Shown: in pieces, positions 1 through 64,000 of the stretch | How the letters are laid out: each line of letters begins with the position of its first letter | Position numbering within the stretch: the first letter of the stretch is position 1 | Assembly (NCBI RefSeq): GCF_000160455.2 | Contig: NZ_ACJX03000001.1 | Location: 1-64,000, forward strand | Source: Acetomicrobium hydrogeniformans ATCC BAA-1850 | Lineage (GTDB): Bacteria > Synergistota > Synergistia > Synergistales > Acetomicrobiaceae | DNA: 64,000 nt | Direction of reading: 5' to 3' | Position numbers and translations under genes: made by a program | Notes under the pieces: generated by a model | Database searches by the model: none | Seen by the model: the letters and a program-made list of their open reading frames with translations, nothing else | Told to the model about the DNA's origin: nothing

Positions 1-382
1 TGGCCTTTATCCTCGTTATGACCCTTCTTCCGCCTTCAAGTTTCACGGCGTCCATGTCGGCTTCCTTTAAAAACCTTCCTGCGTTATACACGGCGTCTTC
101 GTCGGATATCTGGTATGACATGAAGGGCATATCGCCTATGCAAAAAGTATTAGGAGCACCTCTTCGTACTGCCTTACAGCAGGTGATGCATTCTTCCATC
201 GTCACAGGTACGGTTCCCTTGTAGCCAAGCAATACCATCCCTAAGCTGTCTCCTACGAGTATCATGTCCATCCCTGCCTGTTCGGCAAAGGATGCCGTGG
301 GAAAGTCATAAGCAGTTATCCATGCTACGGGCTCTCCCTTTTCCTTCATCTTCATGAAGTCGAGACGTGATTTCTTTGACAT
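1..382 (-). CDS. panB: 3-methyl-2-oxobutanoate hydroxymethyltransferase, 5' part
   Basis: First 127 residues of ketopantoate hydroxymethyltransferase, which makes ketopantoate from 2-oxoisovalerate and methylene-tetrahydrofolate in cytosolic pantothenate synthesis. Seen: reading minus from ATG at 382 gives the PanB signatures AYDFPTASFAEQAG, LVGDSLGMVLLGY, VTMEE, ADMPFMSYQ-like IGDMPFMSYQ and DAVKLEGG, including the Asp of the metal/substrate site in VGDSLG. An AAAGGCGGGAT ribosome site lies just upstream of 382. The gene continues off the left edge, so panC/panD neighbours cannot be seen. A TTGACA box sits at 478-473 on the same strand, but no good -10 follows it. Confidence 0.95.
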   Translation of the reverse strand, partial: MSKKSRLDFMKMKEKGEPVAWITAYDFPTASFAEQAGMDMILVGDSLGMVLLGYKGTVPVTMEECITCCKAVRRGAPNTFCIGDMPFMSYQISDEDAVYNAGRFLKEADMDAVKLEGGRRVITRIKA

Positions 383-724
383 GTAGATCCCGCCTTTCGT
401 GCGTTTGTGGTTTTATTTACGTGCTTCATGGTTTTTAATTGAAAATTTAATGAATGCACTCCAAAAAATTGATGTCAAATAAAATGATTGTGCCGATATA
501 CGCTACAATGTTTCTCTATATGCTACGTCTATAGCATAGCATGAAAATATTTATTTTGTCAACAGCAAGATGTAAAAATATATCTTTCTGGTTTCATAGT
601 AAAGTGATCTTTTAGGGTGGTTGGTTCTTACAAACAACAATCATTTAGGTACTTCAACTGTTTTAAATTGTTCTAGCAATTTATCAGGGTTTACTCTCAT
701 AAAACCACATAATAGTGATAGACC
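383..724. other. AT-rich intergenic stretch
   Basis: No supported gene. The left part is the leader of panB. The right part (about 640-735) is a junction next to the truncated cmr6 fragment and has a short open minus frame without recognisable similarity. Confidence 0.5.
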
Positions 725-1243
725 TTGGAGGCTAGCCATAAACCCATTATTGAAGTCGGAATGACGTTTTCGAGAAACTACGGCATACCCGTAATCCCAA
801 GCAGTGCGATCAAGGGCTCCCTGGCACATTATCTTAAAAATAACGGCTTATTGGGCGAGCATTTTAAAGACCTTTTTGGCGAAGACACAAAAGAAAGCGA
901 AGATTCCGAAAACGTGCGAGGATGCCTGATATTCCTGGAGGCCATACCAAAAAGCGACTTAAAGTTCGGCGTTGACATAGTAAACAACCACTTTAAGCCA
1001 TATTACATGAACTCCGACTACCCTCCGAACGATTGGTACAACCCCGTCCCCGTTACGTACATAACGATCTCGGAAGGAACATTCAGATTTACGCTATTAA
1101 AAGACAATACGCAAAATACGCTTCCCAACGAAATTTTTGCCGATGTATCAAAACACCTAAAGCAGATGCTCAGCGAATCAGGCATTGGCGCTAAGACCAA
1201 TTACGGTTACGGCAGGTTCAAAAGTTCCGGGGTCGGATCTTGA
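725..1243 (+). pseudogene. cmr6: N-terminally truncated Cmr6 (type III-B CRISPR RAMP protein)
   Basis: Encodes the C-terminal two thirds of Cmr6, a RAMP-fold backbone subunit of the type III-B Cmr effector complex. Seen: a glycine-rich segment near residues 10-32 (GIPVIPSSAIKG then SLAHYL), the FLEA block, VDIVNNHF with a following YY, DWYNPVPV, and the terminal RAMP motif GIGAKTNYGYGRF. Cmr6 normally has an N-terminal domain of roughly 80-100 further residues. Here only a TTG at 725 opens the frame and no ribosome site is evident, so the fragment is probably dead. The last residues (GVGS) and the TGA stop at 1241-1243 lie inside a dispersed REP-like repeat. No other cmr gene, Cas10 or repeat array is in the window. 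Confidence 0.8.
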
Positions 1244-1255
1244 ATCTTGAATTTT
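1229..1255 (+). repeat. REP-like repeat, family 1
   Basis: GGGGTCGGATCTTGAATC followed by TTGAATTTT. It overlaps the 3' end of the cmr6 fragment and supplies its stop. This is one of three copies carrying the TCTTGA variant. Confidence 0.85.
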
Positions 1256-1424
1256 AATTTAACAGGTTAACATAAAAAGGATTTTAGGTTTCACAAATGC
1301 CACCGAGATCAGCGCCTGTTGAGGGCGGGCTCAATGGTATTTGTATGTTTATCAAATATACGATGCGTACAATAGGGGTTAATCAATAACAGTAGGGTTT
1401 AATATTTTAAATTAATCATTCTAG

Positions 1425-1566
1425 GATTTGGCTCTAAGGACAACTTCGGCTGCGGCATAAAGTTTAGATTTGTCGGTGACGGAGCAGGTCAACTTTTCGT
1501 CAGAAAATGACAAGCCGAATTTGCGGCGCAATAGTCTTATAAGCACATCTTGCTTGCCCTTTATTC
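1425..1566 (-). pseudogene. Rpn nuclease 3' remnant
   Basis: The sequence matches, with many substitutions and small indels, the 3' end of the intact Rpn-family gene at 13825-14817 (for example the shared GTCGGTGACGGAGC and TTTTCGTCAGAA blocks). No open frame remains. The flank at about 1300-1425 also resembles 45040-45130, so these two remnants share a wider ancestral segment. Confidence 0.65.
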
Positions 1567-1590
1567 GTCATTCAAGATCCGTCCCTAGAA

Positions 1591-2007
1591 CTAGAAATGC
1601 CAATATTGTAAAAGAGTGGAATAAAATTCTTCAATGTCTTTTAGATTATTTCCGAGTATGGATTTTAAGATATTTAAGTCGAGCGCTTGGTAATTATAGA
1701 CCGCTATATTTCGAAACCCTGTCATTTTGAGCATTCTTGAGGCAAGCTCTGCGCCTATTACTCCCCTTTCCTTTAAGATGACGAAGTTATCTCTGACGCT
1801 TTCGGGAAGGCCTAAATACTCCGATGCCACAGCGTGGGCCGCCAGGTCTATGCAGGCTTGAATTGCACGCTGCAGGTTAAGGACGAATATATCCTGCTTA
1901 TCAATATCATCAAGGCTTTCGGGATCAAGCCCCGTAACGTCACGGATTCTGTCAAGACACCTTTGTATAGTAGCAACCTTCGCCAAAACTATGTCCTTGT
2001 CAGGCAT
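1591..2007 (-). CDS. hepT: HepT-family HEPN protein lacking the catalytic histidine
   Basis: 138-residue all-alpha HEPN (DUF86) protein, the toxin partner of the overlapping MntA-type nucleotidyltransferase. Active HepT proteins are RNases with an R-x4-H-x-Y motif. Here the motif region reads GFRNIAVYNY: Arg99, Asn100 and Tyr106 are present, but residue 104 is Tyr, from a TAT codon where CAT would give His. The remaining HEPN helices (AIQACIDLAAH near 48-58, VIGAELASRM near 83-92) are intact and the length is normal. The ATG at 2007 has AGGAGGCGG just upstream inside mntA, and the genes overlap by 8 bp. The protein may be catalytically dead or use another residue. Confidence 0.85.
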   Translation of the reverse strand: MPDKDIVLAKVATIQRCLDRIRDVTGLDPESLDDIDKQDIFVLNLQRAIQACIDLAAHAVASEYLGLPESVRDNFVILKERGVIGAELASRMLKMTGFRNIAVYNYQALDLNILKSILGNNLKDIEEFYSTLLQYWHF

Positions 2008-2404
2008 AAAGCCGCCTCCTTAGGATGTTTTCTTCAATTTCCCTGCGGCAATACTTTAAGTCGTCATACTCATTTACCGTAGAAACAAAAAACTGCTCGT
2101 AAGCTCCTTTTTCAGCATGCAATAAGATGCCCGTTTTTAACGCCTGCATCTTCATCACCGGACCGACGCTATCAAGGACTACAAGGTCTACGTCTACTCC
2201 AACTAACTCAGTGAGCTGTTCTTTCAAGTCTAAGACTTGCTTGACATTAAAGCGCCTTCCAAAAAGCACGGCAATATCCACATCGCTATCTGGCCTAGCT
2301 GTCCCCATAGCGTAAGAGCCAATCAGAAAGGCCAGTTTTATGTCTTGCATGGCAAAAAAGTCGCGTAGTTTCGCTTCAATTTCCTTTTTGTTTTCTTTTT
2401 TCAT
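2000..2404 (-). CDS. mntA: MntA-type nucleotidyltransferase antitoxin
   Basis: 134-residue minimal nucleotidyltransferase. Seen: the GS-x(10)-DxD motif GSYAMGTARPDSDVDIAV (Gly29-Ser30, Asp41, Asp43) and a third acidic strand (VDVDLVVL). In the studied MntA/HepT pairs, MntA modifies a HepT tyrosine with AMP and so silences the RNase. The start at 2404 is preferred over an upstream ATG at 2440 because a GGAAGGCGG ribosome site lies just before it and nothing suitable precedes 2440. It is cotranscribed with, and overlaps, the hepT gene that follows. Confidence 0.88.
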   Translation of the reverse strand: MKKENKKEIEAKLRDFFAMQDIKLAFLIGSYAMGTARPDSDVDIAVLFGRRFNVKQVLDLKEQLTELVGVDVDLVVLDSVGPVMKMQALKTGILLHAEKGAYEQFFVSTVNEYDDLKYCRREIEENILRRRLYA

Positions 2405-2538
2405 AATGACCGCCTTCCTTTTTCGACACGAAAAGGACATTATAAATTAAAGTCTTGCTCGTGTTTGCAAAAATATTATAACAGCTCAAGCAGCTTTAAA
2501 ACCTCGTAAATGCCTTGGGGGCTAGCTTAAAGCGATTG

Positions 2539-2707
2539 TTAAAAGCTGCTCATATATCTAAAAACGAGCCTATCCCCCTCCGGCCTGTTTTCCGCATCGT
2601 CTTCGAAATAGTAATTCACAATGTAGGTGCTCGACCTGTCTCCATACATGATACCGGGGCCAATGCCGAAGACTTTCTCACGCGAATCTGGTACGCCTAC
2701 TCCATCA
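2539..2707 (-). pseudogene. C-terminal remnant of an outer-membrane beta-barrel protein
   Basis: The minus frame ending at TAA 2541-2539 reads VFGIGPGIMYGD, then YIVNYYFEDDAENRPEGDR, then LVFRYMSSF. The alternating pattern, the ENRPEGD turn and the terminal Phe resemble the C-terminus of Phenol_MetA_deg/SphA-like outer-membrane proteins. The upstream side is cut exactly where a family 1 repeat begins (2708). Family assignment is from memory of the motif only. Confidence 0.4.
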
Positions 2708-2731
2708 ATTCAAGATTAAAGATCCGACCCC
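2708..2731 (-). repeat. REP-like repeat, family 1
   Basis: Plus strand reads ATTCAAGATTAAAGATCC then GACCCC. It abuts and truncates the beta-barrel remnant. Confidence 0.85.
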
Positions 2732-2815
2732 AGAACCCGTACTATTATCAATTTGAGGTACTCACTACTCACTGGACCACTGGGTGGCGAAAATAAGGTG
2801 GTCGGTCCGGTGGTT

Positions 2816-2995
2816 TTATGAAACGTTTCCTGTTTCAAGGTGCCGACTGGGGACGAGCTGATGCAAAACTGGAGAAAAAGGGCTTGCAAAAAACAGCTTG
2901 ATCCCTATGCCGATCGATTCAAAATTCTTTACCTTCTCATCGATATCATCGACGGCTATGCGGATGTGATGGATCTTTTCGAAAGGATATGTCAT
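2816..2995 (-). pseudogene. N-terminal fragment of a VOC/glyoxalase-fold protein
   Basis: A 59-codon frame from ATG 2995 to TAA 2818-2816 begins MTYPFEKIHHIRIAVDDID and continues through EKVKNFESIGI, the first beta-alpha-beta unit of vicinal-oxygen-chelate proteins such as methylmalonyl-CoA epimerase (the His in HHIRIAV is the usual metal ligand). Family members have at least 125 residues, so this is a 5' fragment. A GGAGAGAG ribosome site lies before the ATG, 24 bp after the stop of the glycosylase gene, so the two probably formed an operon. Confidence 0.6.
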
Positions 2996-3019
2996 CTTTC
3001 TTCTCTCTCCTGTAATTAG

Positions 3020-3889
3020 TTAATGTATAGATTGAGCATTGCTTGCCGATGGGCAAATATCCCTCATGTTGCATTCGTTACAAAGTGGCTTCTTCGGCTT
3101 ACACCACTTTCGCCCGATTTCCCAGCAGGAGAAATCAAAAATACCTGGGAACTGTGGGTAGAGAGCCCTTGCTTTATAAACGACCTGCTCTACGGTCGGG
3201 TCTGGATTACAAAAACCCAGTCGTGCGAAGACCCTCTTGACATGAACATCTGCGGAAATGTCTATGGAATAATAATCAGCAAATGGAACCTTGAACTCTC
3301 GGGCCAGAATGTTTGCCGCCATACTTGCTATTTTGGGCCCGATTCCATCGAACTCAAGAAACCGATAAATTACTTCCGCACTTGACGGTTTCCCCTTCCA
3401 TATCAGGGAAGCATCGCCGCCATAAACATCTCTGATGCGGGTGATTCCTAAATAAAACAGTCTGCTCATTATGTCCACGAAACGATGGAGAGCCTCCGGT
3501 TCTGACATTAACCTATGGATTTCCAAAAGAGAAAGACCTGAAAGTGCTTGAAATGAATAGTCTCCGATTTTCTTATGGATAAGATAGGGAATCAACCATG
3601 CCCGCTCCGACTTAATCTGCCTGTCCATGATGCAGGCAAGAACGAAAAAATGAGGATGTTCATCAATATCGTTAAGCAGTTCATCCGCTTCAGGAACTTT
3701 TGTAAAAGCGTTAAACTCTTTTTGAGCATGGAACATTTCCTGTCCCAGACCCAAAAGACGATCGCGGATAAGTATTCCTTTGGCACCCAAATCTTGAGAG
3801 GTCGAAAAACTATCGTCCGGCGAAGTTGAGCCTTCATTGCCTTTTCCGCCTATCTTCTTTAAATTACCTAAAAGTTTTTTGACACTCAA
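3020..3889 (-). CDS. HhH-GPD DNA glycosylase/AP lyase with iron-sulfur cluster loop
   Basis: 289-residue base-excision repair protein. Seen: a helix-hairpin-helix FDGIGPKIASMAANIL with Lys186 at the position of the EndoIII lyase lysine; Asp214 in SADVHVKRV at the position of the catalytic aspartate; and a C-terminal C-x6-C-x2-C-x5-C cluster motif (Cys263, 270, 273, 279). The first 45 residues are a variable, probably disordered extension. Known: this architecture removes damaged bases and nicks the AP site. Substrate cannot be inferred. A TTG start at 3889 is chosen because AGGAGTGG lies 8 bp upstream. It is followed by the VOC fragment on the same strand. Confidence 0.85.
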   Translation of the reverse strand: MSVKKLLGNLKKIGGKGNEGSTSPDDSFSTSQDLGAKGILIRDRLLGLGQEMFHAQKEFNAFTKVPEADELLNDIDEHPHFFVLACIMDRQIKSERAWLIPYLIHKKIGDYSFQALSGLSLLEIHRLMSEPEALHRFVDIMSRLFYLGITRIRDVYGGDASLIWKGKPSSAEVIYRFLEFDGIGPKIASMAANILAREFKVPFADYYSIDISADVHVKRVFARLGFCNPDPTVEQVVYKARALYPQFPGIFDFSCWEIGRKWCKPKKPLCNECNMRDICPSASNAQSIH

Positions 3890-4351
3890 ATCAAACCACT
3901 CCTATTCATAGGACCTGTAGTTAGGGGAAATCGCGGAATCGATTCTATAATTTTTCTGCCTTCTGTTCGCTGTTCGTCCAAGTGGATCAGCTCCCAGTAG
4001 TGAGCAAATTATTGAGCATCTTTTGGTCAACTATCCCACTTTCTCTTTATATCAGACCACTTCAAACTCAATTTCCTTGTGCTTTTGTTGTGGATTTCAA
4101 AACCATAATATGCCGCTCGTTCCTTCATTCCAGAAAGAGCTCAACATTGTATCGGTGCTTGATATCCTGAACTCTATAGAGCAACGTGCTAAATCAAAAA
4201 CCTCTTGATCTTTCAGAAATCACTCCTGCTCAAAATAAAACCTAGCATTCAGACATAAACCAAGGTTTGTTCGCCACCCATGAAAAATGAAGCAAATTGA
4301 CTCGAATTGAATGAGAAAACAGTCCAATATATCTTGTTTAAAGATTCTAAT
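3890..4351. other. Intergenic stretch with decayed sequence
   Basis: No supported gene. A short basic minus frame (4128-4027, beginning MKERAAYYGFEIHN) ends early and matches nothing I recognise. It could be mobile-element debris. Confidence 0.4.
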
Positions 4352-4462
4352 TCACAAGGTTTCAAACCACTTTTTGATGCGCATGGCCATCAAATGCCTA
4401 CGCTCTTCAAGAAAACTTTCGTAGTCTGGTACTTCTCCATCAAGCATCGATTCCGGGATGCA
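4352..4462 (-). pseudogene. Short C-terminal remnant, possibly DUF262-like
   Basis: Reading minus to TGA at 4354-4352 gives [16 protein letters not shown] followed by [16 protein letters not shown], resembling the tail of DUF262/GmrSD proteins. It lies directly after the AbrB gene in another frame. Only about 36 residues remain, so the call is tentative. Confidence 0.25.
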
Positions 4463-4471
4463 GTTCAAAGT

Positions 4472-4738
4472 TCATTCGACGTCCAAAGGGATGTCTTTTT
4501 CTTTGGCGTACTCTTCTATAGTTCTAGTACGACCTTCCTTATACTCCTTGACAGCTTCTTCAGCTAAGGCGTCAAAAGGACTCACCGCAGGGGCTATCTG
4601 CAATCGGTTACTTTGCGGATCATACTTGAAGAACAACGTGTCGCCCGCTTTTACTCCCAAGGCCTTTCTCATGCTCCTGGGCAAAGTAATGCGACCTTTG
4701 TCGTCTATTCTTACAGCCACTTCTTTTGTGTCAGCCAT
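4472..4738 (-). CDS. SpoVT/AbrB-family antitoxin-like transcription factor
   Basis: 88-residue protein with an N-terminal swapped-hairpin AbrB domain (residues 5-50: VAVRIDDKGRITLPRSMRKA then LGVKAGDTLFFKY) and a charged C-terminal tail typical of toxin-binding antitoxins. ATG at 4738 is preceded by AAGGGGGG. It has its own near-consensus promoter and a perfect 21-bp palindrome between the promoter and the ribosome site, a layout that suggests autorepression. No intact toxin follows; only an unrecognised short remnant is found downstream, so the module appears orphaned. Confidence 0.88.
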   Translation of the reverse strand: MADTKEVAVRIDDKGRITLPRSMRKALGVKAGDTLFFKYDPQSNRLQIAPAVSPFDALAEEAVKEYKEGRTRTIEEYAKEKDIPLDVE

Positions 4739-4750
4739 CTTCTACCCCCC

Positions 4751-4810
4751 TTAGTGGGAAAATCCCACTAATTGATGGTTTAATTATATACAACGGACTC
4801 TGCCTGTCAA
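4751..4810 (-). promoter_or_regulatory. Promoter plus operator of the AbrB gene
   Basis: Minus strand: -35 TTGACA (4810-4805), 16-bp spacer, -10 TATAAT (4788-4783). The perfect inverted repeat TTAGTGGGA-AAA-TCCCACTAA (4751-4771) lies a few bases downstream of the expected start, just before the ribosome site. Confidence 0.8.
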
Positions 4811-4822
4811 GTAAAAAACTTT

Positions 4823-4850
4823 GGGGTCAAGTCTTTAGTTTTGAATTTTA
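4823..4850 (+). repeat. REP-like repeat, family 1
   Basis: GGGGTCAAGTCTTTAGTT then TTGAATTTTA, a diverged copy between divergent genes. Confidence 0.75.
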
Positions 4851-4937
4851 TGTTTACAGCATGCCATTTTAACGATATGCTATGGTGTAATACATTATTA
4901 TACTTTACTGCTATATTATTATGGAGAATGTGTTTCC

Positions 4938-5129
4938 TTGGTTTCGAGTTATAATAAAATAAAAAAAGCAACCAGTTTAGATCTCATATGGGATTTGGCA
5001 CGTGCAACTAAAACAAACAGAGGGATTATACTTCGTAGAAGAATTAAGGCTGGATATCCGTTAAAATCAAATAAGGAAGCCTTAACTTTTTGGGAGGGCG
5101 TTAAAAATAATGAGGAAATTAAACTATGA
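4938..5129 (+). CDS. Small hypothetical protein upstream of an NTase module
   Basis: 63-residue frame with a TTG start and no clear ribosome site. It contains a plausible folded segment (SLDLIWDLARATKTNRGIIL) and overlaps the next gene's start by 20 bp, which hints at translational coupling. No family recognised. It may be a real first gene of the three-gene module at 4938-5918 or chance coding. Confidence 0.4.
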   Translation: MVSSYNKIKKATSLDLIWDLARATKTNRGIILRRRIKAGYPLKSNKEALTFWEGVKNNEEIKL

Positions 5130-5346
5130 TGAGTATATAGAAAAAATGCGAAAGCAGTCCCTGCACTTGCATGTAGCAAGCGATGCCCACAGAGGCAAGC
5201 CGTTACGCTTAAGAAAAGCACGTGATCCCGAAGAAAACGTCGTTTTATTTTTGCTGGACTATAACCGTTGGCAGAAGGCTTTGGCCAGCGGGGAGATCGA
5301 AAAGCTTGGCCCGCGGAGGTATCGCATGAAATGGACGAAGGAATAA
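5110..5346 (+). CDS. Hypothetical 78-residue protein of an NTase module
   Basis: Basic small protein, unrecognised, with ATG at 5110 and GGGAGGGCG about 10 bp upstream. It ends 16 bp inside the start of the nucleotidyltransferase gene, so the two are surely cotranscribed and probably cofunction. The layout (small protein followed by an overlapping nucleotidyltransferase) resembles AbiE- or MntA-type two-gene modules, where one partner counteracts the other. That role is inferred only from arrangement. Confidence 0.7.
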   Translation: MRKLNYDEYIEKMRKQSLHLHVASDAHRGKPLRLRKARDPEENVVLFLLDYNRWQKALASGEIEKLGPRRYRMKWTKE

Positions 5347-5918
5347 AAAATATCCTTAATGCTTTAAAGAAAGAAAACGACCCACTTCGCAAAGCTCTAG
5401 GAGTGGTTGCCTTGCTAACGGAAGCTCTTGAGCCCGAAGGCATAAGGCCAATTTTGGTCGGCGGAGTCGCCCTGGAATTTTACACCTTAGGCGGTTATGC
5501 TACAAAGGATATCGACTTAGTGGTAAGCGACAGAGAAAAGGTAAAGATGGTGCTTGGAAACTTGGGATTTATGCATAGGATGGGCGAAAGGCATTGGTAT
5601 TCCACAGAACTTGATGTCGCTATCGAGATCCCTGACGAGGTCTTGGCCGGTTCGCCGGAAAAATTGACCGTCCTAGAGATTGACGGCAAAAATGTCTACA
5701 TCATAGGCATAGAAGACCTAATAATCGACCGCCTGTCTGCAGCCAAGTTTTGGCAAAGTTCAAGCGACTTTGAATGGGCCGTCAAAATCATAGCGCTGCA
5801 TGCAGAAGACATGGATTTCGACTATTTAAAAAAGGCAGCTAAGGAACACGACGTAAAAGACATTTTAAAAGAAGCCTTAAAAGAAAGCAAAGGTCTTAGA
5901 CCGCTCAAAGATGTGTAG
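5331..5918 (+). CDS. Nucleotidyltransferase-fold protein (AbiEii/DUF6036-like)
   Basis: 195-residue protein with an NTase core: GGVALEFYTLGGYATKDIDL gives the glycine turn (Gly44-Gly45) and Asp60/Asp62 of the DxD pair, and LDVAIEI supplies a third acidic strand. The C-terminal half is helical (FEWAVKIIALHAEDMDFDYL). ATG 5331 is preferred to earlier in-frame codons because GGAGGT is 9 bp upstream and the core motif then sits at the usual distance. Such proteins are found in toxin-antitoxin and abortive-infection modules. The substrate is unknown. Confidence 0.78.
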   Translation: MDEGIKNILNALKKENDPLRKALGVVALLTEALEPEGIRPILVGGVALEFYTLGGYATKDIDLVVSDREKVKMVLGNLGFMHRMGERHWYSTELDVAIEIPDEVLAGSPEKLTVLEIDGKNVYIIGIEDLIIDRLSAAKFWQSSSDFEWAVKIIALHAEDMDFDYLKKAAKEHDVKDILKEALKESKGLRPLKDV

Positions 5919-5989
5919 GAACCGGAGATACTGATATGACTTCATTTCGCGCAACATTCATGTGAAGCTGAGTCCCAGTTTTTATTAAT

Positions 5990-6176
5990 AATTCGCATCA
6001 TAAACTTCTATAGCAATCAACAACACTTGAGACGTTTCAAAGACTTTCGCCGTTGATGAGGCGCCTTAAAACGATTCCAAAGAACAGCGATAACTGCTAG
6101 GCTTTATGCTCATGTCACTGTAAATCTTCCGCCAGTTACGATCCTCGGATGTTTTGACAGCTCCTCCGTCTGAGTA
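5990..6176 (-). pseudogene. Degraded fragment of a B3/B4-domain gene
   Basis: Closely parallels part of the intact B3/B4-domain gene at 10563-11270 in the same orientation: shared blocks include CGTTTCAAAGACTTTCGCC (versus CGTTCCAAAGACTTTCGCC) and GATCCTCGGATGTTTTGACA. Frameshifts and losses abolish the frame, so this is a partial decayed duplicate. Confidence 0.75.
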
Positions 6177-6189
6177 GTGCAAATACCCG

Positions 6190-6216
6190 AGGGTCAGGTC
6201 GTTAGTTTTGAATTTC
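6190..6216 (+). repeat. REP-like repeat, family 1
   Basis: Diverged copy (GGGTCAGGTCGTTAGTTTTG then AATTT) directly downstream of the B3/B4 remnant. Confidence 0.7.
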
Positions 6217-6439
6217 AATATAGTAATTTAATTAAATAGAACGATCACCTTACACTCTATCAATAGGCGTTATTCTATTTAAATACCACAAACGAAATGT
6301 GCATAGAAAGTTTATTGAACGCGTACTGAAGACGTAAGCCGCAGGGTCATTAAACCCCACTGATTTAGTTCTTTTGAAAAACGTATTTTAAGATATATGG
6401 CATTTTTCGTTTTGCAAAAGAACAAATATATGATAAAAT

Positions 6440-6456
6440 CGTTCTACGACAGAACG
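6440..6456 (+). promoter_or_regulatory. Inverted repeat upstream of AAA+ ATPase gene
   Basis: CGTTCT-ACGAC-AGAACG lies between a -10-like TAAAAT and the AGGAGAA ribosome site of the gene at 6471. Possible operator. Confidence 0.45.
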
Positions 6457-6470
6457 AAAAGGAGAATATC

Positions 6471-7631
6471 ATGACCTTGCAAGATTTGCTATCAAAACTG
6501 CAAGAAATACAGGCCCGCCTCGTTTTAAACTTGCCGAAGCGTTTGCGACCGTATTTCGACGCCCTTGACCTGTCGGCCAGGGGGTTGCTTGTGCTGGGCC
6601 CCAGGGGCGTGGGAAAGACGACGTTAGCGCTGTCAAGGTCGAAGGGAATGCTTTACATCCCAGCGGACAATCCCTTGGTGGCGCCCTTTAAGCTGTGGGA
6701 TATATGCGAGGCGGCCTTCGGAGCCGGCTACGACGGTGTTATCGTAGACGAAGTGCATTACGCTCGCGAATGGGCCGTGCACCTAAAGGCGCTTTACGAC
6801 GCCTTCCCCGGCAAAAGGATCTGGGCCACTGACAGCAGCAGTGCATCGCTTGAAAGTGGCGTTTCCGACCTATCGCGCAGGTTCGTTCAAATCAGGGTTC
6901 CCCTTCTTTCGTTCAGGGAATTCATCGCCCTAAAACACGATCGCCTCTTTCCCGTGATCGACCCATTCAACCCAGACATACCCTCGGTCCAGGGCGTAAT
7001 AAATGCCATAAACCCACTGGCGGCCTTCGGGGAATATTTGCGCCAAGGACTTCGACCTTTTTTCCTCGAGGGACATTACGCGGAGAGGTTGAAAAACGTG
7101 CTGGACAAAATGGTGTTCTCGGATGTGCCCTTTTGGACGCCACAAATCTCGGAAAACCACCTTCGGCTCATGCAAGCAATAGTTGGCCATCTTGCCATGT
7201 CGCCAATTCCTGTAATTAGCGTGGAGTCGCTAACGCGCGAGTGGGGTGTCGGTAAGGTAAAGCTATACGATCTCATTGAAGTAATGATGCGTATATGTCT
7301 TATTCGCGTCATCGAAAGAAAAGGCGCGGCTTCCAAGCTTCACCTTCGAGGAGCGAAGCTCTTTTTCTACGACCCGTCGACTTACTATGTCTTAAATGGA
7401 AACACGGCAAACGTGCGGGAGGCATTCGTCGCCTGCTCGCTCGAAGAAGCAGGTAGAAGCGTCTTTGCAGCAGATGATGAAAGGATTTGCGACTTTGTCG
7501 TCGACGGCGTAACTTTGGAAGTCGGCGGCAAGAGCAAATTGGGCAAAGCCGCAGATTTCGTCGTAAGAGACGGCCTTGACGTGCCCCTGCCTGGCGTGAT
7601 TCCCATGTGGCTGCTTGGGATGATGTATTAA
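6471..7631 (+). CDS. AAA_14/DUF4143 family ATPase
   Basis: 386-residue ATP-binding protein of the archaeal/bacterial AAA_14-DUF4143 family. Seen: Walker A GPRGVGKTT (43-51), Walker B GVIVDE (89-94), a sensor strand RIWATDSSSASL (117-128), and a C-terminal DUF4143 domain with a late FVVDGVTLEVGG strand like a degenerate PD-(D/E)XK fold. Members are common in accessory DNA and their cellular role is not established. ATG 6471 has AGGAGAA 5 bp upstream. It is a single-gene transcript between repeats, convergent with the cad locus. Confidence 0.85.
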   Translation: MTLQDLLSKLQEIQARLVLNLPKRLRPYFDALDLSARGLLVLGPRGVGKTTLALSRSKGMLYIPADNPLVAPFKLWDICEAAFGAGYDGVIVDEVHYAREWAVHLKALYDAFPGKRIWATDSSSASLESGVSDLSRRFVQIRVPLLSFREFIALKHDRLFPVIDPFNPDIPSVQGVINAINPLAAFGEYLRQGLRPFFLEGHYAERLKNVLDKMVFSDVPFWTPQISENHLRLMQAIVGHLAMSPIPVISVESLTREWGVGKVKLYDLIEVMMRICLIRVIERKGAASKLHLRGAKLFFYDPSTYYVLNGNTANVREAFVACSLEEAGRSVFAADDERICDFVVDGVTLEVGGKSKLGKAADFVVRDGLDVPLPGVIPMWLLGMMY

Positions 7632-7748
7632 GTGAAACGGCGAAAACAAGGCCTTGAGTTTGCAAATCAAAACAGGATTTTGTTTAAAACATACTGCCCA
7701 AGCACCCTCAAGGCTTCCCCTTTGAAACAAAATTAAACTGCTAAATTA

Positions 7749-7774
7749 AAATTCAAGATTAAAGACGTGACCCC
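7749..7774 (-). repeat. REP-like repeat, family 1
   Basis: Plus strand AAATTCAAGATTAAAGACGT then GACCCC. It supplies residues GSRL and the TAA stop of cadA. Confidence 0.85.
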
Positions 7775-9621
7775 AATACCCTTATTGCGTTAAAGACAGC
7801 TATCAGTGTGACGCCCACGTCTGCAAAGACTGCTGCCCACATGGTGGCTATCCCTAAGGCGCCAAGGGCTAAGACGGCACCTTTGACGCCCAGGGCGATG
7901 GCGATGTTTTGCCTGGCTATGCCAAGCGTTCGCTTGGCTATTTTAATGGCGACTGGGACTTTTGACGGTTCGTCCGTCATTATGACCACGTCGGCTGCCT
8001 CGATGGCGGCGTCCGACCCCAGTCCTCCCATGGCGATGCCCACATCCGCCCGCGCCAGCACGGGAGCGTCATTTATGCCGTCTCCGACGAAGATGAGCTT
8101 TCCCTTCGCGGATTTGCCCGCCATGAGATCCTCCACCTTTTGCACCTTATCCGCGGGAAGCAGCCCGCCGTAGGCCTCGTCGATGCCAAGATGAGAGGCC
8201 ACGCTTTCAGCTACGGACTTTGCATCACCCGTGAGCATTACGACCTTTTTTACCTTTTGGGCCTTCAGCTCGCTGACGGCTTTGGTTGCGTCTTCCTTGA
8301 TAGCGTCTCCTATTACGATATAGCCTTTGTATTCGCCGTCGACCGCGACGTGCACCACCGTTGCAGCGTCGACAAGGTCTTCGGCTGATATGGATATGTC
8401 AAGCATCTGCATCATCTTGGCGTTTCCCGCCGCAACGAAGCGGCCGTCGACGGTGGCGGTGACGCCCTGCCCAGGGATTTCTTTGACGTTTGAAATGAGT
8501 GCGGCATCGACTTCTTTGCCATATGCCCGCCTGATCGAAAGGGAAATGGGATGATTTGAAAAGCTTTCGGCGCAGGCGGCGAACTTTAAAATTTCTTCAT
8601 TATTATACATGTCTTGTGAGACGACTTCTTGTACCTTGAAAGTCCCTTTGGTGAGCGTGCCGGTTTTGTCGAAGACGGCAACTTCCGCATCGGCCAGCGC
8701 TTCCAAGTAGTTGCTTCCCTTCACGAGGATGCCCTTTCTTGCCGCAGCGCCAAGCCCGCCAAAGAAGCTCAAGGGTATGGAGATCACCAGCGCGCAAGGG
8801 CATGAAATTACGAGAAAGACCAGTGCCCTATAGATCCAGTCGCCAAATGCCGCGCCTCCAAGCGCTAGAGGCGGGACGACGGCTATGAACGCCGCTCCGC
8901 CCACCACGGCAGGCGTATAAAAGCGGGCAAACTTGGTGATGAAGTTCTCATGTTTTGACTTTTTGGCGGAGGCGTTTTCGACTAAATCCAGGATTTTTGA
9001 TGCCGTCGATTCGCTGAATACCTTTTTGACCCGTGCGACGAGCAGGCCGTTTAAATTGACGGACCCGCTTAGCAGTTCGTCGCCTTCGCGTACAGCTTTG
9101 GGCATCGATTCACCGGTCAGAGGCGAGGTATCAAGGCTTGAGCTACCCTCCATGACCACGCAGTCTAAGGGCACCTTCTCTCCCGGTTTTATGACAATGA
9201 CGTCGCCAATGTTTACTTCGTCGGGATCGACGCGATCTATAACGTTGCCTATTTTAATGTTTGCATAATCGGGGCGTATGTTCATGAGCTCGGCGATGGA
9301 TCTTCGCGACTTGTCCACTGCTCTGTCTTGAAATAGCATGCCGATCTTGTAAAAAAGCATCACGGCGACAGCTTCGCTGTACTGTCCGATGCAGAAGGCC
9401 CCGATCGTGGCAACGCTCATCAGGAAGTTTTCGTCGAAGATCTGCCTGCGCGAGATGTTTCTTGCCGCCCGTAAAATCACGTCGCCGCCGGCTACCGCGT
9501 AGGCAGCTAAAAAAAGCAACAGCCGGGCTGTGTTTTCAGCTTCCAGTAATAGGGCAAAAAGGAAAAGCCCCAACCCTATGACTATCTCAGCGATCCTCTT
9601 TTGGTGCGGCGAAATAGGCAT
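7759..9621 (-). CDS. cadA: P1B-type heavy-metal-exporting ATPase (Cd/Zn/Pb)
   Basis: 620-residue inner-membrane P-type ATPase. Seen in order: N-terminal membrane helices, actuator TGES (169-172), CPC metal site Cys274-Pro-Cys276, phosphorylation motif DKTGT at Asp318, HP dipeptide at 357-358, GDGINDAP hinge (513-520), and final helices. CPC plus a CadC-like regulator argues for Zn(II)/Cd(II)/Pb(II) efflux rather than copper. No N-terminal metal-binding domain is fused; it is encoded by the separate gene just upstream, 2 bp away. The last residues GSRL and the TAA come from a family 1 repeat. Expression is expected to be derepressed by metal. Confidence 0.93.
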   Translation of the reverse strand: MPISPHQKRIAEIVIGLGLFLFALLLEAENTARLLLFLAAYAVAGGDVILRAARNISRRQIFDENFLMSVATIGAFCIGQYSEAVAVMLFYKIGMLFQDRAVDKSRRSIAELMNIRPDYANIKIGNVIDRVDPDEVNIGDVIVIKPGEKVPLDCVVMEGSSSLDTSPLTGESMPKAVREGDELLSGSVNLNGLLVARVKKVFSESTASKILDLVENASAKKSKHENFITKFARFYTPAVVGGAAFIAVVPPLALGGAAFGDWIYRALVFLVISCPCALVISIPLSFFGGLGAAARKGILVKGSNYLEALADAEVAVFDKTGTLTKGTFKVQEVVSQDMYNNEEILKFAACAESFSNHPISLSIRRAYGKEVDAALISNVKEIPGQGVTATVDGRFVAAGNAKMMQMLDISISAEDLVDAATVVHVAVDGEYKGYIVIGDAIKEDATKAVSELKAQKVKKVVMLTGDAKSVAESVASHLGIDEAYGGLLPADKVQKVEDLMAGKSAKGKLIFVGDGINDAPVLARADVGIAMGGLGSDAAIEAADVVIMTDEPSKVPVAIKIAKRTLGIARQNIAIALGVKGAVLALGALGIATMWAAVFADVGVTLIAVFNAIRVLGSRL

Positions 9622-9623
9622 CG

Positions 9624-9845
9624 TTAGGCCTTCTTTACCACCACGTCCGGCTCGTATCTTGCAACAATCCCCTGTGCTGCTTTGACGATTTCGTCAAATC
9701 TTGAATCGTCACCTTCGATGACCATCTTAGTGGTCATGAAATTTACGGATGCAAAGTTGACGCCCTCCAAAGCTTTGATCTCCCTTTCTATCTTTTCCGC
9801 GCAGTTTACGCAGTTTAGTCCCTCGAGCTTAAATGCCCTTTTCAT
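9624..9845 (-). CDS. Heavy-metal-associated (HMA) domain protein
   Basis: 73-residue ferredoxin-fold metal chaperone with the GLNCVNC motif (Cys12 and Cys15) followed by the usual beta-alpha-beta-beta-alpha-beta pattern. In most CadA/ZntA pumps this domain is fused to the pump; here it is free and first in the operon, two bases before cadA, so it probably hands metal to CadA or buffers it. A GGAGGCG ribosome site precedes ATG 9845. Confidence 0.9.
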   Translation of the reverse strand: MKRAFKLEGLNCVNCAEKIEREIKALEGVNFASVNFMTTKMVIEGDDSRFDEIVKAAQGIVARYEPDVVVKKA

Positions 9846-9888
9846 GCCGACGCCTCCTTTTTAGGCTAAACGTTTTTTGGCTTTACAA

Positions 9889-9945
9889 TTGAACGTCTCT
9901 TCAACTGTCAAGGCAATTATAGTTGAGTGATCGTTCAACCGTCAA
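9889..9945 (-). promoter_or_regulatory. cad promoter with two ArsR/CadC-type operators
   Basis: Minus strand -35 TTGACG (9945-9940), 18-bp spacer, -10 TATAAT (9921-9916). The whole spacer is an imperfect palindrome GTTGAGTGATCGTTCAAC (9922-9939). A second site TTGAACGTCTCTTCAA (9889-9904) lies just downstream of the start point. Both resemble known SmtB/CadC half-sites. Confidence 0.75.
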
Positions 9946-10130
9946 GGTCGTAAGGTCTTTTTTAAGAAAATATCGGCGGAAACGTGCAAGAAACGTCGAA
10001 ACATGGCGAAAATATCCGCTTTTTCAACGCTCGGGTTAATGATAGAATACAATCGACCGATACTTGCAGGGGCATTACATCTTTTTGATTGACGTTACTA
10101 GCTAAATTTTAGTCAATCGGAGGCAAGGGC

Positions 10131-10496
10131 ATGAAAAAGGACGAAATGGTCTGCGACTGCGACGTCATCCACGAGGAGGTGGTCGACGCAGTCAGAAAAA
10201 AACTGCCCGACGAAAGGGAGCTTTACGATTTATCGGATTTCTTCAAGGTCCTGGGCGACAGCACGAGGGCAAAAATTATGTGGGCCCTCGATGAAAGCGA
10301 GATGTGCGTCTGCGACCTGGCCGTGCTTTTGGGCATGACGAAGTCTGCCGTCTCCCACCAGCTGCGCTCGCTTCGGGAGGCAAACCTCGTAAAAAACAGG
10401 CGCGAGGGGAAAAACGTGTTCTACTCCCTCGCCGACGACCACGTCAAACAAATATTCGAGAAGGGCCTCGAACACATCCGCGAGAAAAAAGACTAA
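10131..10496 (+). CDS. cadC: ArsR/SmtB-family metal-sensing repressor, CadC-like
   Basis: 121-residue winged-helix repressor, divergent from the efflux operon. Seen: an N-terminal CDCDVIHEEVV extension and the alpha-3 ELCVCDLA-like segment EMCVCDLA, giving Cys8, Cys10, Cys59 and Cys61, close to the Cd/Pb site of staphylococcal CadC (Cys7, 11, 58, 60). The recognition helix region spans about 62-82 (LLGMTKSAVSHQLRSL). Expected to bind the two operators at 9889-9939 and release on metal binding. GGAGGC lies 7 bp before ATG 10131. Confidence 0.9.
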   Translation: MKKDEMVCDCDVIHEEVVDAVRKKLPDERELYDLSDFFKVLGDSTRAKIMWALDESEMCVCDLAVLLGMTKSAVSHQLRSLREANLVKNRREGKNVFYSLADDHVKQIFEKGLEHIREKKD

Positions 10497-10501
10497 ATTC
10501 C

Positions 10502-10557
10502 CGAGGTCGGATCTTTAATCTTGAATTTTAAGGTCCCGGGGTCGGATATGACCCCGG
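10502..10557. terminator. Head-to-head repeat pair forming a bidirectional hairpin
   Basis: A family 1 copy (GGTCGGATCTTTAATC then TTGAATTTTA, 10506-10530) is followed by a perfect stem CCGGGGTC-GGATAT-GACCCCGG (10536-10557) and a T-rich tail. It separates the convergent cadC and B3/B4 genes and could terminate both. Confidence 0.65.
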
Positions 10558-10562
10558 TGCTT

Positions 10563-11270
10563 TTATACGTCCAGCGCCTGTGGCGTAGCTTTGTTTAGGA
10601 TTCCCTTCGCCCTAACCTTGCATCCAATTGCCTCAAGATGGCATGAAAGCAGGTCTAAAGCTTTTTCTACTTCCGGTGCGTCGGATTCCTGGGCTGCATC
10701 GACGAAAAAGAGCGCACTTTTTGTTTCTTGAGTCACGGCGCATAACCTGCTGTCGCGGTGATTCCACAGCCAACAGCAAATCTTTTCCTCGTCGGCATAG
10801 ACGATGTGGGTGTCTTTGACGGTAATTTCATCATTTGAACCGAGGGGAAGAAATATCTCACCTGTTTTGCCATACCTCAGCGTGAGGTCGCCTCTAAGCT
10901 TATGTACATCATAAGCTCCCATGGGAAGCAGCGTCATGACGGAGACACAGTTGTAGCAATCGACCACGCTTGAAACGTTCCAAAGACTTTCGCCCTTGAT
11001 GACGCGCCTCAAAAGCGCCTCCAAAGAGCAACGGCAGCTGTTGGGTTTAACGCCCATGTCGCTGTAGATCTTCCTCCAGTTTGCGATCCTCGGATGTTTT
11101 GACAGCTCCTCTGTTTTAAATAAGCCGTATTCCTGCACGATCCGTGGCAGCTTTGGCTTGAAGGCTTCTACGTAGTCATTTCTTGTCTCTACTACCACGT
11201 GAGCATAAAGCCAACCAATATGGGTGCCGGGATAATTTTTCAATATCTCCGGAGCTATTGTGATCTTCAT
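10563..11270 (-). CDS. B3/B4 (tRNA-editing-like) domain protein
   Basis: 235-residue stand-alone B3/B4 domain protein, the fold found in the phenylalanyl-tRNA synthetase beta subunit. Seen: the conserved segments GWLYAHVVV, RIANWRKIYSDMGVKP, VDCYNCVSVMTLLPMGAYD and LPLGSNDEIT. Free-standing members are widespread and are suspected to act on mischarged tRNA or amino acid adducts; function is not settled. AGGAGGAAATC lies before ATG 11270. A decayed second copy lies at 5990-6176. Confidence 0.85.
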   Translation of the reverse strand: MKITIAPEILKNYPGTHIGWLYAHVVVETRNDYVEAFKPKLPRIVQEYGLFKTEELSKHPRIANWRKIYSDMGVKPNSCRCSLEALLRRVIKGESLWNVSSVVDCYNCVSVMTLLPMGAYDVHKLRGDLTLRYGKTGEIFLPLGSNDEITVKDTHIVYADEEKICCWLWNHRDSRLCAVTQETKSALFFVDAAQESDAPEVEKALDLLSCHLEAIGCKVRAKGILNKATPQALDV

Positions 11271-11358
11271 GATTTCCTCCTATTAGAAGTTCGCAGATGA
11301 AAGCGGGAATTCTCTTTTAACGGAATCGCTAAGTTTTTGCAACATATACTGTTTCCCC

Positions 11359-11387
11359 TTGACGATCAAAAGTAATATGGCTACAAT
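11359..11387 (+). promoter_or_regulatory. Promoter of the relB/yafQ module
   Basis: -35 TTGACG (11359-11364), 17-bp spacer, -10 TACAAT (11382-11387), followed by the GGAGGTG ribosome site. Confidence 0.7.
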
Positions 11388-11413
11388 GTTATCACAAACA
11401 GGAGGTGTTTGAA

Positions 11414-11677
11414 TTGAGGCGCGTTTGCGATTCGTCAATTCGGGTAAGAATAGACAGCGACACAAAAGAGCGAGCATCAAAAGCGCTGGACAGAATGGGC
11501 CTTTCGGTCTCTGATGCCGTTCGCTTGCTATTGGTTCGAATAGCCGAAGACGGTCGATTTCCCTTCGATCTAGAGGTGCCAAACGCCAGAACGAGAAAGG
11601 CAATGGTCGAGCTTGAACAAGGAGGCGGAATATCCAAAGGTTCCATCGAAGATGCGTTTGCAGATTTAGGGCTCTAA
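11414..11677 (+). CDS. RelB/DinJ-family antitoxin
   Basis: 87-residue ribbon-helix-helix antitoxin: N-terminal strand SIRVRIDSDTKERASKAL, then helices MGLSVSDAVRLLLVRIAEDG, and a C-terminal toxin-binding tail. A TTG start at 11414 is chosen because GGAGGTG sits 7 bp upstream, whereas the GTG at 11405 overlaps that site. Its stop codon touches the toxin ATG (TAAATG). It should repress its own promoter and neutralise YafQ. Confidence 0.88.
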   Translation: MRRVCDSSIRVRIDSDTKERASKALDRMGLSVSDAVRLLLVRIAEDGRFPFDLEVPNARTRKAMVELEQGGGISKGSIEDAFADLGL

Positions 11678-11950
11678 ATGTTAGATATTCGATACTCTTC
11701 GCAGTTCAAAAAGGACATTCGTCGTATAAAACGGCAGGGCAAAGATTTGGAGAAGTTGCGAGAGGCGATTTCGCTCCTTGCCCAAGGAGAAGCTTTGCCA
11801 GCACATTATTTAGATCACTCTTTACGTGGGCAGTGGAATAAGTATCGAGAAATTCATATTGATAACGATTGGCTTCTTATATACAGAAAAACAGCAAAAG
11901 AGCTGCTTTTAGTTTCAACAGGTTCACATTCTGAACTTTTTGATCGATAG
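11678..11950 (+). CDS. yafQ: YafQ-type mRNA interferase toxin
   Basis: 90-residue RelE/ParE-fold toxin. Residues matching the YafQ active site are all present: His47 (DHSL), His60 and Asp64 (HIDNDW) and His84 (GSHSELF). YafQ cleaves mRNA in translating ribosomes. It is one of the few toxins in the window with intact length and catalytic residues. It directly follows the antitoxin without a gap. Confidence 0.92.
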   Translation: MLDIRYSSQFKKDIRRIKRQGKDLEKLREAISLLAQGEALPAHYLDHSLRGQWNKYREIHIDNDWLLIYRKTAKELLLVSTGSHSELFDR

Positions 11951-12009
11951 GAATAAGATCTTTTATCCTCATTCAGGCGTATCGGAACAAACAGTACTAC
12001 CCTGTTAAA

Positions 12010-12096
12010 CTAAAATTCAAGATTAATGATCCGACCCCTAAATCCCTCCAACTTTTTCGCTACATCTTTTCCGGAAAGGTTAGGCAGTTTGCTCAT
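12010..12096 (-). pseudogene. hicA: hicA truncated by a REP-like repeat
   Basis: ATG 12096 overlaps the end of hicB. The first 19 codons read MSKLPNLSGKDVAKKLEGF, the standard HicA N-terminus (a double-stranded RNA-binding-fold mRNA interferase). The frame then runs directly into a family 1 repeat (RGRIINLEF) and ends at TAG 12012-12010, just past the repeat. The catalytic His region and most of the fold are missing, so the toxin is dead. Confidence 0.85.
12013..12038 (-). repeat. REP-like repeat, family 1
   Basis: Plus strand AAAATTCAAGATTAATGATC then CGACCCC. It replaces the 3' three quarters of hicA. Confidence 0.85.
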
Positions 12097-12328
12097 CAGA
12101 AAGAGATATCTCTACGACATCGACAATAACATCGCTTTGCGGGATTTCATCGCCAAATTGCTCGGAAACTTCTATCCACCCTTTTATGGCTTCCTTCACA
12201 TTCGCAAGCGCTTCTTCGTAGGTATCACCTTCGCTAATACACCCAGGAAGCGAAGGGACATACACAGTATAACCGCCCTCTTCCGCAGGCTCGAAGATAA
12301 CTTTATAAGCTCGAGTTTTACTCATCAT
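12080..12328 (-). CDS. hicB: HicB-family antitoxin
   Basis: 82-residue partial RNase H-fold antitoxin: YKVIFEPAEEGGYTVYVPSL then PGCISEGDTYEEALANVKEA, the hallmark HicB sequence. ATG 12328 (MMSKTRAYK minus the first Met codon pair choice) is preferred over TTG 12346 because GAGGTG lies 7 bp upstream. Its partner hicA is cut short by a repeat, so HicB survives without an active toxin. A REPIN-like unit lies immediately upstream. Confidence 0.87.
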   Translation of the reverse strand: MMSKTRAYKVIFEPAEEGGYTVYVPSLPGCISEGDTYEEALANVKEAIKGWIEVSEQFGDEIPQSDVIVDVVEISLSDEQTA

Positions 12329-12358
12329 CTCAATACACCTCTTCAATAATACCTAACT

Positions 12359-12472
12359 GGGGTCACATCTTTAGTTTTGAATCTTGGCATTTTCAGGAAC
12401 CCCCGTTATACCTTTACCGTTACACCTTTAAAGGTATTCGGCCGGAAAATTCAAGATTAAAGATCCGATCCC
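12359..12472. repeat. REPIN-like unit, copy A
   Basis: Two family 1 repeats in inverted orientation (GGGGTCACATCTTTAG at left, AAGATTAAAGATCCGATCCC at right) around a spacer with the palindrome ACCTTTAAAGGT. 114 bp, one of three copies in the window. Confidence 0.85.
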
Positions 12473-12488
12473 AATGCAAGTAATTATT

Positions 12489-12971
12489 CTAGCTTTTTCT
12501 CCTTTTTGGCTTGGGGAGGTTGGAAATACCGGCTTTGTTTAGGTTATCATGAATTTGGAGCTTTAACATCAACGAATAACCTCTGGAATGATATATCTTA
12601 TCATAGATTTCTCTAAGCTTTTGATCAGATATTTTACCTTTAATTTGGATTTTTTGAGACTCCAGGTTCTCTAAAAAGATATCTTGGGGAATCACTAAGT
12701 CTCCATGAGCTAAATCTAAAATACATTCTTCGGTAAAACCAAACCCCTCATTCGGACTAAACCGAATGAATGGATTTTCCGCCCGCCTTTCGCCTGGCTC
12801 GTAATATTGCGTCTGAGTAGTTGTGGTTGGAGCAATTATCATAACAGAAGACGTGTCATCAAATGGATCCGGGTTGTCTTTATACTCTCCCAGATAGATA
12901 AACCAGCGTCGCTTTGTCTCTTCTATTGAATAAGGATATTGTTCCCAGATAAAGACATCGCCCACATCCAT
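12489..12971 (-). CDS. Putative toxin partner of a Panacea-domain antitoxin
   Basis: 160-residue soluble protein with no family I can name with certainty. The N-terminus (GDVFIWEQYPYSIEETKRRWFIYLGEY in part, residues 4-30) has the look of PemK/MazF-type SH3 barrels. It is encoded 20 bp after a SocA/Panacea-domain gene on the same strand. Panacea domains are known as promiscuous antitoxins with diverse toxin partners, so by context this is the toxin. The fold and target are inferred. Confidence 0.55.
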   Translation of the reverse strand: MDVGDVFIWEQYPYSIEETKRRWFIYLGEYKDNPDPFDDTSSVMIIAPTTTTQTQYYEPGERRAENPFIRFSPNEGFGFTEECILDLAHGDLVIPQDIFLENLESQKIQIKGKISDQKLREIYDKIYHSRGYSLMLKLQIHDNLNKAGISNLPKPKRRKS

Positions 12972-12991
12972 GACAAATCACTGGCAGGAAA

Positions 12992-13588
12992 CTAAGAAAT
13001 AGCTTTTTTTGCTTCTTCAATATCTTTCATGCCCTTGTAAACCAAAAAATACTCCTCTTCGGGCGTTAATTCATTCTCGCTCTTTTTAGAAAGATCATCA
13101 AATTCGTCTTCATATCTCATTGGCATTCTGCCCCTTTCATATTCTATGGCAATATCCCAGGCTTTATTCCAAGCTTTGATCTCCTTGTGAGCATTTGCTA
13201 TTAGGTTATCAAGATTGACGCCATCCCTTGTATAGTCGTCCAAAATCTCTTCCATTAAATCTATTTCATCGTCAGCAAAATAATCAAGGTTTGGCTTACT
13301 TACCGGTTCAACTCTAAATCCTCCGTCAGCCGTCTCGATAAATTTAAACTTTTTAAATCTTAAACAGGAGCGAGAATTGTATAAAATATTTGGAACGGGC
13401 CCAAATTTCATAGCATCATATTCCAAGCCAATACATGGAACACCTGTCTTTTTAAGCGAACGAAAATCGAGAAGTGCAAGAAACTTATATATCCAAGTTT
13501 GGCGTGGATAATATCCCTTTCGCCTATTAAATTCAAAAGCAAAATAAGCTACAGCATTCTCAAACTTCTGCTTCCTAAAAGGGATCAT
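12992..13588 (-). CDS. SocA/Panacea (DUF4065) domain antitoxin
   Basis: 198-residue protein with a DUF4065 core: KFENAVAYFAFEF (N-terminal helix), then GLEYDAMKFGPVPNILYN, the diagnostic motif, and a helical C-terminal part (DDEIDLMEEILDDYTRDGVN). ATG 13588 is preferred; a long GGGAGGGGGG ribosome site lies upstream. Panacea domains appear as antitoxins fused or paired with many different toxins. Its neighbour downstream, 20 bp away, is the candidate toxin. Confidence 0.78.
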   Translation of the reverse strand: MIPFRKQKFENAVAYFAFEFNRRKGYYPRQTWIYKFLALLDFRSLKKTGVPCIGLEYDAMKFGPVPNILYNSRSCLRFKKFKFIETADGGFRVEPVSKPNLDYFADDEIDLMEEILDDYTRDGVNLDNLIANAHKEIKAWNKAWDIAIEYERGRMPMRYEDEFDDLSKKSENELTPEEEYFLVYKGMKDIEEAKKAIS

Positions 13589-13824
13589 TTTATTATATCC
13601 CCCCTCCCCCATATACAATTACGATTATATTTAAGAGGTAAATCAATAGAAAGTTGGATAGCCAGTGTTAACTTAATTCATCATTACCGAGGTTTATCTC
13701 CGGAAGCTTCAATACCCTCATAGTATATCCTCTGCCAACATATATAATTATAATCCAAACAATAATAAGCGAAACCAGTCATCACTGGTTAACCATGCAT
13801 CTATGCCAAGTTCGTTTCGTCTAT

Positions 13825-14817
13825 TTACTGCCCAAGCAGCTTTAAAACTTCCTCCTTCGATTTGGCGTCAAATATGGCTTCGGCCGCGGCGTCGAGTTTA
13901 GCTTCGTCGGTGACGGAGCGGATTATCTTTTCGTCAGAAGACGAAAGGCCAAATTTTCTGCGCAACAGCTTTATAAGCAGATCTTGTTTTCCTTTGATTG
14001 TACCTATGATTGTACCTTTAATCTCGCCTCTTTTTTCGCCCTCTATTTTGCCTCTTTCTTCCCCTTGCTTTATCAGCTTTTCTGCAAAAGATGGCATAAG
14101 CTCTTCACCTCCAAGTTCTTTTACTATCCGTTGCATGGTGTCTTGGTCTACGTCGAGAGTGTAGAATAAATAAAGGATCAGTATTATCCTTTCTTCTTCG
14201 GACAGTTTTATTATAACAGCTATCCTTATGATTCCTTCTATATCATGTAAGGCTACAAGCTTCATCAAAAGGAGACTTGCCATCAAAAAGGGTGTGGACT
14301 TTGCTTTTTGTTCTATCTCGTCGTTAGGAATTTGGGTTAGGTCTACTAGTACATAATTGAATTCAGGAATGTAAGGTTTTATGGATTCACCAATATTTTG
14401 AAACTGTCCTTGAAAATGAGTCGTAACGTTCCAGCTTGAAGAGCCGTGATAGATGACTACGGGAATTATAGGTGTAAGTGGTACGTTTTTCTTTCTCTGT
14501 TCATCCCACGTTACGGTCATATAGCTTAGTATTTGAAGTAAAACTCCGGGATCAGGGTATGACTTGTGTTCAAATACGAAGTAAAGCTGCCCTTTTGTGT
14601 CTGATATATAGCATTCTACAGCTATGTCCATGTAGTACTTGTTATAGCCTTTAACTTTCTCGGTGGGGATTAGTTTCATTTCCTTTAAATCTATCTGGCT
14701 TGAAATGTCTTTTGGTAGGAACTCCTTTATAAATTGTCTTACGTTTGCTTCATCTGACATTACCCTTTTAAAAAGCCTGTCGTGGGGGTCTTTAGGAGTT
14801 AGGTCGTCTTTTAGCAA
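13825..14817 (-). CDS. Rpn-family recombination-promoting nuclease (PD-(D/E)XK, DUF4351-like tail)
   Basis: 330-residue member of the Rpn/transposase_31 family. Seen: PHDRLFKRVMSD start motif, PD-(D/E)XK residues Asp64 (MDIAVEC) and Glu83-x-Lys85 (FEHKS), PVVIYHG strand, and a C-terminal low-complexity stretch of repeated K/E-G hexads before a short helical tail ending LLGQ. Known: Escherichia coli Rpn proteins are DNA nucleases that stimulate RecA-independent recombination. TTG 14817 is the start; GGAGGT is 6 bp upstream. At least four decayed pieces of the same family lie elsewhere in the window. Confidence 0.88.
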   Translation of the reverse strand: MLKDDLTPKDPHDRLFKRVMSDEANVRQFIKEFLPKDISSQIDLKEMKLIPTEKVKGYNKYYMDIAVECYISDTKGQLYFVFEHKSYPDPGVLLQILSYMTVTWDEQRKKNVPLTPIIPVVIYHGSSSWNVTTHFQGQFQNIGESIKPYIPEFNYVLVDLTQIPNDEIEQKAKSTPFLMASLLLMKLVALHDIEGIIRIAVIIKLSEEERIILILYLFYTLDVDQDTMQRIVKELGGEELMPSFAEKLIKQGEERGKIEGEKRGEIKGTIIGTIKGKQDLLIKLLRRKFGLSSSDEKIIRSVTDEAKLDAAAEAIFDAKSKEEVLKLLGQ

Positions 14818-15040
14818 AGGTGAAACCTCCTTTAAAAGAAATTGGGCAATATAATTTAGTAGCTTAAAATAACATTAATATGCCTGCTAAAAAAGCAAGC
14901 CTATATTGCATTACTTGCTAATGATATCACAAAAGAACACCTAAGGTAACTTGATCTTTACTCTAAATTATGTCTTGGGCATTTACATACGAAAGAGACA
15001 ATTAAGCATTTTTGGCAGCATCGTTAAACTATTAAACTAA

Positions 15041-15071
15041 AATTCAAGATTAAAGATCCGACCCCGGGGTC
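15041..15071 (-). repeat. REP-like repeat with palindromic GACCCCGGGGTC tip
   Basis: AAATTCAAGATTAAAGATCC followed by a perfect 12-bp palindrome at 15060-15071, just downstream of the UPF0175 gene stop. Confidence 0.85.
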
Positions 15072-15079
15072 ATATACTG

Positions 15080-15340
15080 TCAATCTAATTCCTCCAAAAC
15101 CTTTAGATCTTCGCTTAACTCTTCAAGATCGTAATGACGCAAGATATCTTCTTCCCCTAAAAGTTTGGAGAACTCCCACTTTGTCATCCCTGCAAGCTCG
15201 CGAGCCTTTCCAAAACTTAAAAGACCTTTATCATATAACCTTAAGGCAAGCTCTCTTTTTAGCCGTGCGGGTATCTCTTCTCTAGGAAGTTTTATGGACA
15301 TGACCAAATCATCGGGTAACTCTAATTCAAATCCAGACAT
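15080..15340 (-). CDS. UPF0175 family antitoxin-like protein
   Basis: 86-residue UPF0175 protein: residues 18-60 (LPREEIPARLKRELALRLYD then KGLLSFGKARELAGMTKWEF) form the typical helix-turn-helix-like core. Such genes usually precede a PIN or DUF3368 toxin; none is found downstream, only a repeat. AGGAGGTGTCACA precedes ATG 15340. A TATAAT element (15403-15398, minus) and an inverted repeat at 15358-15377 lie upstream. Confidence 0.85.
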   Translation of the reverse strand: MSGFELELPDDLVMSIKLPREEIPARLKRELALRLYDKGLLSFGKARELAGMTKWEFSKLLGEEDILRHYDLEELSEDLKVLEELD

Positions 15341-15357
15341 TGTGACACCTCCTCAAG

Positions 15358-15377
15358 CTTGCTGCTTCAACAGCAAG
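15358..15377 (-). promoter_or_regulatory. Inverted repeat in UPF0175 leader
   Basis: CTTGCTG-CTTCAA-CAGCAAG between the TATAAT box and the ribosome site. A candidate operator for autoregulation. Confidence 0.5.
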
Positions 15378-15430
15378 AGGCCTGATGTTAGTTTAACATT
15401 ATATCATTCACAAGAATAAAATCACTATCA

Positions 15431-15449
15431 GGGCCTACCGTTCATTTAG
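15431..15449 (-). repeat. Half copy of palindromic repeat family 2
   Basis: GGGCCTACCGTTCATTTAG equals the reverse complement of the right half of the family 2 copies at 49839 and 58516. Confidence 0.7.
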
Positions 15450-15520
15450 CTGCACCTGGCCTTTCCATCCTTACGTTACTTAGCCTGCTTCCTTTATTAC
15501 CCCTACTACACGCTCAAGGC

Positions 15521-17440
15521 TTAGGTGCCGATGATTTGGTTGAGGTACTTTTTAAGGCTTTTGATACTTAAATAAACATGATAACCTGCTTGGCTTAAGA
15601 TATCTGCCTGCTTCTTATCTTCTTCTAACAAAAGTGCAACCGGCTCGCTGTACCCCTTTTGCACCCCATCTGGCCAGGCAAGGTCTGCTATGGTAAGCAC
15701 CTCACCATGGGCATCAGCAATCTCATAATATATCTCCGGGTCAGGCAAATGATTTTCTTTAATCCAGTCTATCAACTCCTGAGTATCCCCGCTTATTAGC
15801 TGAGTCCTTTCGGAAACAGCCAAAGCTTGCGAATAATCAATCATCGCCGGTATAGCGGCAGAACCAGTTAAAAGCTCATCCAAAAAGCGGTTGGCCGCTT
15901 CGGCAAGTAATTTTCGCCTTTCAGCCAAAAAGGCAGTATAATTTTCCATTTTCCAAAGCTGGGGGTCTGCAGGCACCCACTGTGAAGCTAAAGCTCCGGG
16001 GAATCTTTTTTCTACCTCTGGCAAATATATTTCAGGTTTGGTATTACTTATTTTAAGATTTGTGTCCTGCGTCAAGAAACAGTAATTGGCTATAGCGTTT
16101 ACTTCTGCTTTTGAGTAACCGTAATCGTAAAGTAAAGATTTAGGGAAAATATGATGAATCTGCAGCGCATTAAGTTTACCCAGTAAATTGGCCGAAAGAG
16201 GCACACCGCTGCCCCAATCCAGAGCATTATAAACTCTGGTAAGTAAATAAACCATAGGATAAAACCTTGCGCCTAAACTCCAACCGGCAAAATTCTCCGG
16301 ACGAACAGTAAGATCACCGCGAGAAAGCCGCAACTGTTCAATTAAGCGATCAAGGGCTCCGTCAATTGGCTCTAAAACTTTTAAATCTTTGCTTAGCGTA
16401 CTTTCGGTCGCACCGGCAAAACGCCCCCATAAAAAACTATGTACATACCAATACAAAAGACGGTCGCGTTCGCGAGCATCACTTATTTTGCCGCCGTGCA
16501 GGGACAAATACCTGGCCATTACTGGAAAAGCATAGCGCCCGCCTAAAACACGGTCGTGGTCTAAACCAAGCCTGCCAGAAATCATATTCAATAAATAGTT
16601 ACTGTTATTTCTGGCCTCAGCCAAACCTTTTTGAAAATCAGCAGCACTTACATTTTCCAGAGCATCAAAGAAAGCTTCGCCGGTAAGTATAGCATTGGCA
16701 TTACGCAGCAGCCACTCTAAGCTAAAATTAAAACCCGCTTTATTCCATTGCGCTAAATAATCGCGCATCGTTTTTCTGGCTTCGGGCCAAAGAGTACAAA
16801 TTTTTGCCAGGGCCAGGTCGCCTTTGGATAATTTAGTCCCGCCGCTATTTACCATATTAAAAATATCAACCACTATCTCAATGGTTTTATCTTCACCGGT
16901 AACCTCTTCCACATGCAAATCGATTTCTTTGATATTTTCAACAGCATTCAGTCGCCCAATGTAAGTCTTCATTTTGTCGTCTAATAAGTCTGAAGCACCA
17001 CTTATGCGTTCCAAAAAACTAATAATACCTTTTTGCATAATTTCTGTAACATTTACCCATAAAGGATTACCCTGCATCTTTATAGGCATATAAAACTCAA
17101 AAATTTCTTCTTCCAGATTAAAATATAAATCTAAAAAGACTTGAGCATTCCCTTCGAAAAATGCCGGTGGTTTACCCCGAATAATTCCATACAAAGTAGT
17201 GACTCGCTGCTGCCCATCCAGCAAAAGCTTAACAATACCAGGCGATAAACCATCGCTGCCCCTATAGGCGGCAGTATCAGCTGGGGTAAGCCAGACCAAT
17301 AAACTGCCCACCGGATACCGGCGATAAAGAGACTGCATAAATTTGCGCACCTGATTGCGGTTCCAAACGTAACCCCTTTGAAATTCCGGCAGTGCAATAC
17401 TGCCCAAATCGATATTATCTAGAATAGTACTGATTTTCAT
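15521..17440 (-). CDS. DUF262/HNH (GmrSD-like) restriction-type protein
   Basis: 639-residue protein. N-terminal DUF262 (ParB-like nucleotide-dependent) domain: LPEFQRGYVW (17-26) and LLLDGQQRVTTL (72-83), the conserved DGQQR motif. A C-terminal DUF1524-type HNH nuclease follows: LQIHHIFPKS (426-435) and ANYCFLTQDTNL (451-462). The last 100 residues form an extra alpha/beta tail. Known relatives include GmrSD type IV restriction enzymes and BrxU, which use nucleotide to cut modified phage DNA. A stand-alone anti-phage role is inferred. A possible remnant of a relative is at 4352-4462. Confidence 0.85.
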   Translation of the reverse strand: MKISTILDNIDLGSIALPEFQRGYVWNRNQVRKFMQSLYRRYPVGSLLVWLTPADTAAYRGSDGLSPGIVKLLLDGQQRVTTLYGIIRGKPPAFFEGNAQVFLDLYFNLEEEIFEFYMPIKMQGNPLWVNVTEIMQKGIISFLERISGASDLLDDKMKTYIGRLNAVENIKEIDLHVEEVTGEDKTIEIVVDIFNMVNSGGTKLSKGDLALAKICTLWPEARKTMRDYLAQWNKAGFNFSLEWLLRNANAILTGEAFFDALENVSAADFQKGLAEARNNSNYLLNMISGRLGLDHDRVLGGRYAFPVMARYLSLHGGKISDARERDRLLYWYVHSFLWGRFAGATESTLSKDLKVLEPIDGALDRLIEQLRLSRGDLTVRPENFAGWSLGARFYPMVYLLTRVYNALDWGSGVPLSANLLGKLNALQIHHIFPKSLLYDYGYSKAEVNAIANYCFLTQDTNLKISNTKPEIYLPEVEKRFPGALASQWVPADPQLWKMENYTAFLAERRKLLAEAANRFLDELLTGSAAIPAMIDYSQALAVSERTQLISGDTQELIDWIKENHLPDPEIYYEIADAHGEVLTIADLAWPDGVQKGYSEPVALLLEEDKKQADILSQAGYHVYLSIKSLKKYLNQIIGT

Positions 17441-17532
17441 GCTGCAGGAACATATCTTCTATAAGATAAATATGCTCCCCTGCCACCTCCTTTTTATGTA
17501 TGTGATGCTATTCCATACTCCCATTTTTCATC

Positions 17533-17814
17533 TTAAGTAACGCTCATAAATTCTTTCCATTTCAACCAATATTTTTCTAAAGAATAATCTTGAATTTTCT
17601 TTTGCCCTGCTCCCCCCATAGTATTTCTTAACTCACGGTCCAAAATAAGCTTTTCCAACGCCCGGGCTAAACCGACAACATCGCCAAGTTCTACCAAAAA
17701 ATCTGTTTGCCCATCTTCTACTAATAAATCACGATTATCCCGCACATTACTGGCCACCACTGGTAGCCCAATCGCCATGGCTTCCATGATACATCTCGGC
17801 AAACCTTTGTAACT
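17533..17814 (-). pseudogene. C-terminal fragment of a GT4 glycosyltransferase
   Basis: The frame YKGLPRCIMEAMAIGLPVVA continues to KWKEFMSVT and matches the last third of the intact GT4 gene at 24672-25883 (shared GLPRCIMEAMA, PVVASNVR, DFLVEL/GFLVEL, EKLILDR, GAGQKKI). It contains the donor-nucleotide motif but no acceptor domain. The break point is where REPIN copy B begins. Confidence 0.8.
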
Positions 17815-17929
17815 GGGGTCACATGTAACTGGGGTCACATCTTTAGTTTTGAATCTTGGCATTTTCGGAAACCTCCGTTACACCTTTAAAGGTATTCAGC
17901 CGGAAAATTCAAGATTAAAGACGTGACCC
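17815..17929. repeat. REPIN-like unit, copy B
   Basis: An extra GGGGTCACAT start (17815) precedes a full unit (17831-17929) with the same left and right repeats and ACCTTTAAAGGT centre as copies A and C. A further partial repeat at 17938-17953 forms the end of the next gene. Confidence 0.85.
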
Positions 17930-17937
17930 TGTGGCTA

Positions 17938-19821
17938 TTAAAGATCTGAACCTGTGGCCCACAAAGAGTCATAGGCCATATTGATGTACATATCATAATA
18001 GGTCATGTAACTTGCTTCTGATGCTTTCTGCAAAGCACCCAGGTCAACCGAAAAGCCTTTCGGGAAAAGCGCAGCCCATCCGTAGGGCGATGCATCCGAC
18101 CAGGTCAATTTCTTGACCGTTTTTAGTTTATCAAGGAGGTCAGCAAATGTATCGTCGTAATAGGACGATAAGGTAAGTATCTTTGAAATAGTTAGCGGGA
18201 CCTTGTTTTCCAGGTCTTTGAAAAGGATATCGCCCGCTCCGAAAAGCTCGCCAGACAGCGTTAAGATTGCCATATATAGGGCAAAATAACGCACAAGCCG
18301 GTCGAAGGCATCGTCGCGCCATTGGGCCAATGACGCCCTGATCGGCTCATCATCGCCAAAGCAAGGGTATATGTAAATGCCATCTTCAATACCTTTTTTT
18401 CTTAAGTCAAAGGGGACGGATGATGAAGAAATCTTTAACTTAGAAGCTAAAACGATGCACTTTTCGCGCATTTCTTGAAGCTCAAAGGCTTCTTTAAGCG
18501 AAGGTATGCGCTGTATGTCTCGGAGGTTGTTGGCACAACTCATCTCGGAAGCGGGAAATTTTCCGATGTATACCCTATCTCCTGATTCGCACTCTCTCGA
18601 CTGACGCTCTTTGATCCACATATTCCATGAGTTAAGCATTATTCCATCTTTCATCTCGAAATCTTCATTGCTGAGCAAATGCCCTGTGCTGTCGAAGTAA
18701 TCTGCTAAGCATACATATACTCGGCCATCGATGATGCGCTCCTGTAGCCCAAGCGAATTTATGCGCTCTTCTGCTTCAATAAAGATCGCATACTGCTCAT
18801 CTTTATTTAAAATTCCAAAATCTTCGACTTTGAGAATGACACCTTGCACAGCCTCTTCGTCTTGCGTCTTTTTATCCAATACGATTGGCCAGGCAACAGG
18901 ATTTTCTTCCTCGGACCGAATCATCTCGTAACCCATCTTCAAGATGGTTTGATACCACTCAAGCACAGCAAGGGCCTTTTTGTCTATCCAATTCCCCTCG
19001 ATCAAAGGTATGGATGACATGAAAAGATTGGGCGGATCTTTCGGACAAAGCACCCATCCTGCTTCGACGGCGCCGCTGTTTACTAGGGAGCGCACTTCCT
19101 CTAGCAAGGATTCTAGAGCAGTTTCAAAGTCCTCGTCTCGAACATCAAGCAGGCCGTAATTGAAGTCTCTGCCATGCAAAAAATCGTCTCCGTCTTCGGG
19201 AGATTCAAACTTTGAGCATATCGCCGCGATCTTACTTTCCTCTCCTGAATTTACGAGAATTTGACGCATTAAATCCCAACCCCAAGGGATCGCCCTGTTT
19301 CCCTGCAACAAAAAATATTCCCTTACCATGGCGGGCAGTTCTGATTCAAGCATCTCATCCCATGTCCTAACAGTCCTTTCGTTTAAACTCCAAAGTAAGT
19401 CTGCCATTTCTTCCGAAAGCGGATAAGCTTCACGAGCAAAGGTCGTATCGACAGCCTGGGCAAAGCTTGAAACCTGCAGGGACATCAAAAGTCTTTTTAG
19501 TCGTTCGGTAAGCAAGTCAACTTCTAACTGCATTTCCCTCTGTCTGTTTCGCAGGTCATCGTTTATGCAATAAAAGAGAGAGGCCAAAAAGTCGATTTGT
19601 GGTTTTAACACGTCAAACTTTTCCTTCACATACTTAAGTCCTTTGTCGCTATACTCCTCTGCTAAGGCTTCGGTAAAGCGATTATATAAGCTTTTTACTG
19701 AATCACGACGAAATTCGGACCCATTTGCGGCCAGAACTTCCTTTACCCATTCCTTTACAGTTTTTTTAACCATGGGAGAAATATTTTTCAGATCAATTGA
19801 TGATGATTTTAATGTACTCAT
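17938..19821 (-). CDS. Unrecognised 627-residue protein
   Basis: Large, acidic, apparently soluble protein with no signal peptide, no transmembrane segment and no motif that I recognise. Residues 60-115 are strongly helical with a probable coiled coil; the middle contains several Trp-rich segments (VLEWYQTILKMGYEMI, MLNSWNMWIKERQS); a late segment (YFALYMAILTLSGELFGAGD) is hydrophobic but short. The final residues GSDL and the TAA stop derive from a degraded family 1 repeat. It stands alone between TA and remnant sequences. Phage-defence or another accessory role is possible, but nothing in the sequence proves it. Confidence 0.75.
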   Translation of the reverse strand: MSTLKSSSIDLKNISPMVKKTVKEWVKEVLAANGSEFRRDSVKSLYNRFTEALAEEYSDKGLKYVKEKFDVLKPQIDFLASLFYCINDDLRNRQREMQLEVDLLTERLKRLLMSLQVSSFAQAVDTTFAREAYPLSEEMADLLWSLNERTVRTWDEMLESELPAMVREYFLLQGNRAIPWGWDLMRQILVNSGEESKIAAICSKFESPEDGDDFLHGRDFNYGLLDVRDEDFETALESLLEEVRSLVNSGAVEAGWVLCPKDPPNLFMSSIPLIEGNWIDKKALAVLEWYQTILKMGYEMIRSEEENPVAWPIVLDKKTQDEEAVQGVILKVEDFGILNKDEQYAIFIEAEERINSLGLQERIIDGRVYVCLADYFDSTGHLLSNEDFEMKDGIMLNSWNMWIKERQSRECESGDRVYIGKFPASEMSCANNLRDIQRIPSLKEAFELQEMREKCIVLASKLKISSSSVPFDLRKKGIEDGIYIYPCFGDDEPIRASLAQWRDDAFDRLVRYFALYMAILTLSGELFGAGDILFKDLENKVPLTISKILTLSSYYDDTFADLLDKLKTVKKLTWSDASPYGWAALFPKGFSVDLGALQKASEASYMTYYDMYINMAYDSLWATGSDL

Positions 19822-20013
19822 TGCAATACTCCTCTCATTTTAAAGATAGTCTAAGTTCATCCAAAATTAACTTTGGCGTCAGGCGTTTTAAGATCAGAGG
19901 AAAAACATCCCCTTCGGCTATGCGGACCAAAAGCAGCGGAAGGATGCTGATCGACTAATGCGAAAAAGTACTGAACAAACTGCTGAAATGAACCTAAATT
20001 CCACGCTTTTTGC
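19822..20013. other. Intergenic, nothing recognised
   Basis: Leader of the 627-residue gene and spacer to vapC. No motif found. Confidence 0.4.
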
Positions 20014-20400
20014 TCACCAAAGAACTTTTACCGGATATTGAGAGATTTGAGAGTCAACCGTCAGAATGGACAGCCCTTCTAATTGAGCTTGTGAAATTAG
20101 CAAGCGATCAAAAGGGTCCCGATGATAGTCCGGAAGGGTATAGACATGTAAGACATGGCTTAAAACAATGGGCAGGTTTTCAATGGCGTTAAGGGCCACT
20201 TGTTCAGGAATAAAATGCTCAAGATTATCAGAAACCTTTAGCTTGCCAAGTTTAGCTTTTATTGCAATTTCCCAACCGCTGGCAGCGCTCAAGAATAATT
20301 GGTTTTTGCCATCACCCATAATTTCGCGAGCCTTTTCGGACAACCTTGGGTCATCTGTGATCCACCACAAAAACGCGTGGGTATCTAACAGGAGTCGCAT
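20014..20400 (-). CDS. vapC: VapC-type PIN-domain toxin
   Basis: 128-residue PIN RNase. Acidic active-site residues in place: Asp6 (LLDTHAFLW), Glu44 (SGWEIAIK), Asp95/Asp98 (HRDPFDRLL) and Asp116 (LTVDSQI). PIN toxins cleave tRNA or rRNA under stress. Translation is probably coupled: the ATG at 20400 lies 16 bp inside the antitoxin gene. Length and motifs are intact, unlike most other toxins in the window. Confidence 0.92.
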   Translation of the reverse strand: MRLLLDTHAFLWWITDDPRLSEKAREIMGDGKNQLFLSAASGWEIAIKAKLGKLKVSDNLEHFIPEQVALNAIENLPIVLSHVLHVYTLPDYHRDPFDRLLISQAQLEGLSILTVDSQISQYPVKVLW

Positions 20401-20633
20401 TTTTCAAATTCATTAAGGATATCTTCGGGAAGTGGCGCATCAAAGTCGTCAGCGATGACTAGCTTCCCCTTTGCGCTTCCTGGAATGCGCTGTGCTGTCT
20501 GTCTTTCTATCGACACCAGTCGGGCGACAGGTTTGCCTGCTCTTGCAATGATGACTTCTTTGCCTTCTTCCACTTGGGCTAAGAGCTTGGAAAGGTTGGT
20601 TTTGGCTTCATGAACATTTACCTTGAGCAACAT
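20385..20633 (-). CDS. Phd/YefM-type antitoxin of vapC
   Basis: 82-residue antitoxin: N-terminal Phd fold LKVNVHEAKTNLSKLLAQVE then GKEVIIARAGKPVARLV, and a C-terminal acidic toxin-binding tail (DDFDAPLPEDI). The ribosome site AAGGAGTGAG precedes ATG 20633. The promoter has two tandem near-palindromic boxes in its spacer, fitting autorepression by the antitoxin or complex. Confidence 0.9.
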   Translation of the reverse strand: MLLKVNVHEAKTNLSKLLAQVEEGKEVIIARAGKPVARLVSIERQTAQRIPGSAKGKLVIADDFDAPLPEDILNEFEKCDSC

Positions 20634-20655
20634 TAAGACTCACTCCTTTTTTAAA

Positions 20656-20684
20656 AGTATAGACTAAGTCATGGACTAAGTCAA
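20656..20684 (-). promoter_or_regulatory. phd-vapC promoter with tandem operators
   Basis: -35 TTGACT (20684-20679), 17-bp spacer, -10 TATACT (20661-20656). Two GACTAAGTC boxes (20662-20670 and 20674-20682), each a GACT-A-AGTC dyad, fill the spacer. Confidence 0.75.
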
Positions 20685-20696
20685 CTTAGCCTAACT

Positions 20697-20796
20697 GGGG
20701 TCACATCTTTAGTGTTGAATTTTGGCATTCTCGGACACCTCCATTAACCTTTAAAGGTATTCAACCGGAAAATTCATGATTAATGACGTGAGACCC
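20697..20796. repeat. REPIN-like unit, copy C
   Basis: GGGGTCACATCTTTAGTG at left, ATGATTAATGACGTGAGACC at right, ACCTTTAAAGGT centre. 100 bp, upstream of the phd-vapC promoter. Confidence 0.82.
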
Positions 20797-20850
20797 ATTC
20801 ATTACCAGGAATGCAATTTTATTCTATAATTATCAATGAGGTGAACATAA

Positions 20851-21099
20851 ATGTCCATATTGACTGCATTCGTGGAAACAGCCATGCATGAGGCAAGGTA
20901 TAAAATGCTCGAGGATGGCACGTTTTTTGGGGAAATTCCTTCTTGCCCCGGCGTGTGGGCAAACGAAAAGACCTTGGAAGTGTGCCGTGACGTGCTGAGG
21001 GAGGTCCTTGAGGAATGGCTAATTTTAAAACTTCGAGACGGAGATCTTCTTCCTAAAATAGGCGAAATCAACCTTAACACAATAGCGACTGAAGCATGA
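20851..21099 (+). CDS. hicB: HicB-family antitoxin
   Basis: 82-residue HicB: AMHEARYKMLEDGTFFGEIP then SCPGVWANEKTLEVCRDVLR and EWLILKLRDGDLLP, the partial RNase H fold without a separate DNA-binding domain. GAGGTG lies before ATG 20851. The TGA stop overlaps the hicA ATG (ATGA), so the genes were coupled. The following hicA is frameshifted. Confidence 0.87.
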   Translation: MSILTAFVETAMHEARYKMLEDGTFFGEIPSCPGVWANEKTLEVCRDVLREVLEEWLILKLRDGDLLPKIGEINLNTIATEA

Positions 21100-21339
21100 A
21101 CCCTAAAAACCAGCGTGAACTGATCAAACGTTTGAAAACATTAGGTTTTACCGGTCCATATTCCGGTGGACGTCATTCGTTTAAGGCGCGATACGTTGAA
21201 GTTAAAAGCACCAAGTCCTCATGTAGGGGATATCGGTATTCTAATGCTTAAAGAAATTTTAAGACAGGCGGGCATTTCTGAAGATGAGTGGAATAATACC
21301 AGAATAAGATCAACCTGCCAGATTAAATTTAAAGATTAA
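21096..21339 (+). pseudogene. hicA: hicA with a frameshift
   Basis: First frame from ATG 21096: MNPKNQRELIKRLKTLGF then TGPYSGGRHSFKAR, with the catalytic His of GGRHSF. After about 21190 the HicA sequence continues in another frame (DTLKLKAPSPHVGDIG then MLKEILRQAGISEDEW). One base appears to be missing at the switch. The second frame ends in TAA 21337-21339, where a family 1 repeat begins, so the 3' end has also been rewritten. Confidence 0.85.
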
Positions 21340-21351
21340 AGATCCGATCCC
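21322..21351 (-). repeat. REP-like repeat, family 1
   Basis: Plus strand AAATTTAAAGATTAAAGATC then CGATCCC, at the 3' end of the hicA pseudogene. Confidence 0.8.
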
Positions 21352-21377
21352 AGTGCCGACCGAACATTTTACACCAA

Positions 21378-21403
21378 AAATTCAAGATTAAAGACCCGAC
21401 CCC
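21378..21403 (-). repeat. REP-like repeat, family 1
   Basis: Plus strand AAATTCAAGATTAAAGACCC then GACCCC, 27 bp after the previous copy. Confidence 0.85.
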
Positions 21404-21425
21404 ATTTCGAAAGGGAAGTGATATA

Positions 21426-21647
21426 GTGTTCACGAATGAAAATAATATTGAAGAAAGAATACAGGAGCTTCCCAATGATTTAAAAAAAGAAGTCCTGGAT
21501 TATGTAGACTTTTTACTCAATAAATATAAAAGTAAGGATATCAAAAAAACAGATAGTTTCAAATTTGACTGGGAAGGCGGATTATCTGATGCAAACATAA
21601 AAATAAGTTCTGTTGACCTTCAGCATAAAGCTTTAGATTGGAGATAG
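21426..21647 (+). CDS. DUF2281/VapB-like antitoxin
   Basis: 73-residue protein, residues 9-35 (IEERIQELPNDLKKEVLDYV then DFLLNKY) being the DUF2281 helix pair, with a C-terminal toxin-binding tail ending LDWR. GTG start at 21426 with AGGGAAGTG upstream. Normally followed by a PIN toxin; here only the toxin's last piece remains. Confidence 0.78.
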   Translation: MFTNENNIEERIQELPNDLKKEVLDYVDFLLNKYKSKDIKKTDSFKFDWEGGLSDANIKISSVDLQHKALDWR

Positions 21648-21648
21648 G

Positions 21649-21711
21649 ATCTTTGACGATGCTTATCAATGTGTTGCTGCTAAATATTATAAATTGAAAA
21701 TAATTACCATT
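21649..21711 (+). pseudogene. Terminal fragment of a PIN toxin
   Basis: Reads IFDDAYQCVAAKYYKLKIIT, the last helix and strand of a PIN domain. Everything between the antitoxin stop and this point of the toxin is deleted, and the last catalytic Asp is gone. Confidence 0.5.
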
Positions 21712-21817
21712 CGGAGAGATCCCCTAGGCCGGCTACTTACACATAACCCGAACAAAAATCGACCAAACCAGTCATCACCGGTTAAGCTTGCATTTATGCC
21801 AAGTTCGTTTCGTCTAT

Positions 21818-22100
21818 TTACTGCCCAAGCAACTTTAAAACTTCGTCTTTGGATTTGGCGTCAAGGATGACTTCCGCTGCGACGTCGAGTTTAACTTCGT
21901 CGGTGACGGAGCGGATTATCTTTTCGTCAGAAGACGACAGGCCGAATTTTCGGCGCAACAGTTTTATAAGCACATCTTGTTTGCCCTTGATTTTGCCTTC
22001 TATTTTGCATCTTTCTTCCCCTTGCTGTATCAGCTTTTCAGCAAAAGATGGCATGATTTCTTCACCTCAAAGTTTTTTACTATCCGCTGCATGATGGTTT
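21818..22100 (-). pseudogene. 3' fragment of an Rpn nuclease gene
   Basis: Near-identical to the last quarter of the intact Rpn gene at 13825-14817, including the K/E-G hexads and LLGQ end, and sharing about 55 bp of downstream flank (GCCAAGTTCGTTTCGTCTAT). It lacks the nuclease domain. A family 1 repeat begins at its broken side. Confidence 0.88.
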
Positions 22101-22110
22101 GAGTATGTCA

Positions 22111-22136
22111 AAATTCAAGATTAAAGACCCGACCCC
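22111..22136 (-). repeat. REP-like repeat, family 1
   Basis: Plus strand AAATTCAAGATTAAAGACCC then GACCCC, four bases downstream of the ugd stop codon. Confidence 0.85.
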
Positions 22137-22140
22137 AGTA

Positions 22141-23463
22141 CTACTGGCCCATGCCGAAGTACTTGAAGCCGCGGGATTCCATGTCCTTTTTCTTGTAGAT
22201 GTTGCGCAGGTCGAAAAAGTAGGGCTGGCGCAGCAGTTCCTTTACCCTGTTTAAATCAAGGCTTCTGAACTGGTTCCATTCCGTGATGATTACCAGGGCG
22301 TCGCTGCCTTCCATGGTCTCATATTCGTTTTGACAGTAAATGATCCTGTCTTCGATGTTTTTGAGCCTCCATTTGGCTTCCCTATGGGCTGCCGGGTCGT
22401 AGACCTTAAAGGTGGCACCCTTACTTGCGAGCTCGTTTAGTATGGTTATGGAGGGTGCCTCGCGCATGTCGTCGGTGTTCGGCTTAAAGGCAAGCCCAAG
22501 CACTGCCAATTGCTTTCCCGATAAGTCTCCCAAGACGCGCTCTATCTTTTGTGCGGCCAAAAGCTTTTGGCGTTCGTTTGCCTCGACGGTCTGCTCGACC
22601 AAGCTTAAAGTCACGCCGAATTTGCGCGCCATCTCGGCAAAGGCCCTGGTGTCTTTGGGAAAGCAGCTTCCGCCGTAGCCCGGTCCGGGGTGCAGGAACT
22701 TGGGCCCGATGCGGCCGTCCATGCCCATGGCCCTGGCGACGTCCTGCACGTTTGCCCCCACGTGCTCGCAAAGGTTTGCCACCTCGTTTATGAAGGTCAC
22801 CTTCATCGCCAAAAAGGCGTTTGAGGCGTACTTTATCATCTCGGCCGTCTCTATGTTCGTCTCGACGAAGGGCGTCTCGTTTAAGTACAATACCCTGTAA
22901 ACCTGCTTCATCACCTCAAGCGCCCGATTTGAGTCCGTGCCGATCACCACCCTGTCGGGGTGGGTGAAGTCGTGCACGGCCGAGCCTTCCCGCAGGAATT
23001 CGGGGTTTGAGACGACGTCAAACTCAAAGCTTGCCCCTCTTTTTGCCATCTCCTCGTTTATCCATTCTTTGACCTTTTTGCCCGTCCCGATGGGCACGGT
23101 GCTTTTGTTCACGATGACCGTGTAGCCGTTCATGTAGCGGGCGATGTCGCGGGCGACCTGCTCGACATACGTAAGGTCTGCGCTTCCGTCGTCTGCGGGA
23201 GGCGTTCCCACGGCGATAAATATCACGTCGCAGCTTTCGACGGCCTGCCTTAAGTCGGTGGTAAACTCAAGCCTCTTGTAGTAGACGTTTCTTTCGACTA
23301 TCGGCTGTAAGCCTGGCTCAAAGATGGGGATCACGCCGCGCTTCAGGCTTTCTATCTTTTCTTTGTCTTTGTCCACGCATATCACGTTTAATCCGAAATC
23401 AGACAAACAGCTTCCCGAAACAAGCCCAACGTAACCCGTCCCAACGACGGCTATCTTGTTCAT
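22141..23463 (-). CDS. ugd: UDP-glucose 6-dehydrogenase
   Basis: 440-residue cytosolic enzyme oxidising UDP-glucose to UDP-glucuronate with two NAD+. Seen: Rossmann motif GTGYVG (8-13), SNPEFLREGSA (152-162), Lys211 in IKYASNAFLA, catalytic Cys267 in GYGGSCFPKD, and a C-terminal UDP-binding domain with LGLAFKPNTDD. Full normal length. It lies 21 bp after the epimerase gene, so UDP-glucuronate made here feeds that enzyme. Last gene of the glycan locus. Confidence 0.94.
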   Translation of the reverse strand: MNKIAVVGTGYVGLVSGSCLSDFGLNVICVDKDKEKIESLKRGVIPIFEPGLQPIVERNVYYKRLEFTTDLRQAVESCDVIFIAVGTPPADDGSADLTYVEQVARDIARYMNGYTVIVNKSTVPIGTGKKVKEWINEEMAKRGASFEFDVVSNPEFLREGSAVHDFTHPDRVVIGTDSNRALEVMKQVYRVLYLNETPFVETNIETAEMIKYASNAFLAMKVTFINEVANLCEHVGANVQDVARAMGMDGRIGPKFLHPGPGYGGSCFPKDTRAFAEMARKFGVTLSLVEQTVEANERQKLLAAQKIERVLGDLSGKQLAVLGLAFKPNTDDMREAPSITILNELASKGATFKVYDPAAHREAKWRLKNIEDRIIYCQNEYETMEGSDALVIITEWNQFRSLDLNRVKELLRQPYFFDLRNIYKKKDMESRGFKYFGMGQ

Positions 23464-23483
23464 GAACGTCCACTCCTTGCCCT

Positions 23484-24515
23484 TTAAACTTTATAATATT
23501 TCCTGTACCACTCCACGAACTTTGCCAAGCCCTCCTCTATTTGCGTCTCGGGCTTGAAACCGATGGCTTTTTCAAGGTCCGCCACGTCGGCGTAAGTCAT
23601 TATAACGTCGCCAGGCTGCATGTCCAAGTATACTTTTTGGGCCTTTTTGCCAAGACAATTTTCAAGTACTGCAATGAACCTTGAAAGCTTCACGGGGCTG
23701 TTGTTGCCCAGGTTATAGATCTTGTAGGGCGCAAAGCTTTCGCTTATCGGGCCTGCCTTTTCGTTCCAGTCGGGGTTTGGTTTTGGCGTGAGGTCAATAA
23801 GGCGGTAAAGGGCTTTTACCACGTCGTCAATGTAGGTAAAGTCGCGGCTCATCCTGCCGTGGTTGAAGACTTTTATAGGCACCCCTGCCAAGATGTCGCG
23901 GGTGAAGGAAAAGTAAGCCATGTCAGGCCTTCCCCAGGGGCCGTAGACGGTAAAAAGGCGCACCCCCGTCGAGGGGATGCCGTAAAGGTGGGCGTAAGTG
24001 TGGGCCATCAATTCGTTTGCCTTTTTCGTGGCGGCATACAAGCTCACAGGGTGGTCCGTGTTGTGCTCCGTCGAAAAGGGGACGGTCTTATTGCCGCCGT
24101 AAACGGAGCTTGACGAGGCAAAAAGCAGGTGTTTAACGGGATAATTTCGGCAGGCTTCAAGGACGTTTACGAACCCCACCAGGTTTGAATCCACGTAGGC
24201 GTAGGGGTTTTCGATGGAATAGCGCACCCCCGCCTGGGCCGCCAAGTTCACCACGTATTCGGGCCTACAAGCGGCAAAAATTTCGTCCACGACAGGTTTT
24301 TTCTTTAAATCCGCGCGGTAAAAGACGAAGTTGCCATAGGCGCGCAGTATATCCAGGCGGTCTTCCTTAAGCTTGGGGTCGTAGTAGTTGTTTAGGTTGT
24401 CTAACCCAACGACGAAATACCTTCGCTCAAGCATAAATTTTGCGAGATGAAAGCCGATAAACCCGGCAACGCCGGTGATCAGGATTTTTGACTGTATAGG
24501 TAAGGTGTCGGTCAT
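23484..24515 (-). CDS. UDP-glucuronate 4-epimerase (NAD-dependent SDR epimerase)
   Basis: 343-residue short-chain dehydrogenase/reductase. Seen: GVAGFIG nucleotide-binding motif (15-21), DNLNNYYDP (39-47) typical of UDP-glucuronate epimerases, Ser-rich SSSS (134-137) with catalytic Tyr160-x3-Lys164 (YAATK). Expected to interconvert UDP-glucuronate and UDP-galacturonate in the cytosol. It is paired with ugd and probably supplies uronic acid for the surface polymer. Substrate is inferred from motif and neighbour. Confidence 0.88.
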   Translation of the reverse strand: MTDTLPIQSKILITGVAGFIGFHLAKFMLERRYFVVGLDNLNNYYDPKLKEDRLDILRAYGNFVFYRADLKKKPVVDEIFAACRPEYVVNLAAQAGVRYSIENPYAYVDSNLVGFVNVLEACRNYPVKHLLFASSSSVYGGNKTVPFSTEHNTDHPVSLYAATKKANELMAHTYAHLYGIPSTGVRLFTVYGPWGRPDMAYFSFTRDILAGVPIKVFNHGRMSRDFTYIDDVVKALYRLIDLTPKPNPDWNEKAGPISESFAPYKIYNLGNNSPVKLSRFIAVLENCLGKKAQKVYLDMQPGDVIMTYADVADLEKAIGFKPETQIEEGLAKFVEWYRKYYKV

Positions 24516-24659
24516 TTGGTGGTCTCCTTTGGTTAAATCTAAATTGGGCCTTTACGGGGCGCAAAGATTACAAAATGGGTATTGCTGTAATGTTTAAGAC
24601 AAAATACGGCTGCGAAGGGAAATTAGCCATCTTTGCCAGCTTCGTTAACTTTTTAAATT

Positions 24660-24686
24660 AAAATTCAAGATTCAAGATGCGACCCC
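24660..24686 (-). repeat. REP-like repeat, family 1
   Basis: Plus strand AAAATTCAAGATTCAAGATG then CGACCCC, the TTCAAGAT variant. It supplies GVAS and the TGA stop of the GT4 gene. Confidence 0.85.
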
Positions 24687-25883
24687 CAGTGCTTTTTTTG
24701 ATAAATAAAGGTCATATATATCGGACATCTCGACCAGGACATTTTCCAAAGAATAATCGCATATCTTTTTTTGCCCCGCAATGCCCATGGAAATTCGCAG
24801 TTGGCGATCCAAAATAAGTTTTTCAAATGCCTGGATTAATCCAGAAATGTCTTCAAGTTCTACCAAAAACCCTGTACGCCCATGTTCTACCAGATCTCGG
24901 TTACCGCGAACATTGCTTGCTACGACAGGCTTGCCTGCAGCCATGGCTTCCATGATGCATCTCGGCAAACCTTCGTGTTTAGAAACAAGGGTAACGATAT
25001 CAGTTTCCCTAAGAATTTGCGGAACATCGCGACGGTAACCCAAGAAATAAACTCGCTGGATATGTTCTTGTAAAACTTTTTTCTGCAAGGTTGCCATTTT
25101 TTCTCCAGTGCCTACAAATAACAAATGAATGTAATTATGCCGTCTTGTCAGCTCACCCCAGGCATCTAACAAAAAATCATGATTTTTTCTTTCAATTAAT
25201 TCAGCCACACATGTAACAATGATATCTTCTTGGCCAATTCCTAAGGAAGCGCGAATGTTATTTTCGCATACAAGTGGGTCAGCATATTCGGATAAATCGA
25301 CACCCACTCCATGCACGTAAAACAAATTTTCTCCGGCTTTGAAGCTAAGCTTTTGGGCATTTTCAAAATCCTCACTGTTCATAACAATTAGCCCGTCCGT
25401 CCAACGTGAGGCAATTCGCTCTGCAGTATAATATATAAGCCAGTTTCGCCTCGGAGCTTCCTTGTAGAAGTGAAAACCGTGTGCAGTGTATAAAACCGGC
25501 CCCTGATGTGTTGATTTGGCTAAAAACCTCCCCAAAAAGGCAGCCACCGGCGTATGAACATGGATAAGATCAAAATGATGGTTCTTTAATAAAGACCTCA
25601 ACTCAAGGAAAGCCTTAAAATTAGCCGGGTTATAGGGAGAACGTTTGAAAGGAATTTCCCAACATATCACACCGGCATTTTCAACGTCATCCCTGCGTCC
25701 TGTCACAGAAGAAGCCGCGGCATGAACCTCGTAGCCTTTTTCCTGCAGCATCTTCATGAATGGGATGTGAAAAGCTGCCAAGTGGTTGTAGACGGTGGCG
25801 ATGAAAAGGATTTTGCCGTTATTTTGGACGTATGTACCACAACTTTGTTCTACATTTTCTTTTTTATTTACAATACAATCCAT
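24672..25883 (-). CDS. GT4-family glycosyltransferase
   Basis: 403-residue GT-B glycosyltransferase. N-terminal acceptor domain starts GKILFIATVYNHLAAFHIPF; the PGTH-like region is LYTAHGFHFY; the C-terminal donor domain has the EGLPRCIMEAMAAGKPVV E-x7-E motif. It resembles PglA/PglH-type sugar transferases acting on lipid-linked acceptors at the cytosolic membrane face. ATG 25883 chosen (AAGGAG upstream) over an earlier in-frame start. The last four residues GVAS and the TGA come from a family 1 repeat. A paralogous fragment is at 17533-17814. Confidence 0.88.
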   Translation of the reverse strand: MDCIVNKKENVEQSCGTYVQNNGKILFIATVYNHLAAFHIPFMKMLQEKGYEVHAAASSVTGRRDDVENAGVICWEIPFKRSPYNPANFKAFLELRSLLKNHHFDLIHVHTPVAAFLGRFLAKSTHQGPVLYTAHGFHFYKEAPRRNWLIYYTAERIASRWTDGLIVMNSEDFENAQKLSFKAGENLFYVHGVGVDLSEYADPLVCENNIRASLGIGQEDIIVTCVAELIERKNHDFLLDAWGELTRRHNYIHLLFVGTGEKMATLQKKVLQEHIQRVYFLGYRRDVPQILRETDIVTLVSKHEGLPRCIMEAMAAGKPVVASNVRGNRDLVEHGRTGFLVELEDISGLIQAFEKLILDRQLRISMGIAGQKKICDYSLENVLVEMSDIYDLYLSKKALGVAS

Positions 25884-25971
25884 TAACAGAGAACTCCTTT
25901 GATTTCGAAACATCTCATATACTAGAATACAAATCATAAAATTAATAAGATGATTTAATATAAATTAATCT

Positions 25972-26850
25972 TTAAGCCTGATCTATTCCAGAAATCGAAG
26001 TAGACAATATATAAGATATTACTTTTTCTGCTATTTCTTTTTCTTTATCAGAAATCACCTTGCTGCGCCTACGAATCAAAATCTGCTCAAGCCCTATTAA
26101 CGTAAAAATTTTATAAATTATATATTTCATCCATTCTTTACACAAAAGAGAGAAGGTCCCTAAATATCCGACAATCGATGGGCCATATTTAGTTATTATC
26201 TTCATATCCGTTTTTTTTGATGCGATATATTTTGATATATTAAAAGATCCTAATTCTCGATAAAAAAATAGTGGCTCTGGTAATATCGCAGCTTGCGCTC
26301 TGCCGAAAGTTCTACACCATAACTCCCGGTCTTCGGCTCGTACAAATAATGGGTCATACGGATTATTTCTAAACCAAACAGTTCGACCTGTTATAGTGGG
26401 ATGAACATAAGGCGCACGACGAAGAACGTCCTTGCCAGAGATATTCGACATAATATCGCCCCTTTTTCCAGTTATTTGATTTTGGTCGTCAATAATATAT
26501 ATTGCTGTAGCGACAAAATCCACATCTGGATGAGCATCCAGAAATTCAACTTGTTTATGTAATCTATCGGGATGCATAAGATCATCGGCATCCATTCTGG
26601 CAAAATACTCACCTCTAGCCATATTAACCATTTGGTTTAATCTTACAATCAAACCTTTATTAACTCCATCACTTATTAGTCTAACCCGCGGATCTTTTAT
26701 CCTTCTTGCTATATTTAATGAATTATCGGATGATCCATCATCAATCAATATCAGTTCCCAATCTTGAAATGTCTGGCAAAATACGGATTTAATTGCATTC
26801 AACAAAGTTTTTTCATTGTTAAAAAAGGGAATTCCAACGGAAACTCTCAC
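25972..26850 (-). CDS. GT2-family glycosyltransferase
   Basis: 292-residue GT-A enzyme. Seen: start VSVGIPFFNNEKTLLNAI, DDGS (37-40), DADD (87-90) as the metal-binding DxD, then a C-terminal region with a possible membrane-proximal helix. It should add one sugar to the undecaprenyl-linked repeat unit. GTG 26850 chosen: AGGAGG is 8 bp upstream, whereas TTG 26859 abuts that site. Base composition is much richer in A+T than the flanking ugd/epimerase genes. Confidence 0.88.
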   Translation of the reverse strand: MRVSVGIPFFNNEKTLLNAIKSVFCQTFQDWELILIDDGSSDNSLNIARRIKDPRVRLISDGVNKGLIVRLNQMVNMARGEYFARMDADDLMHPDRLHKQVEFLDAHPDVDFVATAIYIIDDQNQITGKRGDIMSNISGKDVLRRAPYVHPTITGRTVWFRNNPYDPLFVRAEDRELWCRTFGRAQAAILPEPLFFYRELGSFNISKYIASKKTDMKIITKYGPSIVGYLGTFSLLCKEWMKYIIYKIFTLIGLEQILIRRRSKVISDKEKEIAEKVISYILSTSISGIDQA

Positions 26851-26926
26851 ATATCCCAACCTCCTATTTCACAGGCTTATTAAAATGTTGGTAGAACTGA
26901 TATTTAGGCATCACCATCTTAAGAGA

Positions 26927-28042
26927 TCAATCTCTATTAGTTTCAGAGCAGTTCCTTCTGTTTATAACTTGACGAAAGAAATCTAAACGTTTACTCTCTT
27001 TTTGCCAGGTGCTAAGATGCATCACTTCATTACGCGGAACACGTTTTCCCTTCCATTGGTTTACAAAGTTTTGTATCAATTGAATATTATTATCAATATT
27101 ATCCTCACAGTTAGGAAGTTTAAGCAAAAAAGAAGCGCCATTGGGGAAATCAGTATCTTCATAAGCAATAATAACAGGTAAACCGTATGCAAGATATTCT
27201 CTAACTTTCAAAGGAGAAGCTTCTTTCATCCCATTACGATGTAATGCCAGGGTACCTATTGCACAGTCAGAGATTTGTAATATCTGCTCATATTGTGATC
27301 TATTGAGCTTCCCATGCAAATGTAAATTTGTTGGTGCGCTACCATCAATTTCAGATTGACTAATACCGATAAGTTCGAATTCCCAGCCAGGACATAAATT
27401 TGCAAGGCGAATAATTTTATCAACGCCGTGCCAGGAACAACCTGCTTGCCCAATGAAAACCAGTCTGACAGTATCAGTATTATTTGGAGGTAATGTTTTT
27501 ACCTCTTCTATTGGAAAGCCATTTCCAATTAAGGTATACGGTTTATTGTATTTTCTATATTGGTACTCCTGTGCTAATTCCGAACATACAAACACTAAAC
27601 CAGCAGCTTTACTAAGGATAATGCGACTCGATGCTAAACTGTAAAGCCATTTTAATCTTGAATACATTCGTACTTCCTTCATAAAATTTGTGTTAACTTC
27701 AATTACTAAAGCATTATTAATTGCTAATTGTTTAACAGGTGGATAGTAATGATCTTGTCTTGTATAGATAACATCAGGATTCCAAGCAATTATATCATTT
27801 ACTGCCCTTTCAAAAGCTGTAATTCTTGAACGATAAGCAATTGATCGATTCTGATATGTGTATATAGCTGAATCAAAGTTATAATATTTCTTTATGGATT
27901 CATCGAGGCATCGTGTTATTATAAAAATCTTAACGTCAGAATATTGTAACCATACATTTATCTGAGATATTATTTTTTTGAACACACCACTGTCAGGTCC
28001 CATGTTTAGATGAACCATGTACGCTATGCGCATATTATGCAA
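26927..28042 (-). CDS. GT4-like glycosyltransferase
   Basis: 371-residue GT-B type protein: N-terminal MRIAYMVHLNMGPDSGVFKK, a TLIGNGFP linker, VRLVFIGQAG at the start of the donor domain, and EASPLKVREYLAYGLPVI at the donor site. The start is TTG 28042 (AAGGAG 9-10 bp upstream); ATG 28033 is an alternative. A-T rich, part of the Wzy-GT block that is likely specific to this strain's polymer. Sugar specificity cannot be read from sequence. Confidence 0.8.
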   Translation of the reverse strand: MHNMRIAYMVHLNMGPDSGVFKKIISQINVWLQYSDVKIFIITRCLDESIKKYYNFDSAIYTYQNRSIAYRSRITAFERAVNDIIAWNPDVIYTRQDHYYPPVKQLAINNALVIEVNTNFMKEVRMYSRLKWLYSLASSRIILSKAAGLVFVCSELAQEYQYRKYNKPYTLIGNGFPIEEVKTLPPNNTDTVRLVFIGQAGCSWHGVDKIIRLANLCPGWEFELIGISQSEIDGSAPTNLHLHGKLNRSQYEQILQISDCAIGTLALHRNGMKEASPLKVREYLAYGLPVIIAYEDTDFPNGASFLLKLPNCEDNIDNNIQLIQNFVNQWKGKRVPRNEVMHLSTWQKESKRLDFFRQVINRRNCSETNRD

Positions 28043-28059
28043 TCTATGAAGTCTCCTTT

Positions 28060-29424
28060 TTATATATTTAAATGATAATCGTCATTATTTAACATACTAT
28101 AATATTTAGAATATGGTATGTTGATATTAAGCTTTACTTTCATACTTGACATAACTATTATAATAATAAAAGCTACTAAGCCACCTTTATTTATAAAATC
28201 GGAGAAGCTACCTGATATTAATCCTAAAATAGAGTATGAAGAAATTGCTAATGTAGCATAAAAAATACATATATCTACATTTCTTATACAATAATCAATT
28301 AAAATAATTATAGATATAAATATAATAGATATTATAAATATCCCAATATATCCATATCCGCTCCACGCTACAGCAAGAAATGAGGCATTCGATGAAAATC
28401 GATCTCCAACAGCTGCATATGCAACTTGATATATACTAATATCATTATTAGAGTATCGTAGTGGTATGGCAAATATTTTTAAGATGCCTCGATAATCAAA
28501 ATATTCAGGAAAAACTGCAAAAAAGTTTGTTTCGGTAGCGCCTGGTATTATAAAAATCCTTGCTATTAGACTCAATGTTGCTTCCTTAAATGATAAGCCA
28601 AAGTTGACAGCATAAAGAAGGATTCCCCCTATTATGCCTGTCATAAAAGCAAGTTTTGTTATTTTGCCTAGCATATCTTTAATAGATGTTCCATATGATA
28701 TACTAAAACTTTTCCAAAGCAATATATAAATTAATATCACACCTAATATGGGTGCTTTTTGTCTTGTTTGATAAGCATAGGCTAACGAAAGGAAAAATAA
28801 TATCATATAAATTATTCTTGTAATTATACTTTTCTTTTGCTTACCCGCCAAATAACAAAACGCGGTTAAAGGAAATAAAATTTGAGCAGCTAAGCTTGCA
28901 GACCACGCCCCTTGTCCTTTTTGAAGAGTATCACGTATTATTGATCTTGCTCCTATTGCTTCCATTGTACTAGAATAAAATAAGCGTGTATCCATTAGGA
29001 AACCTAAACCGGGACCTAAAAAAAAGTATTTAATGTAAAATAATATACCTATTACAAAAAAAATAAATCCCCATATGTTTAAAGTGTATTTCTTCAATTT
29101 TACTGAATTATATGATCTAATGGAAGTCTTCCAATTAAGTTCTATCATAATTGCGACAATAGCAATACTAAAAAATATCCAATGTGAGAATAATTGCCTT
29201 GCATAAAGCTCTAAATTACCATCATTAATTAAAAAAATAGGATTAGGTAAATATGAAATATTTTCTAGTGGTAAATATGGAGCTATGCTAATTCCCAATG
29301 AATCAAACACAATAAATCCTACTAATATGAATGCTAAAAACGATTTTTTTCTTATCATTATAATATATGATAAAAGAAGAGCTATTAAAATGAATAATAA
29401 GTGTGCTATACTCAACATCACCAT
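28060..29424 (-). CDS. wzy: Wzy-like O-antigen/oligosaccharide polymerase
   Basis: 454-residue very hydrophobic protein with about 10-12 predicted membrane helices and a larger external loop (about residues 270-340, containing GATETNFFAVFPEYFDYRG). Low sequence conservation, strong A+T bias and position between glycosyltransferases and the epimerase gene are typical of Wzy, which polymerises repeat units at the periplasmic face. No catalytic motif is reliably conserved in this family. ATG 29424 with in-frame alternatives one and two codons later. Confidence 0.72.
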   Translation of the reverse strand: MVMLSIAHLLFILIALLLSYIIMIRKKSFLAFILVGFIVFDSLGISIAPYLPLENISYLPNPIFLINDGNLELYARQLFSHWIFFSIAIVAIMIELNWKTSIRSYNSVKLKKYTLNIWGFIFFVIGILFYIKYFFLGPGLGFLMDTRLFYSSTMEAIGARSIIRDTLQKGQGAWSASLAAQILFPLTAFCYLAGKQKKSIITRIIYMILFFLSLAYAYQTRQKAPILGVILIYILLWKSFSISYGTSIKDMLGKITKLAFMTGIIGGILLYAVNFGLSFKEATLSLIARIFIIPGATETNFFAVFPEYFDYRGILKIFAIPLRYSNNDISIYQVAYAAVGDRFSSNASFLAVAWSGYGYIGIFIISIIFISIIILIDYCIRNVDICIFYATLAISSYSILGLISGSFSDFINKGGLVAFIIIIVMSSMKVKLNINIPYSKYYSMLNNDDYHLNI

Positions 29425-29453
29425 TTTACTAACCTGCCCCTTAGATAAATATA

Positions 29454-30545
29454 TTAAATAACATCATCAATTAAGTAGGCTATTATCTTCTTGGCCGCTG
29501 AACTCTGTTTGTATGCATTTAGATCCATTTTATTGAATTGTTCTAGAATATTTTCTATTACGGTAACAATATCACAGAAAACAGGATTTAGTAATATATT
29601 CCACCCCAGCTCGACCAATTCCACCCATTCCGTCTCCTCGCGCAAGGTAACGCAGGGCACGCGGTAGAAAAACGCCTCCTTTTGCACGCCGCCGGAATCT
29701 GTGGCGATGAGACGGGCGTTTTTTTCAAGCATCACCATATCAAGATAGCCAACCGGCTCAGTCAGGCAAATGGCCGAAGCCACCTTATCGTACATACCGC
29801 TTTTTATCAACGCCTCACGGGTTCGCGGATGTAAAGGCAAAACCACCTTTATCTCACCGGCTATTTCACACAATGCGTCAAATATGACCTTAAGCCTTAC
29901 AGGATCATCCGTGTTTTCGGCGCGGTGCACGGTAGCAAGGATGTATTCCTTAGGTTTTAGGCCCAATTTATTTAATATTTGGCTTTGCCCCTCGGCCATT
30001 TTACCGTAGAAAAGGGCTGCATCATACATCACGTCTCCAACTAATTTAATCCTTTCTTCGGGGATTCCCTCGTGTCGCAAGTTCATAACGGCAGTCTTCG
30101 TGGGAGCAAAGAGCAAATCCGAGGCATGATCCGTAAGTACTCTGTTGATCTCCTCAGGCATATGGCGATTGAATGAGCGCAGTCCCGCCTCCACGTGTGC
30201 CACCGGAATATGAAGCTTGACGGCTGCCAACGCACCTGCCAGCGTGGAGTTTGTGTCGCCATAAACCAACACCCAGTCAGGTTTTTCTTCCAATAAAACT
30301 TTTTCGATGGCTTCTAGCATTTTCCCGGTCTGCGCGCCGTGCGTGCCGGAACCGATACCCAGGTTGTAATCGGGCCTTGGAATTTCAAGCTCCTCAAAGA
30401 ATACGTCAGACATATTTGCGTCGTAATGCTGACCTGTATGCACCAAAATTTCTTTGACGCCTTCTGTTGACCTAAGCACCCGCGATACAGCGGCAGCTTT
30501 GATGAATTGTGGACGGGCACCGACCACAGACACTATCTTTAGCAT
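29454..30545 (-). CDS. Non-hydrolysing UDP-N-acetylglucosamine 2-epimerase family (WecB/WbpI)
   Basis: 363-residue GT-B-fold epimerase. Seen: VGARPQFIKAAAV, HTGQHYDANMSDVFF, VYGDTNSTLAGALAA, HVEAGLRSFNRHMPEEINR, ATDSGGVQKEAFFYRVPCVT. Either makes UDP-ManNAc from UDP-GlcNAc (WecB) or, given the wbpA-B-D-E genes upstream in the same locus, epimerises UDP-GlcNAc3NAcA to UDP-ManNAc3NAcA as WbpI does. The second reading is favoured by context. Full length. Confidence 0.9.
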   Translation of the reverse strand: MLKIVSVVGARPQFIKAAAVSRVLRSTEGVKEILVHTGQHYDANMSDVFFEELEIPRPDYNLGIGSGTHGAQTGKMLEAIEKVLLEEKPDWVLVYGDTNSTLAGALAAVKLHIPVAHVEAGLRSFNRHMPEEINRVLTDHASDLLFAPTKTAVMNLRHEGIPEERIKLVGDVMYDAALFYGKMAEGQSQILNKLGLKPKEYILATVHRAENTDDPVRLKVIFDALCEIAGEIKVVLPLHPRTREALIKSGMYDKVASAICLTEPVGYLDMVMLEKNARLIATDSGGVQKEAFFYRVPCVTLREETEWVELVELGWNILLNPVFCDIVTVIENILEQFNKMDLNAYKQSSAAKKIIAYLIDDVI

Positions 30546-30594
30546 AATACGACCACTCCGTTTTTTATGTCGCCTTCACGACTACGCCTCAAAT

Positions 30595-31869
30595 TCAAAC
30601 CCCCACCAACACCTTACCGTAAAGCTCCCTGTCCTTCCTTGAGATCAAGCTGCTGTTGTGCCATAATAACGTAAAGTCGCCATTAAACATTTTACACGTT
30701 TCTGCCAGCTTTTGGATCAAAGGCAGGGACTTTTCATGCGAAAATCCCATATATTGGCCTCCCAGCATGCTTCCTTCCATCACTATCAAGGGCCTTTCGC
30801 ACAAGGCTAAAGGTTTCCGCTGGAGGATGTCGTAAACAGGATACTCAAAACACACTCCGCAGCGAAATCCGACGTGATCCGCAAAGGTCAATGTGCTGTC
30901 GTAATCTAGCCCTGCTTCCTCCCACGCCCGCCACGTCGTGGGAGCCTCCCAGCGCAGGTAATGCTACCTTCCGCCCCAAACGTCCTGGCAAATCCCCTCT
31001 TCTTCTGCAACCGAAATAAGCCTTTTAAACTCCTTCTTCACCTGATCCGTGCTTCGAAAACTATTATAGCTTGTGTGCAGCCCTATTTCATGTCCCCGCC
31101 CGCAGATCTTTTTCATTAGCTTTCTAATCCATGGATCATCAAGGCGGTAAATTCCGTCGATTCTACCCGCCGTATGGTCGGCGATGAAGTAAAAAGCTCT
31201 CCTTAAGCCATTTCGTTCGCTCGCATCCATGATGAAGTCAAAGGTATTGCTGATATCCGCATCGACGTTTCCCGTGCATACCTTTGCCAACGACATAAGC
31301 CTGCGCGTCGAAAGTTGCACATCTTTTCTTTTTAAGACATCTCCCGCTGCGGTCTTTAACACCCTTAGAGGATTGTTGCCGGCGACGCTCAAAGGCCAAT
31401 CTACGTCATGGCTGAGACATGCTCTGTAGCTTCTTTTTTTACGCTCAAGTCCAGGCCAAAGCTTCTTAATGGACCACCACAGAATCTCCAGGTATTCATT
31501 TACTATCGGGCGCATTAAAAAGCCCTCATGGTAAGCAAGCGATGCCCGGGCCGGAAAGCGCTCGTGCTCGTCTTTGACCGATTTAACGACCTCTTCGTAT
31601 CGCGTGAGCATGAAAAAGGCGCTCCCAAAAATATCGAGGCCCAATTTAACTTTAGAATCTTGAACATCTATATAATCGCCGCTATCCAATCTGCTTCCGT
31701 AGATAATCGGGATAATATGATTTACACATGCAATATCGACAAGAACCTGAGATAAATCAAATGTCTCCAGCGGTTGGTTCGGCAAAGAATCGTCCTTAAT
31801 CCATTTGTCCGTTGGAGTTTGAAATAAGACGTCTGAGACAAGCAATTCGCGATTCTTTGTGTCATTCAT
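30595..31869 (-). pseudogene. Polysaccharide deacetylase-family gene with one in-frame amber stop
   Basis: A single reading frame of 424 codons interrupted only by TAG at 30966-30964. Before the stop: ACLSHDVDWP (metal-binding Asp-x-Asp-like motif), FYFIADHTAGR, and GHEIGLHTSYNSF (the His of the deacetylase zinc site), ending VWGGR. After it: HYLRWEAPTTWRAWEEAG then LDYDSTLTFADHVGFRCG. In relatives the gap is a Gln (GGRQHYLRW), so a CAG-to-TAG change explains it. The N-terminus also looks shortened, with an IS remnant immediately upstream. The product would be a carbohydrate N-deacetylase. Confidence 0.82.
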
Positions 31870-31920
31870 GGTTATCAGGACGTCTTGTCGTTCCTCTGCA
31901 ACCTAAATTCCCGAAAAATT

Positions 31921-32266
31921 TTAACTATGCTCCGGGTCAACCTCCAGCCTCTCCATAATTTGACGCTGTGGCTTAGTAACTTCCGTGAGGATATGCCTGT
32001 ACTTGCCCGAATAGCGAACTTGAGTCAACGTCTCCATTTCCAAGAGCAGTTCCCGGACAGTGTTCTTTTCAATAAGCCTAGCGTCGCGCATCTTTTTTGC
32101 GCAGGGCGCTCATATAGATGGAAGCTATGAACTGGACGAAGAGTCGGCCATCCATAGTCGAGGAGGTGTGAATGCGGAGTCGTTTCATATCCAACTGGTT
32201 TTTGAGGTCATCAAAACATTTCTCCACATAAAAGCTTTGAGATTTACTGAGACATACATGTCTCAA
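31921..32266 (-). mobile_element. C-terminal remnant of an IS1634/IS4-type transposase
   Basis: Minus frame 32266-32078 encodes SFYVEKCFDDLKNQLDMKRL then FVQFIASIYMSALRK, the conserved Y-(2)R-E/K-like C-terminal region of IS1634-family DDE transposases. A frameshift near 32080 passes to RLIEKNTVRELLLEMETL and ends at TAA 31923-31921. No terminal inverted repeats were identified and the catalytic DDE core is missing. The insertion probably trimmed the deacetylase gene. Confidence 0.7.
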
Positions 32267-32380
32267 TAGAGAAATGTTGCAAGGAATCTAATATGGGGAG
32301 CACTATACAGATACTCTAGTAAGAAATATGATAACTCGGGCAAAAGAGTAGGGCAGTTGAAGAGGAAAGTCTTGAATATC
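32267..32380. other. Short spacer between IS remnant and wzx
   Basis: No feature recognised. Confidence 0.3.
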
Positions 32381-33838
32381 TCAATTGAATAGTGCCTTCA
32401 AATAACTCCTCCAAACTAACAGGAAAGCGCAGCTTCCTAAGAAAGCCGAAGAATACATGAAAATTTGTTTCCCGATAATCTGAAAATATAAACAAGGCAG
32501 CAAAAGTAAAACCGAATGAACAAAGATTTTCCCTATGAAACGCATAGGAGTTGTCAACTTGTTCCCAGAGATATTCAATATCAAAAGAAGATATACGCAA
32601 TATGCTGCAGCGCTAGCGACTCCATAAAAAAGTATGGAATGGTCGGCGCTTTCAAAAAGCCTACCGCTGTAAAGTGAAGTGACCCTGGTTAGAAGCAGAA
32701 TTGACTGGAAAACAAGAAGGGTGCGTTGTCTTTCCATAGCGAAAAAAACAGTGGAGAGAGGGGATGCCAATACCTGAAAAATGAGATATGGAGCTAGAAA
32801 TCTGACATAGAGTCCGGATATAGCCCAATCCTTTCCAAATACTGTTGAAAAAAGATTTGGAGCGATAATTGCTATGACAATGAGGGGGAAGATCCCAACA
32901 ATGGCCAAAGCCTTAAAGAACTTCTCTGTTACATTTGCGGTATTCCCTGAAAATCTAGAAGCACTTGCCTTTTGAAAATAAACCTGGGAAACGGACGCAC
33001 CGATGATCAAAAGAGGAAGATGTATGAGCCGATTTCCCAGGGAAAACCATCCAGCTACAGATTCGGAATACCAGCTCACCAGAAGAATCGGAGTGACCTG
33101 TGCACTGGCGGTATTCAGCAAGGTGCCCCAAGAACTGTATAAGGGGAACCGGCGGTACCGTTTCGCCACGTGCTTCAAGCGATGTGATCGGGGGAACCGG
33201 AAGGTCTTGCCCTTGAAACTGCTCGCCAAGGAAAGGATACCTGCAGTCTGGTTTATGAATTGCCCGATCAGCAACCCTATGGGGCGCAGCCCAATGAATC
33301 CGAGGAAAATCTGAGTGATGCCTCCGAAAATGCTTTGAGCCATTCGTGTCCTGGATATGACCCCAAAAGCTTTTTCTCTCACTGCCCAGTAATTCAGGAT
33401 GGTGTAGAAGCCCCCGCCGGCAAAACCCAATGGAATCAACCAAAAATAGGGTTGCAAAGATTCCCATTTGAGAATACGCACCCATTTGTCGGGTACGAAG
33501 AATATTGTCGTCGCAACGAAAAGACAAAGAAGCAGGTGCAGTATCATGCTTAAGACGAATAGATTGAAAGCACGATTGTTTGCCTTTGGTAAAGGTATGG
33601 CAAGATGGTAACCAAATCCAGAGAAGGCTAGAAGCAATGCAAGTATCGCGGTATAAACCGAGAGAACTCCAAAATCAGCGGGAGAATACACTCGAGTTAA
33701 AAGGGGGGCGAAGAGGATATTAATAAATTGAGCCATAGCTGTCCCTCCGGCAAGAACCGATATGGCCCGAACGGTTTTGCTTTTCGGAACAAATTTCGCA
33801 AATTTTTCTCTGGCCTTATCAATTCCAGGAATGGTCAT
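32381..33838 (-). CDS. wzx: Wzx-type polysaccharide flippase
   Basis: 485-residue integral membrane protein of the MOP superfamily, about 12-14 helices. Start pattern AISVLAGGTAMAQFINILFA then PLLTRVYSPADFGVLSVY is characteristic of lipopolysaccharide/exopolysaccharide flippases. It should move undecaprenyl-pyrophosphate-linked repeat units across the inner membrane for Wzy. Sits between the nucleotide-sugar genes and the transferase/polymerase block. Higher G+C than the wzy-GT block. Confidence 0.88.
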   Translation of the reverse strand: MTIPGIDKAREKFAKFVPKSKTVRAISVLAGGTAMAQFINILFAPLLTRVYSPADFGVLSVYTAILALLLAFSGFGYHLAIPLPKANNRAFNLFVLSMILHLLLCLFVATTIFFVPDKWVRILKWESLQPYFWLIPLGFAGGGFYTILNYWAVREKAFGVISRTRMAQSIFGGITQIFLGFIGLRPIGLLIGQFINQTAGILSLASSFKGKTFRFPRSHRLKHVAKRYRRFPLYSSWGTLLNTASAQVTPILLVSWYSESVAGWFSLGNRLIHLPLLIIGASVSQVYFQKASASRFSGNTANVTEKFFKALAIVGIFPLIVIAIIAPNLFSTVFGKDWAISGLYVRFLAPYLIFQVLASPLSTVFFAMERQRTLLVFQSILLLTRVTSLYSGRLFESADHSILFYGVASAAAYCVYLLLILNISGNKLTTPMRFIGKIFVHSVLLLLPCLYFQIIGKQIFMYSSAFLGSCAFLLVWRSYLKALFN

Positions 33839-33872
33839 GTATCACTCAATAAGCTCCAAGGGATTCATATAC

Positions 33873-35198
33873 TTACCTCGGCATCGCACAGGGCTTCACC
33901 TGTCCTCCGGAAAGAGCGGATTGGTATGCCGCCTGGATGATCTCCACGGTCTTTCGTCCCTCGCGCCCTTCTACAACTCCGTTGATATTGCCTTTAAGCG
34001 CCTCAATGACATGGCTGTAGAAGTCAAGGTGTCCGAAGCCGTAGACTGAAGTCGGATTGGTATTGGCCTGTTCCACTTCTTTGTCCATGGGGTGGGGCTG
34101 ATCGAACTCCCAGGTATCTATTCTATTGAGGGCAATGCCGCCTATCTTGACAGTGCCTTTTTCTCCCAGAATTGTGATGCTTCCTTCAAGATTTTTGGGA
34201 TATGTCAGGGTGGTGACGTTGATGCTCCCCAGGGCTCCGCTTCGGTAGCGGAGATTGACCACGATGGTGTCCTCGGCCTCGATGCGCCTGGCCAAGGTGG
34301 CGCTGAAGGCCTGGACGGATTCCACGGCCTGGAGTATCGAAAGGTCTTTGCCTTTTTCTTTGGCTGAACGGATGAGAGCCTTCACGTCCTTGGGAAAGCA
34401 TGAACCTCCGTAGCCGACGCCGGCGTAGAGGAAGGCGGGGCCGATTCGCTTGTCGGTGCCGATGCCGCGGCGGACTTCCTCTATGTCGGCGCCTACGGTC
34501 TCGCAAAAGTTGGCGAGCTCGTTCATGAAGCTGATACGGGTGGGCTGCATGGCGTTAGCGGCGTATTTAATCAGTTCGGCGGAAGAGATGCTCACGGTGA
34601 GGATTCTGGGTTCCCTCTGCACGTAGGGGGAGAAAAGCTCCCTGAGAAACGCCGATGTCCTGTCGTTTTCCGTCCCGATGACGATGCGGTCGGGGCTCAA
34701 AAAGTCGTCGACGGCGGAGCCTTCCTTGAGGAATTCGGGGCAGAAGGCCACGTCGAAGTCGATGTCGGTGCGTCCGCGCTTTGTAAGTTCTTCTGTGATG
34801 ATGGTCTTGATCTTGTAGCTGGTCCCCACAGGGACGGTGGACTTGATGGCGATGATCTTGTAGCCTTCCATGCAGGCGCCGATGTTTTGTGCCGCCTGTA
34901 GGACGTATTTGAGGTCGGCGTTGCCGTTTCCGTCGGGCGGGGTCCCCACTGCGATGAAGACGAAGAAGCTGTTTTTGACGGCTTCTTTTGTGTCGGTGGT
35001 GAACTTGAGCCGTCCCTGGGAGACGTTTCTTTTGATGATGTCCTCCAGGCCGGGTTCGTAGATGGGGACGATTCCGGCATTGAGCCTTGAGATCTTGTCT
35101 TCGTCAATGACGACGCACCAGACGTGGTTACCCTGTTCGGCAAGGCATGCCCCGGTGACGAGCCCCACATATCCTGTTCCGATCATGCAGACGCGCAT
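33873..35198 (-). CDS. Chimeric UDP-sugar dehydrogenase / Gfo-Idh-MocA C-terminal protein
   Basis: 441-residue frame made of two unrelated halves. Residues 1-295 are UDP-glucose/GDP-mannose dehydrogenase: Rossmann GTGYVG (7-12), AVGTPPDG, KSTVPVGT, CPEFLKEGSA, IKYAANAM and the catalytic Cys267 in GYGGSCFPKD. At about 296-300 (VESVQ/AFSATLA) it changes to the C-terminal domain of a Gfo/Idh/MocA oxidoreductase: LRYRSGALGSINVTTLTYP, GEKGTVKIGG, SVYGFGHLDFYSHVIEALKG. The UGDH UDP-binding domain and the Gfo Rossmann domain are both absent. Most simply a deletion fused two genes in frame. Activity as a dehydrogenase is doubtful. A normal ugd lies at 22141. Confidence 0.85.
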   Translation of the reverse strand: MRVCMIGTGYVGLVTGACLAEQGNHVWCVVIDEDKISRLNAGIVPIYEPGLEDIIKRNVSQGRLKFTTDTKEAVKNSFFVFIAVGTPPDGNGNADLKYVLQAAQNIGACMEGYKIIAIKSTVPVGTSYKIKTIITEELTKRGRTDIDFDVAFCPEFLKEGSAVDDFLSPDRIVIGTENDRTSAFLRELFSPYVQREPRILTVSISSAELIKYAANAMQPTRISFMNELANFCETVGADIEEVRRGIGTDKRIGPAFLYAGVGYGGSCFPKDVKALIRSAKEKGKDLSILQAVESVQAFSATLARRIEAEDTIVVNLRYRSGALGSINVTTLTYPKNLEGSITILGEKGTVKIGGIALNRIDTWEFDQPHPMDKEVEQANTNPTSVYGFGHLDFYSHVIEALKGNINGVVEGREGRKTVEIIQAAYQSALSGGQVKPCAMPR

Positions 35199-35421
35199 TG
35201 GTTGCCTCCTTCGTGTGCCTTCAGCGTGCCGTAGAATTGTGCCTTCGCTTTGATTCTAGACGTCAGTTGCCTTTTCAGTCAATTCCCAGAACTGCTACAA
35301 ATTCGGGCACGGTTACATATTCATCGTTACGGCCTCTGGTTTAGCCATAACGGGCTATCGTAAAACTAATTTCTCCCTGAAACCGCTTTTAGGTAAACTG
35401 TCTTACAAGTCTTAATATCAT
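35199..35421. other. Intergenic spacer
   Basis: Separates wbpE from the chimeric gene. No repeat or clear promoter seen. Confidence 0.3.
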
Positions 35422-36531
35422 TCACCTCATAAATTCCCTTATAGCCTCCGTCACTTCCCCCTGCACATCCTCTCCTATATTCGGCCAGATGGGAAGGCTT
35501 AAGACTTCGCCGCTCAACTTTTCTGCGACGGGTAGCACGGGTGCGCCCTCCTTGTAGATAGGGAGCCTGTGTACGGGTACCGGGTAGTAGACCATCGTGC
35601 CAATGCCTCGGTCAGCCAAGCTTTGTTGAAGCTCGTCTCTTTTGCCGTCCAAGACGCGAATCGTGTATTGATGGTAGACGTGTTTTGATCGTGCGTCTTC
35701 GAAGGGAGTTATTATTCCAGGGATATCCTTTAGTAAATCGTTATACCTGTGCGCGGCCTTTCTCCTGGCCTCGTTTGCTTCGTCTATGCGGGACATCTTC
35801 ACCCGTAGTATCGCGGCTTGTATTTCGTCCAAGCGAGAGTTGTAGCCGACCGTTTCGTTGTAGTACTTTTTCTTCGAGCCGTGGACTCGAAGCATCTTGG
35901 CCGTCTCTGCCACTTCGTCGTCGTTTGTTGCTATAAGGCCACCGTCGCCAAAGCCTCCGAGGGTCTTTGAGGGAAAGAAGGAAAAACAGCCCACGTGGCC
36001 TATGGTTCCAAGCTTTCGGCTTTTGTAGTCGCCGCCAAAGGCCTGGGCGGTGTCTTCTATGACCTTTAGGCCGTAGGCGTCAGCCAACTCCATGATGGGG
36101 TCCATGTCTGCAGCCTGACCATAAAGGTGTACGGGAAGTATCGCTTTGGTGCGCTTCGTTATGGCCTGCTTTATGAGGTCGGGATTGATGTTAAAGGTGC
36201 GTTCGTCTATGTCCACGAACACGGGCGTCGCACCCAAAGCCGTGATGGACTCGGCCGTGGCAAAAAAGGTAAAGGGCGTCGTTATGACTTCGTCATTCTC
36301 ACCTATCCCTGCAGCCCTAAGGGCAATAACCAATGCGTCGGTGCCCGAGTTTACGCCGATGGTGTGTTTGACGCCAAGGTAACGGGCGACTTCTTCCTCG
36401 AAGGCCTTTACGTTTGGTCCCATGATGAACTGGGCGGATCTCAGGACTTCCTCTATAGCCTTCATGTATTCGTCTAAGTGCTCGTTTATCTCACTCTTTA
36501 GGTCCAAAATGGGAATCTTAAGCTCGCTCAT
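35422..36531 (-). CDS. wbpE: DegT/DnrJ/EryC1/StrS aminotransferase, WbpE-like
   Basis: 369-residue PLP-dependent sugar aminotransferase. Seen: NSGTDALVIALRAAGIG, Asp160 in VIEDTAQAFGG (PLP pyridine contact) and the Schiff-base Lys189 in FSFFPSKTLGGFGDGG. In context it would convert UDP-2-acetamido-2-deoxy-3-keto-glucuronate to the 3-amino sugar using glutamate. Nine bp separate it from wbpD. Full family length. Confidence 0.9.
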   Translation of the reverse strand: MSELKIPILDLKSEINEHLDEYMKAIEEVLRSAQFIMGPNVKAFEEEVARYLGVKHTIGVNSGTDALVIALRAAGIGENDEVITTPFTFFATAESITALGATPVFVDIDERTFNINPDLIKQAITKRTKAILPVHLYGQAADMDPIMELADAYGLKVIEDTAQAFGGDYKSRKLGTIGHVGCFSFFPSKTLGGFGDGGLIATNDDEVAETAKMLRVHGSKKKYYNETVGYNSRLDEIQAAILRVKMSRIDEANEARRKAAHRYNDLLKDIPGIITPFEDARSKHVYHQYTIRVLDGKRDELQQSLADRGIGTMVYYPVPVHRLPIYKEGAPVLPVAEKLSGEVLSLPIWPNIGEDVQGEVTEAIREFMR

Positions 36532-36540
36532 GTCTTCACC

Positions 36541-37122
36541 TCATTTAATTCGAACTATGCACGCTTCGTTTTCCTTGCGGTATTCCTTCAGGCATTCAGG
36601 GCATAAGGCATGTGCGTCGGCAAAGCGCAGCGGAACTCCGCACTCGCAGGCCCAGCCAATTATCCTTGCGGGCACGCCCGCTACCAGCGCGTAAGGCGGC
36701 ACGTCTTTGGTGACGACGGCACCGGCGGCAACAAAGGCCCATTCGCCTATCGTTACACCGCAGACTATCGTGGCGTTTGCGCCTATGGAGGCGTTTCTTT
36801 TTACCAATGTCTTTACGTAATCTTCGCTTGTGTTTCGTGGGTAGGCACAGCGAGGAGTCCTTACATTGGTAAAGACCATGCTCGGGCCGCAAAAGACGTA
36901 ATCTTCAAGGATGACGCCCTCGTATACCGAGACGTTGTTTTGTATCTTCACGTGACTTCCTATCTTCACGTTTTTTGCCACGTAGACATTTTGCCCGATC
37001 GAGCAGTGAGAGCCTATCTCGCAGTCGCCGCTTATGTGGCAGAAATGCCATATCTTGGTGCCCTCTCCGATGCGCGCTCCGTCGTCTACGTAAGAAGATT
37101 CGTGCACAAAGTAATCGCTCAC
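36541..37122 (-). CDS. wbpD: Left-handed beta-helix N-acetyltransferase, WbpD-like
   Basis: 193-residue hexapeptide-repeat enzyme: [55 protein letters not shown] with Asn/His residues typical of WbpD/WlbB. A C-terminal extension has two cysteine pairs (CECG and CPEC) that could bind zinc. Expected to acetylate the 3-amino group, giving UDP-GlcNAc3NAcA. Overlaps wbpB by 4 bp (ATGA type), so tightly coupled. Confidence 0.9.
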
Positions 37123-38075
37123 ATCTTCACCCCCAGCTTATTGCTTGCTTCTTCTAAAATTTTGACTACCCCAACGGCGCTTTCACCATCAGAGTAGGGC
37201 CTTTGCCTGCTTTGACAGCACTCTATGAAATGTTTGAGCTCAAGCTTCAAAGGTTCGCTGTTTCCTTTAAATACGACTTGCTGGCCTTCGTCCATGTTTT
37301 CTAATTTTGAATTTATGTATTTTTTATGAAGCGTCACCGTCTGGGCAATTTCATCGTAGACGAGCATGCCCCGTTCAAATACGGCAGTTAATCTGCGGTA
37401 TTTTCCCGGCCAAAGCCACGAGGCGTGAAGGTGTGCCGCTACGCCGCCGGAAAAGGCAAGGTGAAGGTATACGTCGTCTTCGACGTCTTTCTGCAAAACG
37501 GGCTGGCCCACTACTTCGACTCTTTGGGGGTTTCTTCCGACAAGGTCTAAAAATACGGCCACGTCGTGGACGCCAAGGCTCCAGAGGGCGTTTTCGCCCC
37601 TCCTTGCACGCCCCAGGTTTAACCTCTCCTGATGAAGGAAATACAACTTTCCCAAGGTATTTTTTAGGATGCAGTCTTTGATCCACCTTATGGCGGGCTG
37701 GTAAAGAAGGAGATGGCCCACCATGATTATGCGGCCTGAAGATTTGGCCAGCGTTACAAGCTCTTCTGCCTGACTTGCGTTTAATGTAAAGGGCTTTTCG
37801 ACGAATACGTCCCTGCCCTTTGTAAGGGCTGTTTTTGTTATTTCGTAGTGGGTAGGCGCTGGCGTAGCTATTGCGACCGCGGGTATGGCCATCTTCCATA
37901 GGTCGTTTAAACTGGTAAGCAAATGCACACCTTTATAGTCTTTGCCTACTTTGTTTAGGCGGCCTTCGTCCTCGTCTACGACGGCAGAAAGCGAGCCGAG
38001 TTCGTAAAAGTTTTTAACTAAATTTTTGCCCCAGTTTCCTGCGCCAATGACTGCAACTTTAACCATGTCCTGCAA
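37119..38075 (-). CDS. wbpB: Gfo/Idh/MocA-family oxidoreductase, WbpB-like
   Basis: 318-residue NAD-dependent enzyme: Rossmann GAGNWG (11-16), the family motif EKP (93-95), and a [15 protein letters not shown] segment with the catalytic His. In the ManNAc3NAcA pathway WbpB oxidises the 3-hydroxyl of UDP-GlcNAcA. Start taken as TTG 38075 (AAGGAG 9 bp upstream); ATG at 38066 is possible. Located 27 bp after wbpA on the same strand. Confidence 0.87.
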
Positions 38076-38102
38076 TTTCGGTATCTCCTTTAGCGTAAAA
38101 GT

Positions 38103-39425
38103 TTAAAGCAGATGAAGCTTCGGGCAGCTTTTAATGTCAACGCCGGTGACTTTTGAAATTATGTTTTTCGTGTCAAGTATCAGCGGTGAAGCTTCTAATA
38201 CCAAATTGTAATCCACGCCCTTGGTGTGAGCGCAAGTTACGACGACGGCGTCGGCTTTTTTTAGCATATCTTCGTCTAAGGAGCACGACTCGTAAGCTTT
38301 GCCTTTGCGTTTTACCGACCTGCAGTAGGGATCAAAGTAAGTGACGTCTGCTCCTTTGGCTTCGAGCTGGTCCCACACCTTCAGCGCGGGCGATTCGCGC
38401 ACGTCGTCCATGTCGCCCTTGTAGGCGATGCCTAAAAGTATGACCTTGCTTCCCCTTAGGGGTTTTCTTTCGTCGTTAAGCAGGTCCTGCAGCCTCGCGG
38501 TCACGTATTCGGGCATGTAGTCGTTTATCTCGCCTGCCAGTTCTATGAGCCTCGTGTGATAGTCGACAGACCTTGCCTTGTAGGTCAGGTAAAAGGGATC
38601 TATGGGGATGCAGTGGCCACCCACGCCCGGGCCTGGATAAAAGGGCATGAAGCCAAAGGGCTTGGTCGAAGCAGCCTCTATGACTTCCCAGATATTTATG
38701 CCAAGCTTCCTGCACACGACGGCCATCTCGTTTGCCAGTGCACAGTTTACAATGCGAAAGGTGTTTTCAAGTATCTTTGCCATCTCGGCTTCCTTTGGAG
38801 AAGATACGGCAAATACGGGAGCTTGTAAGACTGCCTCGTATAAGGCCTTGGCATGTTTAAGACACTGGGGCGTGCATCCACCTACCACCTTTGGCGTGTT
38901 TTTGGTCTTATAAAGCAAGTTGCCGGGGTCCACGCGCTCGGGCGAATAGGCAAGGTAAAAGTCTTGGCCTACCTTTAAGCCGCCTTTTGAAAGGATGGGA
39001 AGAAGCACCTCTTCTGTGGTGCCGGGATAGGTCGTAGATTCTAGGACGACGAGCATGTCTTCGTGCATGAATGAAGACAGAGTATCAGCCGTATTTACTA
39101 CGTAGCTTAAGTCGGGCTGTTTGAAGTTGTCCAGAGGTGTAGGAACGCATATCGCCACGACGTCGCATTCGCCGATGCGGGAAAAGTCGTCCGTGGCCGA
39201 AAGGTGCCCGTTTTTGGTCAAAGTCGCCAGGTCTTCGGGGACAACGTCACCTATGTAGTTTTCGCCGCGGTTTATTTTGTCCACCTTTTCGCGCTGGATG
39301 TCAAAGCCCAATACGCGAAAGCCCGCCTTTGCCTTTTCCACCGCCAGAGGAAGGCCCACATATCCAAGCCCGATTACGCCGACTTTCGCAGATTTCGTAG
39401 TGATCTTTTCGTACAATGTTGACAT
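38103..39425 (-). CDS. wbpA: UDP-N-acetylglucosamine 6-dehydrogenase, WbpA-like
   Basis: 440-residue nucleotide-sugar dehydrogenase of the WbpA/WecC branch. Seen: GLGYVGLPLA (19-28), VPTPLD, ESTTYPGTTEEV, SPERVDPGN, catalytic Cys272 in GPGVGGHCIPIDP, and a C-terminal UDP-binding domain (LGIAYKGDMDDVRESP). Oxidises UDP-GlcNAc to UDP-GlcNAcA, the first pathway step. ATG 39425 is preferred (AAGGAG upstream) over a longer in-frame start that would enter a repeat. Confidence 0.92.
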   Translation of the reverse strand: MSTLYEKITTKSAKVGVIGLGYVGLPLAVEKAKAGFRVLGFDIQREKVDKINRGENYIGDVVPEDLATLTKNGHLSATDDFSRIGECDVVAICVPTPLDNFKQPDLSYVVNTADTLSSFMHEDMLVVLESTTYPGTTEEVLLPILSKGGLKVGQDFYLAYSPERVDPGNLLYKTKNTPKVVGGCTPQCLKHAKALYEAVLQAPVFAVSSPKEAEMAKILENTFRIVNCALANEMAVVCRKLGINIWEVIEAASTKPFGFMPFYPGPGVGGHCIPIDPFYLTYKARSVDYHTRLIELAGEINDYMPEYVTARLQDLLNDERKPLRGSKVILLGIAYKGDMDDVRESPALKVWDQLEAKGADVTYFDPYCRSVKRKGKAYESCSLDEDMLKKADAVVVTCAHTKGVDYNLVLEASPLILDTKNIISKVTGVDIKSCPKLHLL

Positions 39426-39456
39426 AAGTTTTGCTTCTCCTTCCAATTTCCAATTT

Positions 39457-39482
39457 AGGGTCACATCTTTAATCTTAAATTT
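39457..39482 (+). repeat. REP-like repeat, family 1
   Basis: AGGGTCACATCTTTAATC then TTAAATTT, between the regulator gene and wbpA. Confidence 0.75.
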
Positions 39483-39494
39483 CTCACCCTGCCC

Positions 39495-40058
39495 TCACTC
39501 ACCCCTACCGCTCCACAGCTCTATTGCCTCTTCCAGTTTAAGGGCAGCTTTGTACCTTTCAAGCTCGTCTTCGCCTAAAGACAGGTAGCGTATTTTTCGG
39601 TGAAGCATGGGCTCGACCTTGTCTATTAAATTTTGCAGGTAAGCTTTGTCAACTTTGCCTACTAAGACGAGGTCAATTATACCCGAATCCATCCCCCTTG
39701 CGTAGTCGCCCACGATGTAGGCCGAATGTATGTCGCCAAGCTTCGACAATACTTGAGGGATCAGCTGGTCAATCCCTGTGAATTTACGAACCATGCTGTG
39801 TATTTCAGGAAATAAGGGGTGGTTGGTGTTTGCCCGATAAACTTTTGTCCTGCCCTCGTCGAAGGAATTTAAAAGCCCTGCTTCAGTGAGCCTATTTAAC
39901 TCTACCCGCACGGAATTGGTCGATTCGCCGAACTCCTCTGCAAGCTCTCGAAGGTACGACCTGCTTTCGGGGTTTAAGAAAAACTTTAAAAGAAGCTTTA
40001 CCCTCGTCTGGGAGGTTATCAAAGAATCTAGCTTTATGGCCAATGAATTCACCTGCAC
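39495..40058 (-). CDS. Winged-helix regulator with degenerate nucleotidyltransferase domain
   Basis: 187-residue protein. Residues 15-80 form an ArsR-like winged helix (RVKLLLKFFLNPESRSYLRE, STNSVRVELNRLTEAGLL). Residues 105-187 resemble an MntA-type NTase core, but the usual GS...D-x-D is altered to GDYARGMDSGIIDLVLVG, with Ile at the first catalytic Asp. It heads the polysaccharide locus and has its own consensus-like promoter, so it probably regulates the locus. Start GTG 40058 is uncertain; TTG 40043 with AGGTG upstream is an alternative. Confidence 0.8.
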   Translation of the reverse strand: MQVNSLAIKLDSLITSQTRVKLLLKFFLNPESRSYLRELAEEFGESTNSVRVELNRLTEAGLLNSFDEGRTKVYRANTNHPLFPEIHSMVRKFTGIDQLIPQVLSKLGDIHSAYIVGDYARGMDSGIIDLVLVGKVDKAYLQNLIDKVEPMLHRKIRYLSLGEDELERYKAALKLEEAIELWSGRGE

Positions 40059-40077
40059 ACATAGTTATTTATGAGTA

Positions 40078-40106
40078 AAAATACTACTCGGAAATTCGCC
40101 TGTCAA
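40078..40106 (-). promoter_or_regulatory. Promoter of the polysaccharide-locus regulator
   Basis: -35 TTGACA (40106-40101), 17-bp spacer, -10 TATTTT (40083-40078) on the minus strand. Confidence 0.72.
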
Positions 40107-40286
40107 GTGGTGATCTTTAAATTCCCTCCCTTGGTACTTTTTTTCTTTTTTTGTTTTTTACGCTAATGGTTGAATATTAATAAGACTTATTATTTATGTA
40201 ATAACTAAATATTCCTGGAAGGAATTATGTAATTTATATTTCAATTTGGGGTTGCATTTTTGTCCAACCTGTGTTAAATATTTTTC

Positions 40287-40304
40287 TTGTGCGCATTAGC
40301 ACAA
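40287..40304 (+). promoter_or_regulatory. Operator-like palindrome before the XRE gene
   Basis: Perfect inverted repeat TTGTGC-GCATTA-GCACAA upstream of the repressor gene, a likely binding site for its product. Confidence 0.6.
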
Positions 40305-40352
40305 TTAAAAGTCCAATCGGGAGGACAAAATAATCGGAAAGGAGGTGGGCTC

Positions 40353-40655
40353 ATGGAGTTCGAAATTCTGAGCGAGGTCATCGGTGATTTGGTGAGGCGA
40401 AGGCGAAAGGAGCTTAACCTTGCCCAGGCCGATGTATGTCGCTATGCTCATATTTCTCAAGGCCAGCTTTCCCGTATCGAAAACGGGCTTCGGATTCCTT
40501 CTCTTGCTCTTATGCTCAGGTTGTGCCGCGTGTTGAAGTATGACATAAGCATCAGCGACATATTCGATAAGTTTTCATCCAAAGATATGAAATCGAAAAA
40601 AGACAAAAAGGAGGGTGACGAAAAGAAGAAAGGCAAGGAGGGCGAAAAGTCCTAA
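40353..40655 (+). CDS. XRE-family (Cro/C1-type) repressor
   Basis: 100-residue DNA-binding protein: helix-turn-helix residues 8-62 (LVRRRRKELNLAQADVCRYA then HISQGQLSRIENGLRIPSLA), followed by a highly charged Lys/Glu/Asp tail. ATG 40353 has AAAGGAGGTG upstream. First gene of a compact phage-like block; probably represses it through the palindrome at 40287. A strong terminator follows. Confidence 0.85.
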   Translation: MEFEILSEVIGDLVRRRRKELNLAQADVCRYAHISQGQLSRIENGLRIPSLALMLRLCRVLKYDISISDIFDKFSSKDMKSKKDKKEGDEKKKGKEGEKS

Positions 40656-40687
40656 AGAATGGTCCGGGCGTGGCCCGGCGGTTTTAG

Positions 40688-40720
40688 GTAGCGTGAGGAA
40701 CATCTCACGCTACTTTTTTT
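40688..40720 (+). terminator. Intrinsic terminator
   Basis: GTAGCGTGAG-GAACAT-CTCACGCTAC followed by seven T. Confidence 0.92.
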
Positions 40721-40760
40721 GAAAATTAAACGTTAAATCACAAATATGGAGGTATTTCTA

Positions 40761-41708
40761 ATGAGCTCATCTAAAAATGGCGCTTTTGTGATGGTAGACT
40801 TCTGTGTAATCACCGATAAAAATCTAGACGTCTTTGACAAGATGACCTACGTGGCGCTTTGCAAATTTGCCGACAGAGAGGGAAAGTGCTTCCCCAGCTT
40901 AAACACTCTCGCCGCCCTGGTGGGATGCGCCCGCTCCCGCCTTCGCAAATCGCTGGACAACCTAAAAAGTTTAAATTACCTAAGGGTGGACTGCAGGGTG
41001 CTCGACGGCAAACAGCGAAGCAATCTATACACCCTCCTGCCGCGAGAAAACCGCACCCGGGTCTCCACAGGCGCAGAGGGGGGTCTCCAAAAAACCCACC
41101 CCGGGTCGCAGAACGGCCACATAACTATATCTAATATAACTAGATCTAAAGAACAAGATTCAGGGGAACTTCCGCAGTGCCATGCAGTCGCAGAAAAACC
41201 CCAGGACTCCCGGAAGCCTGCCCTCTATCCGGGAAGAGCCAGCGAACCCCCTTCACCTCTTTTTTATAAAAATCAAAATACGGCCCCCCTAGAGCGGGAG
41301 ATGAAGCATCCTCCCTATGAAGAAGTGGTCGAGTCCTTTAAGCGGCACTTTCCCGACCAAAATCCTCCCACACTAGACGAAGCAAACTGTATGTGGATGA
41401 GGGTTGCCGCCTTAGTGCATAACGAGCTTTATACCGCCCAGGGGTGGGACGACTACTTCGACGGCATCGCTGAAAGCCCCTTTTTGTTGGGGGATAACGA
41501 CGCCAACTGGAGGCCGGGCGTCTTCTGGATATTGCTTGCACAAAACATCCGAAAGGTAAAGGAAGGCTTCTTTGAAAGGGGCGGAACTTGGGAGCAGATC
41601 GTGGAACAAAGAATGAAGGTCGCAGACTTGACGGAGGAAGATCAAAAATACGTTCGTGATCTGATTTTCAATATAAAATCCAATATAAAATCGAGGGAGG
41701 CGGCCTAG
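40761..41708 (+). CDS. Phage O-like replication initiator (HTH_36)
   Basis: 315-residue protein. Residues 5-95 hold a replication-initiator winged helix (FDKMTYVALCKFADREGKCF, SLNTLAALVGCARSRLRKSL, LYTLLP), then a flexible Ser/Thr/Pro-rich linker (about 100-180), then a C-terminal helical domain. The linker DNA has an A-T rich patch with two 13-bp direct repeats, as expected for an origin embedded in an O-type gene. GGAGGT is 9 bp before ATG 40761; an upstream in-frame ATG at 40746 is not preferred. Followed after 2 bp by a probable partner gene. Confidence 0.72.
   Translation: MSSSKNGAFVMVDFCVITDKNLDVFDKMTYVALCKFADREGKCFPSLNTLAALVGCARSRLRKSLDNLKSLNYLRVDCRVLDGKQRSNLYTLLPRENRTRVSTGAEGGLQKTHPGSQNGHITISNITRSKEQDSGELPQCHAVAEKPQDSRKPALYPGRASEPPSPLFYKNQNTAPLEREMKHPPYEEVVESFKRHFPDQNPPTLDEANCMWMRVAALVHNELYTAQGWDDYFDGIAESPFLLGDNDANWRPGVFWILLAQNIRKVKEGFFERGGTWEQIVEQRMKVADLTEEDQKYVRDLIFNIKSNIKSREAA
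41121..41148 (+). repeat. Direct repeats, candidate origin
   Basis: ATAACTATATCTA (41121-41133) and ATAACTAGATCTA (41136-41148), in an A-T rich patch inside the initiator gene. Confidence 0.4.
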
Positions 41709-41710
41709 CC

Positions 41711-42271
41711 ATGGAAAGCAGGGATTTCGAGGGCTTTTTCGGCTTACTTAAGGAGGTTGCCGAGCTTTACGGGACCAGGTTGTCAAAAAAGCGGGCGGAG
41801 CTTTTCTTCGAGGCCTGCAGGGGATTATCCCTTGAAAGCTTTGCCGAGGGCGTCAGAAGGCACATTCGCTGGGGGAGCTTTTTCCCGGCTCCTGCCGAGG
41901 TGTTCAAGGCCCTCTACGGCACGCATGAAGATCAGGCGACGATGGCCTGGTGCGACGTTTTGGAGGCTATCCGAAAGACGGGTGCCGAGGGACCCGTTAA
42001 ATTCGCCGACTACCGCATCCACTACGCCATCGAGCGGATGGGCGGCTGGGCGCACGTCGCCTGGGCCGTCGGGGAAAAGAAAAGATGGCCGATGAAGGAT
42101 TTTATCTACTGGTATGTCTTTGCCCTCAAGATAAACATCGACCCCGACGACGTAAAGCCCTATTTAATGGGAAACAGAGGGCTGCCCTACAAGGCCGGGC
42201 CCGAGGACATCGCAAGGATGACGCTCGAGGTGCCGGCAGGACAGGCGCGGGGGCTTCGCAGGGTCCTTTAG
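41711..42271 (+). CDS. Phage-type replication partner, hypothetical
   Basis: 186-residue protein, helical, with conserved-looking segments ELYGTRLSKKRAELFFEACR, HIRWGSFFPAPAEVFKALYG and RMGGWAHVAWAVGEKK. Similar proteins (DUF6475-like) follow phage initiators and may be helicase loaders, but I cannot confirm the family. Starts two bases after the initiator stop (TAGCCATGG), so cotranscribed. Confidence 0.6.
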   Translation: MESRDFEGFFGLLKEVAELYGTRLSKKRAELFFEACRGLSLESFAEGVRRHIRWGSFFPAPAEVFKALYGTHEDQATMAWCDVLEAIRKTGAEGPVKFADYRIHYAIERMGGWAHVAWAVGEKKRWPMKDFIYWYVFALKINIDPDDVKPYLMGNRGLPYKAGPEDIARMTLEVPAGQARGLRRVL

Positions 42272-42497
42272 GTTTCGCCTGTGCGTCGGCGGGTCGAATA
42301 TGTTGCATGAAGCTTTTGACTGCTCCGTTGGAGCGATGTGTTTGATCTTGCTGGAGGACTTTGGTGTTTCAGGCGTTCGGCTCTTTGGCGACTTAGATGG
42401 CCTAAAAAATTTATAATATTCCTTTAGCTATGCGTATTGTGAAATTGCAGGGCCTCCTTTATAGTAGATACATCACGAAAAGAAAGGAGGCAAAGAT
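42272..42497 (+). other. Spacer within the phage-like block
   Basis: No gene supported. It ends in a strong AAAGGAGG ribosome site for the DUF1659 gene. Confidence 0.4.
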
Positions 42498-42713
42498 ATG
42501 GCAGCTTATCAACCGATAGCAAGCCGTCTGACCCTGAGGCTTCAGGTAGGAGCAGACGAATGGGGAAAGCCAAAGCTAAAGAGCAAATCCATCGCAGGCG
42601 TTGATTACTCCGCCGACGCTACCGACGTGTTGACGGTGGCGCAGGCGATCGCCGGGCTTTTGCCCTACAATCTGGTGGAAGCGCAGAAGGTCGATACCGA
42701 TAGGGTCGGTTAG
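42498..42713 (+). CDS. DUF1659 domain protein
   Basis: 71-residue protein matching the DUF1659 pattern: SRLTLRLQVGADEWGKPKLK, then AIAGLLPYNLVEAQKVDTD. Function unknown; in Firmicutes such genes sit next to DUF2922 and YvrJ genes, as here. AAAGGAGG precedes ATG 42498. Confidence 0.85.
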   Translation: MAAYQPIASRLTLRLQVGADEWGKPKLKSKSIAGVDYSADATDVLTVAQAIAGLLPYNLVEAQKVDTDRVG

Positions 42714-42749
42714 GCGATTTAACAAATTATGACGAAAAGGAGGTGATAC

Positions 42750-42965
42750 ATGTTGGAGCCGAAAATGACCAGAAGGCTTAGGATGACCTTTGAGACGGAA
42801 GACGGGCCGTGGACTTTGTCTTTGTCGGACGTAAAGGAAGGGCTGCTTCCTGAGGATGTTGAGTCGGTCATGCAGACAATAGTTGACAACAGCATATTCG
42901 GCATTCCCCCAACGGGGATCGTAAAGGCCGAGCTCATAGAGACCGACACTACTCAGCTGGTGTAA
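42750..42965 (+). CDS. DUF2922 domain protein
   Basis: 71-residue protein with the DUF2922 pattern (RLRMTFETEDGPWTLSLSDV then LPEDVESVMQTIVDNSIFGI). Function unknown. AGGAGGTGAT lies before ATG 42750. Same transcription unit as DUF1659, 36 bp apart. Confidence 0.85.
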   Translation: MLEPKMTRRLRMTFETEDGPWTLSLSDVKEGLLPEDVESVMQTIVDNSIFGIPPTGIVKAELIETDTTQLV

Positions 42966-43232
42966 ATATAGATGTTTAAAGGCTGCCCTCAAAGGTGGCC
43001 TTTTGACGGAAAAATAAGGGGTTTTTTAGGGCTCCCTTTTAAGGTAAAAGTTCAAGCCGGGGGGGTTTACCGGCAAAGTGAAGTGTGTTTGCAGTTTACG
43101 AGCGGGTCTTTGCGGGCCTTACATAATGTGAGGCAGACATGGGAAAAGCCGGGGCTTCCTGGGAGGAGGCGCCCGCAAGGGCTTTAAGCTCCTGTAATTT
43201 AAGCGAAGGGAGGGAAAATTTTGGAGGAATTT

Positions 43233-43373
43233 ATGACGTCCACTCTTCAGACGACCTTTTCCATCGCGGTGGCGGCTTATCTGCTGATCCGCATGGAAAA
43301 GCGTCTCGACGAGCTGGCAATAGCGATAAACAACCTCGAAAAGGGCGTGGCAAAATACTTCGGCAAGGTGTAA
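43233..43373 (+). CDS. YvrJ family small membrane protein
   Basis: 46 codons from ATG 43233 (GGAGG 5 bp upstream) to TAA 43373: STLQTTFSIAVAAYLLIRME then KRLDELAIAINNLEKGV. One N-terminal transmembrane helix and a short amphipathic cytosolic helix, as in YvrJ proteins. In a unit ending with a lysin it could act as a holin-like or anchor protein; that is speculation from size and order. Confidence 0.8.
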   Translation: MTSTLQTTFSIAVAAYLLIRMEKRLDELAIAINNLEKGVAKYFGKV

Positions 43374-43499
43374 TTGCAGGTCTAATTTGAAATTTTGCAG
43401 ACTTTCGAGGCGTTTTTGCAAGTTTTTTGACCGTAATTGAAAAATGCAAGCGCCGATGACGGCGCATAAATATAGATTAATATAACGAAAGGAGATCTC

Positions 43500-44036
43500 A
43501 TGAGAGGAAGCGTTGCAGATTATATTTTGAAGGTCGAAGGAGGGTTCGTAGACAACCCGAAAGACCCCGGCGGCAGGACAAAGTTTGGCATCACTGCCGC
43601 CACCCTCGCCTCGGCACGAGCGAGGCTAAAAGACGCCGGGCTTCCCGAAGACGTAATAAACCTTACAAAAGAGCAGGCGCTGGCGATATACGAAAAATTT
43701 TACTGGAAGCCCGCAGGGTGCGACCACATCCCCCGCCCCGTCGATTTAGCCCTATTCGACGGGTGCGTCAACTGCGGAGTAAGGCAGGGCGTGAAGTTCC
43801 TGCAGGAGGCGCTTAATATGCTTGGAGAAAACCTGGCCGTAGACGGCATCTTTGGACAAAAGACCATGCAGGCTGCCTGGGAGCATGCGCTACCCAAGAC
43901 CAAAATTTTATCCACCCTGCTTTGGCGGCGCACGAAATACTACAACGACATCGTCGCCCGAAACCCCGACAGGCGGGTCTTCCTGCACGGCTGGCTCAAC
44001 CGCCTAGCCCAACTTTGGAGCTGCGCTGTGGGATGA
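43500..44036 (+). CDS. GH108 N-acetylmuramidase (phage-type endolysin)
   Basis: 178-residue peptidoglycan hydrolase. Residues 1-95: GH108 catalytic domain with catalytic Glu13 in KVEGGFVDNP and DPGGRTKFGIT. Residues 100-175: a PG_binding_3 domain (GVRQGVKFLQEALNML, VDGIFGQKTM). No signal peptide, so export would need a holin or similar. AAAGGAGATCTC precedes ATG 43500. Last gene of the phage-like block; a strong hairpin follows. Confidence 0.9.
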   Translation: MRGSVADYILKVEGGFVDNPKDPGGRTKFGITAATLASARARLKDAGLPEDVINLTKEQALAIYEKFYWKPAGCDHIPRPVDLALFDGCVNCGVRQGVKFLQEALNMLGENLAVDGIFGQKTMQAAWEHALPKTKILSTLLWRRTKYYNDIVARNPDRRVFLHGWLNRLAQLWSCAVG

Positions 44037-44079
44037 TAAATGTTATGAAGAAATTTATTTAGCCGCACTTGTTGGCTTT

Positions 44080-44123
44080 GGGGCCTGCCGTTTTATATGA
44101 ACAATATATAAGCGGTAGGCCCC
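44080..44123 (+). repeat. Palindromic repeat family 2, most complete hairpin copy
   Basis: GGGGCCTGCCG ... CGGTAGGCCCC with a nearly continuous stem through the centre. It lies 44 bp after the lysin gene and may terminate its transcription. A partial copy (AAGCGGTAGACC) is at 44179-44190. Confidence 0.75.
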
Positions 44124-44211
44124 GCTTTAAGTTATAATAAAGTTACCTAAAAGTAAAGGGTATCATGAGGTCGCCAAGCAAGCGGTAGACCTTGGATTGA
44201 GGTGATCGAGA

Positions 44212-44430
44212 TTGGTTAAAGTAGCGGATCGGATCGTCGTCGATCCTGAAATATGTTTTGGAAAACCGGTTATCGAGGACACTAGAATCCCGGTTCATCT
44301 GGTTTTGGAACTTTTGGGCGATGGAGTTACACCAGATGAAATTATAAAAAATTATTATCCCTGTTTGACCAAGGAGGATATCCTTGCTTGTATCCGTTTT
44401 GCCAACTCCTTCATAATGATAGACCCTTGA
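44212..44430 (+). CDS. DUF433 antitoxin-like protein, orphan
   Basis: 72-residue DUF433 protein (RIVVDPEICFGKPVIEDTRI then VHLVLELLGDGVTPDEIIKN), a small winged-helix antitoxin usually paired with a DUF5615 PIN-like toxin. No toxin follows. A DUF5615 fragment lies 4.5 kb away at 48963. TTG 44212 chosen: GAGGTG is 7 bp upstream. Confidence 0.83.
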   Translation: MVKVADRIVVDPEICFGKPVIEDTRIPVHLVLELLGDGVTPDEIIKNYYPCLTKEDILACIRFANSFIMIDP

Positions 44431-44585
44431 AATGACGGCTTGAAATTACATGGCAGCAAATTGAGTGGACATTTTTAATGCGTATAGTATAATATCTTTC
44501 AAGTAAAAGTATATGGAATGCATTATGATGATTTGGTACAATCTAATATCAAGGGCATCTTCAACGATTATAAAAAAATCAGCGC

Positions 44586-44710
44586 TTGACATGAGAGAAA
44601 ACAATGCTAAACTAATCATTGCAGGCTGAGGCCTGTGCGAATAAGGTTTTCTCCCCCGGCGGATGTTGAGGAAAGCCCTCAACGCTAAATCCAAAGGGGG
44701 TTATTTTTTG
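44586..44710 (+). ncRNA. Candidate small structured RNA with promoter and terminator
   Basis: -35 TTGACA (44586-44591), 16-bp spacer, -10-like TAAACT (44608-44613). The expected transcript from about 44620 starts GCAGGCTGAGGCCTGTGC (short hairpin) and ends in a nested stem: CCCCC ... GGAT-GTTGAGG-AAAGC-CCTCAAC ... ATCC ... GGGGG followed by TTATTTTTT. No open frame fits. I do not recognise a known RNA family. Confidence 0.5.
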
Positions 44711-44735
44711 TCCGCTCAATTTTATAAATATATTT

Positions 44736-44795
44736 GGGGTCGGATCTTTAATCTTGAAATATCTTTAATCTTGAAATATCTTTAATCTTGAAATA
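44736..44795 (+). repeat. REP-like repeat with tandem tail
   Basis: GGGGTCGGATCTTTAATC then TTGAAAT, followed by two further tandem copies of ATCTTTAATCTTGAAAT (three in all). Confidence 0.85.
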
Positions 44796-44886
44796 TACTT
44801 TAGTAATCAAACACGCGATATCTCAGGATCCGATGATCTCAAGGATAAATTTTTGGCTGACTGACACCGATGGGTTTATATAAAAA

Positions 44887-44957
44887 GACGGAGGCGGCAT
44901 TTTGAGGTCGGGTCAATTCCTGTTACAGAATGACCGACCTTGAGCCACACCTCCGTC
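44887..44957. other. Long imperfect hairpin of unknown origin
   Basis: Outer stem GACGGAGG/CCTCCGTC, inner stem AGGTCGGGTCA/TGACCGACCT and a small top stem CTGT/ACAG; a TATTATTTT run follows. It could be a terminator, a mobile-element end or an RNA. Confidence 0.5.
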
Positions 44958-45128
44958 TGCTATTATTTTAACCTAATTACCTAGAATTGTCACTCGATTA
45001 TTATATGTAAATATTTAATCTAACCAAATAACGTTTGTTGCCAAAATCAGCGCCTATTGAAGGCAGCTTCAGTGGGGCGCTTTTAAAATTTAAAGGCAAC
45101 GGCACGGTTACACATCAGTAGACCTTAA

Positions 45129-45212
45129 TATTTTAAATACCTCGTCTTTGGAGATAGCGTCAAGCACGGCTTCGGCTCCTACGTCAAGCTTGGATTCGTC
45201 GGCGACGGAGCT
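45129..45212 (-). pseudogene. Rpn nuclease 3' remnant
   Basis: Short decayed match to the 3' end of the Rpn gene (CTCGTCTTTGGA, GTCGGCGACGGAGC). The upstream flank resembles that of the remnant at 1425-1566. A family 1 repeat begins 10 bp further. Confidence 0.6.
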
Positions 45213-45221
45213 ATTAAACTA

Positions 45222-45276
45222 TAATTCAAGATTAAAGATCCGACCCTCGAGGTTTTCGCGACCCTCGAGGTTTTCG
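45222..45276 (-). repeat. REP-like repeat and 18-bp tandem duplication
   Basis: AATTCAAGATTAAAGATCCG then ACCC; its end runs into two perfect copies of CGACCCTCGAGGTTTTCG (45241-45258, 45259-45276). Confidence 0.8.
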
Positions 45277-45284
45277 CTGCTAGT

Positions 45285-45752
45285 TTAGATGGCCTCGCGA
45301 AAGTAATCCTCGAAAGCAGCCTTAATTATGTCTTTTACTTTATCCACTGCATTGGACTCGGACAGCGCAAGCGTAAGCAATGTATTAATTAAACTATTAA
45401 GGCTTACGTTCTCACGCTCGGCCCTTTCGGCCAGCATACGGTGCAGAAATTTTGGAATTCGAAGGACAAAACGGCCGCTGTACTCTTCTTCCGCTTCTTC
45501 TGCAGTCTCAGGTATAGGCAGCCCCTCATTTAGCCAGCGCGCAAAGGATTCCCGTTTTATCTCGTTCAGCAGCGCCAAGGCCTCCTCAAAAGTTTCGCCA
45601 TACGCATTCATCGATGCCCGACCCAAGGCAGGAATGGTTATGATAAATCCTCCCCCTTCCTCTTGAGAAACTTGCGTGACTTCAAGGGGGTAATTTAACT
45701 TCATGTAATATTCTAAATCCTTTTTCAAACCTATCACCTCAATATGTCTCAT
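45285..45752 (-). CDS. hicB: HicB-family antitoxin with C-terminal DNA-binding domain
   Basis: 155-residue antitoxin: an N-terminal partial RNase H domain (EGGGFIITIPALGRASMNAY then ETFEEALALLNEIK) and a C-terminal ribbon-helix-helix (FVLRIPKFLHRMLAERAERE, VSLNSLINTLLTLAL). ATG 45752 is supported because it overlaps the original hicA stop in an ATGA, although a TTG at 45728 with GAGGTG is also possible. It likely binds the 24-bp palindrome upstream of hicA. Its partner is frameshifted. Confidence 0.85.
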   Translation of the reverse strand: MRHIEVIGLKKDLEYYMKLNYPLEVTQVSQEEGGGFIITIPALGRASMNAYGETFEEALALLNEIKRESFARWLNEGLPIPETAEEAEEEYSGRFVLRIPKFLHRMLAERAERENVSLNSLINTLLTLALSESNAVDKVKDIIKAAFEDYFREAI

Positions 45753-46062
45753 TTGTCCTTCTTCATCCCTTCTATTTCCTGGATGTATTTCAACGCCTTA
45801 CAGATATTTCTTAAATACCAATGTTTAACTTTATTTTATGCCGTACGATGACCAAGTCTCCACTGGGATGAAAATCCCTTGAAAAGTAGCCCGGGAACTG
45901 CTTAAAGGCTTCTTTAATCAAAGGATGTTGAAAGACCGCATGACTTCCTTTATCGTGAACCTTTTTGAATCCGGCCTTTAAAAGAAAATTTTCAACGACA
46001 TCATAACGTTCTTCTGATGTTGAACATAGCCACTTGTTCAAAAGTTTGTCAGCTTCATCCAC
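45749..46062 (-). pseudogene. hicA: hicA-type toxin gene with a frameshift
   Basis: GTG 46062 (GAGGT upstream) opens a frame with YDVVENFLLKAGFKKVHDKG then SHAVFQHPLIKEAF, the HicA core with its catalytic His, and GDLVIVRHK. A stop follows at 45813-45811. The expected ending (KVKHWYLRNICKALKYIQEI) is present in another frame and runs to a TGA overlapping the hicB ATG. Removing two bases near 45835 would restore one frame. The toxin is probably truncated. Confidence 0.75.
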
Positions 46063-46080
46063 AAAGATACCTCCATCTCA

Positions 46081-46104
46081 AGTGATATCGTATATGATAT
46101 CACT
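46081..46104. promoter_or_regulatory. Operator palindrome upstream of hicAB
   Basis: AGTGATATC-GTATAT-GATATCACT, a perfect 9-6-9 dyad overlapping a minus-strand TTTACA (17 bp) TACGAT promoter. Confidence 0.75.
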
Positions 46105-46417
46105 AATTTTGTAAATACACCAAAAAACGGGTCCATCCTAATTCAGCGCTCTGTCAAATTGTTTGCCGTGAAGGCGCGCTACTTCCTTGTTACGCTATGT
46201 GCGTTACGCAGTATGGGTAATGATTATATGCAAATGAGGATTATGCAACTATTGAAAAATTTAAGAAGTGTAAAATATGATGAATATGGCCAAAATTCTC
46301 TATACCGATAAGAAATTGATTTGCTACGTTATTGGTAAATTACAAAACATCGGTATTATATTTTGACTTTCAGTATATTCAAGAACCCTTTTGTTGCTTT
46401 TCAAGGGATTCAACGAA
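46105..46417. other. Intergenic stretch, nothing recognised
   Basis: About 310 bp of A-T rich sequence; short plus frames without similarity. Confidence 0.4.
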
Positions 46418-46443
46418 AAATTCAAGATTAAAGATCCGACCCT
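46418..46443 (-). repeat. REP-like repeat, family 1
   Basis: AAATTCAAGATTAAAGATCC then GACCCT. It supplies GSDL and TAA to the gene at 46428. Confidence 0.85.
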
Positions 46444-47093
46444 CGAGGGTTCCTTCCCTTGATTTTCCTTGCCGGTACCCCGACATATGTACCAGGCTCC
46501 ATTATGTCCCTAGTTACTACCGCGCCTGCTCCAATGATGCAATTGCCTGTAATACTTATATTGTTTATTACTGCGCTTCCGATACCTATCCATGTACCCT
46601 TTCCAACGCTTACAGTCCCGGCCAGATGCGCACCTGGTGAGATATGCACGTAATCGCCTATCATATTGTCGTGATCTATGGTTGCTCCGGTATTGATTAT
46701 GCAACCTTTACCTATCTTGGTACAGCAGTTAATTACAGCCCCTGCCATGATGACCGTACCAATCCCGACCTCCACCAGCTTGCCCAAAACAGCACTAGGA
46801 TGAATCAACACAGGGACGCTTGCTTCTAATGACATCAATTCCTCTAATACCTTTTCTCTCGTAGCGTTATTGCCAATTGCCACGAATATATCGTAGTCTT
46901 TTATATACTTAAAGGCATTTTCTGATCTATCTATTACATCAATATCTAACGAAGACTTGATGGCTTCATCCTGATCCATAAAAGCAATATATTTCCATTT
47001 ATTCATCTTTAAGGCAACGTCGGCAACGACCTTGCCATGACCGCTTGCGCCAATAATCAAAAGCCTTTTTTTTGTATTATAATTTATTTTCAT
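46428..47093 (-). CDS. pglD: PglD/NeuD-type sugar O/N-acyltransferase
   Basis: 221-residue protein: N-terminal Rossmann-like nucleotide-sugar domain ([20 protein letters not shown]) and a C-terminal left-handed beta-helix ([40 protein letters not shown] with the catalytic His, [10 protein letters not shown]). PglD acetylates the 4-amino group of a UDP-amino-sugar to give UDP-diNAc-bacillosamine. Overlaps pglC by 17 bp. The terminal GSDL and TAA derive from a family 1 repeat. Confidence 0.88.
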
Positions 47094-47757
47094 GTAATTG
47101 ACCTGCCTGTTGGCTTCCTCTAAACGGCTCCATCGTCGCCCTGCCCTCTTGGTTAATTCCCTCTCTTTGTAAAACCTTCATGATGGTCAAAAAAATTATC
47201 TTCACGTCCAGAAAAAAGCTGAGGTTATCGACATATTCGACATCGTAGTTAAATTTCTCTTCCCAACTTATGGCGTTACGGCCGTTTACTTGCGCCCAAC
47301 CTGTTAGCCCCGGCCTTACTTCGTGACGTCGCCTTTGATGTGCATTATATAGGGGAAGATATTCTATCAGCAACGGCCTGGGCCCCACAATTGACATATC
47401 TCCTTTTAGGATGTTAAAAAGCTCAGGCAATTCATCCAAAGACGACGCCCGCAAGAACTTGCCGAAATCTGTCAGCCTCATTTCGTCGGGCAGCAATTCT
47501 CCCTTTTCATCTCTTTCGTCAGTCATGGTACGAAACTTATATAGGGTAAATATCTTTTCGTTCATGCCAGGCCTTTGCTGTTTGAATATAACAGGACTTC
47601 CAAGCTTTATCCTAACGAGCAAAGCGATGAGTAACAAAATCGGACTTAATATGATAATGGCCCCTAGCGAGAGCACAAAATCAAGGGGTCGTTTGAAATA
47701 CCGCCCGTAGGGGCCTCTTTTTTCTTTTTGTGGCTTTAATTCCGCCTCACCCGGCAT
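47077..47757 (-). CDS. pglC: PglC-type phosphoglycosyl transferase
   Basis: 226-residue bacterial sugar transferase (PF02397), monotopic: a membrane re-entrant helix at 25-48 ([20 protein letters not shown]), KFRTM (74-78), catalytic Asp108-Glu109 in [13 protein letters not shown], and VGPRP (124-128). Transfers a sugar-1-phosphate to undecaprenyl phosphate, starting repeat-unit synthesis. ATG 47757 is chosen over GTG 47787 because GGAG sits just upstream and the start then overlaps the pglE stop region. Confidence 0.9.
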
Positions 47758-47758
47758 C

Positions 47759-48871
47759 TCATCTCCAAACCCCTTTAATAATTTCACATACCCTGTTTAG
47801 GTCGTCATCCGTCATTTTCGTGTCGCTCGGCAAACATAAGCCGTGTTCGAAGATCTTTTGAGATACGCCGCTTCCCAAAAAGTCATAATTCCGGTAAAAG
47901 GGCTGCATATGCATGGGCTTCCATATGGGCCTCGATTCGATGTTTTCCCGCTCCAAGGCCTCAATAATGTCTAAAGGCTTGACTTTGCCCGACAAGGTGA
48001 TGCAGCTCAGCCAAAAGTTGGGCTCGTTCCAATCGTTTACGGGCATCATTCCTAGTCCTTCAAGGTGGCTCAAGTTTTCTTTGTAAAATTCAAAGATGTG
48101 CTTTTTTTGGATTAACCTTCGGTCTAAAACCTTTAGCTGACCACGGCCGATGCCTGCCAATACGTTACTCATCCTGTAGTTGTAGCCAAGTTCGCTATGT
48201 TCGTAGTGTCGTGCCTTGTCCCTTGCTTGCGTGGACCAAAATCTGACTTTGGCTATCCTTTCTTCGTCACTTGAGACGAGCATCCCTCCGCCCGACGTCG
48301 TGATGATCTTGTTGCCGTTGAAGGAAAACACGCCGTATTTGCCAAAGGTGCCCGTGTATTTGCCCTTGTACTTCGTGCCCAGGCTTTCGGCGGCGTCTTC
48401 TATTAATGTGACGTTGTGATCCCAGCATATCCTAATGATCGGGTCTAAGTCTGCAGATAAGCCGTAAAGATGAGTCAGTATGACCGCCTTTGGATTGGGG
48501 TACTTCTTGAAGGCGTCCTCCAGGGCCTGGGGGTCCATGTTCCAGGTCTTAAAGTCGCTGTCAATGAACACGGGGGTCGCGTTTTGATACACGATTGGGT
48601 TGGCCGTGGCCGAAAAGGTGAGGGACTGGCAAAAAACTAGGTCGTCTTTTTCCACTCCCGCGGCCTTCAACGCCATGTGAATGGCGGCAGTCCCTGAAGA
48701 AAGCGCCGCTGCGTGCTTTGCGCCGACCCAGGCGGCAAGCTCTTTCTCGAAGGCGTCCACGTTTGGCCCCAGGGGGGCGATCCAGTTGGTGTCAAAGGCT
48801 TCTTTCACGTATTGCAATTCGTAGCCTTCACCGCTCATGTGGGGCGACGAAAGCCATATCTTTTTCGGCAA
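47759..48871 (-). CDS. pglE: PglE-type UDP-4-amino-sugar aminotransferase
   Basis: 370-residue PLP enzyme of the DegT/DnrJ family, beginning [20 protein letters not shown] as PglE homologues do. Asp159 in [11 protein letters not shown] and Schiff-base Lys188 in [15 protein letters not shown] are present. TTG 48871 is preferred over an ATG 58 codons upstream: GGAGGG is 6 bp before it and the upstream extension has no family match. It should aminate a 4-keto-6-deoxy UDP-sugar, but the dehydratase (PglF) that makes this substrate is not in the window. Confidence 0.88.
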
Positions 48872-48962
48872 ATTTATCCCTCCATTTTTATGATGCCAGT
48901 TTACTATAAAAAGTATAACATTTTGGAGAGATTTGAGGTTTATCTTCTTCCTTCCTTGTAAA

Positions 48963-49211
48963 ACTGAGGTAAGAATTTTAATAACTTTGGATTTGGACTT
49001 TTTGAATGTGTTGCTATACCCTCCTAAGGATTCATCTGGTATCATTCTACTGCGTTCTTTATGTCAATCCATCGATTGCATAACTGACCTTGTCAGAAAA
49101 CTTCGAAAGAAGCTGAAATTAGAAACATCTGAAAGATCGGAAAAGGGAAACAGGACTACTACGACATCACCTTTTACAAATCTTGCCAAGCTTCATCTTC
49201 CTCAGGCCTGA
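48963..49211 (+). pseudogene. C-terminal part of a DUF5615 PIN-like toxin
   Basis: Frame reads LITLDLDFLNVLLYPPKDSS then GIILLRSLCQSIDCITDLVR, the second half of DUF5615 proteins. The N-terminal half with the first catalytic Asp (LLDENLP type) is missing. This would be the natural partner type for the orphan DUF433 gene at 44212. It overlaps the convergent antitoxin gene at 49174. Confidence 0.65.
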
Positions 49212-49368
49212 GCCAATCTTTCCGCAAACTGGATTCGCTAAACGTGAGCGTTTCCGATCGTTTCTTTAATGACTTAGTCTTTAAGAAACGGACAAAATCT
49301 AAAACCTCCTGAAGGTCCGATGCCGTTAAACCCTCCATTTCACGGATAAGCTTTTCTCTCCTATCCAT
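49174..49368 (-). CDS. DUF2281-like antitoxin, orphan
   Basis: 64-residue protein: KLIREMEGLTASDLQEVLDF then VRFLKTKS, a DUF2281 helix pair with a charged tail ending PEEDEAWQDL. No toxin gene follows on the minus strand. Its 3' end overlaps the DUF5615 remnant on the other strand. Confidence 0.7.
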   Translation of the reverse strand: MDRREKLIREMEGLTASDLQEVLDFVRFLKTKSLKKRSETLTFSESSLRKDWLRPEEDEAWQDL

Positions 49369-49465
49369 CTATCTCCACCTTCTCTATTTTATGTGATTCA
49401 TGATTTTGTTATTATAATTTTATCAGATCTATTTTATCGACCACTTTTTAATCGGGGGATGAGAT

Positions 49466-49723
49466 ATGAAGATCGCAAAGATCACCTCAAAGGGACAGGT
49501 TACCATTCCTATCGATATACGCCGCAAATTGGGGGTCAAGGAGGGTGACAAGATCTTATTTGTCGAGGAAGCAGGAAAGGTATACATTCTTAATGCATCG
49601 ATGGAGGCCCTAAGGAAGGCACAGGCCGCTTTTGCCGGTGAGGCACAACGCGTTGGATTAAAAGACGAGAACGACGTAGTCTCCATGATAAAAGAACTTC
49701 GCCGCGAAAGAAAGGAAAAATAG
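49466..49723 (+). CDS. SpoVT/AbrB-family antitoxin
   Basis: 85-residue protein: residues 3-45 are the AbrB swapped hairpin (AKITSKGQVTIPIDIRRKLG then VKEGDKILFVEEAGKVYIL), followed by a helical toxin-binding tail. GGGGGATGAGAT precedes ATG 49466. The PIN toxin gene starts one base after its TAG, but is truncated. Confidence 0.88.
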   Translation: MKIAKITSKGQVTIPIDIRRKLGVKEGDKILFVEEAGKVYILNASMEALRKAQAAFAGEAQRVGLKDENDVVSMIKELRRERKEK

Positions 49724-49724
49724 C

Positions 49725-49877
49725 ATGAGAATTATGTTGGATACAAACGTGCTCGTATCGTTGCTTTTGTTTCCTAATCCGCAAATGAATGAAATGATGG
49801 AGAATATATTTGCAGATCATAAGTTAGTAAAAATATTTTGGGGGTCTACCATTATAAAACCACTAAATGAACGGTAG
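49725..49877 (+). pseudogene. vapC-type PIN toxin truncated by repeat family 2
   Basis: The frame begins MRIMLDTNVLVSLLLFPNPQ, the N-terminal PIN strand with its first catalytic Asp, continues for about 38 residues, then runs into a family 2 repeat, which adds GSTIIKPLNER and the TAG stop at 49875-49877. About 90 residues and the remaining acidic residues are gone. Confidence 0.85.
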
Positions 49878-49883
49878 GCCCCG
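49839..49883 (+). repeat. Palindromic repeat family 2
   Basis: GGGGGTCTACC ... GGTAGGCCCC with inner CATTATAAAACCACTAAATG. It terminates the truncated PIN gene. Confidence 0.85.
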
Positions 49884-49895
49884 CAATCGAAAGGA

Positions 49896-50789
49896 TCAGC
49901 CTTTCTGTTCCTCCAACTTATTGAGAAAGGCCATTACATACGAAAGAAATTTGCCGAAATCGTCCAATTCATAATGGATTGTGCGGTAAACTAGCTTGCT
50001 ATCAACTTCCCAATATACATGGACGAGGATGTTGCGCATTGCGCACATACGAGCCAGTTTGTCGGCAAAATCTTTAGGGATGACGTTTAGCGAGGCAAGT
50101 GTTTTGAAGATATCTGCATAGGTCTTTGGTGCCTTAAAATTGCCCTTAAACTGATGCAACGAAAGCAAACGATTGCCTATGTTTATACACGTCTCGATTG
50201 CGATTTGTAAGTAACGTTCCGTCGCTGCCTGCAAAGTTTTATCTTTTAGATATTCTTCTATAGGCTTTTGTCGAATCTTTTCAAGGCGACTTATGTATTC
50301 CTGTAACAATTCAATTTGGTTCATTAATTTAATATCCATTGAAGGCTCCTCCGAAGCACCTATGAGTCTCTTGTAATACTCCCGCAGAATCGGATAAAAG
50401 TCTAGGTAAGCGCCCAAAACCTTAGCCTGAAAATCGATCAAGGTTTGGGGATCGTAAAGGACCAGGATGACCTTATCTTCTATTGCGCTAAATTGTAGGG
50501 TTAACGGTGCAACATTTAGATTTACTAAGTCGAAGTCATCAGTGTGCATCAGCCGAGAGAGATCGAGGTAAAGATTTGAATGAATCTTAAACATTTCCCA
50601 TTCGCTTAAACCTTCACGGTACAAAACTGCCAGGTCGATATCGCTCAAAGGCGTGACCTCATCTCGACTCGCAGAACCGAACAAAAGCAGGGCTGCAACC
50701 TCTTTCCTGTAGGGCATTAGCGCCTCCGGGGCCCTTTGAAGCTGTTTTAATATGAAATCAAAATCAAGCGGTCTCTCGCTCAAGCGCAT
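49896..50789 (-). CDS. Single-chain MntA-HepT-like nucleotidyltransferase/HEPN fusion
   Basis: 297-residue protein. Residues 28-60: NTase core LLLFGSASRDEVTPLSDIDL (Gly38-Ser39, Asp50, Asp52). Residues 150-295: HepT-type HEPN domain with an intact R-x4-H-x-Y motif in MRNILVHVYW (Arg252, His257, Tyr259). Normally the two domains are separate antitoxin and toxin genes; here they are in one polypeptide with a roughly 90-residue helical linker. Probably self-inhibited through intramolecular AMPylation. AAGGAG lies upstream of ATG 50789. Confidence 0.8.
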   Translation of the reverse strand: MRLSERPLDFDFILKQLQRAPEALMPYRKEVAALLLFGSASRDEVTPLSDIDLAVLYREGLSEWEMFKIHSNLYLDLSRLMHTDDFDLVNLNVAPLTLQFSAIEDKVILVLYDPQTLIDFQAKVLGAYLDFYPILREYYKRLIGASEEPSMDIKLMNQIELLQEYISRLEKIRQKPIEEYLKDKTLQAATERYLQIAIETCINIGNRLLSLHQFKGNFKAPKTYADIFKTLASLNVIPKDFADKLARMCAMRNILVHVYWEVDSKLVYRTIHYELDDFGKFLSYVMAFLNKLEEQKG

Positions 50790-50832
50790 TTGTTTAACTC
50801 CTTTTTAAATTATGATCGCCGAGCAACCTTCG

Positions 50833-50862
50833 TGCTGGTGTCTTGGTCTACGTCGATAGTGT
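50833..50862 (-). repeat. Short Rpn-derived fragment
   Basis: TGGTGTCTTGGTCTACGTCG matches an internal segment of the Rpn gene near 14137. Only about 30 bp persist. Confidence 0.5.
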
Positions 50863-50964
50863 AAAACAGGCATGAGATCCGACGGAGCCTTATTGTATCA
50901 GCACCTTCAAACTTGAATATCGGTACTCTAAAGAACTTATTTTTTGCATTTCAAAAAATTAGCT

Positions 50965-50992
50965 TAAAATTCAAGATTCAAGATCTGACCCC
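50965..50992 (-). repeat. REP-like repeat, family 1
   Basis: AAAATTCAAGATTCAAGATC then TGACCCC, the TTCAAGAT variant. It supplies GVRS and TGA to the gene at 50978. Confidence 0.85.
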
Positions 50993-52348
50993 AGGTAGTT
51001 TGATTCCCTTATCTTCATCTCTTACGCCAGCCGATTTATCCTTACAGAAGAGGATCTTTAGTGTGTTAATCATTATGCGGATATCTAAAAGCAAGGAGTA
51101 GTTTCTAATGTAAAGGAGGTCATACTTTGCTTTATTATCCGGTTTAGTTGTGTACCTGCCAAGGATCTGGGCAAGGCCGGTTATTCCTGCCTTCACGAGG
51201 ACTCTGTACTTGAACTCCTCAATCTCCTCGTTGAATTGCTCGACAAAATGAGGCCTTTCGGGCCTGGGTCCCACTATGCTCATTTCTCCCTTCAATACGT
51301 TTATAAGCTGTGGAAGCTCGTCAAGCCTTGTGGCCCTCAAAAACCTGCCAACTTTTAATATCCTAGGATCGTTCTCCATGGCAAGCACGGGGCCGGTGTA
51401 TTTTTCCGCATCAACTACCATGGTCCGGAACTTATAAATCTCAAATATCCTGTTGTTTTCAGTGATCCTTTTCTGCCTGTAGAATACGGGGCCTCTGTCT
51501 TCAAGCTTTATCATCAAGGCAATGATTAAAAAAAGCGGAGAGGTTAAAATCAATCCTATGGCAGACAAAACCACGTCCATAACCCTTTTCATCACTCTTT
51601 GCTCAAATGAAAGACCCAGCGGTTCTACCTTGAGAAGCAAAACGTCGCCATGGTTTTTCGTTTTCGAGTTCATCATTGCTATCTCTAAAAGTCCAGGCAC
51701 TATATATATTACCTTATCCTTCACGGAACAATATTTAATCAAGTCGAGCTTGTCGTTGTAAGGGATATTGGAATCTACATAAACTTTATCAACATAATCT
51801 ATTAAATAATATGTGTTATTATTCACTGAGCCGAGGGCATATTCTATGTGATTTTCTCCAGTGTCTCTAGTGAAACTATCAGCAAGTAAGTTAGAGTTTT
51901 CACCGGGGGCAATAATCAATATTTTTTGTTGTTTTTTAGTGCGTTTTATAATGCTCAGGATTAAAATCTTTGTAATTAAAATGAACACACATTGTGTTAT
52001 AAAACCGATTATGAAAATGCTCCTGGGAAAGCTGAAGCCTCTGCTTAAAAACATGATTGCCAAGGTAAGAGTATCTATCAAAAATAATGAAGCCACGATT
52101 ATGATTACGTTCTCATACAATGATTTTTTAGCAGTTGATGTAATGTTAAAAATGTAAAATATGACTGCCGACGTCAGCACTATGTAAGGAATGTTTTGGT
52201 AAAAGGGGATTAAGTTAATTAAAGGCGGATGGCTTCCGAACCTAATAAAATAAGATAAATATAACCCTCCTACTGCTATGAGAACGTAGAGGATGAATTC
52301 AAATATCTTGAGAAAACTCCCATCACTTTTCGGCCTCGAAATACGCAT
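50978..52348 (-). CDS. Polyprenyl glycosylphosphotransferase, WbaP/EpsE-like
   Basis: 456-residue membrane enzyme. Five N-terminal transmembrane helices (about 12-140), a Rossmann-like cytosolic domain (KILIIAPGENSNLLADSF), then a C-terminal PF02397 phosphoglycosyl transferase domain with [29 protein letters not shown]. Transfers hexose-1-phosphate to undecaprenyl phosphate to initiate a glycan, making two such initiators in the window (with PglC). The last four residues GVRS and TGA come from a family 1 repeat. Confidence 0.9.
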   Translation of the reverse strand: MRISRPKSDGSFLKIFEFILYVLIAVGGLYLSYFIRFGSHPPLINLIPFYQNIPYIVLTSAVIFYIFNITSTAKKSLYENVIIIVASLFLIDTLTLAIMFLSRGFSFPRSIFIIGFITQCVFILITKILILSIIKRTKKQQKILIIAPGENSNLLADSFTRDTGENHIEYALGSVNNNTYYLIDYVDKVYVDSNIPYNDKLDLIKYCSVKDKVIYIVPGLLEIAMMNSKTKNHGDVLLLKVEPLGLSFEQRVMKRVMDVVLSAIGLILTSPLFLIIALMIKLEDRGPVFYRQKRITENNRIFEIYKFRTMVVDAEKYTGPVLAMENDPRILKVGRFLRATRLDELPQLINVLKGEMSIVGPRPERPHFVEQFNEEIEEFKYRVLVKAGITGLAQILGRYTTKPDNKAKYDLLYIRNYSLLLDIRIMINTLKILFCKDKSAGVRDEDKGIKLPGVRS

Positions 52349-52660
52349 TTGACTTCCTCCCGCTTAAAAAGCGAAGGTGCCATTCTTAACCCCACAGAAT
52401 GCACCAACAAGGAACACAATTTACAATTGCAATTATAGCATTTACCCATATATACCATATATAATCGAGATTATATATCACACAGAAAGTCTTGTTTCAA
52501 CCTTTGCATGACTCGTTTAACTTGTCTCTGCAAACTATTGCCCATAAATCTCGTGACAAATCTACCTACTGCCTACAGTGATGCTACCTTGCTTTTCAGT
52601 TGTCTTTTTGGCACAATCCCTTTTCTTACATATTATCTGATGCTGCTATAGACCACCTCA
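52349..52660. other. A-T rich intergenic stretch
   Basis: Leader of the glycosylphosphotransferase gene; contains TATAAT-like runs near 52430-52480 on the minus strand but no clear -35. Nothing else seen. Confidence 0.4.
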
Positions 52661-53905
52661 TCACGCATCATCTTGAACGCTACCTTTGCCCCTTTCCGGC
52701 AGTGCTGCAGCGATGCCACACAAGGCCCAGAAAAGAAAGCCGATCTTTTGTCTGGCGGCAAATATACTCCCTGCCATGCTATAAATCATGATAGCTATGA
52801 TTGTGGTAAGGACTGCCGCGTAAAGATACTTATTTTCGCCTTTGCAGCCTTTAAGTTTTCTCCAGGCAAGCCATGCACAGCGAAGCATCAAGCCCATGAC
52901 GACGATAAGAAGCGGAAAACCTCCATAAGTCAGCAGCTGAAGGTACATGTTATGGGGCTCAAGGGGAATGGCTGATCCCGATATCGGTTTTAATTCATTC
53001 ATCAAATATAATGTCTGGTATCTGATCCACCCCCACCCCGTGAAGGGTTTTTCAGAGATCAGATGCACAGTTTGCTCCCATATGTCCCAGCGTCTATTTG
53101 TAAATTCAGATAAATCCCCCGAGAAAGAAAGTAATTGAGATATCTCTCGTTTAAAGCGGCCTAAATAATCCGGCTGATTGAAGGCAAACAGCCCCGCCAG
53201 GAGAACCGTAATTAAAAGGGGAATCAATAACCCCTTAAATAAACCGTATTTCCCTGGGCGGGCTATTATCAAGAAAAGCAAGATCTCTATCCCGCCTACC
53301 AGCCAGGGACCGGAGCTGAAACTTAGAAAGAGCACTGTTAAATTAAGGACAACCGTCAAAAAAGAAATGACGTTTAGCAGCCTGCTGTCGTATCTTCGAA
53401 CTGCAAAGTTAAGTGACATAGGAAGAGCCACTATGGCATACAAACCAACGGTATTTATATTTGAAATAACGGTGATATCAAACACCTTGCCAGCCTGCAA
53501 AATATATGCTGCAAATATCAGGACGCTTGAAGCCCACCACACCTTTTGAAAACGCCCTGTACCTTCTTTAGCCACGACGGACGCCGTCAACCATAAGCCA
53601 AAGACGGCCTCCAAAGGGTTTGATACCCCCTTGCCAAAATGGTACCATCCGTAAAAGTTAAGCAGCGTGGTAAAAACAGACCATATTATCATTATATATA
53701 TAATGATTTTAACCGCAGGGTCCAAAACAGGCCTTCGTAGCTCCGAGCTTTGAAGGATAAACAGACCGACTATCCCGATGATGCATAAAAGCCAACCAAA
53801 ATACCTGGGAATGGGACCCCAAGGATCGAAAAAGAGGGAAAAGTAAAACCCAAAAGCAATTAAAGACATTGGCCACGAGGCGGTTTTAGCAAGGGATTCA
53901 TTCAT
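52661..53905 (-). CDS. O-antigen ligase/polymerase (Wzy_C family)
   Basis: 414-residue inner-membrane protein with about 10-12 helices and a periplasmic loop carrying the Wzy_C signature: FTNRRWDIWEQTVHLISEKP, FTGWGWIRY, PHNMYLQLLTYGG with its conserved His. Such proteins join O-antigen to lipid A-core, transfer glycans to proteins, or polymerise. Which of these applies cannot be told. ATG 53905 chosen because GGAGG is 8 bp upstream. Confidence 0.85.
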   Translation of the reverse strand: MNESLAKTASWPMSLIAFGFYFSLFFDPWGPIPRYFGWLLCIIGIVGLFILQSSELRRPVLDPAVKIIIYIMIIWSVFTTLLNFYGWYHFGKGVSNPLEAVFGLWLTASVVAKEGTGRFQKVWWASSVLIFAAYILQAGKVFDITVISNINTVGLYAIVALPMSLNFAVRRYDSRLLNVISFLTVVLNLTVLFLSFSSGPWLVGGIEILLFLIIARPGKYGLFKGLLIPLLITVLLAGLFAFNQPDYLGRFKREISQLLSFSGDLSEFTNRRWDIWEQTVHLISEKPFTGWGWIRYQTLYLMNELKPISGSAIPLEPHNMYLQLLTYGGFPLLIVVMGLMLRCAWLAWRKLKGCKGENKYLYAAVLTTIIAIMIYSMAGSIFAARQKIGFLFWALCGIAAALPERGKGSVQDDA

Positions 53906-54097
53906 CGTTTCATCCTCCATTATGTCAGATAATTAGTATCACTTAAGCACATAAAGAAACAGGGCATAAAGGGCCAAAATATTTTATCACATATCACAAA
54001 AGAAAAGTCCATAGCGCCTATAGAAAATTTGAGCGACACACCTTTATTTAAACCCTGTATAATAAAACAGTAACCCAAAGATCGGGAGGTTGTTACT

Positions 54098-54898
54098 GTG
54101 AGTGAAGACATAAAAAAGCAGATAAGACATTTTTACGGAGAGATAGCCAAAAACGCAAAAGAGGGAAATTCCTGCTGTTGCAGCGGCTCATGCTGCGGGC
54201 CCATCGCAAACGCACCGCTCATTTACGGCGAAGAGTTTCTTGAGGGTCTGCCCGAGGAAGCCTTGATGGCCTCTCAGGGGTGTGCCAATCCGCTGGTATT
54301 TGCCGATCTAAAGGAAGGCGACGTGGTGCTCGATTTGGGAAGCGGCGGCGGTATCGACGCATTTTTGGCAGCAAAGATCGTCGGAGACAGCGGAAAGGTT
54401 TACGGCCTTGACATGACGGACGACATGCTTGCCCTAGCCGAGGAAAACAGGAAAAAGGCGGGCCTTACGAACGTGGAGTTTATTAAAGGCTACATCGAAG
54501 ATATCCCCCTGCCCGATGAATCCGTCGACGTGGTCATTTCAAACTGCGTCGTGAACCTGTCGGAGGACAAGGAGAAGGTCTTCAGGGAAATTTACAGGGT
54601 CATAAAGAAGGGCGGCCACCTGTCCATAGCAGACATAGTTACTTTAAAGGAGGTGCCCGACCGCGTCAGACAAATTACGGATCTTTGGGTGTCATGCATA
54701 GCCGGCTCCATGCCCGTCGACGAATTGAACAAAACGCTCGCCCACGTCGGCTTTAAGGACATCACGATTTCCCTGGAACACGTGTATACCAAAGACGTGA
54801 TAAAATCCATGCTCGGAGACGAGGCAAAGATCGATTCTGCCGATTTCGACCTGCTCGACGGGGCCTTCGGCAGCGCCGTGATAAAGGCCGTTAAATAA
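54098..54898 (+). CDS. arsM: Arsenite S-adenosylmethionine methyltransferase
   Basis: 266-residue class I methyltransferase. SAM motif VLDLGSGGGIDAFLA (77-91), DMTDDML post-I region, and the arsenic-binding cysteines: Cys26-28 and Cys32-33 in the N-terminal NSCCCSGSCCG, Cys62 (SQGCANP), Cys150 (SNCVVNLS) and Cys200 (WVSCIAG). Methylates As(III) to volatile or less retained species. GTG 54098 with GGGAGG upstream. No ars regulator or pump lies adjacent. An intrinsic terminator follows. Confidence 0.93.
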   Translation: MSEDIKKQIRHFYGEIAKNAKEGNSCCCSGSCCGPIANAPLIYGEEFLEGLPEEALMASQGCANPLVFADLKEGDVVLDLGSGGGIDAFLAAKIVGDSGKVYGLDMTDDMLALAEENRKKAGLTNVEFIKGYIEDIPLPDESVDVVISNCVVNLSEDKEKVFREIYRVIKKGGHLSIADIVTLKEVPDRVRQITDLWVSCIAGSMPVDELNKTLAHVGFKDITISLEHVYTKDVIKSMLGDEAKIDSADFDLLDGAFGSAVIKAVK

Positions 54899-54914
54899 GC
54901 AGGGCTTGACATAA

Positions 54915-54950
54915 GGGGAGATCGGGATGTATCTCCCCCGATTTTTTTTA
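54915..54950 (+). terminator. Intrinsic terminator after arsM
   Basis: GGGGAGAT-CGGGATGT-ATCTCCCC then CGATTTTTTTT. Confidence 0.88.
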
Positions 54951-55063
54951 CCCCAGCGCCACATCCAAGACCATCATTATGGCAACCCCGAGCATAATAG
55001 CCTGCTGGTGACGTTGGTTTCACCGCTGCGCCGTGCTTCGGGGATGACCTACTCGACTGCCAC
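54951..55063 (-). pseudogene. 3' fragment of a ZIP transporter gene
   Basis: CCCCAGCGCCACATCCAA and GGTTTCACCGCTGCGC match the 3' end of the intact ZIP gene at 56598-57416 in the same orientation. A short decayed partial duplicate. Confidence 0.75.
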
Positions 55064-55117
55064 TTGCATGTATAATAAAAACATGGAATTAAAAGATCAA
55101 AAGGGGAGAAAAGCAAA

Positions 55118-55540
55118 TTGAGAAGCATGGTTCGCATCGATGAGAACCTCATAAAAAATGCCGTTTTTACGACATTAGGAAATATGAAAGAAATTGCCGG
55201 AGTTTACCTCTTTGGTTCTGCCCTTGGGTTGTGCCGACCCGACAGCGATATAGATATCGGCCTGGTCATAAAACCGCTTTACGGCAAGCCGGACAAATAT
55301 TATTTAGACATAGCCCTTGCCGTAGAGACAGGCCTTGACCCCATCGATGGGCACCCCTTCCAGGTGGTCCCCTTAAACATAACGGACTGCATCTTCGCCT
55401 TTAACGTCATCAGAAAGGGGCGGTTAATTCACGAGCCGGACCATGAGGTGGTGACCGATTTCATGGAGATGATAAGCCGTCGATACAGTGAAAATTATCC
55501 GCGTTACATCAAATATCTAAAGGAAATAGTGGGTGCATAA
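55118..55540 (+). CDS. MntA-type nucleotidyltransferase
   Basis: 140-residue NTase: GVYLFGSALGLCRPDSDI then DIGLVI (Gly33-Ser34, Asp44, Asp46). The C-terminal half carries a FQVVPLNITDCIFAFNVIRK strand-helix. TTG 55118 is used because GGGGAG is 9 bp upstream; ATG 55127 is an alternative. Its TAA overlaps the ATG of a hepT-type gene that is cut after 16 codons, so the antitoxin survives without its toxin. A decayed second copy lies at 57538. Confidence 0.82.
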   Translation: MRSMVRIDENLIKNAVFTTLGNMKEIAGVYLFGSALGLCRPDSDIDIGLVIKPLYGKPDKYYLDIALAVETGLDPIDGHPFQVVPLNITDCIFAFNVIRKGRLIHEPDHEVVTDFMEMISRRYSENYPRYIKYLKEIVGA

Positions 55541-55590
55541 TGATGACTCTCGATACGGAACGGGTCAGAAGAAAGATAGCCTATTACTAG
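55540..55590 (+). pseudogene. hepT-type gene start, truncated
   Basis: 16 codons, MMTLDTERVRRKIAYY then TAG. The opening LDTERVRRKIAYI-like pattern is that of DUF86/HepT proteins. The frame stops and a family 2 repeat follows 12 bp later. Confidence 0.6.
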
Positions 55591-55601
55591 CAAACCCCTT
55601 G

Positions 55602-55643
55602 GAGTCTACCGCTTATTTAGTGGTTTTTGTAATGGTAGGCCCT
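55602..55643 (-). repeat. Palindromic repeat family 2
   Basis: GAGTCTACCGCTTATTTAGT ... AATGGTAGGCCCTC; the centre is inverted relative to the other copies. Confidence 0.8.
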
Positions 55644-55699
55644 CAATCATATGAGTAATTAAAATATGCATAATTAAAAGAAAGACTTTAATAATACAG

Positions 55700-56503
55700 T
55701 CAAATCATAGTGATATAATCGTAAAGAGCTGGTACCCTATCTTTAAATACTGGAACTTTTGTTCTTGCTTCAAGAACTTTGTCTGGATCAATGTCGACGA
55801 AATATAAACCTTCTTTGCTCCCAGCATCTAACAAAACTTCACCCCACGGATCGACGACCAGTGACCTCCCATCAAAGGTATTTTCCGTCGTGATTCCGCA
55901 CCTATTACATGATATAACGAATACTTGATTTTCTATGGCCCTCGCTTTAAGCAGTATTTCCCAATGCTTGGCCCGTGCAGATGGCCATTCGGCACTTATG
56001 AAAAGGAGTTTCACCCCCTTTAAGGCATAACATCTCATCCATTCGCAGAAGCGCAGGTCGTAGCATATTACACATCCTGCACTTACGCCTTCCCAGTCGA
56101 ATATGCAATCCCTATCTCCCACCGCAAGATATTTGTCTTCTTCCATCAATGGGAACAAATGCACTTTATCATAAAAGGCAATCAACTTGCCTTGCGGATC
56201 TATTACCTGAGCTCTGTTCGTAACGCCTCTTTCTGTTTTGGCCAAGGTGGAACCACCGATGAACCAAACGCCGTATTTCCTTGCTAATTCTCCCAAAAAA
56301 GAGGCGGTCTCGTTTCCTTCAACTGAGGCAAGCATGTTAGCTTTTTCCAAGGCATAACCGGTATCCCAAAGTTCTGGAAGTACGATCGCTGTCGGCAATT
56401 CAGATGGAACCCATGACCTTTCTATCCATTCTTTTACGCGTATGAAGTTTGCTTCTCTATTACCCACTTGAACGTCAAGTTGCAATACTCCTACTCGAAG
56501 CAT
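55700..56503 (-). CDS. Carbon-nitrogen hydrolase (nitrilase superfamily)
   Basis: 267-residue cytosolic amidase with the full catalytic triad: Glu44 (LPELWDTGY), Lys113 (YDKVHLF) and Cys147 (CYDLRF). Closest in style to Nit2/omega-amidase or MtnU-like enzymes that deaminate alpha-keto acid amides; substrate not determinable. ATG 56503 is chosen over one 17 codons upstream because GAGGGGG lies just before it. It is followed, on the same strand, by no linked gene. Confidence 0.88.
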   Translation of the reverse strand: MLRVGVLQLDVQVGNREANFIRVKEWIERSWVPSELPTAIVLPELWDTGYALEKANMLASVEGNETASFLGELARKYGVWFIGGSTLAKTERGVTNRAQVIDPQGKLIAFYDKVHLFPLMEEDKYLAVGDRDCIFDWEGVSAGCVICYDLRFCEWMRCYALKGVKLLFISAEWPSARAKHWEILLKARAIENQVFVISCNRCGITTENTFDGRSLVVDPWGEVLLDAGSKEGLYFVDIDPDKVLEARTKVPVFKDRVPALYDYITMI

Positions 56504-56597
56504 AGTTTCCCCCTCGCTTTTATCTGGCAAAATTTGGACTTCGTAATTCTTCACTTAACCTATAGCATTTACCGTAAATAAAACTTTATTTTAACGT

Positions 56598-57416
56598 CTA
56601 TCCCAGCGCCACATCCAAAATCATCATCACGGTAAACCCGAGCATCGCGGCCATAGTGGTGATGTTGGTTTCACCGCTACGCTGTGCTTCGGGGATGACC
56701 TCTTCGACCACCACGAATATCATCGCTCCTGCTGCAAAGGCAAGCGCGTAGGGAAGTATGGGCTGGGCGATCATGACGGCCCAGGCGCCTATGACGCCTG
56801 CGATGGGTTCGACCATCGCCGACATTTGACCCATCATAAAGCATTTTCTGGGGGAAACGCCCTCGCGGCGCAAGGGCATGGATACGGCAAATCCTTCAGG
56901 GAAATTCTGAAGGCCGATGCCCAACGCCAAAGATACGGCTCCGGCCAGCGATGCCGTGGGCAGCCCGTACGCGAGCGCGCCAAAGGCGACGCCAACGGCG
57001 AGGCCTTCGGGGATGTTATGTAGCGTTATGGCTAGCACTAGTAAGGTGCTGCGCCGCCACGATGTTGGGATTCCCTCGGCATCGGTCCTTTCCAACCCTA
57101 TGTGAAGGTGGGGAAGGACCATGTCGATGGCCCTCATGAAGACTCCGCCGGCCAAAAACCCCACGGCAGGCGGAATCCACGAGGGAATGGGCTTTCCTTC
57201 GGACATCTCGATGGCGGGCGCAAGCAGAGACCAGTAGCTTGCCGCTATCATGACGCCCCCGGCAAAGGCAAGCATGCTGTCAAGCAGCTTTTTGCTCACC
57301 TCTTTGGTCAAAAAGACCGCCGAAGCACCAAGGGCCGTAACACCCCAGGTAAAAAGCGTCGCCAATAACGCCTGCACAATAGGGTTTAAGTTGATAAAAG
57401 CCTGAGCCAGGTTCAC
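56598..57416 (-). CDS. ZIP-family metal transporter (GufA type)
   Basis: 272-residue inner-membrane protein with eight predicted helices. Metal-site motifs: [11 protein letters not shown] in helix 4, [11 protein letters not shown] in helix 5 and VVEEVIPE near the end. Likely imports Zn(II) or related divalent metals, the opposite direction to CadA. GTG 57416 with GGAGG 6 bp upstream. A 3' fragment of a second copy is at 54951. Confidence 0.92.
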
Positions 57417-57537
57417 AGGTATCCTCCCCCATTCTCGAAGAGTCTGTTTCGTTTGACGTTACAAATATACCATGGCCAGCCAATTTAAAAAAGGTTTAGT
57501 TAAAGCAGAACGCGGACAGCATTTGTTTAATGTGTTT

Positions 57538-57728
57538 AAGGGGGCCATCCTTTTCAAATTGTTCCGTTGAACATAACAAACTGTATTTTCCCCTTCAACG
57601 TGATAAAACACAGGCGTTTGATCTAAGAACGAGACCATGGAATAATGACCAATTTCATAGAGGTCACAAGCCGTCGATAGGGGGAAATTATCCGCAGTGC
57701 ATCGAATGCCTGAAGGAAATATTGTGAA
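57538..57728 (+). pseudogene. Decayed MntA-type nucleotidyltransferase fragment
   Basis: Parallels 55360-55535 base for base with gaps (AACATAAC.GACTGTATTTT, CAACGTGAT, AAGCCGTCGATA, TGAAGGAAATA). No open frame. Partial duplicate of the gene at 55118. Confidence 0.7.
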
Positions 57729-57742
57729 AACAATAAACAATA

Positions 57743-57776
57743 ATGTTAACATCCATGTTAACAAGCATGTTATAAT
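57743..57776 (+). promoter_or_regulatory. Promoter/operator of the phd-PIN module
   Basis: Repeated ATGTTAAC dyads at 57743-57752 and 57755-57764, then CATGT and -10 TATAAT (57771-57776). The dyads cover the -35 region. Confidence 0.6.
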
Positions 57777-57822
57777 ATAGGCTGAAGATTACCTTATTTG
57801 GCAGTCGACGGAGGTGCTAATA

Positions 57823-58098
57823 ATGGAAAAAGTAATAGGCGTAAACGAATTAAGGCCAAAGTTGGGCAAATATTTGGATGAGGCAGAAAAGGGCGAAACC
57901 TTCGTCATTTCATCAAGGTCAAAGTTAAAGGGTGTTTTGCTCAGTTATTCAAAATACAGGGAATTAAAAGAACTGACCGAAAAAGCAAGGCGGCTTGAAG
58001 TTTCCCTATTGGTCAACAAATTCAGAGACAGAGCCTCAAAGGCCGGACTGACCGAGGCAGATGTAGAGGAAGAGATCGAAAAAACAAGGAATTCGTGA
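57823..58098 (+). CDS. Phd/YefM-type antitoxin
   Basis: 91-residue antitoxin: KVIGVNELRPKLGKYLDEAE then KGETFVISSRSKLKGVLLSY, and a helical C-terminal toxin-binding tail (LTEADVEEEIEKTRNS). ATG 57823 chosen (GGAGGTG upstream). TGA overlaps the toxin ATG. Probably binds the GTTAAC dyads at its promoter. Confidence 0.87.
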   Translation: MEKVIGVNELRPKLGKYLDEAEKGETFVISSRSKLKGVLLSYSKYRELKELTEKARRLEVSLLVNKFRDRASKAGLTEADVEEEIEKTRNS

Positions 58099-58544
58099 TG
58101 CGCATTGTAGTAGATACGAATGTGCTACTTTCAGGTTTCATAAGCAGGGAAAGTTATCCGGCCAATGTAATCGACAGTTGGATTGCCAAGAACTTTGAGC
58201 CTACAGTGAGCAGTGAGATCATTCAAGAATACTGCGAGGTCATGGTGAGAGATAAATTTTCGGCCCTGGGCACTACAGAAGAAAGGCTAAATCTAATTCA
58301 CATGATGCTATCCTTTGAGCATGTAGTATTGGTAGACCCGAAAGAAAAAATCTGCTTGATCGAAGACGATCCTAAAGATAATATCTTCATAGAATGTGCC
58401 TTAGCCGGCGAATGCAAGTTCATCGTTTCTGGAGACCATCATCTGTTGAAATTGAAGGAATACAAAGATATTAAGATCGTAACAGCAAAAGAATTAATAA
58501 CCACTTTGCAACTTCGGGTCTACCATTATAAAACCACTAAATGA
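58098..58544 (+). CDS. PIN-domain toxin with repeat-derived C-terminus
   Basis: 148-residue PIN RNase: Asp6 (VVDTNVLLSGF), Glu near 42-46 (SSEIIQEYCEV), Asp near 93-96 (EDDPKDNIFIECAL) and FIVSGDHHLL with the last acidic residue. The domain is complete. The last nine residues RVYHYKTTK and the TGA lie in a family 2 repeat, so the native tail was replaced. The start overlaps the antitoxin stop (TGATG). Confidence 0.87.
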   Translation: MRIVVDTNVLLSGFISRESYPANVIDSWIAKNFEPTVSSEIIQEYCEVMVRDKFSALGTTEERLNLIHMMLSFEHVVLVDPKEKICLIEDDPKDNIFIECALAGECKFIVSGDHHLLKLKEYKDIKIVTAKELITTLQLRVYHYKTTK

Positions 58545-58555
58545 ACGGTAGGCCC
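58516..58555 (+). repeat. Palindromic repeat family 2
   Basis: GGGTCTACC ... GGTAGGCCC, nearly identical to the copy at 49839. It supplies the PIN toxin stop in another frame. Confidence 0.85.
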
Positions 58556-58595
58556 TCACGGGCACGCCTGCACCACAGGACTTAAGCAGACCTGG

Positions 58596-58638
58596 CATGA
58601 CATCGCATTGTCATGATTGTTAATATAATTGCTATAAT
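58596..58638 (+). promoter_or_regulatory. Operator and -10 of the MntA/HEPN module
   Basis: Inverted repeat CATGACA-TCGCAT-TGTCATG (58596-58615) and TATAAT (58633-58638; another at 58624-58629) before the gene at 58674. Confidence 0.6.
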
Positions 58639-58673
58639 GTCTTTAAAGAAAGAAGCTTAAGGGAGACATCAAA

Positions 58674-59036
58674 ATGGATACAGATGCATTTACTGCAGGT
58701 TGGACTGAGAGGCTCGAGATCGAAAGAAAAAGCAGATGCAAACGAATGCGTGAAGCCTATATTGTTGCGCGCAAATGTGCGCACATACTTTACGACAAAT
58801 ACAGGGTCCGCAGAGTCTATCTGATCGGCTCTCTTGCCAATCCTGAGGATTTTCACGAAAGATCCGATATTGACCTCGCAGTCGAAGAGCTTCCGTCGCA
58901 CCTCTATTTTAAGGCTCTTGCCGAACTTTGGCGTGAACTGCCCGCCGGCTTGGAGTTGGATTTGATTCCTCTAGAAGATGTCGACCCTGTTTTTTTGAGT
59001 CGAATATTAAAAGAAGGGGTAATTATTGATGACTAG
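58674..59036 (+). CDS. MntA-type nucleotidyltransferase antitoxin
   Basis: 120-residue NTase: RRVYLIGSLANPEDFHERSD then IDLAV (Gly52-Ser53, Asp65, Asp67) with the third Asp96 in LELDLIPLED. It overlaps the following HEPN gene by 8 bp. Expected to AMPylate and silence its HEPN partner. Intact pair. Confidence 0.87.
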   Translation: MDTDAFTAGWTERLEIERKSRCKRMREAYIVARKCAHILYDKYRVRRVYLIGSLANPEDFHERSDIDLAVEELPSHLYFKALAELWRELPAGLELDLIPLEDVDPVFLSRILKEGVIIDD

Positions 59037-59496
59037 ATTTGCTGCGCTAAAAGCGGATATCGACCATGAATTACGCAACCTCAAAAGATTAGCCAAAGAA
59101 TTAGACGACATACTTACAGCAACAAAAGAGGGGTCAATCGCAAGAACGCGTGCGGTCGGCAGCTTGCTTCATGACTTCTATACTGGAGTCGAAAAAATCT
59201 TTAGCCAAATTGCAATAAAGATAGACCAAGACTTACCTGCAGGCGAAGGTTGGCATATTCAACTGCTCAAAAGGATGACAATTCCAATAGAAGGGATCCG
59301 ACCTCGAGTAATTGACGAAAAATTAGAAAATGATCTCGAAGAATACCTTCGTTTTCGCCATCTTTTTCGGAATATATACGGTTTTGAGCTAAAATGGGAT
59401 AAATGCCAGCCTTTAGTTGAAAGATTGGATGATATTATTTGCGAATTGGAAGAACAGGTAGCTAAATTTGAATCTTTTTTGGATTCAATTACATAA
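59029..59496 (+). CDS. HepT-like HEPN RNase toxin
   Basis: 155-residue all-alpha HEPN protein of the subfamily with a EYLRFRHLFRNIYGFEL motif (residues 105-121; Arg110, Arg114, Tyr117), distinct from the classic R-x4-H-x-Y form. The preceding helix (GSLLHDFYTGVEKIFSQIA) is characteristic of this group. ATG 59029 with AAGGGG upstream. Probable toxin of the MntA partner; its catalytic residues are less certain than in DUF86 HepT. Confidence 0.78.
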   Translation: MTRFAALKADIDHELRNLKRLAKELDDILTATKEGSIARTRAVGSLLHDFYTGVEKIFSQIAIKIDQDLPAGEGWHIQLLKRMTIPIEGIRPRVIDEKLENDLEEYLRFRHLFRNIYGFELKWDKCQPLVERLDDIICELEEQVAKFESFLDSIT

Positions 59497-59576
59497 AGCC
59501 CCCCTTTAAAGTAGCCCCCACAGGGCTAGGATTCAAATATTGTCTGTTCGGATATATCTGCCTGGAGTGTGTCCTT

Positions 59577-59603
59577 GGGGTCAGGTCTTTAATCTTGAAA
59601 ATA
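59577..59603 (+). repeat. REP-like repeat, right flank of the RAYT region
   Basis: GGGGTCAGGTCTTTAATC then TTGAAAAT, downstream of the transposase gene. Confidence 0.85.
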
Positions 59604-59883
59604 CAATTTAACGTACTTATATCTATCGCAGCTATGTGTTGGCATCATGGTGATAATTACAAAAAGAGTAATTGTAACCAGCGTGGTCATTTTTGATGTA
59701 TGGACTGAAATTTTTCAAACATACAACATATCTCGTAGGTTTACCTTGGGAAATACATTTGCCCCAGGGGTGGGCATACAATATCGTTAACGAAAACTAT
59801 ATCAAATATGACCGCTGCATATTCAAGTTTTATGTGCTTAAAATTAGTATTTGTTAAATCAAAGGAATAACAAACAATGAAGA
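59604..59883. other. Intergenic sequence between two repeats
   Basis: About 280 bp without a recognisable gene. It lies between inverted family 1 repeats and could be a decayed insert. Confidence 0.4.
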
Positions 59884-59909
59884 AAATCAAAAATAAAGAC
59901 CTGACCCCC
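59884..59909 (-). repeat. REP-like repeat, RAYT 3' flank
   Basis: CAAAAATAAAGACCTGACCC then CC, 17 bp downstream of the transposase stop. Confidence 0.8.
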
Positions 59910-59925
59910 ACGGGCAGGCTCAAGT

Positions 59926-60783
59926 TTAGGAATTGCTGTCCTCTTGTTTTAAGATTACACTAACGGTGGAATAATGAAGGCCTAAAAACCTTGCAACTTC
60001 GGTTTGCGTGTAACCGTGTACGCGGACTGCCTCATAAATTTTGCCGTTTCGCTCACGCTTATCATCAATCTTAATATTGGCAAACAGCTCCTTCAAAGTT
60101 GGACGTGCTGCCTTTCTTTGATAGATCGGATACTCGTTATCCTGTTGGTAGTTGTCTAACAAAGGCTTCACAGCATCAAGAAAATTTTCGCTGCCAAGCA
60201 CTACCCCGCCTTTGAGTTCTTCCCACGGGCCTGTTTTGCCATCATTTGCCACGAAAGCCCGATATAGCTGTCTTGCCCGCTCGCTGTTTTTGTCAAATTG
60301 ATCCAGCAACCAGCTAGTATACAAAAAGGGTGGAGCGCTTTCAATCCCCGCTGTCGCCCTGTAGCTACTCCATGGCCACTCCTCTGGTCGCTTTACGAAT
60401 CCCGCCCTCACGGGATTCAGCACAATATACCGAGTCAACTCAAGCAAATGACTTTCACGCTCGACCAGTATAGACTTATACCTGCCCTGCAGTACATGAC
60501 CAACTCGATCGTGATTGCGATTAAAATATATCGTATACACACAATTGAGGTAATGCATCCCCTTTGAAATGTTAGCGTCCGGTGTTTCAATTAAAAGGTG
60601 GTAATGGTTATCCATTAAACAGTAAGCATGACATAGCCAATTGTATCGCTCGATGGTCTTGCCAAGCATACCCAAAAACATCGTGCGATCCTTGGCGTCG
60701 AGGAAAACGTCGTTTCTCGCGTTTCCGCGACAGGTAATGTGATATATTGCCCCCTCGAATTGAACCCTCAATGGTCGTGCCAT
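59926..60783 (-). mobile_element. REP-associated tyrosine transposase (RAYT, Y1 HUH)
   Basis: 285-residue Y1 transposase of the IS200/TnpA-REP branch. Seen: MARPLRVQFEGAIYHITCRG start, HUH motif His60-Tyr-His62 in MDNHYHLLIET, RNDVFLDAKDR, catalytic Tyr119 in LTRYIVLNPVRAG, WPWSSYRA, and a C-terminal helix-turn-helix (YTQTEVARFLGLHYSTVSVI). RAYTs are single-copy and mobilise short palindromic REPs rather than themselves. Family 1 repeats flank the gene at 59884 and 60885 and are scattered through the window, so this is their likely mobiliser. Complete and apparently active. Confidence 0.92.
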
Positions 60784-60884
60784 GTATCAAATATACTACA
60801 TATTTTACTTTTGTACATACATGAACACTACGAAAGTTGATCATTGTGTGTTACGAATTTATTCTGGCGCTGAGTAAAGGAAGT

Positions 60885-60908
60885 ATTCAAAAATAAAGAC
60901 CTGACCCC
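60885..60908 (-). repeat. REP-like repeat, RAYT 5' flank
   Basis: TTCAAAAATAAAGACCTGAC then CCC, same orientation as the copy at 59884, giving direct repeats around the transposase gene. Confidence 0.8.
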
Positions 60909-60920
60909 GCCATTGTTTAT

Positions 60921-61908
60921 TCAGGCCGAAACCTTATGACTTTGCCAAAATTCTATAGCAAAGGCCGCGAATATTCCGACGAAAAGCCCAAGAACACCCG
61001 CTACGGCGACCATGAGCGTGCGTTTTGGAGAAACACGCTGGGGGTCGATGGTCGGTTCCTGGACGATTCTTAGACCAGATATATTTGCTTTTTGCGCCTC
61101 TAAATCCTTTTGCTTTATAGCCAATTTATTATCTTGAAGATCTAGATTTTTGGACTTTATATCTAAATTTGCTAATCTAACATCAATATCGGCTAATTGA
61201 AGATCTAAATTTGCCAATTGCATTTCTAAGTCTTTTATTTCCTGCTGTAATTGTTGTTTTAGAATGTAGTTGTCTTCCAATGTCAGATTAAGTCGATCGA
61301 TTTGGGTTAAATTTTCCTGAATTGTATTTGAATACAGTAATAGTGACATAGAATCGGTTGGATTATGTTCTTTAGCCAACACTGCATCTCGCTGTTTAAT
61401 AAAATGTAGCATTTACGGCTGCTTTATGTAAATAAAAATTTTGTACTTTATCGAGAAAAATGGAAAAATATTCTTTTGCCCTCTCCGGTTCTGAAGAATC
61501 GATATTAACAAATATATAATTAGTTCTTTCTTGAACATTAGTTTTGATATCAAATTGGTTCTGCGGATCTTGGTAATCCCAGGTCAACTGAGTTAATATT
61601 TCATAATGAAAAGGGTTTTGCGAAATGAGCCTTTCGATGTTTTCTGGCGTATCTATCGCCTTCTCACGCCAAATTAAAGCATCGCGCACAGGTTCTTGTT
61701 CGTAGATCTGTCCCGGAGCCACTACCGCCGAAACCCTGTAAACCGGTTTCATAATGTATGAAGCCGCAATCGTAACAATTACAACCACCAAAAACACGCC
61801 TACGATAAGCTTTTTTCTCTTCAAAAGGACCTGTATAAGTTGATAAAGGTCAATTTCGTCCTCATAGTAGGGCTCGCGCTCATGATGCTCGTTTAATTCA
61901 TTATCCAT
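60921..61908 (-). pseudogene. wzz: Wzz-type chain-length regulator split by a frameshift
   Basis: First frame from ATG 61908: DEIDLYQLIQVLLKRKK, a transmembrane helix (LIVGVFLVVVIVTIAASYIM), PVYRVSAVVAP and the periplasmic start, ending at a stop at 61398-61396. The second frame (61412-60921) continues with a long coiled coil of seven-residue repeats (LANLDLQ, LADIDVR, LANLDIK) and the C-terminal helix after SPKRTLMVAVAG. The two frames overlap by 17 bp. Together they make a normal Wzz/GNVR protein of about 325 residues, which sets O-antigen length. As it stands two pieces would be made. Confidence 0.8.
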
Positions 61909-61957
61909 TCCCTTCACCTCAATATTCCGCTTTATATATAAAATCAATGTCTATAGT

Positions 61958-62623
61958 TTACAAAATCTCCCTTAAAAAGTCCACAGATGCTCCTGAGGAC
62001 TCTCGAGCTTTGCCGCTATAAAACCGTTTTGCATGCTCGACCAACAGGGCGTGATATTCCTGGTAAAGAGTGACATCCCCGGGCAGGTTTGACTCAAACA
62101 GATTTTTAAGTTCCATGTAGCCTGCTTTTCTTTCGGCAAGGCCCAAGGAAGTAACGATCCGCTTCGTGTAGGCATCTACGACGAACTCAGGGCGTTTGTA
62201 GGCGTAAAGCAAGATAGAATCGGCCGTCTCGTTTCCAACGCCTTTGACGGACATAAGCTCCTTTCTGGATGGCGTCCTCCCCTTCAATCCCACGAAAAAG
62301 TCGGCCATTTCCCTCAAATAAATCGCCTTCTGGTTGAAAAACCCTGCGGGCCTTATGGCCGATTTAAGCGCGCCCAAGCTTAAGGCAAGGATTTTATGAG
62401 GGTTCAGCGCTTCGATGCGCCTCAAATTTTCAAGCGCCCTCTCAACCGACGTCCAGGCAGTGTTTTGCGTGAGCACCGCCCCTGCGATGATCTCAAAGGT
62501 CTCTTCTTCGTTTTTGGGAACTCCGTAATCTCCGGCGTGGTAACTTCCTGCAACGGGCCACCACCCCTGTGGGCCGTAAGCATCAAGCAAAGCTTCGTAA
62601 ATCGCAATTATCCCCTTGTCCAT
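61958..62623 (-). CDS. MagIII-like DNA glycosylase (HhH-GPD without Fe-S cluster)
   Basis: 221-residue helix-hairpin-helix glycosylase. Motif LMSVKGVGNETADSILLYAY has Glu132 where EndoIII has its lyase lysine; Asp150 (VVDAYTKRI) is the conserved catalytic aspartate. No cysteine cluster at the C-terminus. This matches MagIII of Helicobacter pylori, a monofunctional 3-methyladenine glycosylase, better than EndoIII. It lies 10 bp after the region upstream of the Wzz gene and divergent from pfk. Confidence 0.8.
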   Translation of the reverse strand: MDKGIIAIYEALLDAYGPQGWWPVAGSYHAGDYGVPKNEEETFEIIAGAVLTQNTAWTSVERALENLRRIEALNPHKILALSLGALKSAIRPAGFFNQKAIYLREMADFFVGLKGRTPSRKELMSVKGVGNETADSILLYAYKRPEFVVDAYTKRIVTSLGLAERKAGYMELKNLFESNLPGDVTLYQEYHALLVEHAKRFYSGKARESSGASVDFLREIL

Positions 62624-62729
62624 AGCATTATTCTACCAAATCCAACGGCAGGCCAAACTTATGATACGTAAAATATTTGTAGGATATTTTTAAGGGAAAA
62701 AATAAAGGGATCGCGAACTTATCCGCTGA

Positions 62730-62758
62730 TAGACAGAATAAACAAATGTAGTTAAAAT
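62730..62758 (+). promoter_or_regulatory. Promoter of the PPi-phosphofructokinase gene
   Basis: -35 TAGACA (62730-62735), 17-bp spacer, -10 TAAAAT (62753-62758). Confidence 0.55.
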
Positions 62759-62784
62759 ACGGTAAATAAAGGAGGTATGGACTT

Positions 62785-64000
62785 ATGAATTTTCAGGAGA
62801 ACACATTGGCCCTAATCTGCGGAGGAGGACCCGCACCGGGCATCAACAACGTAATAGCTTCAGTCACTATAGAGGCTCGCAACAACGGTTGGGACGTCTT
62901 GGGCATCTGCGACGGATTTTCAAGCCTTGCTACGGCCAACAAAAAGGTCATCCCCCTTACCATCGACAAGGTCAGCCGCATCCACAAGGAAGGCGGAAGT
63001 ATCATAAGAACCTCCAGATTTAACCCCACCAAAAGCGAGGCGACCATGCGCACCGTCGTGGAAAACCTAGTAGACCTGGGCGTTACCCACATCGTCACCA
63101 TCGGCGGGGACGACACGGCCTACGCTGCCTACAAGGTCTCGGAGTTCGCTAGAGAAAGGCTGGGGTTAAACATCCACTTCGTCCACGTCCCCAAAACCAT
63201 AGATAACGACCTGCCTTTGCCGGAAGGGCTGCCCACCTTCGGCTTTGAGACGGCCAGGGCACTGGGTGCGGAACTGGTGATGAACCTCATGGAAGACGCA
63301 AAGACCATGGGACGCTGGTTTCTGGTGGTTACCATGGGACGTTCCAGCGGGCACTTGGCCTTAGGTATAGGCAAAAGCGCAAGCGCCACACTCACAATCA
63401 TACCAGAGGAATTTGAAAGCGAAACCATAAGCCTCCAACACGTCATCGACATAATGAGCTGCGCCATCATAAAAAGGCTCGCCCTCGAGAAAGATCACGG
63501 CCTCATTGTAGCCGCCGAGGGCCTGATATCGAAGGTGTCCTCACAGGAACTTGCGGCCATCGACTGCATCGAAAAAGACGACTTCGGCCACGTCCGATAC
63601 GCCGAGATCAACTTCTCCGACGTCTTAAAAAAGCAGCTCAACTCCGAGCTAAAAAAGATGGGCATTCCCATATCGGTCCAAAACAAGGAGATAGGCTACG
63701 AGGTAAGATGCGCTCCCCCAAACCCCTTCGACGTAGAATACACCAGAAACCTGGGCTATGGCGCCTTTAAATTCCTCGTCGAGGGCGGCTCCAACGCTGT
63801 AATTGCCATCCAAAACAACGAGCTCAACCCCATCAAATTCGAGGACATCGTGGATCCCGAGACGGGCAAGATGAAGATAAGGCTCGTCGATACCGACTCT
63901 TTACAGTATCGCATCGCAAGAAAATACATGATACGCCTGGAGCGGCGCGACTTGGAATCGGAATTCCTTTTAAACAAGATGTCGCGCATCGCCAACATGA
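62785..64000 (+). CDS. pfp: Pyrophosphate-dependent 6-phosphofructokinase, partial
   Basis: First 405 residues, continuing off the right edge. Seen: CGGGPAPGINNVI (12-24), GGDD at 107-110 where ATP-dependent enzymes have GGDG, PKTIDND (136-142), MGRSSGHLAL (about 190-199), PEEF. GGDD plus PKTIDND indicates pyrophosphate as phosphoryl donor, so the step is reversible in glycolysis and gluconeogenesis. GGAGG is 9 bp before ATG 62785. Housekeeping gene marking the end of the accessory region. Confidence 0.94.
   Translation, partial: MNFQENTLALICGGGPAPGINNVIASVTIEARNNGWDVLGICDGFSSLATANKKVIPLTIDKVSRIHKEGGSIIRTSRFNPTKSEATMRTVVENLVDLGVTHIVTIGGDDTAYAAYKVSEFARERLGLNIHFVHVPKTIDNDLPLPEGLPTFGFETARALGAELVMNLMEDAKTMGRWFLVVTMGRSSGHLALGIGKSASATLTIIPEEFESETISLQHVIDIMSCAIIKRLALEKDHGLIVAAEGLISKVSSQELAAIDCIEKDDFGHVRYAEINFSDVLKKQLNSELKKMGIPISVQNKEIGYEVRCAPPNPFDVEYTRNLGYGAFKFLVEGGSNAVIAIQNNELNPIKFEDIVDPETGKMKIRLVDTDSLQYRIARKYMIRLERRDLESEFLLNKMSRIANM

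Follow-up and report, generated by a model that had tools for sequence, protein, structure and literature searches.

The window is a 64,000-nt stretch of the Acetomicrobium hydrogeniformans ATCC BAA-1850 genome (the source genome, G000) that carries 26 copies of a 27-nt repeat, GGGGTCNNNTCTTTAATCTTGAATTTT, at up to 5 substitutions, together with inverted dimers and a transposase gene (Table 1). The repeats are interspersed with small toxin-antitoxin and defence-type genes, for which reason an integron-like cassette array was considered. An earlier note, made from the sequence by eye, described the repeat as dispersed. A looser genome-wide copy search run for G000 rules out a dispersed family, as 25 of the 29 copies with 3 or fewer mismatches lie within the first 61 kb of the window and 4 lie outside it. 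Clustering is also seen in relatives, with 20 of 22 copies in ~50 kb in G004 and 14 of 20 in ~16 kb in G003; these counts come from stretches around strict-pattern matches, and looser copies elsewhere are outside their scope.

Five Acetomicrobium genomes contribute 98 copies, which reduce to 73 unique sites when copies with similar upstream DNA are merged. Over these sites the unit starts with G (51), A (21) or T (1) and continues with a GGGTC-like motif. A contig scan for the repeat matched 101 stretches, and the best 80 loci were read, giving 93 copies, 14 labelled Acetomicrobium by hand and 79 other. A set of 129 copies was drawn from 16 genomes chosen by hand from the 80 loci and overlaps the 79. 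Genes were called with simple callers in Acetomicrobium and the other genomes alike.

Table 1. Repeat copies, dimers and transposase features of the window
Position	Strand	Feature	Gene context	Basis
1229..1255	+	TTGA copy	ends RAMP-family (cmr6-like) ORF 725-1243, frame 1	
2708..2731	-	repeat copy	ends no called gene	window copy search
4823..4846	+	repeat copy, TTTAGTTTTGAAT type		window copy search
6190..6213	+	repeat copy, decayed		window copy search
7748..7774	-	TTTA copy	ends cadA/zntA-like P-type ATPase 7759-9621, frame 2	
10503..10526	+	repeat copy	6 nt past arsR-type regulator gene	
12012..12038	-	ATTA copy	ends 28-codon ORF 12010-12096 ("hicA" by eye), frame 3	
12359..12472	+	REPIN/MITE-like dimer, two inverted copies	folds as DNA, z -4.9	
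15042..15065	-	repeat copy	upstream of PF04754 gene	
17831..17930	+	REPIN/MITE-like dimer	folds, z -3.6	
17904..17930	-	full repeat copy	beside half copy of 627-aa gene	
17938..17953	-	degenerate half copy	ends 627-aa gene 17938-19821, frame 2	
20697..20795	+	REPIN/MITE-like dimer, decayed	z -1.2 (not significant)	
21328..21403	-	two adjacent copies (21328, 21380), equal orientation		
22110..22136	-	repeat copy	4 nt past stop of UDP-sugar dehydrogenase gene 22141-23463	
24660..24686	-	TTGA copy	ends GT4 gene 24672-25937, frame 1	
39457..39480	+	repeat copy		
44736..44794	+	repeat copy, then two tandem 17-nt partial units		
45224..45247	-	repeat copy	37 nt past HicB-family gene	
46417..46443	-	TTTA copy	ends pglD-like gene 46428-47093, frame 2	
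50966..50992	-	TTGA copy	ends WbaP-like sugar transferase 50978-52348, frame 1	
59577..59600	+	inverted GGGGTCAG copy, candidate opposite terminal repeat	downstream of transposase	
59885..59908	-	repeat copy, oriented as upstream copy	17 nt past transposase stop	
59926..60783	-	RAYT/TIRYT-type Y1 transposase, 285 aa, H-Y-H motif		
60885..60908	-	GGGGTCAG copy, candidate outer end	upstream of transposase	

The transposase and its flanking repeats

The transposase matches Y1_Tnp (PF01797, E 1.8e-12), and its H-Y-H motif was read by eye in the translation. It scores 86.9 bits against NF047646, a curated model of REP-associated transposases with a cut-off of 80, and shows a weak C-terminal match to HTH_23 at residues 255-280 (E 0.0022; 18.2 bits, below the curated cut-off of 24.6). 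The gene is enclosed by inverted repeats that begin GGGGTCAG and fit the GGGGWSAS motif (60885-60908 on the minus strand and 59577-59600 on the plus strand), and on sequence grounds these outer two copies may be the true ends of the element. The enzyme and the repeats are like those of TIRYT/TIRtron elements, as far as the available text of PMC3733652 and PMC6006769 (subclass 2.1) describes them; unlike a TIRtron, the window transposase has an extra same-orientation copy just past its stop, and the available text mentions no TIR family used at gene ends.

Because matching repeats surround the sole such transposase, the repeat is probably the short non-autonomous part of a RAYT/TIRYT (IS200/IS605-like, Y1) transposition system confined to one variable chromosomal region. 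Against this, G001, G003 and G004 (89, 87 and 99% complete) yielded no homologue of the transposase and G002 only a partial one, so any current movement there is putative. No clean pair of empty and filled sites came out of flank searches for four copies beyond the island; the sites were rearranged, filled or missing, so insertion of the copies is likewise putative. REPINs are inverted REP dimers, and the ~100-115-nt dimers of the window are like them in having two inverted pairing units; two of the three fold well. In four of the five genomes together, each kind of dimer arm occurs 14 times. Unlike REPINs, the window dimers are concentrated in one region and are not spread genome-wide.

Genes that end within the repeat

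Seven window genes had been described as ending in the repeat. Five of them do so inside full copies, as ORFs of 172 (1243), 620 (7759), 421 (24672), 221 (46428) and 456 (50978) residues, and in the frames originally assigned; the sixth ends in a half copy, and the seventh is the 28-codon ORF at 12010, which has no Pfam match. Directly before this ORF lies a HicB-like gene (12080-12328, PF15919), and by eye the ORF is a candidate cut-short HicA. The cadA protein body is intact, aligning with 4umv up to residue 617 of 620. At the end of the UDP-sugar dehydrogenase gene, G003 has a dimer arm and G004 a run of copies. An apparent exchange of the flank past the wbaP copy, seen when G000 is compared with G002, was set aside because it rests on a contig that becomes N directly past the repeat.

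The pglD orthologue in a relative is 93% identical over its full 212 residues, and codon 213 is TGA in that congener versus GGA in G000, where the stop comes nine codons later, inside the repeat. Homologues end at residues 210-214 of the 221, leaving the body intact. The native stop is absent in G000 and the gene reads on to the repeat, with loss in G000 as the putative direction of change. In G004, pglD stops 39 nt before a TTGA copy whose TGA is in the pglD frame, and a partial unit precedes the full copy. Genes may reach the repeat by two routes. A copy may come to lie within a gene's last codons or cut the gene short. Alternatively, the gene's own stop may be absent and translation may continue to a downstream copy, as proposed for pglD.

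The GGGGTC edge lies at or just past gene 3' ends

For 42 of the 98 copies (28 of the 73 unique sites; null 8.8%), a same-strand gene stop is found between -30 and +48 nt from the GGGG edge. At the other edge, an opposite-strand gene stop between -24 and +30 nt occurs for only 4 (3 of 73 sites; null 8.7%). The two ranges differ in length and each edge has its own null; the polarity between edges (Fisher 3e-7) recurs in the 16 other genomes (33 versus 10 of 129 copies, p 2e-4). Either the choice of target or selection acting once copies have inserted may produce it. One possible account, which we do not favour, is that target choice is sufficient, with the transposase preferring pyrimidine-rich single-stranded DNA past stops and no selection acting on frame. 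Both the presence of polarity in two data sets and the sharp 5' edge of the repeat, with C or T at -2 in 65 and T at -1 in 40 of the 73 unique sites, are consistent with this, but this account leaves unexplained why so few genes end in the latest-stopping frame, as described below.

It has been proposed that E. coli REPs at 15 nt or less from a stop affect the upstream gene, and the available text of PMC12306157 cites a study on the role of E. coli REPs close to stops. By analogy, RNA of the present repeat could act on the upstream gene through ribosome stalling or transcript stability and would hence be kept downstream, and 22 of 98 copies do start 4-20 nt past a same-strand stop. We consider such a role improbable, as a single 40-nt unit folded as DNA has no stable structure (-0.1 kcal/mol, z 0.93, DNA parameters) and an Rfam search of the window gave no family at or above its gathering score.

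In 18 of the 98 copies a gene stop falls within the repeat, whereas placing copies at random in non-coding DNA gives 3%. Because TAA and TGA are frequent in the 27-nt unit, a gene that runs into it often stops there. The claim that the repeat carries a stop in all three reading frames does not survive, as only 36 of the 98 copies in the five Acetomicrobium genomes do so within 45 nt; a three-frame stop also arises in 32% of sequences made by mononucleotide shuffling of a single long copy, which discounts it as a special property, and in 13-15% of non-coding 45-mers from three of the loci. The TTTA core does lack a frame-1 stop, as had been noted, and the first one in a long copy is at +39. Where a copy lies 0-60 nt past a gene's own stop (n=33), the next in-frame stop is within the repeat's first 45 nt in 17 cases, earlier in 8 and later in 8, as a raw, uncontrolled count.

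When gene ends are sorted by frame, earliest-stopping first, the counts are 17, 7 and 0 (p 1e-4) over 13 Acetomicrobium sites and 11 copies from other genomes, with the cadA site put in the earliest class despite a frame-3 end in one of the four species. This sample leaves out the 12010 ORF (frame 3) and the 17938 half copy (frame 2), and adding both gives 18, 8 and 0. Treating all five read-through ORFs as genes changes the counts to 17, 7 and 5 (p 0.014); one of these has a SEFIR domain and is likely a real gene, one has a sub-cut-off PrtN match, and three have no Pfam match. Copies that add only ~4 residues are in excess, a pattern that suggests purifying selection against longer tails. Since copies end genes above chance and with a frame bias, the suggestion that they are kept so that they end translation gains some support in the form of a selection filter. 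Its second part, that the core variants are matched to frame, fares differently.

Core variants and reading frame

The only three TTGA copies in the window are indeed those at the three frame-1 gene ends, and a fourth ATCTTGAATC, at 9698, lies outside any repeat copy. Over the five Acetomicrobium genomes TTGA is found in 13 of 98 copies, six of which end frame-1 genes (four sites), two end frame-2 genes and five end no called gene, one of these five at a contig edge. The association with gene ends holds in the genus (8 of 13 versus 10 of 85 other copies, Fisher 2e-4; 7 of 11 versus 6 of 62 unique sites), and all six frame-1 ends are TTGA. These data, and the G004 copy whose TGA is in frame with pglD, though pglD stops earlier, could be taken to mean that the repeat truly serves as a portable stop for translation, with cores selected or edited to the gene's frame. 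We regard this as very unlikely. Frame-1 ends need TTGA nearly by definition, because a TTTA copy has no frame-1 stop in its core, and TTGA also ends frame-2 genes, namely L137_3619 of G002 (a YrbL-type gene) and G004isl_32440. The latter shares its downstream flank, TTGA core and 343-aa next gene with the copy at 24663 in G000, yet the two end different glycosyltransferases in frames 2 and 1, respectively; with 29% identity over 156 residues, orthology of the G004 enzyme to the window GT4 is not borne out. At four TTGA copies whose flanks can be read, no called gene ends, although one, L136_2861, has an uncalled 139-codon frame-3 ORF. With a TTTA core in all four species, cadA stops in frame 2 in three of them and in frame 3 in the other.

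Outside the genus TTGA is simply the usual core, present in 72 of the 79 exact copies among the matches listed and in 107 of the 129 copies of the 16 chosen genomes. Eleven of the 107 end a gene in the core, seven in frame 1 and four in frame 2, a count that omits four extra copies with a stop overlapping the repeat's first 1-2 bases; Pfam matches were obtained for six of the 11 proteins (four in frame 1, two in frame 2) and for none of the other five. Frame-matched variants as stated thus fail, while the enrichment of TTGA at gene ends in the genus stands. TTGA is probably the older core, and in Acetomicrobium, where most copies are TTTA, it may tend to remain where it serves as a stop. A more doubtful extension is that the repeat has turned into a standing second stop for adjacent genes, giving a close stop to any gene whose own is lost, with the older TTGA kept by selection in the genus only where it acts as that stop.

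Meaning of the gene-end repeat

We consider it likely that a transposon-derived repeat has come to lie at gene ends and that its fallback stop would be a by-product, not its purpose, filtered for short tails of ~4 residues by purifying selection against longer ones. The failure of a single unit to fold, unlike classical REPs, tells against this explanation. Systematic use of such repeats as gene termini, with frame-matched variants, had been taken as undescribed, but the available text of Di Nocera et al. 2013 (PMC3733652) states that the termini of GTAG REPs often supply the stop codon of flanking ORFs. These too are short, often transposase-linked repeats near gene 3' ends, and one family, GTAG-23 of T. 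roseum, is clustered. Unlike the GTAG REPs as described there, the window repeat forms no hairpin as a single unit (by the same z score) and shows no GTAG or CGTC end tag over the 73 unique sites, and its stops are TAA/TGA inside the unit, versus the TAG end of GTAG REPs. A gene-end repeat with an occasional stop is therefore mostly a known habit of such repeats and not a purpose-built signal.

The analysis corrects an attractive claim of frame-matched stops. It also shows that a REP/TIR-type repeat can take the place of the final codons with the protein body intact, and pglD offers a concrete comparison, as the native stop codon of a relative is missing here and the repeat ends the gene. Any genome with a transposase of this kind allows the polarity and the bias toward the earliest stop to be measured, which would reveal whether the length of the added tail filters these repeats.

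Orientation and frame of the repeat at gene ends

The repeat GGGGTCNNNTCTTTAATCTTGAATTTT occurs 26 times in the window (≤5 substitutions over the first 24 nt) and 29 times in the whole 2.12-Mb genome (≤3 mismatches), with 25 of these 29 copies inside the window, the opening 64 kb of contig 1. Information content over 73 unique sites places the unit at about 27 nt with a sharp 5' edge. The polarity of this unit relative to gene 3' ends survives scrutiny. At its GGGG edge, a same-strand gene stop lies within -30 to +48 nt in 42 of the 98 copies from five Acetomicrobium genomes (28/73 unique sites; null 8.8%), and at the other edge an opposite-strand stop lies within -24 to +30 nt in 4 of 98 (3/73; null 8.7%). 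The same polarity is present in 16 other genomes, with 33/129 at the GGGG edge versus 10/129 at the other.

The bias of frame toward the earliest stop also survives. When gene ends are ranked by how early the core would stop their frame, 17 take the earliest rank, 7 the second, and none the last (p = 1e-4), a split of 10, 3, and 0 at the 13 Acetomicrobium sites and 7, 4, and 0 among 11 other copies. Taking five read-through ORFs as genes, all of the last rank, gives 17, 7, and 5 (p = 0.014); one of these ORFs carries a SEFIR domain and one a PrtN match below cut-off, and 6 of the 11 core-ending proteins of other genomes have Pfam matches. Likewise retained is the count of next in-frame stops, a raw count without a control: among 33 copies lying 0 to 60 nt past a gene's own stop, the next in-frame stop falls within the first 45 nt of the repeat in 17, before the repeat in 8, and beyond it in 8. 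Neither the polarity of the edges nor the frame bias was found described in the portions of the REP/TIR literature searched.

Proteins that end in the repeat

The earlier note counted seven window genes as ending in the repeat; five do so in full copies and one in a half copy, but the seventh is a 28-codon ORF that by eye resembles the start of HicA. A HicB-like gene (PF15919) of the congener G003 likewise ends in the repeat, its final residues swapped, by eye, for repeat-encoded ones. The larger genes have an intact protein body; alignment of the ATPase to a solved zinc transporter reaches residue 617 of 620, the 456-residue sugar transferase has its domain end at 434 to 438, and homologues of the 221-residue PglD stop at 210 to 214. 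The pglD orthologue of the congener G004, 93% identical across its whole 212 residues, stops at a TGA where the window gene has GGA, nine extra codons, and a stop inside the repeat. Directly past the G004 gene, a partial unit comes first, followed by a complete TTGA copy; the TGA of this copy shares the pglD reading frame, beyond the gene's own stop. Homologue lengths suggest that the shorter form is older, so the window pglD looks like a gene that lost its native stop and fell back on the repeat.

The TTGA core

The earlier note proposed core variants matched to frame; taken as a whole, its observation is partly right and its interpretation over-read. Within the genus (79 TTTA, 13 TTGA, and 6 other cores), TTGA is indeed associated with gene ends (Fisher 2e-4; unique sites that end a gene, 7/11 with TTGA vs 6/62 with other cores), but it serves frame-2 ends too and predominates outside the genus. 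Of the 13 TTGA copies in the genus, eight close a gene (six in frame 1, two in frame 2); the remaining five do not, and one of them sits at the edge of a contig. G000 (the window's genome) and G004 carry an identical TTGA core and shared downstream flank behind two distinct glycosyltransferase genes, which end in frame 1 and frame 2, respectively. Outside the genus, TTGA is found in 72 of 79 exact copies (among 80 of the 101 stretches found) and in 107 of 129 copies at ≤1 mismatch in 16 genomes picked from the same stretches. In eleven of those 107 a gene terminates within the core (7 times in frame 1 and 4 in frame 2), and in none of the 22 TTTA copies of these genomes. Judged by these core frequencies, TTGA is most readily taken as the older of the two, with TTTA the form proper to Acetomicrobium.

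Transposase, surroundings, and spread

The repeat and the transposase linked to it belong to an already known kind of element. Four Y1 transposases were found in the genome, three of them open frames of 139 to 144 aa. The fourth (59926-60783), longer and divergent, scores above the threshold of the NCBIfam model REP_Tyr_transpos and has the H-Y-H motif and weak C-terminal HTH matches. The GGGGTCAG copies around it fit the GGGGWSAS terminal repeats of TIRYT genes, as described in sections of PMC3733652 and PMC6006769; a literature search with the repeat letters matched only PMC3733652, through that motif. Among the congeners, an incomplete homologue lies at the end of a contig in G002, and none was found in G001, G003, or G004.

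Features around the repeat copies in the window
Feature	Position	Strand
RAMP-family ORF	725-1243	
HepT-like and nucleotidyltransferase genes	1591-2440	
HicB-like gene	12080-12328	
PF04754 gene (YhgA-like)	13825-14817	-
GmrSD N-terminal domain	15521-17440	
GGGGTCAG copy, inverted	59577	+
GGGGTCAG copy directly past transposase stop	59885	-
GGGGTCAG copy upstream of transposase	60885	-

The repeat-densest stretch, 1-25000, holds toxin-antitoxin and defence-type genes. Partial copies of the PF04754 gene, which we take to be Rpn-type, are strewn over the island (similar stretches near 1424, 21743-21998, and 45133), and places holding such stretches share the DNA that follows several of the repeat copies. 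Three tandem occurrences of a 17-nt part of the repeat lie at 44736-44794. One gene 3' end found across species (window 22113; repeat-bearing stretches of G003, 22414, and G004, 34990-35186) differs between them: one species has a lone copy there, a second has a dimer arm, and a third has three copies in one orientation together with an inverted one.

Copies cluster in the congeners as well, 20 of 22 within about 50 kb in G004 and 14 of 20 within about 16 kb in G003. A strict pattern search found the repeat in 4/4 congeners and in none of 56 further genomes of the same order. The 24-nt core is almost letter-identical across many unrelated phyla (loci L023-L102 of the wider scan, e.g., Uhrbacteria, Dokdonella, Desulfobulbus, Aminicenantes, and Acidobacteria), which suggests that the repeat family has spread horizontally over a wide range.

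Follow-up and report, generated by a model that had tools for sequence, protein, structure and literature searches.

A compact gene block in Acetomicrobium hydrogeniformans ATCC BAA-1850 appears to combine a widespread chromosomal operon with a phage-derived module placed in front of it. It lies in a stretch of 64,000 nucleotides, referred to here as the window. The back half of the block (DUF1659-DUF2922-YvrJ-GH108) appears to be the Acetomicrobium version of an operon with a fixed trio of small genes, an exchangeable murein hydrolase and often its own regulator. We give about an even chance to the reading that the whole block is a regulated YvrJ–hydrolase cell-opening operon, comparable to a holin and endolysin, with a captured phage module for regulation and replication.

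Layout of the block

Seven genes follow one another on the forward strand between 40353 and 44036, in the order described by the first-pass annotation, and were identified by Pfam and PHROG matches. These genes and the associated elements are listed below.

40287-40304 (entered as 40280-40310), no strand: candidate operator 5' of the XRE gene, imperfect palindrome TTGTGC-N6-GCACAA (inverted repeat, 12-nt arms, 83% complementary)
40353-40655, +: XRE/Cro-CI type regulator (Pfam HTH_3, 2.5e-13; PHROG transcriptional repressors)
40686-40715, +: intrinsic terminator between the XRE gene and the remaining genes (13-bp stem and T run; fold z -6.15)
40761-41708, +: phage O-like replication initiator (HTH_36, 1.5e-10; PHROG "replication initiation O-like", 1.9e-13)
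41118-41169, +: AT-rich mid-gene element, candidate origin as in lambda O (similarity between genomes G000 and G004)
41711-42271, +: phage P-like initiator partner (phrog_10105, 6e-33; weak DUF6475)
42498-42713, +: DUF1659 protein, 71 aa, predicted beta-beta-alpha-beta (Pfam 4e-18; AF2 pLDDT 87.5)
42750-42965, +: DUF2922 protein, 71 aa, predicted beta-beta-alpha-beta (Pfam 9e-17; AF2 pLDDT 85.5)
43221-43373, +: YvrJ protein, 50 aa, short hydrophobic helix and charged helix, proposed to be holin-like (Pfam 3e-12)
43500-44036, +: GH108 and PG_binding_3 muramidase without a signal peptide (Pfam 3e-27; PHROG endolysin 1e-44)
about 44073-44131, +: strong hairpin ending the block (-33.7 kcal/mol, z -5.8)

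The terminator after the XRE gene is real, folding far better than shuffled sequences (z about -6.2), and the end hairpin is likewise far more stable than its shuffles. The block is split into separate units by the terminator and by a gap of 226 bp that holds a promoter-like site, which speaks against co-regulation of its halves. G+C had been described as higher than in the flanks, which holds for the right flank only, since the block is at 0.52-0.53, the right flank at 0.40-0.43 and the left flank at 0.49-0.52. PADLOC recognized HTH domains and nothing further. As first noted, no capsid gene occurs among the block genes in the Pfam and PHROG assignments.

An old chromosomal trio

The DUF1659-DUF2922-YvrJ trio was initially described as a recurrent set of unknown function, and the wider comparison bears this out, with its order conserved across phyla. 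DUF2922 is present in 45 of 61 relatives from the order, nearly always as a single copy, and a sample of 299 genomes from the Sporomusa phylum includes 123 with YvrJ. The trio order, accompanied by a same-strand hydrolase and regulator, was seen in Synergistota and Bacillota loci, where the regulators are sigma-70-like or ComK-like; a hydrolase or a known regulator is missing from the surroundings of several trios. These loci were read from HMM-supported genes only, as ORF calls in GC-rich loci gave spurious antisense and over-long frames. The trio had no tblastn match in 50,697 phage records, and none was confirmed in IMG/VR scans. It is a resident, old chromosomal operon that is common to many Synergistota and Bacillota (Firmicutes).

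The YvrJ motif FSVAVAAYLLVRMExRLEEL is conserved in 18 loci, and the literature consulted mentions the protein only in passing. DUF1659 and DUF2922 proteins are small, mostly acidic and predicted to adopt a beta-beta-alpha-beta arrangement. A fold search with models of both found nothing significant, and the accompanying PDB sequence search gave no match. The best PDB fold matches, archaeal arginine decarboxylase and phi29 p6 and p56, were rejected as fold relatives at E values of 0.05 or worse. A full-text literature search on the two families returned one paper, which deals with the prediction of phenotypes from domain frequencies. Elsewhere in Acetomicrobium, a search for a sigma factor dedicated to the operon gave weak generic sigma matches only.

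An exchangeable hydrolase beside YvrJ

The hydrolase that follows the trio varies over five families: M15, amidase 2, amidase 3, glucosaminidase and GH108. Where the start was called correctly, N-terminal hydropathy reveals no segment resembling a signal peptide in trio-linked hydrolases, and the GH108 enzyme of the block has no hydrophobic N-terminus, matching the signal-less hydrolase of a release cassette. A hydrolase start is possible within 20 bp of the YvrJ stop, or overlapping it, in 37 of 57 partly redundant loci; the corresponding gap in the Acetomicrobium block is 126 bp. YvrJ would be the small membrane protein expected beside the hydrolase gene of such a cassette. Its membrane insertion is suggested by hydropathy, with a helix that is only moderately hydrophobic. 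Homology between YvrJ and BhlA holins was not supported, at an hhalign probability of 7% and with no recognizable kinship, and Pfam, NCBIfam and PHROG scans matched no holin family. The coupling of the trio to replication and lysis genes, first presented as one feature of this locus, divides in two: the link to replication is special to it, whereas the link to a lysin is widespread among trio loci.

A phage-derived front half

The XRE-O-P half is phage-derived. As in a lambda-type O/P module, the O-like initiator directly adjoins a P-like loader, and phage homologues of the latter are annotated as replication protein P or overlap or adjoin replication genes. Elsewhere in the phylum, in the contexts checked, O-P homologues lie beside RecE/RecT/SSB or terminase genes in prophage-type regions. 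Acetomicrobium and a single further family (f7) are the only groups in which XRE-O-P was found upstream of the trio, and the trio-linked partner proteins of these two groups cluster together with support of 95/95 (midpoint root, long branches). Conservation of gene order in relatives, which the first-pass annotation treated as the test of the block, is split: the order of the trio and its hydrolase is kept across phyla, but the linkage to XRE-O-P is confined to these two groups.

The AT-rich element within the initiator gene is similar in G000 and G004 even though the initiator proteins are about 40% identical, and it may act as an origin. Synonymous conservation across it is not significant (codon test, p 0.076), and an iteron search in the gene yielded short, weak repeats only. 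The initiator has a Ka/Ks of 0.32 within the species.

The two halves differ in their conservation among Acetomicrobium genomes. Between G000 and G004, identity is 58% for XRE, 40% for the initiator and 52% for the partner, as against 90% for DUF1659, 89% for DUF2922, 92% for both YvrJ and GH108, and 93% and 96% for the flanking C10 and C9. Between species, XRE-O-P ranges over 40-58% and the trio, lysin and flanks over 87-96%, and Ks is saturated only in the front half and DUF1659. The front half has diverged or been swapped between species, unlike the trio, lysin and flanks. The trio and lysin genes are intact, with Ka/Ks of 0-0.19, and in four genomes every reading frame of the block is intact and has a Ka/Ks below 0.5, evidently under purifying selection.

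Origin and role of the block

In G000, G066 and G004, the block occupies one place beside the C10 regulator gene, with flanks that are 91-93% identical. An empty-site look-up in the same-genus MAGs G001 and G002 found no C10, so the site is not readable there; the G003 flank is uninformative, since the block there adjoins the end of a contig and C10 is some 45 kb distant. No integrase lies near the block, and the nearest integrase-family match in the genome is more than 600 kb away. The block contains no terminase, and genome-wide terminase profile matches are weak and partial. The search for integration boundaries that had been proposed gave no convincing att sites. The repeats around the block are chance-like, and were rejected as att sites because the sole matching repeat belongs to a family dispersed across the genus.

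The block could be a decaying prophage remnant that kept its immunity, replication and lysis ends, lost its middle and has no joint function. Phages encode relatives of XRE, O, P and GH108, the repressor-replication-lysis order is phage-like, and the prophage-type surroundings of O-P elsewhere in the phylum fit such an origin. We nevertheless consider a remnant unlikely, given the absence of the trio from the phage records searched and its age as a chromosomal operon, the intact and constrained frames, the lack of a nearby integrase, a clear terminase and convincing att traces, and the recurrence of the XRE-O-P/trio linkage in a second family. The original label of a phage-like block suits the front half and not the trio.

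The trio and hydrolase might alternatively open the wall for DNA uptake, as a competence operon under a ComK-like or sigma regulator that was replaced in Acetomicrobium. In Bacillota, genes for ComK-like proteins lie directly 3' of the trio (Pfam ComK 2.3e-5, locus L150), nearly all of 15 iterated ComK HMM matches lie at the trio, several genome matches adjoin YvrJ, and a Sporomusa sigma-trio locus continues, as read by eye, into recD2-like and comFC-like genes. These neighbors suggest a competence link instead. The same direction is indicated in B. subtilis, where SigO-RsoA drives yvrJ (PMC8103513) and competent cells show higher levels of rsoA and sigO (PMC7317962). However, the matches to ComK are weak, and the true ComK genes of Bacilli do not neighbor YvrJ. 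Hydrolases lacking a signal peptide are a poor fit to wall enzymes exported in the ordinary way, the Synergistota loci examined contain no recognized com genes, and yvrJ does not appear among competent-cell genes in the part of the source text searched. A competence role is doubtful, and we rate it as rather improbable.

It is very improbable that the block is a satellite or mobile replicon that excises, replicates through O/P and leaves the cell by means of its own lysin; replication and lysis genes do stand together, and a Ligilactobacillus salivarius plasmid combines initiators and an integrase with the DUF pair, a GH25 lysin and a YvrJ-like ORF, but the fixed place beside C10 and the lack of an integrase, convincing att repeats and a clear terminase in the genome argue against it. 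The other two categories first offered, a domesticated element and a non-capsid export system, remain the best.

Under the preferred reading of a regulated cell-opening operon, a regulator would activate the operon, perhaps in only a few cells. The tiny membrane protein YvrJ, with its single membrane helix, would act in a holin-like manner and give the signal-less hydrolase access to peptidoglycan, and the hydrolase would open the wall locally or lethally. DUF1659 and DUF2922 may serve as cargo or as modulators of YvrJ. In Acetomicrobium and the second family, the locus lacks the sigma factor and has a phage-derived XRE repressor and O/P pair in front. If the halves are co-regulated, XRE de-repression could fire local DNA replication and cell opening together, and replication-coupled DNA release from the block is possible. 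A bolder version is quite unlikely. In it, the trio and hydrolase would form a cell-opening or release system, undescribed so far and present across the order, in which both the regulator (sigma, ComK-like, XRE) and the hydrolase can be exchanged; in Acetomicrobium it would be wired to O/P and trigger local DNA amplification jointly with the opening of the cell, as a capsid-free DNA release device.

The families DUF1659, DUF2922 and YvrJ are both old and widespread, and their operon with a signal-less, exchangeable hydrolase and a dedicated regulator of sigma or ComK-like type gives them a testable function, namely the opening of the wall for release or for DNA uptake. The swapping of hydrolases across families is a natural experiment, and the Acetomicrobium form raises the question of why a phage replication initiator is attached to the operon.

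Comparison with known systems

Like the lambda-type O/P modules of temperate phages, the block encodes a repressor, then an HTH initiator and next to it a P-like protein; the initiator gene may also contain an AT-rich origin. Unlike those modules, it is not divergent from a cro-like gene, carries no recombinase, terminase or structural genes after O/P, and has its O/P pair joined to a chromosomal operon.

Type 10 secretion systems, with Yersinia entomophaga and Salmonella ChiA as examples, consist of a holin and a muralytic enzyme. Their proposed role is the release of proteins from the cytoplasm, in some cases by a small number of cells (PMC10847048, PMC10109510). The block similarly has a putative holin-like protein and a phage-type hydrolase; no known T10SS holin, spanin or cargo was identified at it. 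Control of B. subtilis yvrJ by a special sigma factor, SigO-RsoA, also resembles the trio loci (PMC8103513).

Clostridial bacteriocins have a sigma factor, a one-helix holin and an amidase grouped around them (PMC9527704). The UviA-UviB-amidase module, like TcdR/TcdE-type release, shares with the trio operon a dedicated sigma-type regulator and a very small one-helix membrane protein, and also has a signal-less murein hydrolase and small proteins without signal peptides. YvrJ differs in having no detectable homology to UviB/BhlA, and DUF1659 and DUF2922 stand in place of the bacteriocin. The Acetomicrobium block further has XRE in place of the sigma factor and carries O/P replication genes in addition.

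Gene content of the block

The block lies in Acetomicrobium, a genus of the phylum Synergistota, and is also carried by a near relative (G003). Profile searches match every family named in the first-pass annotation and place its seven genes in the order proposed, all with intact reading frames. The end hairpin and the terminator 3' of XRE both hold up when folded against shuffles; 5' of XRE there is an imperfect palindrome. The G+C content, claimed to exceed that of both flanks, is above that of the right flank only and is hence a weak argument.

Features of the block and its surroundings
40353-44036, + strand: XRE, O-like initiator (REP), P-like partner (PAR), DUF1659, DUF2922, YvrJ, GH108 lysin
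41118-41169: 52-bp AT-rich element inside the initiator gene
44212-44430: DUF433 protein, directly 3' of the block hairpin
45285-46062, - strand: HicB-family protein and weak HicA-like ORF adjoining the block, likely a toxin-antitoxin pair
2709-2729, 10505-10525, 44738-44758, 45225-45245, 46421-46441: five of the 18 sites of the 21-nt repeat GGTCGGATCTTTAATCTTGAA

The DUF433 protein is kept in G003 and G066, another Acetomicrobium genome, with a relaxed Ka/Ks of 0.62 against G003. The GGTCGGATCTTTAATCTTGAA repeat has 18 sites in the window with three mismatches allowed, against 0 in shuffles; at two or fewer mismatches, 19 copies occur in the 2.1-Mb genome, most inside the window, and the repeat is clustered in other Acetomicrobium genomes as well.

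The DUF1659-DUF2922-YvrJ trio

DUF2922 is present in 45 of 61 relatives searched, in single copy in almost all. Of the 299 genomes sampled in the Sporomusa phylum, 123 have YvrJ. Synergistota loci outside Acetomicrobium typically read DUF1659-DUF2922-YvrJ-Peptidase_M15-sigma factor. Bacillota loci often pair the trio with Amidase_2, Amidase_3 or M15 and have a ComK-like gene 3' or a sigma factor 5'. Several queries found no trio match in 50,697 phage records, and none of the IMG/VR stretches scanned was confirmed, which makes the trio an operon of the chromosome rather than a set of phage genes. Phages may still have distant members, since PHROGs contains weakly related families.

Some Synergistota genomes carry a divergent subgroup of DUF1659-DUF2922 pairs without YvrJ (L041:9607-10094, L056:9933-10417). 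Some Bacillota loci (L152:1184-1405, L159:1654-1890, L176:2643-2909) have a small zinc-ribbon-like CxxC...CxxC protein, a possible fourth component, between DUF2922 and YvrJ. Homology of YvrJ to BhlA was not borne out by profile comparison.

Murein hydrolases and regulators

The hydrolase slot after YvrJ holds a glucosaminidase in one Synergistota family and GH108 in Acetomicrobium and one uncultured Synergistaceae (L064). No signal-peptide-like segment was found in slot hydrolases with correctly called starts. A hydrolase start within 20 bp of, or overlapping, the YvrJ stop is possible at 37 of 57 loci, a set that counts some genomes twice. No hydrolase or no regulator can be recognised near several of the trio loci; each is thus a frequent companion but not a constant one. 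The lysin coupling noted earlier is common for the trio; the unusual part is the coupling to replication.

ComK-like proteins adjoin the trio in Bacillota (L139, L141-L143, L145, L149-L152, L154, L155, L157, L161, L162), several passing or approaching the Pfam ComK cut-off, weakly. In Sporomusa (L084-L086), a sigma factor and the trio are followed by proteins resembling RecD2 helicase and ComFC, named by eye from their sequences.

The XRE-O-P module

Of 188 genomes in the phylum, only 20 have the P-like partner. Its regions in two of these are prophage-type, with RecE, RecT, SSB and a methyltransferase (G184) or a terminase (G075), and its relatives in phages overlap genes annotated as replication protein P, primosomal protein or replication initiator. 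XRE-O-P lies 5' of the trio only in Acetomicrobium (the window genome, G066, G003, G004) and two genomes of another family, f7, where further genes, in part on the opposite strand, intervene. The M15-sigma pair was lost from beside the trio, or never present there, in both trio-linked groups. These groups join in the PAR tree (support 95/95), which hints at a single origin of the linkage but does not establish it, because the branches are long and the root is a midpoint. A single separate case in which a trio is tied to both replication and a lysin is L176 (NZ_CP027646.1, 1-6396), on a 13.5-kb Ligilactobacillus salivarius plasmid, with RepB, a weak DUF1659-like ORF, DUF2922, a CxxC-type small ORF, an unannotated YvrJ-like ORF, an integrase, SSB, a rolling-circle initiator and a GH25+LysM lysin.

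Between the window genome and G004, identity is 93-96% for the flanking genes C10 (a regulator) and C9 and 87-94% for DUF1659, DUF2922, YvrJ and GH108, but just 40-58% for XRE, REP and PAR. Ks is saturated in these three genes, high in DUF1659 too (1.2-2.6), and 0.2-0.5 in DUF2922, YvrJ, GH108 and C10. Within the species group (G066, G003), front-half Ks (0.06-0.12) is below that of C10, DUF2922 and GH108 (0.17-0.21). Allelic exchange of the front half is the best explanation for this. The trio and lysin have Ka/Ks values of 0-0.19, compared with 0.26-0.39 in REP and PAR and 0.13-0.48 in XRE.

The AT-rich element is similar in G004 although the initiator proteins are ~40% identical, as expected for an origin inside an O gene. 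It is a candidate only, because codon identity (10/13 versus 54/115, p 0.076) is not significant and the stretch also codes for a shared peptide.

Proposed function

We give about an even chance to a regulated cell-opening operon in which YvrJ and the hydrolase would work like a holin and endolysin, and the cargo or modulators would be DUF1659 and DUF2922. The latter two are both predicted beta-beta-alpha-beta proteins of similar layout with a weak profile relation (E 1e-4, probability 57%). Both are mostly acidic (median pI 5.3 and 4.9), which speaks against DNA binding. The main rival is a role in competence, given the ComK-like neighbours and B. subtilis SigO-RsoA, which drives yvrJ (PMC8103513) and is raised in competent cells (PMC7317962). 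The interpretation first proposed for the block is upheld in part: a domesticated or export-like element is supported, a satellite is not.

The cell-opening operon would parallel in architecture the clostridial arrangement of UviA (sigma), UviB (a one-helix holin) and an amidase (PMC9527704). The kind of module is itself uncharacterised but architecturally familiar, and what is new here is its putatively XRE-O-P-driven form.
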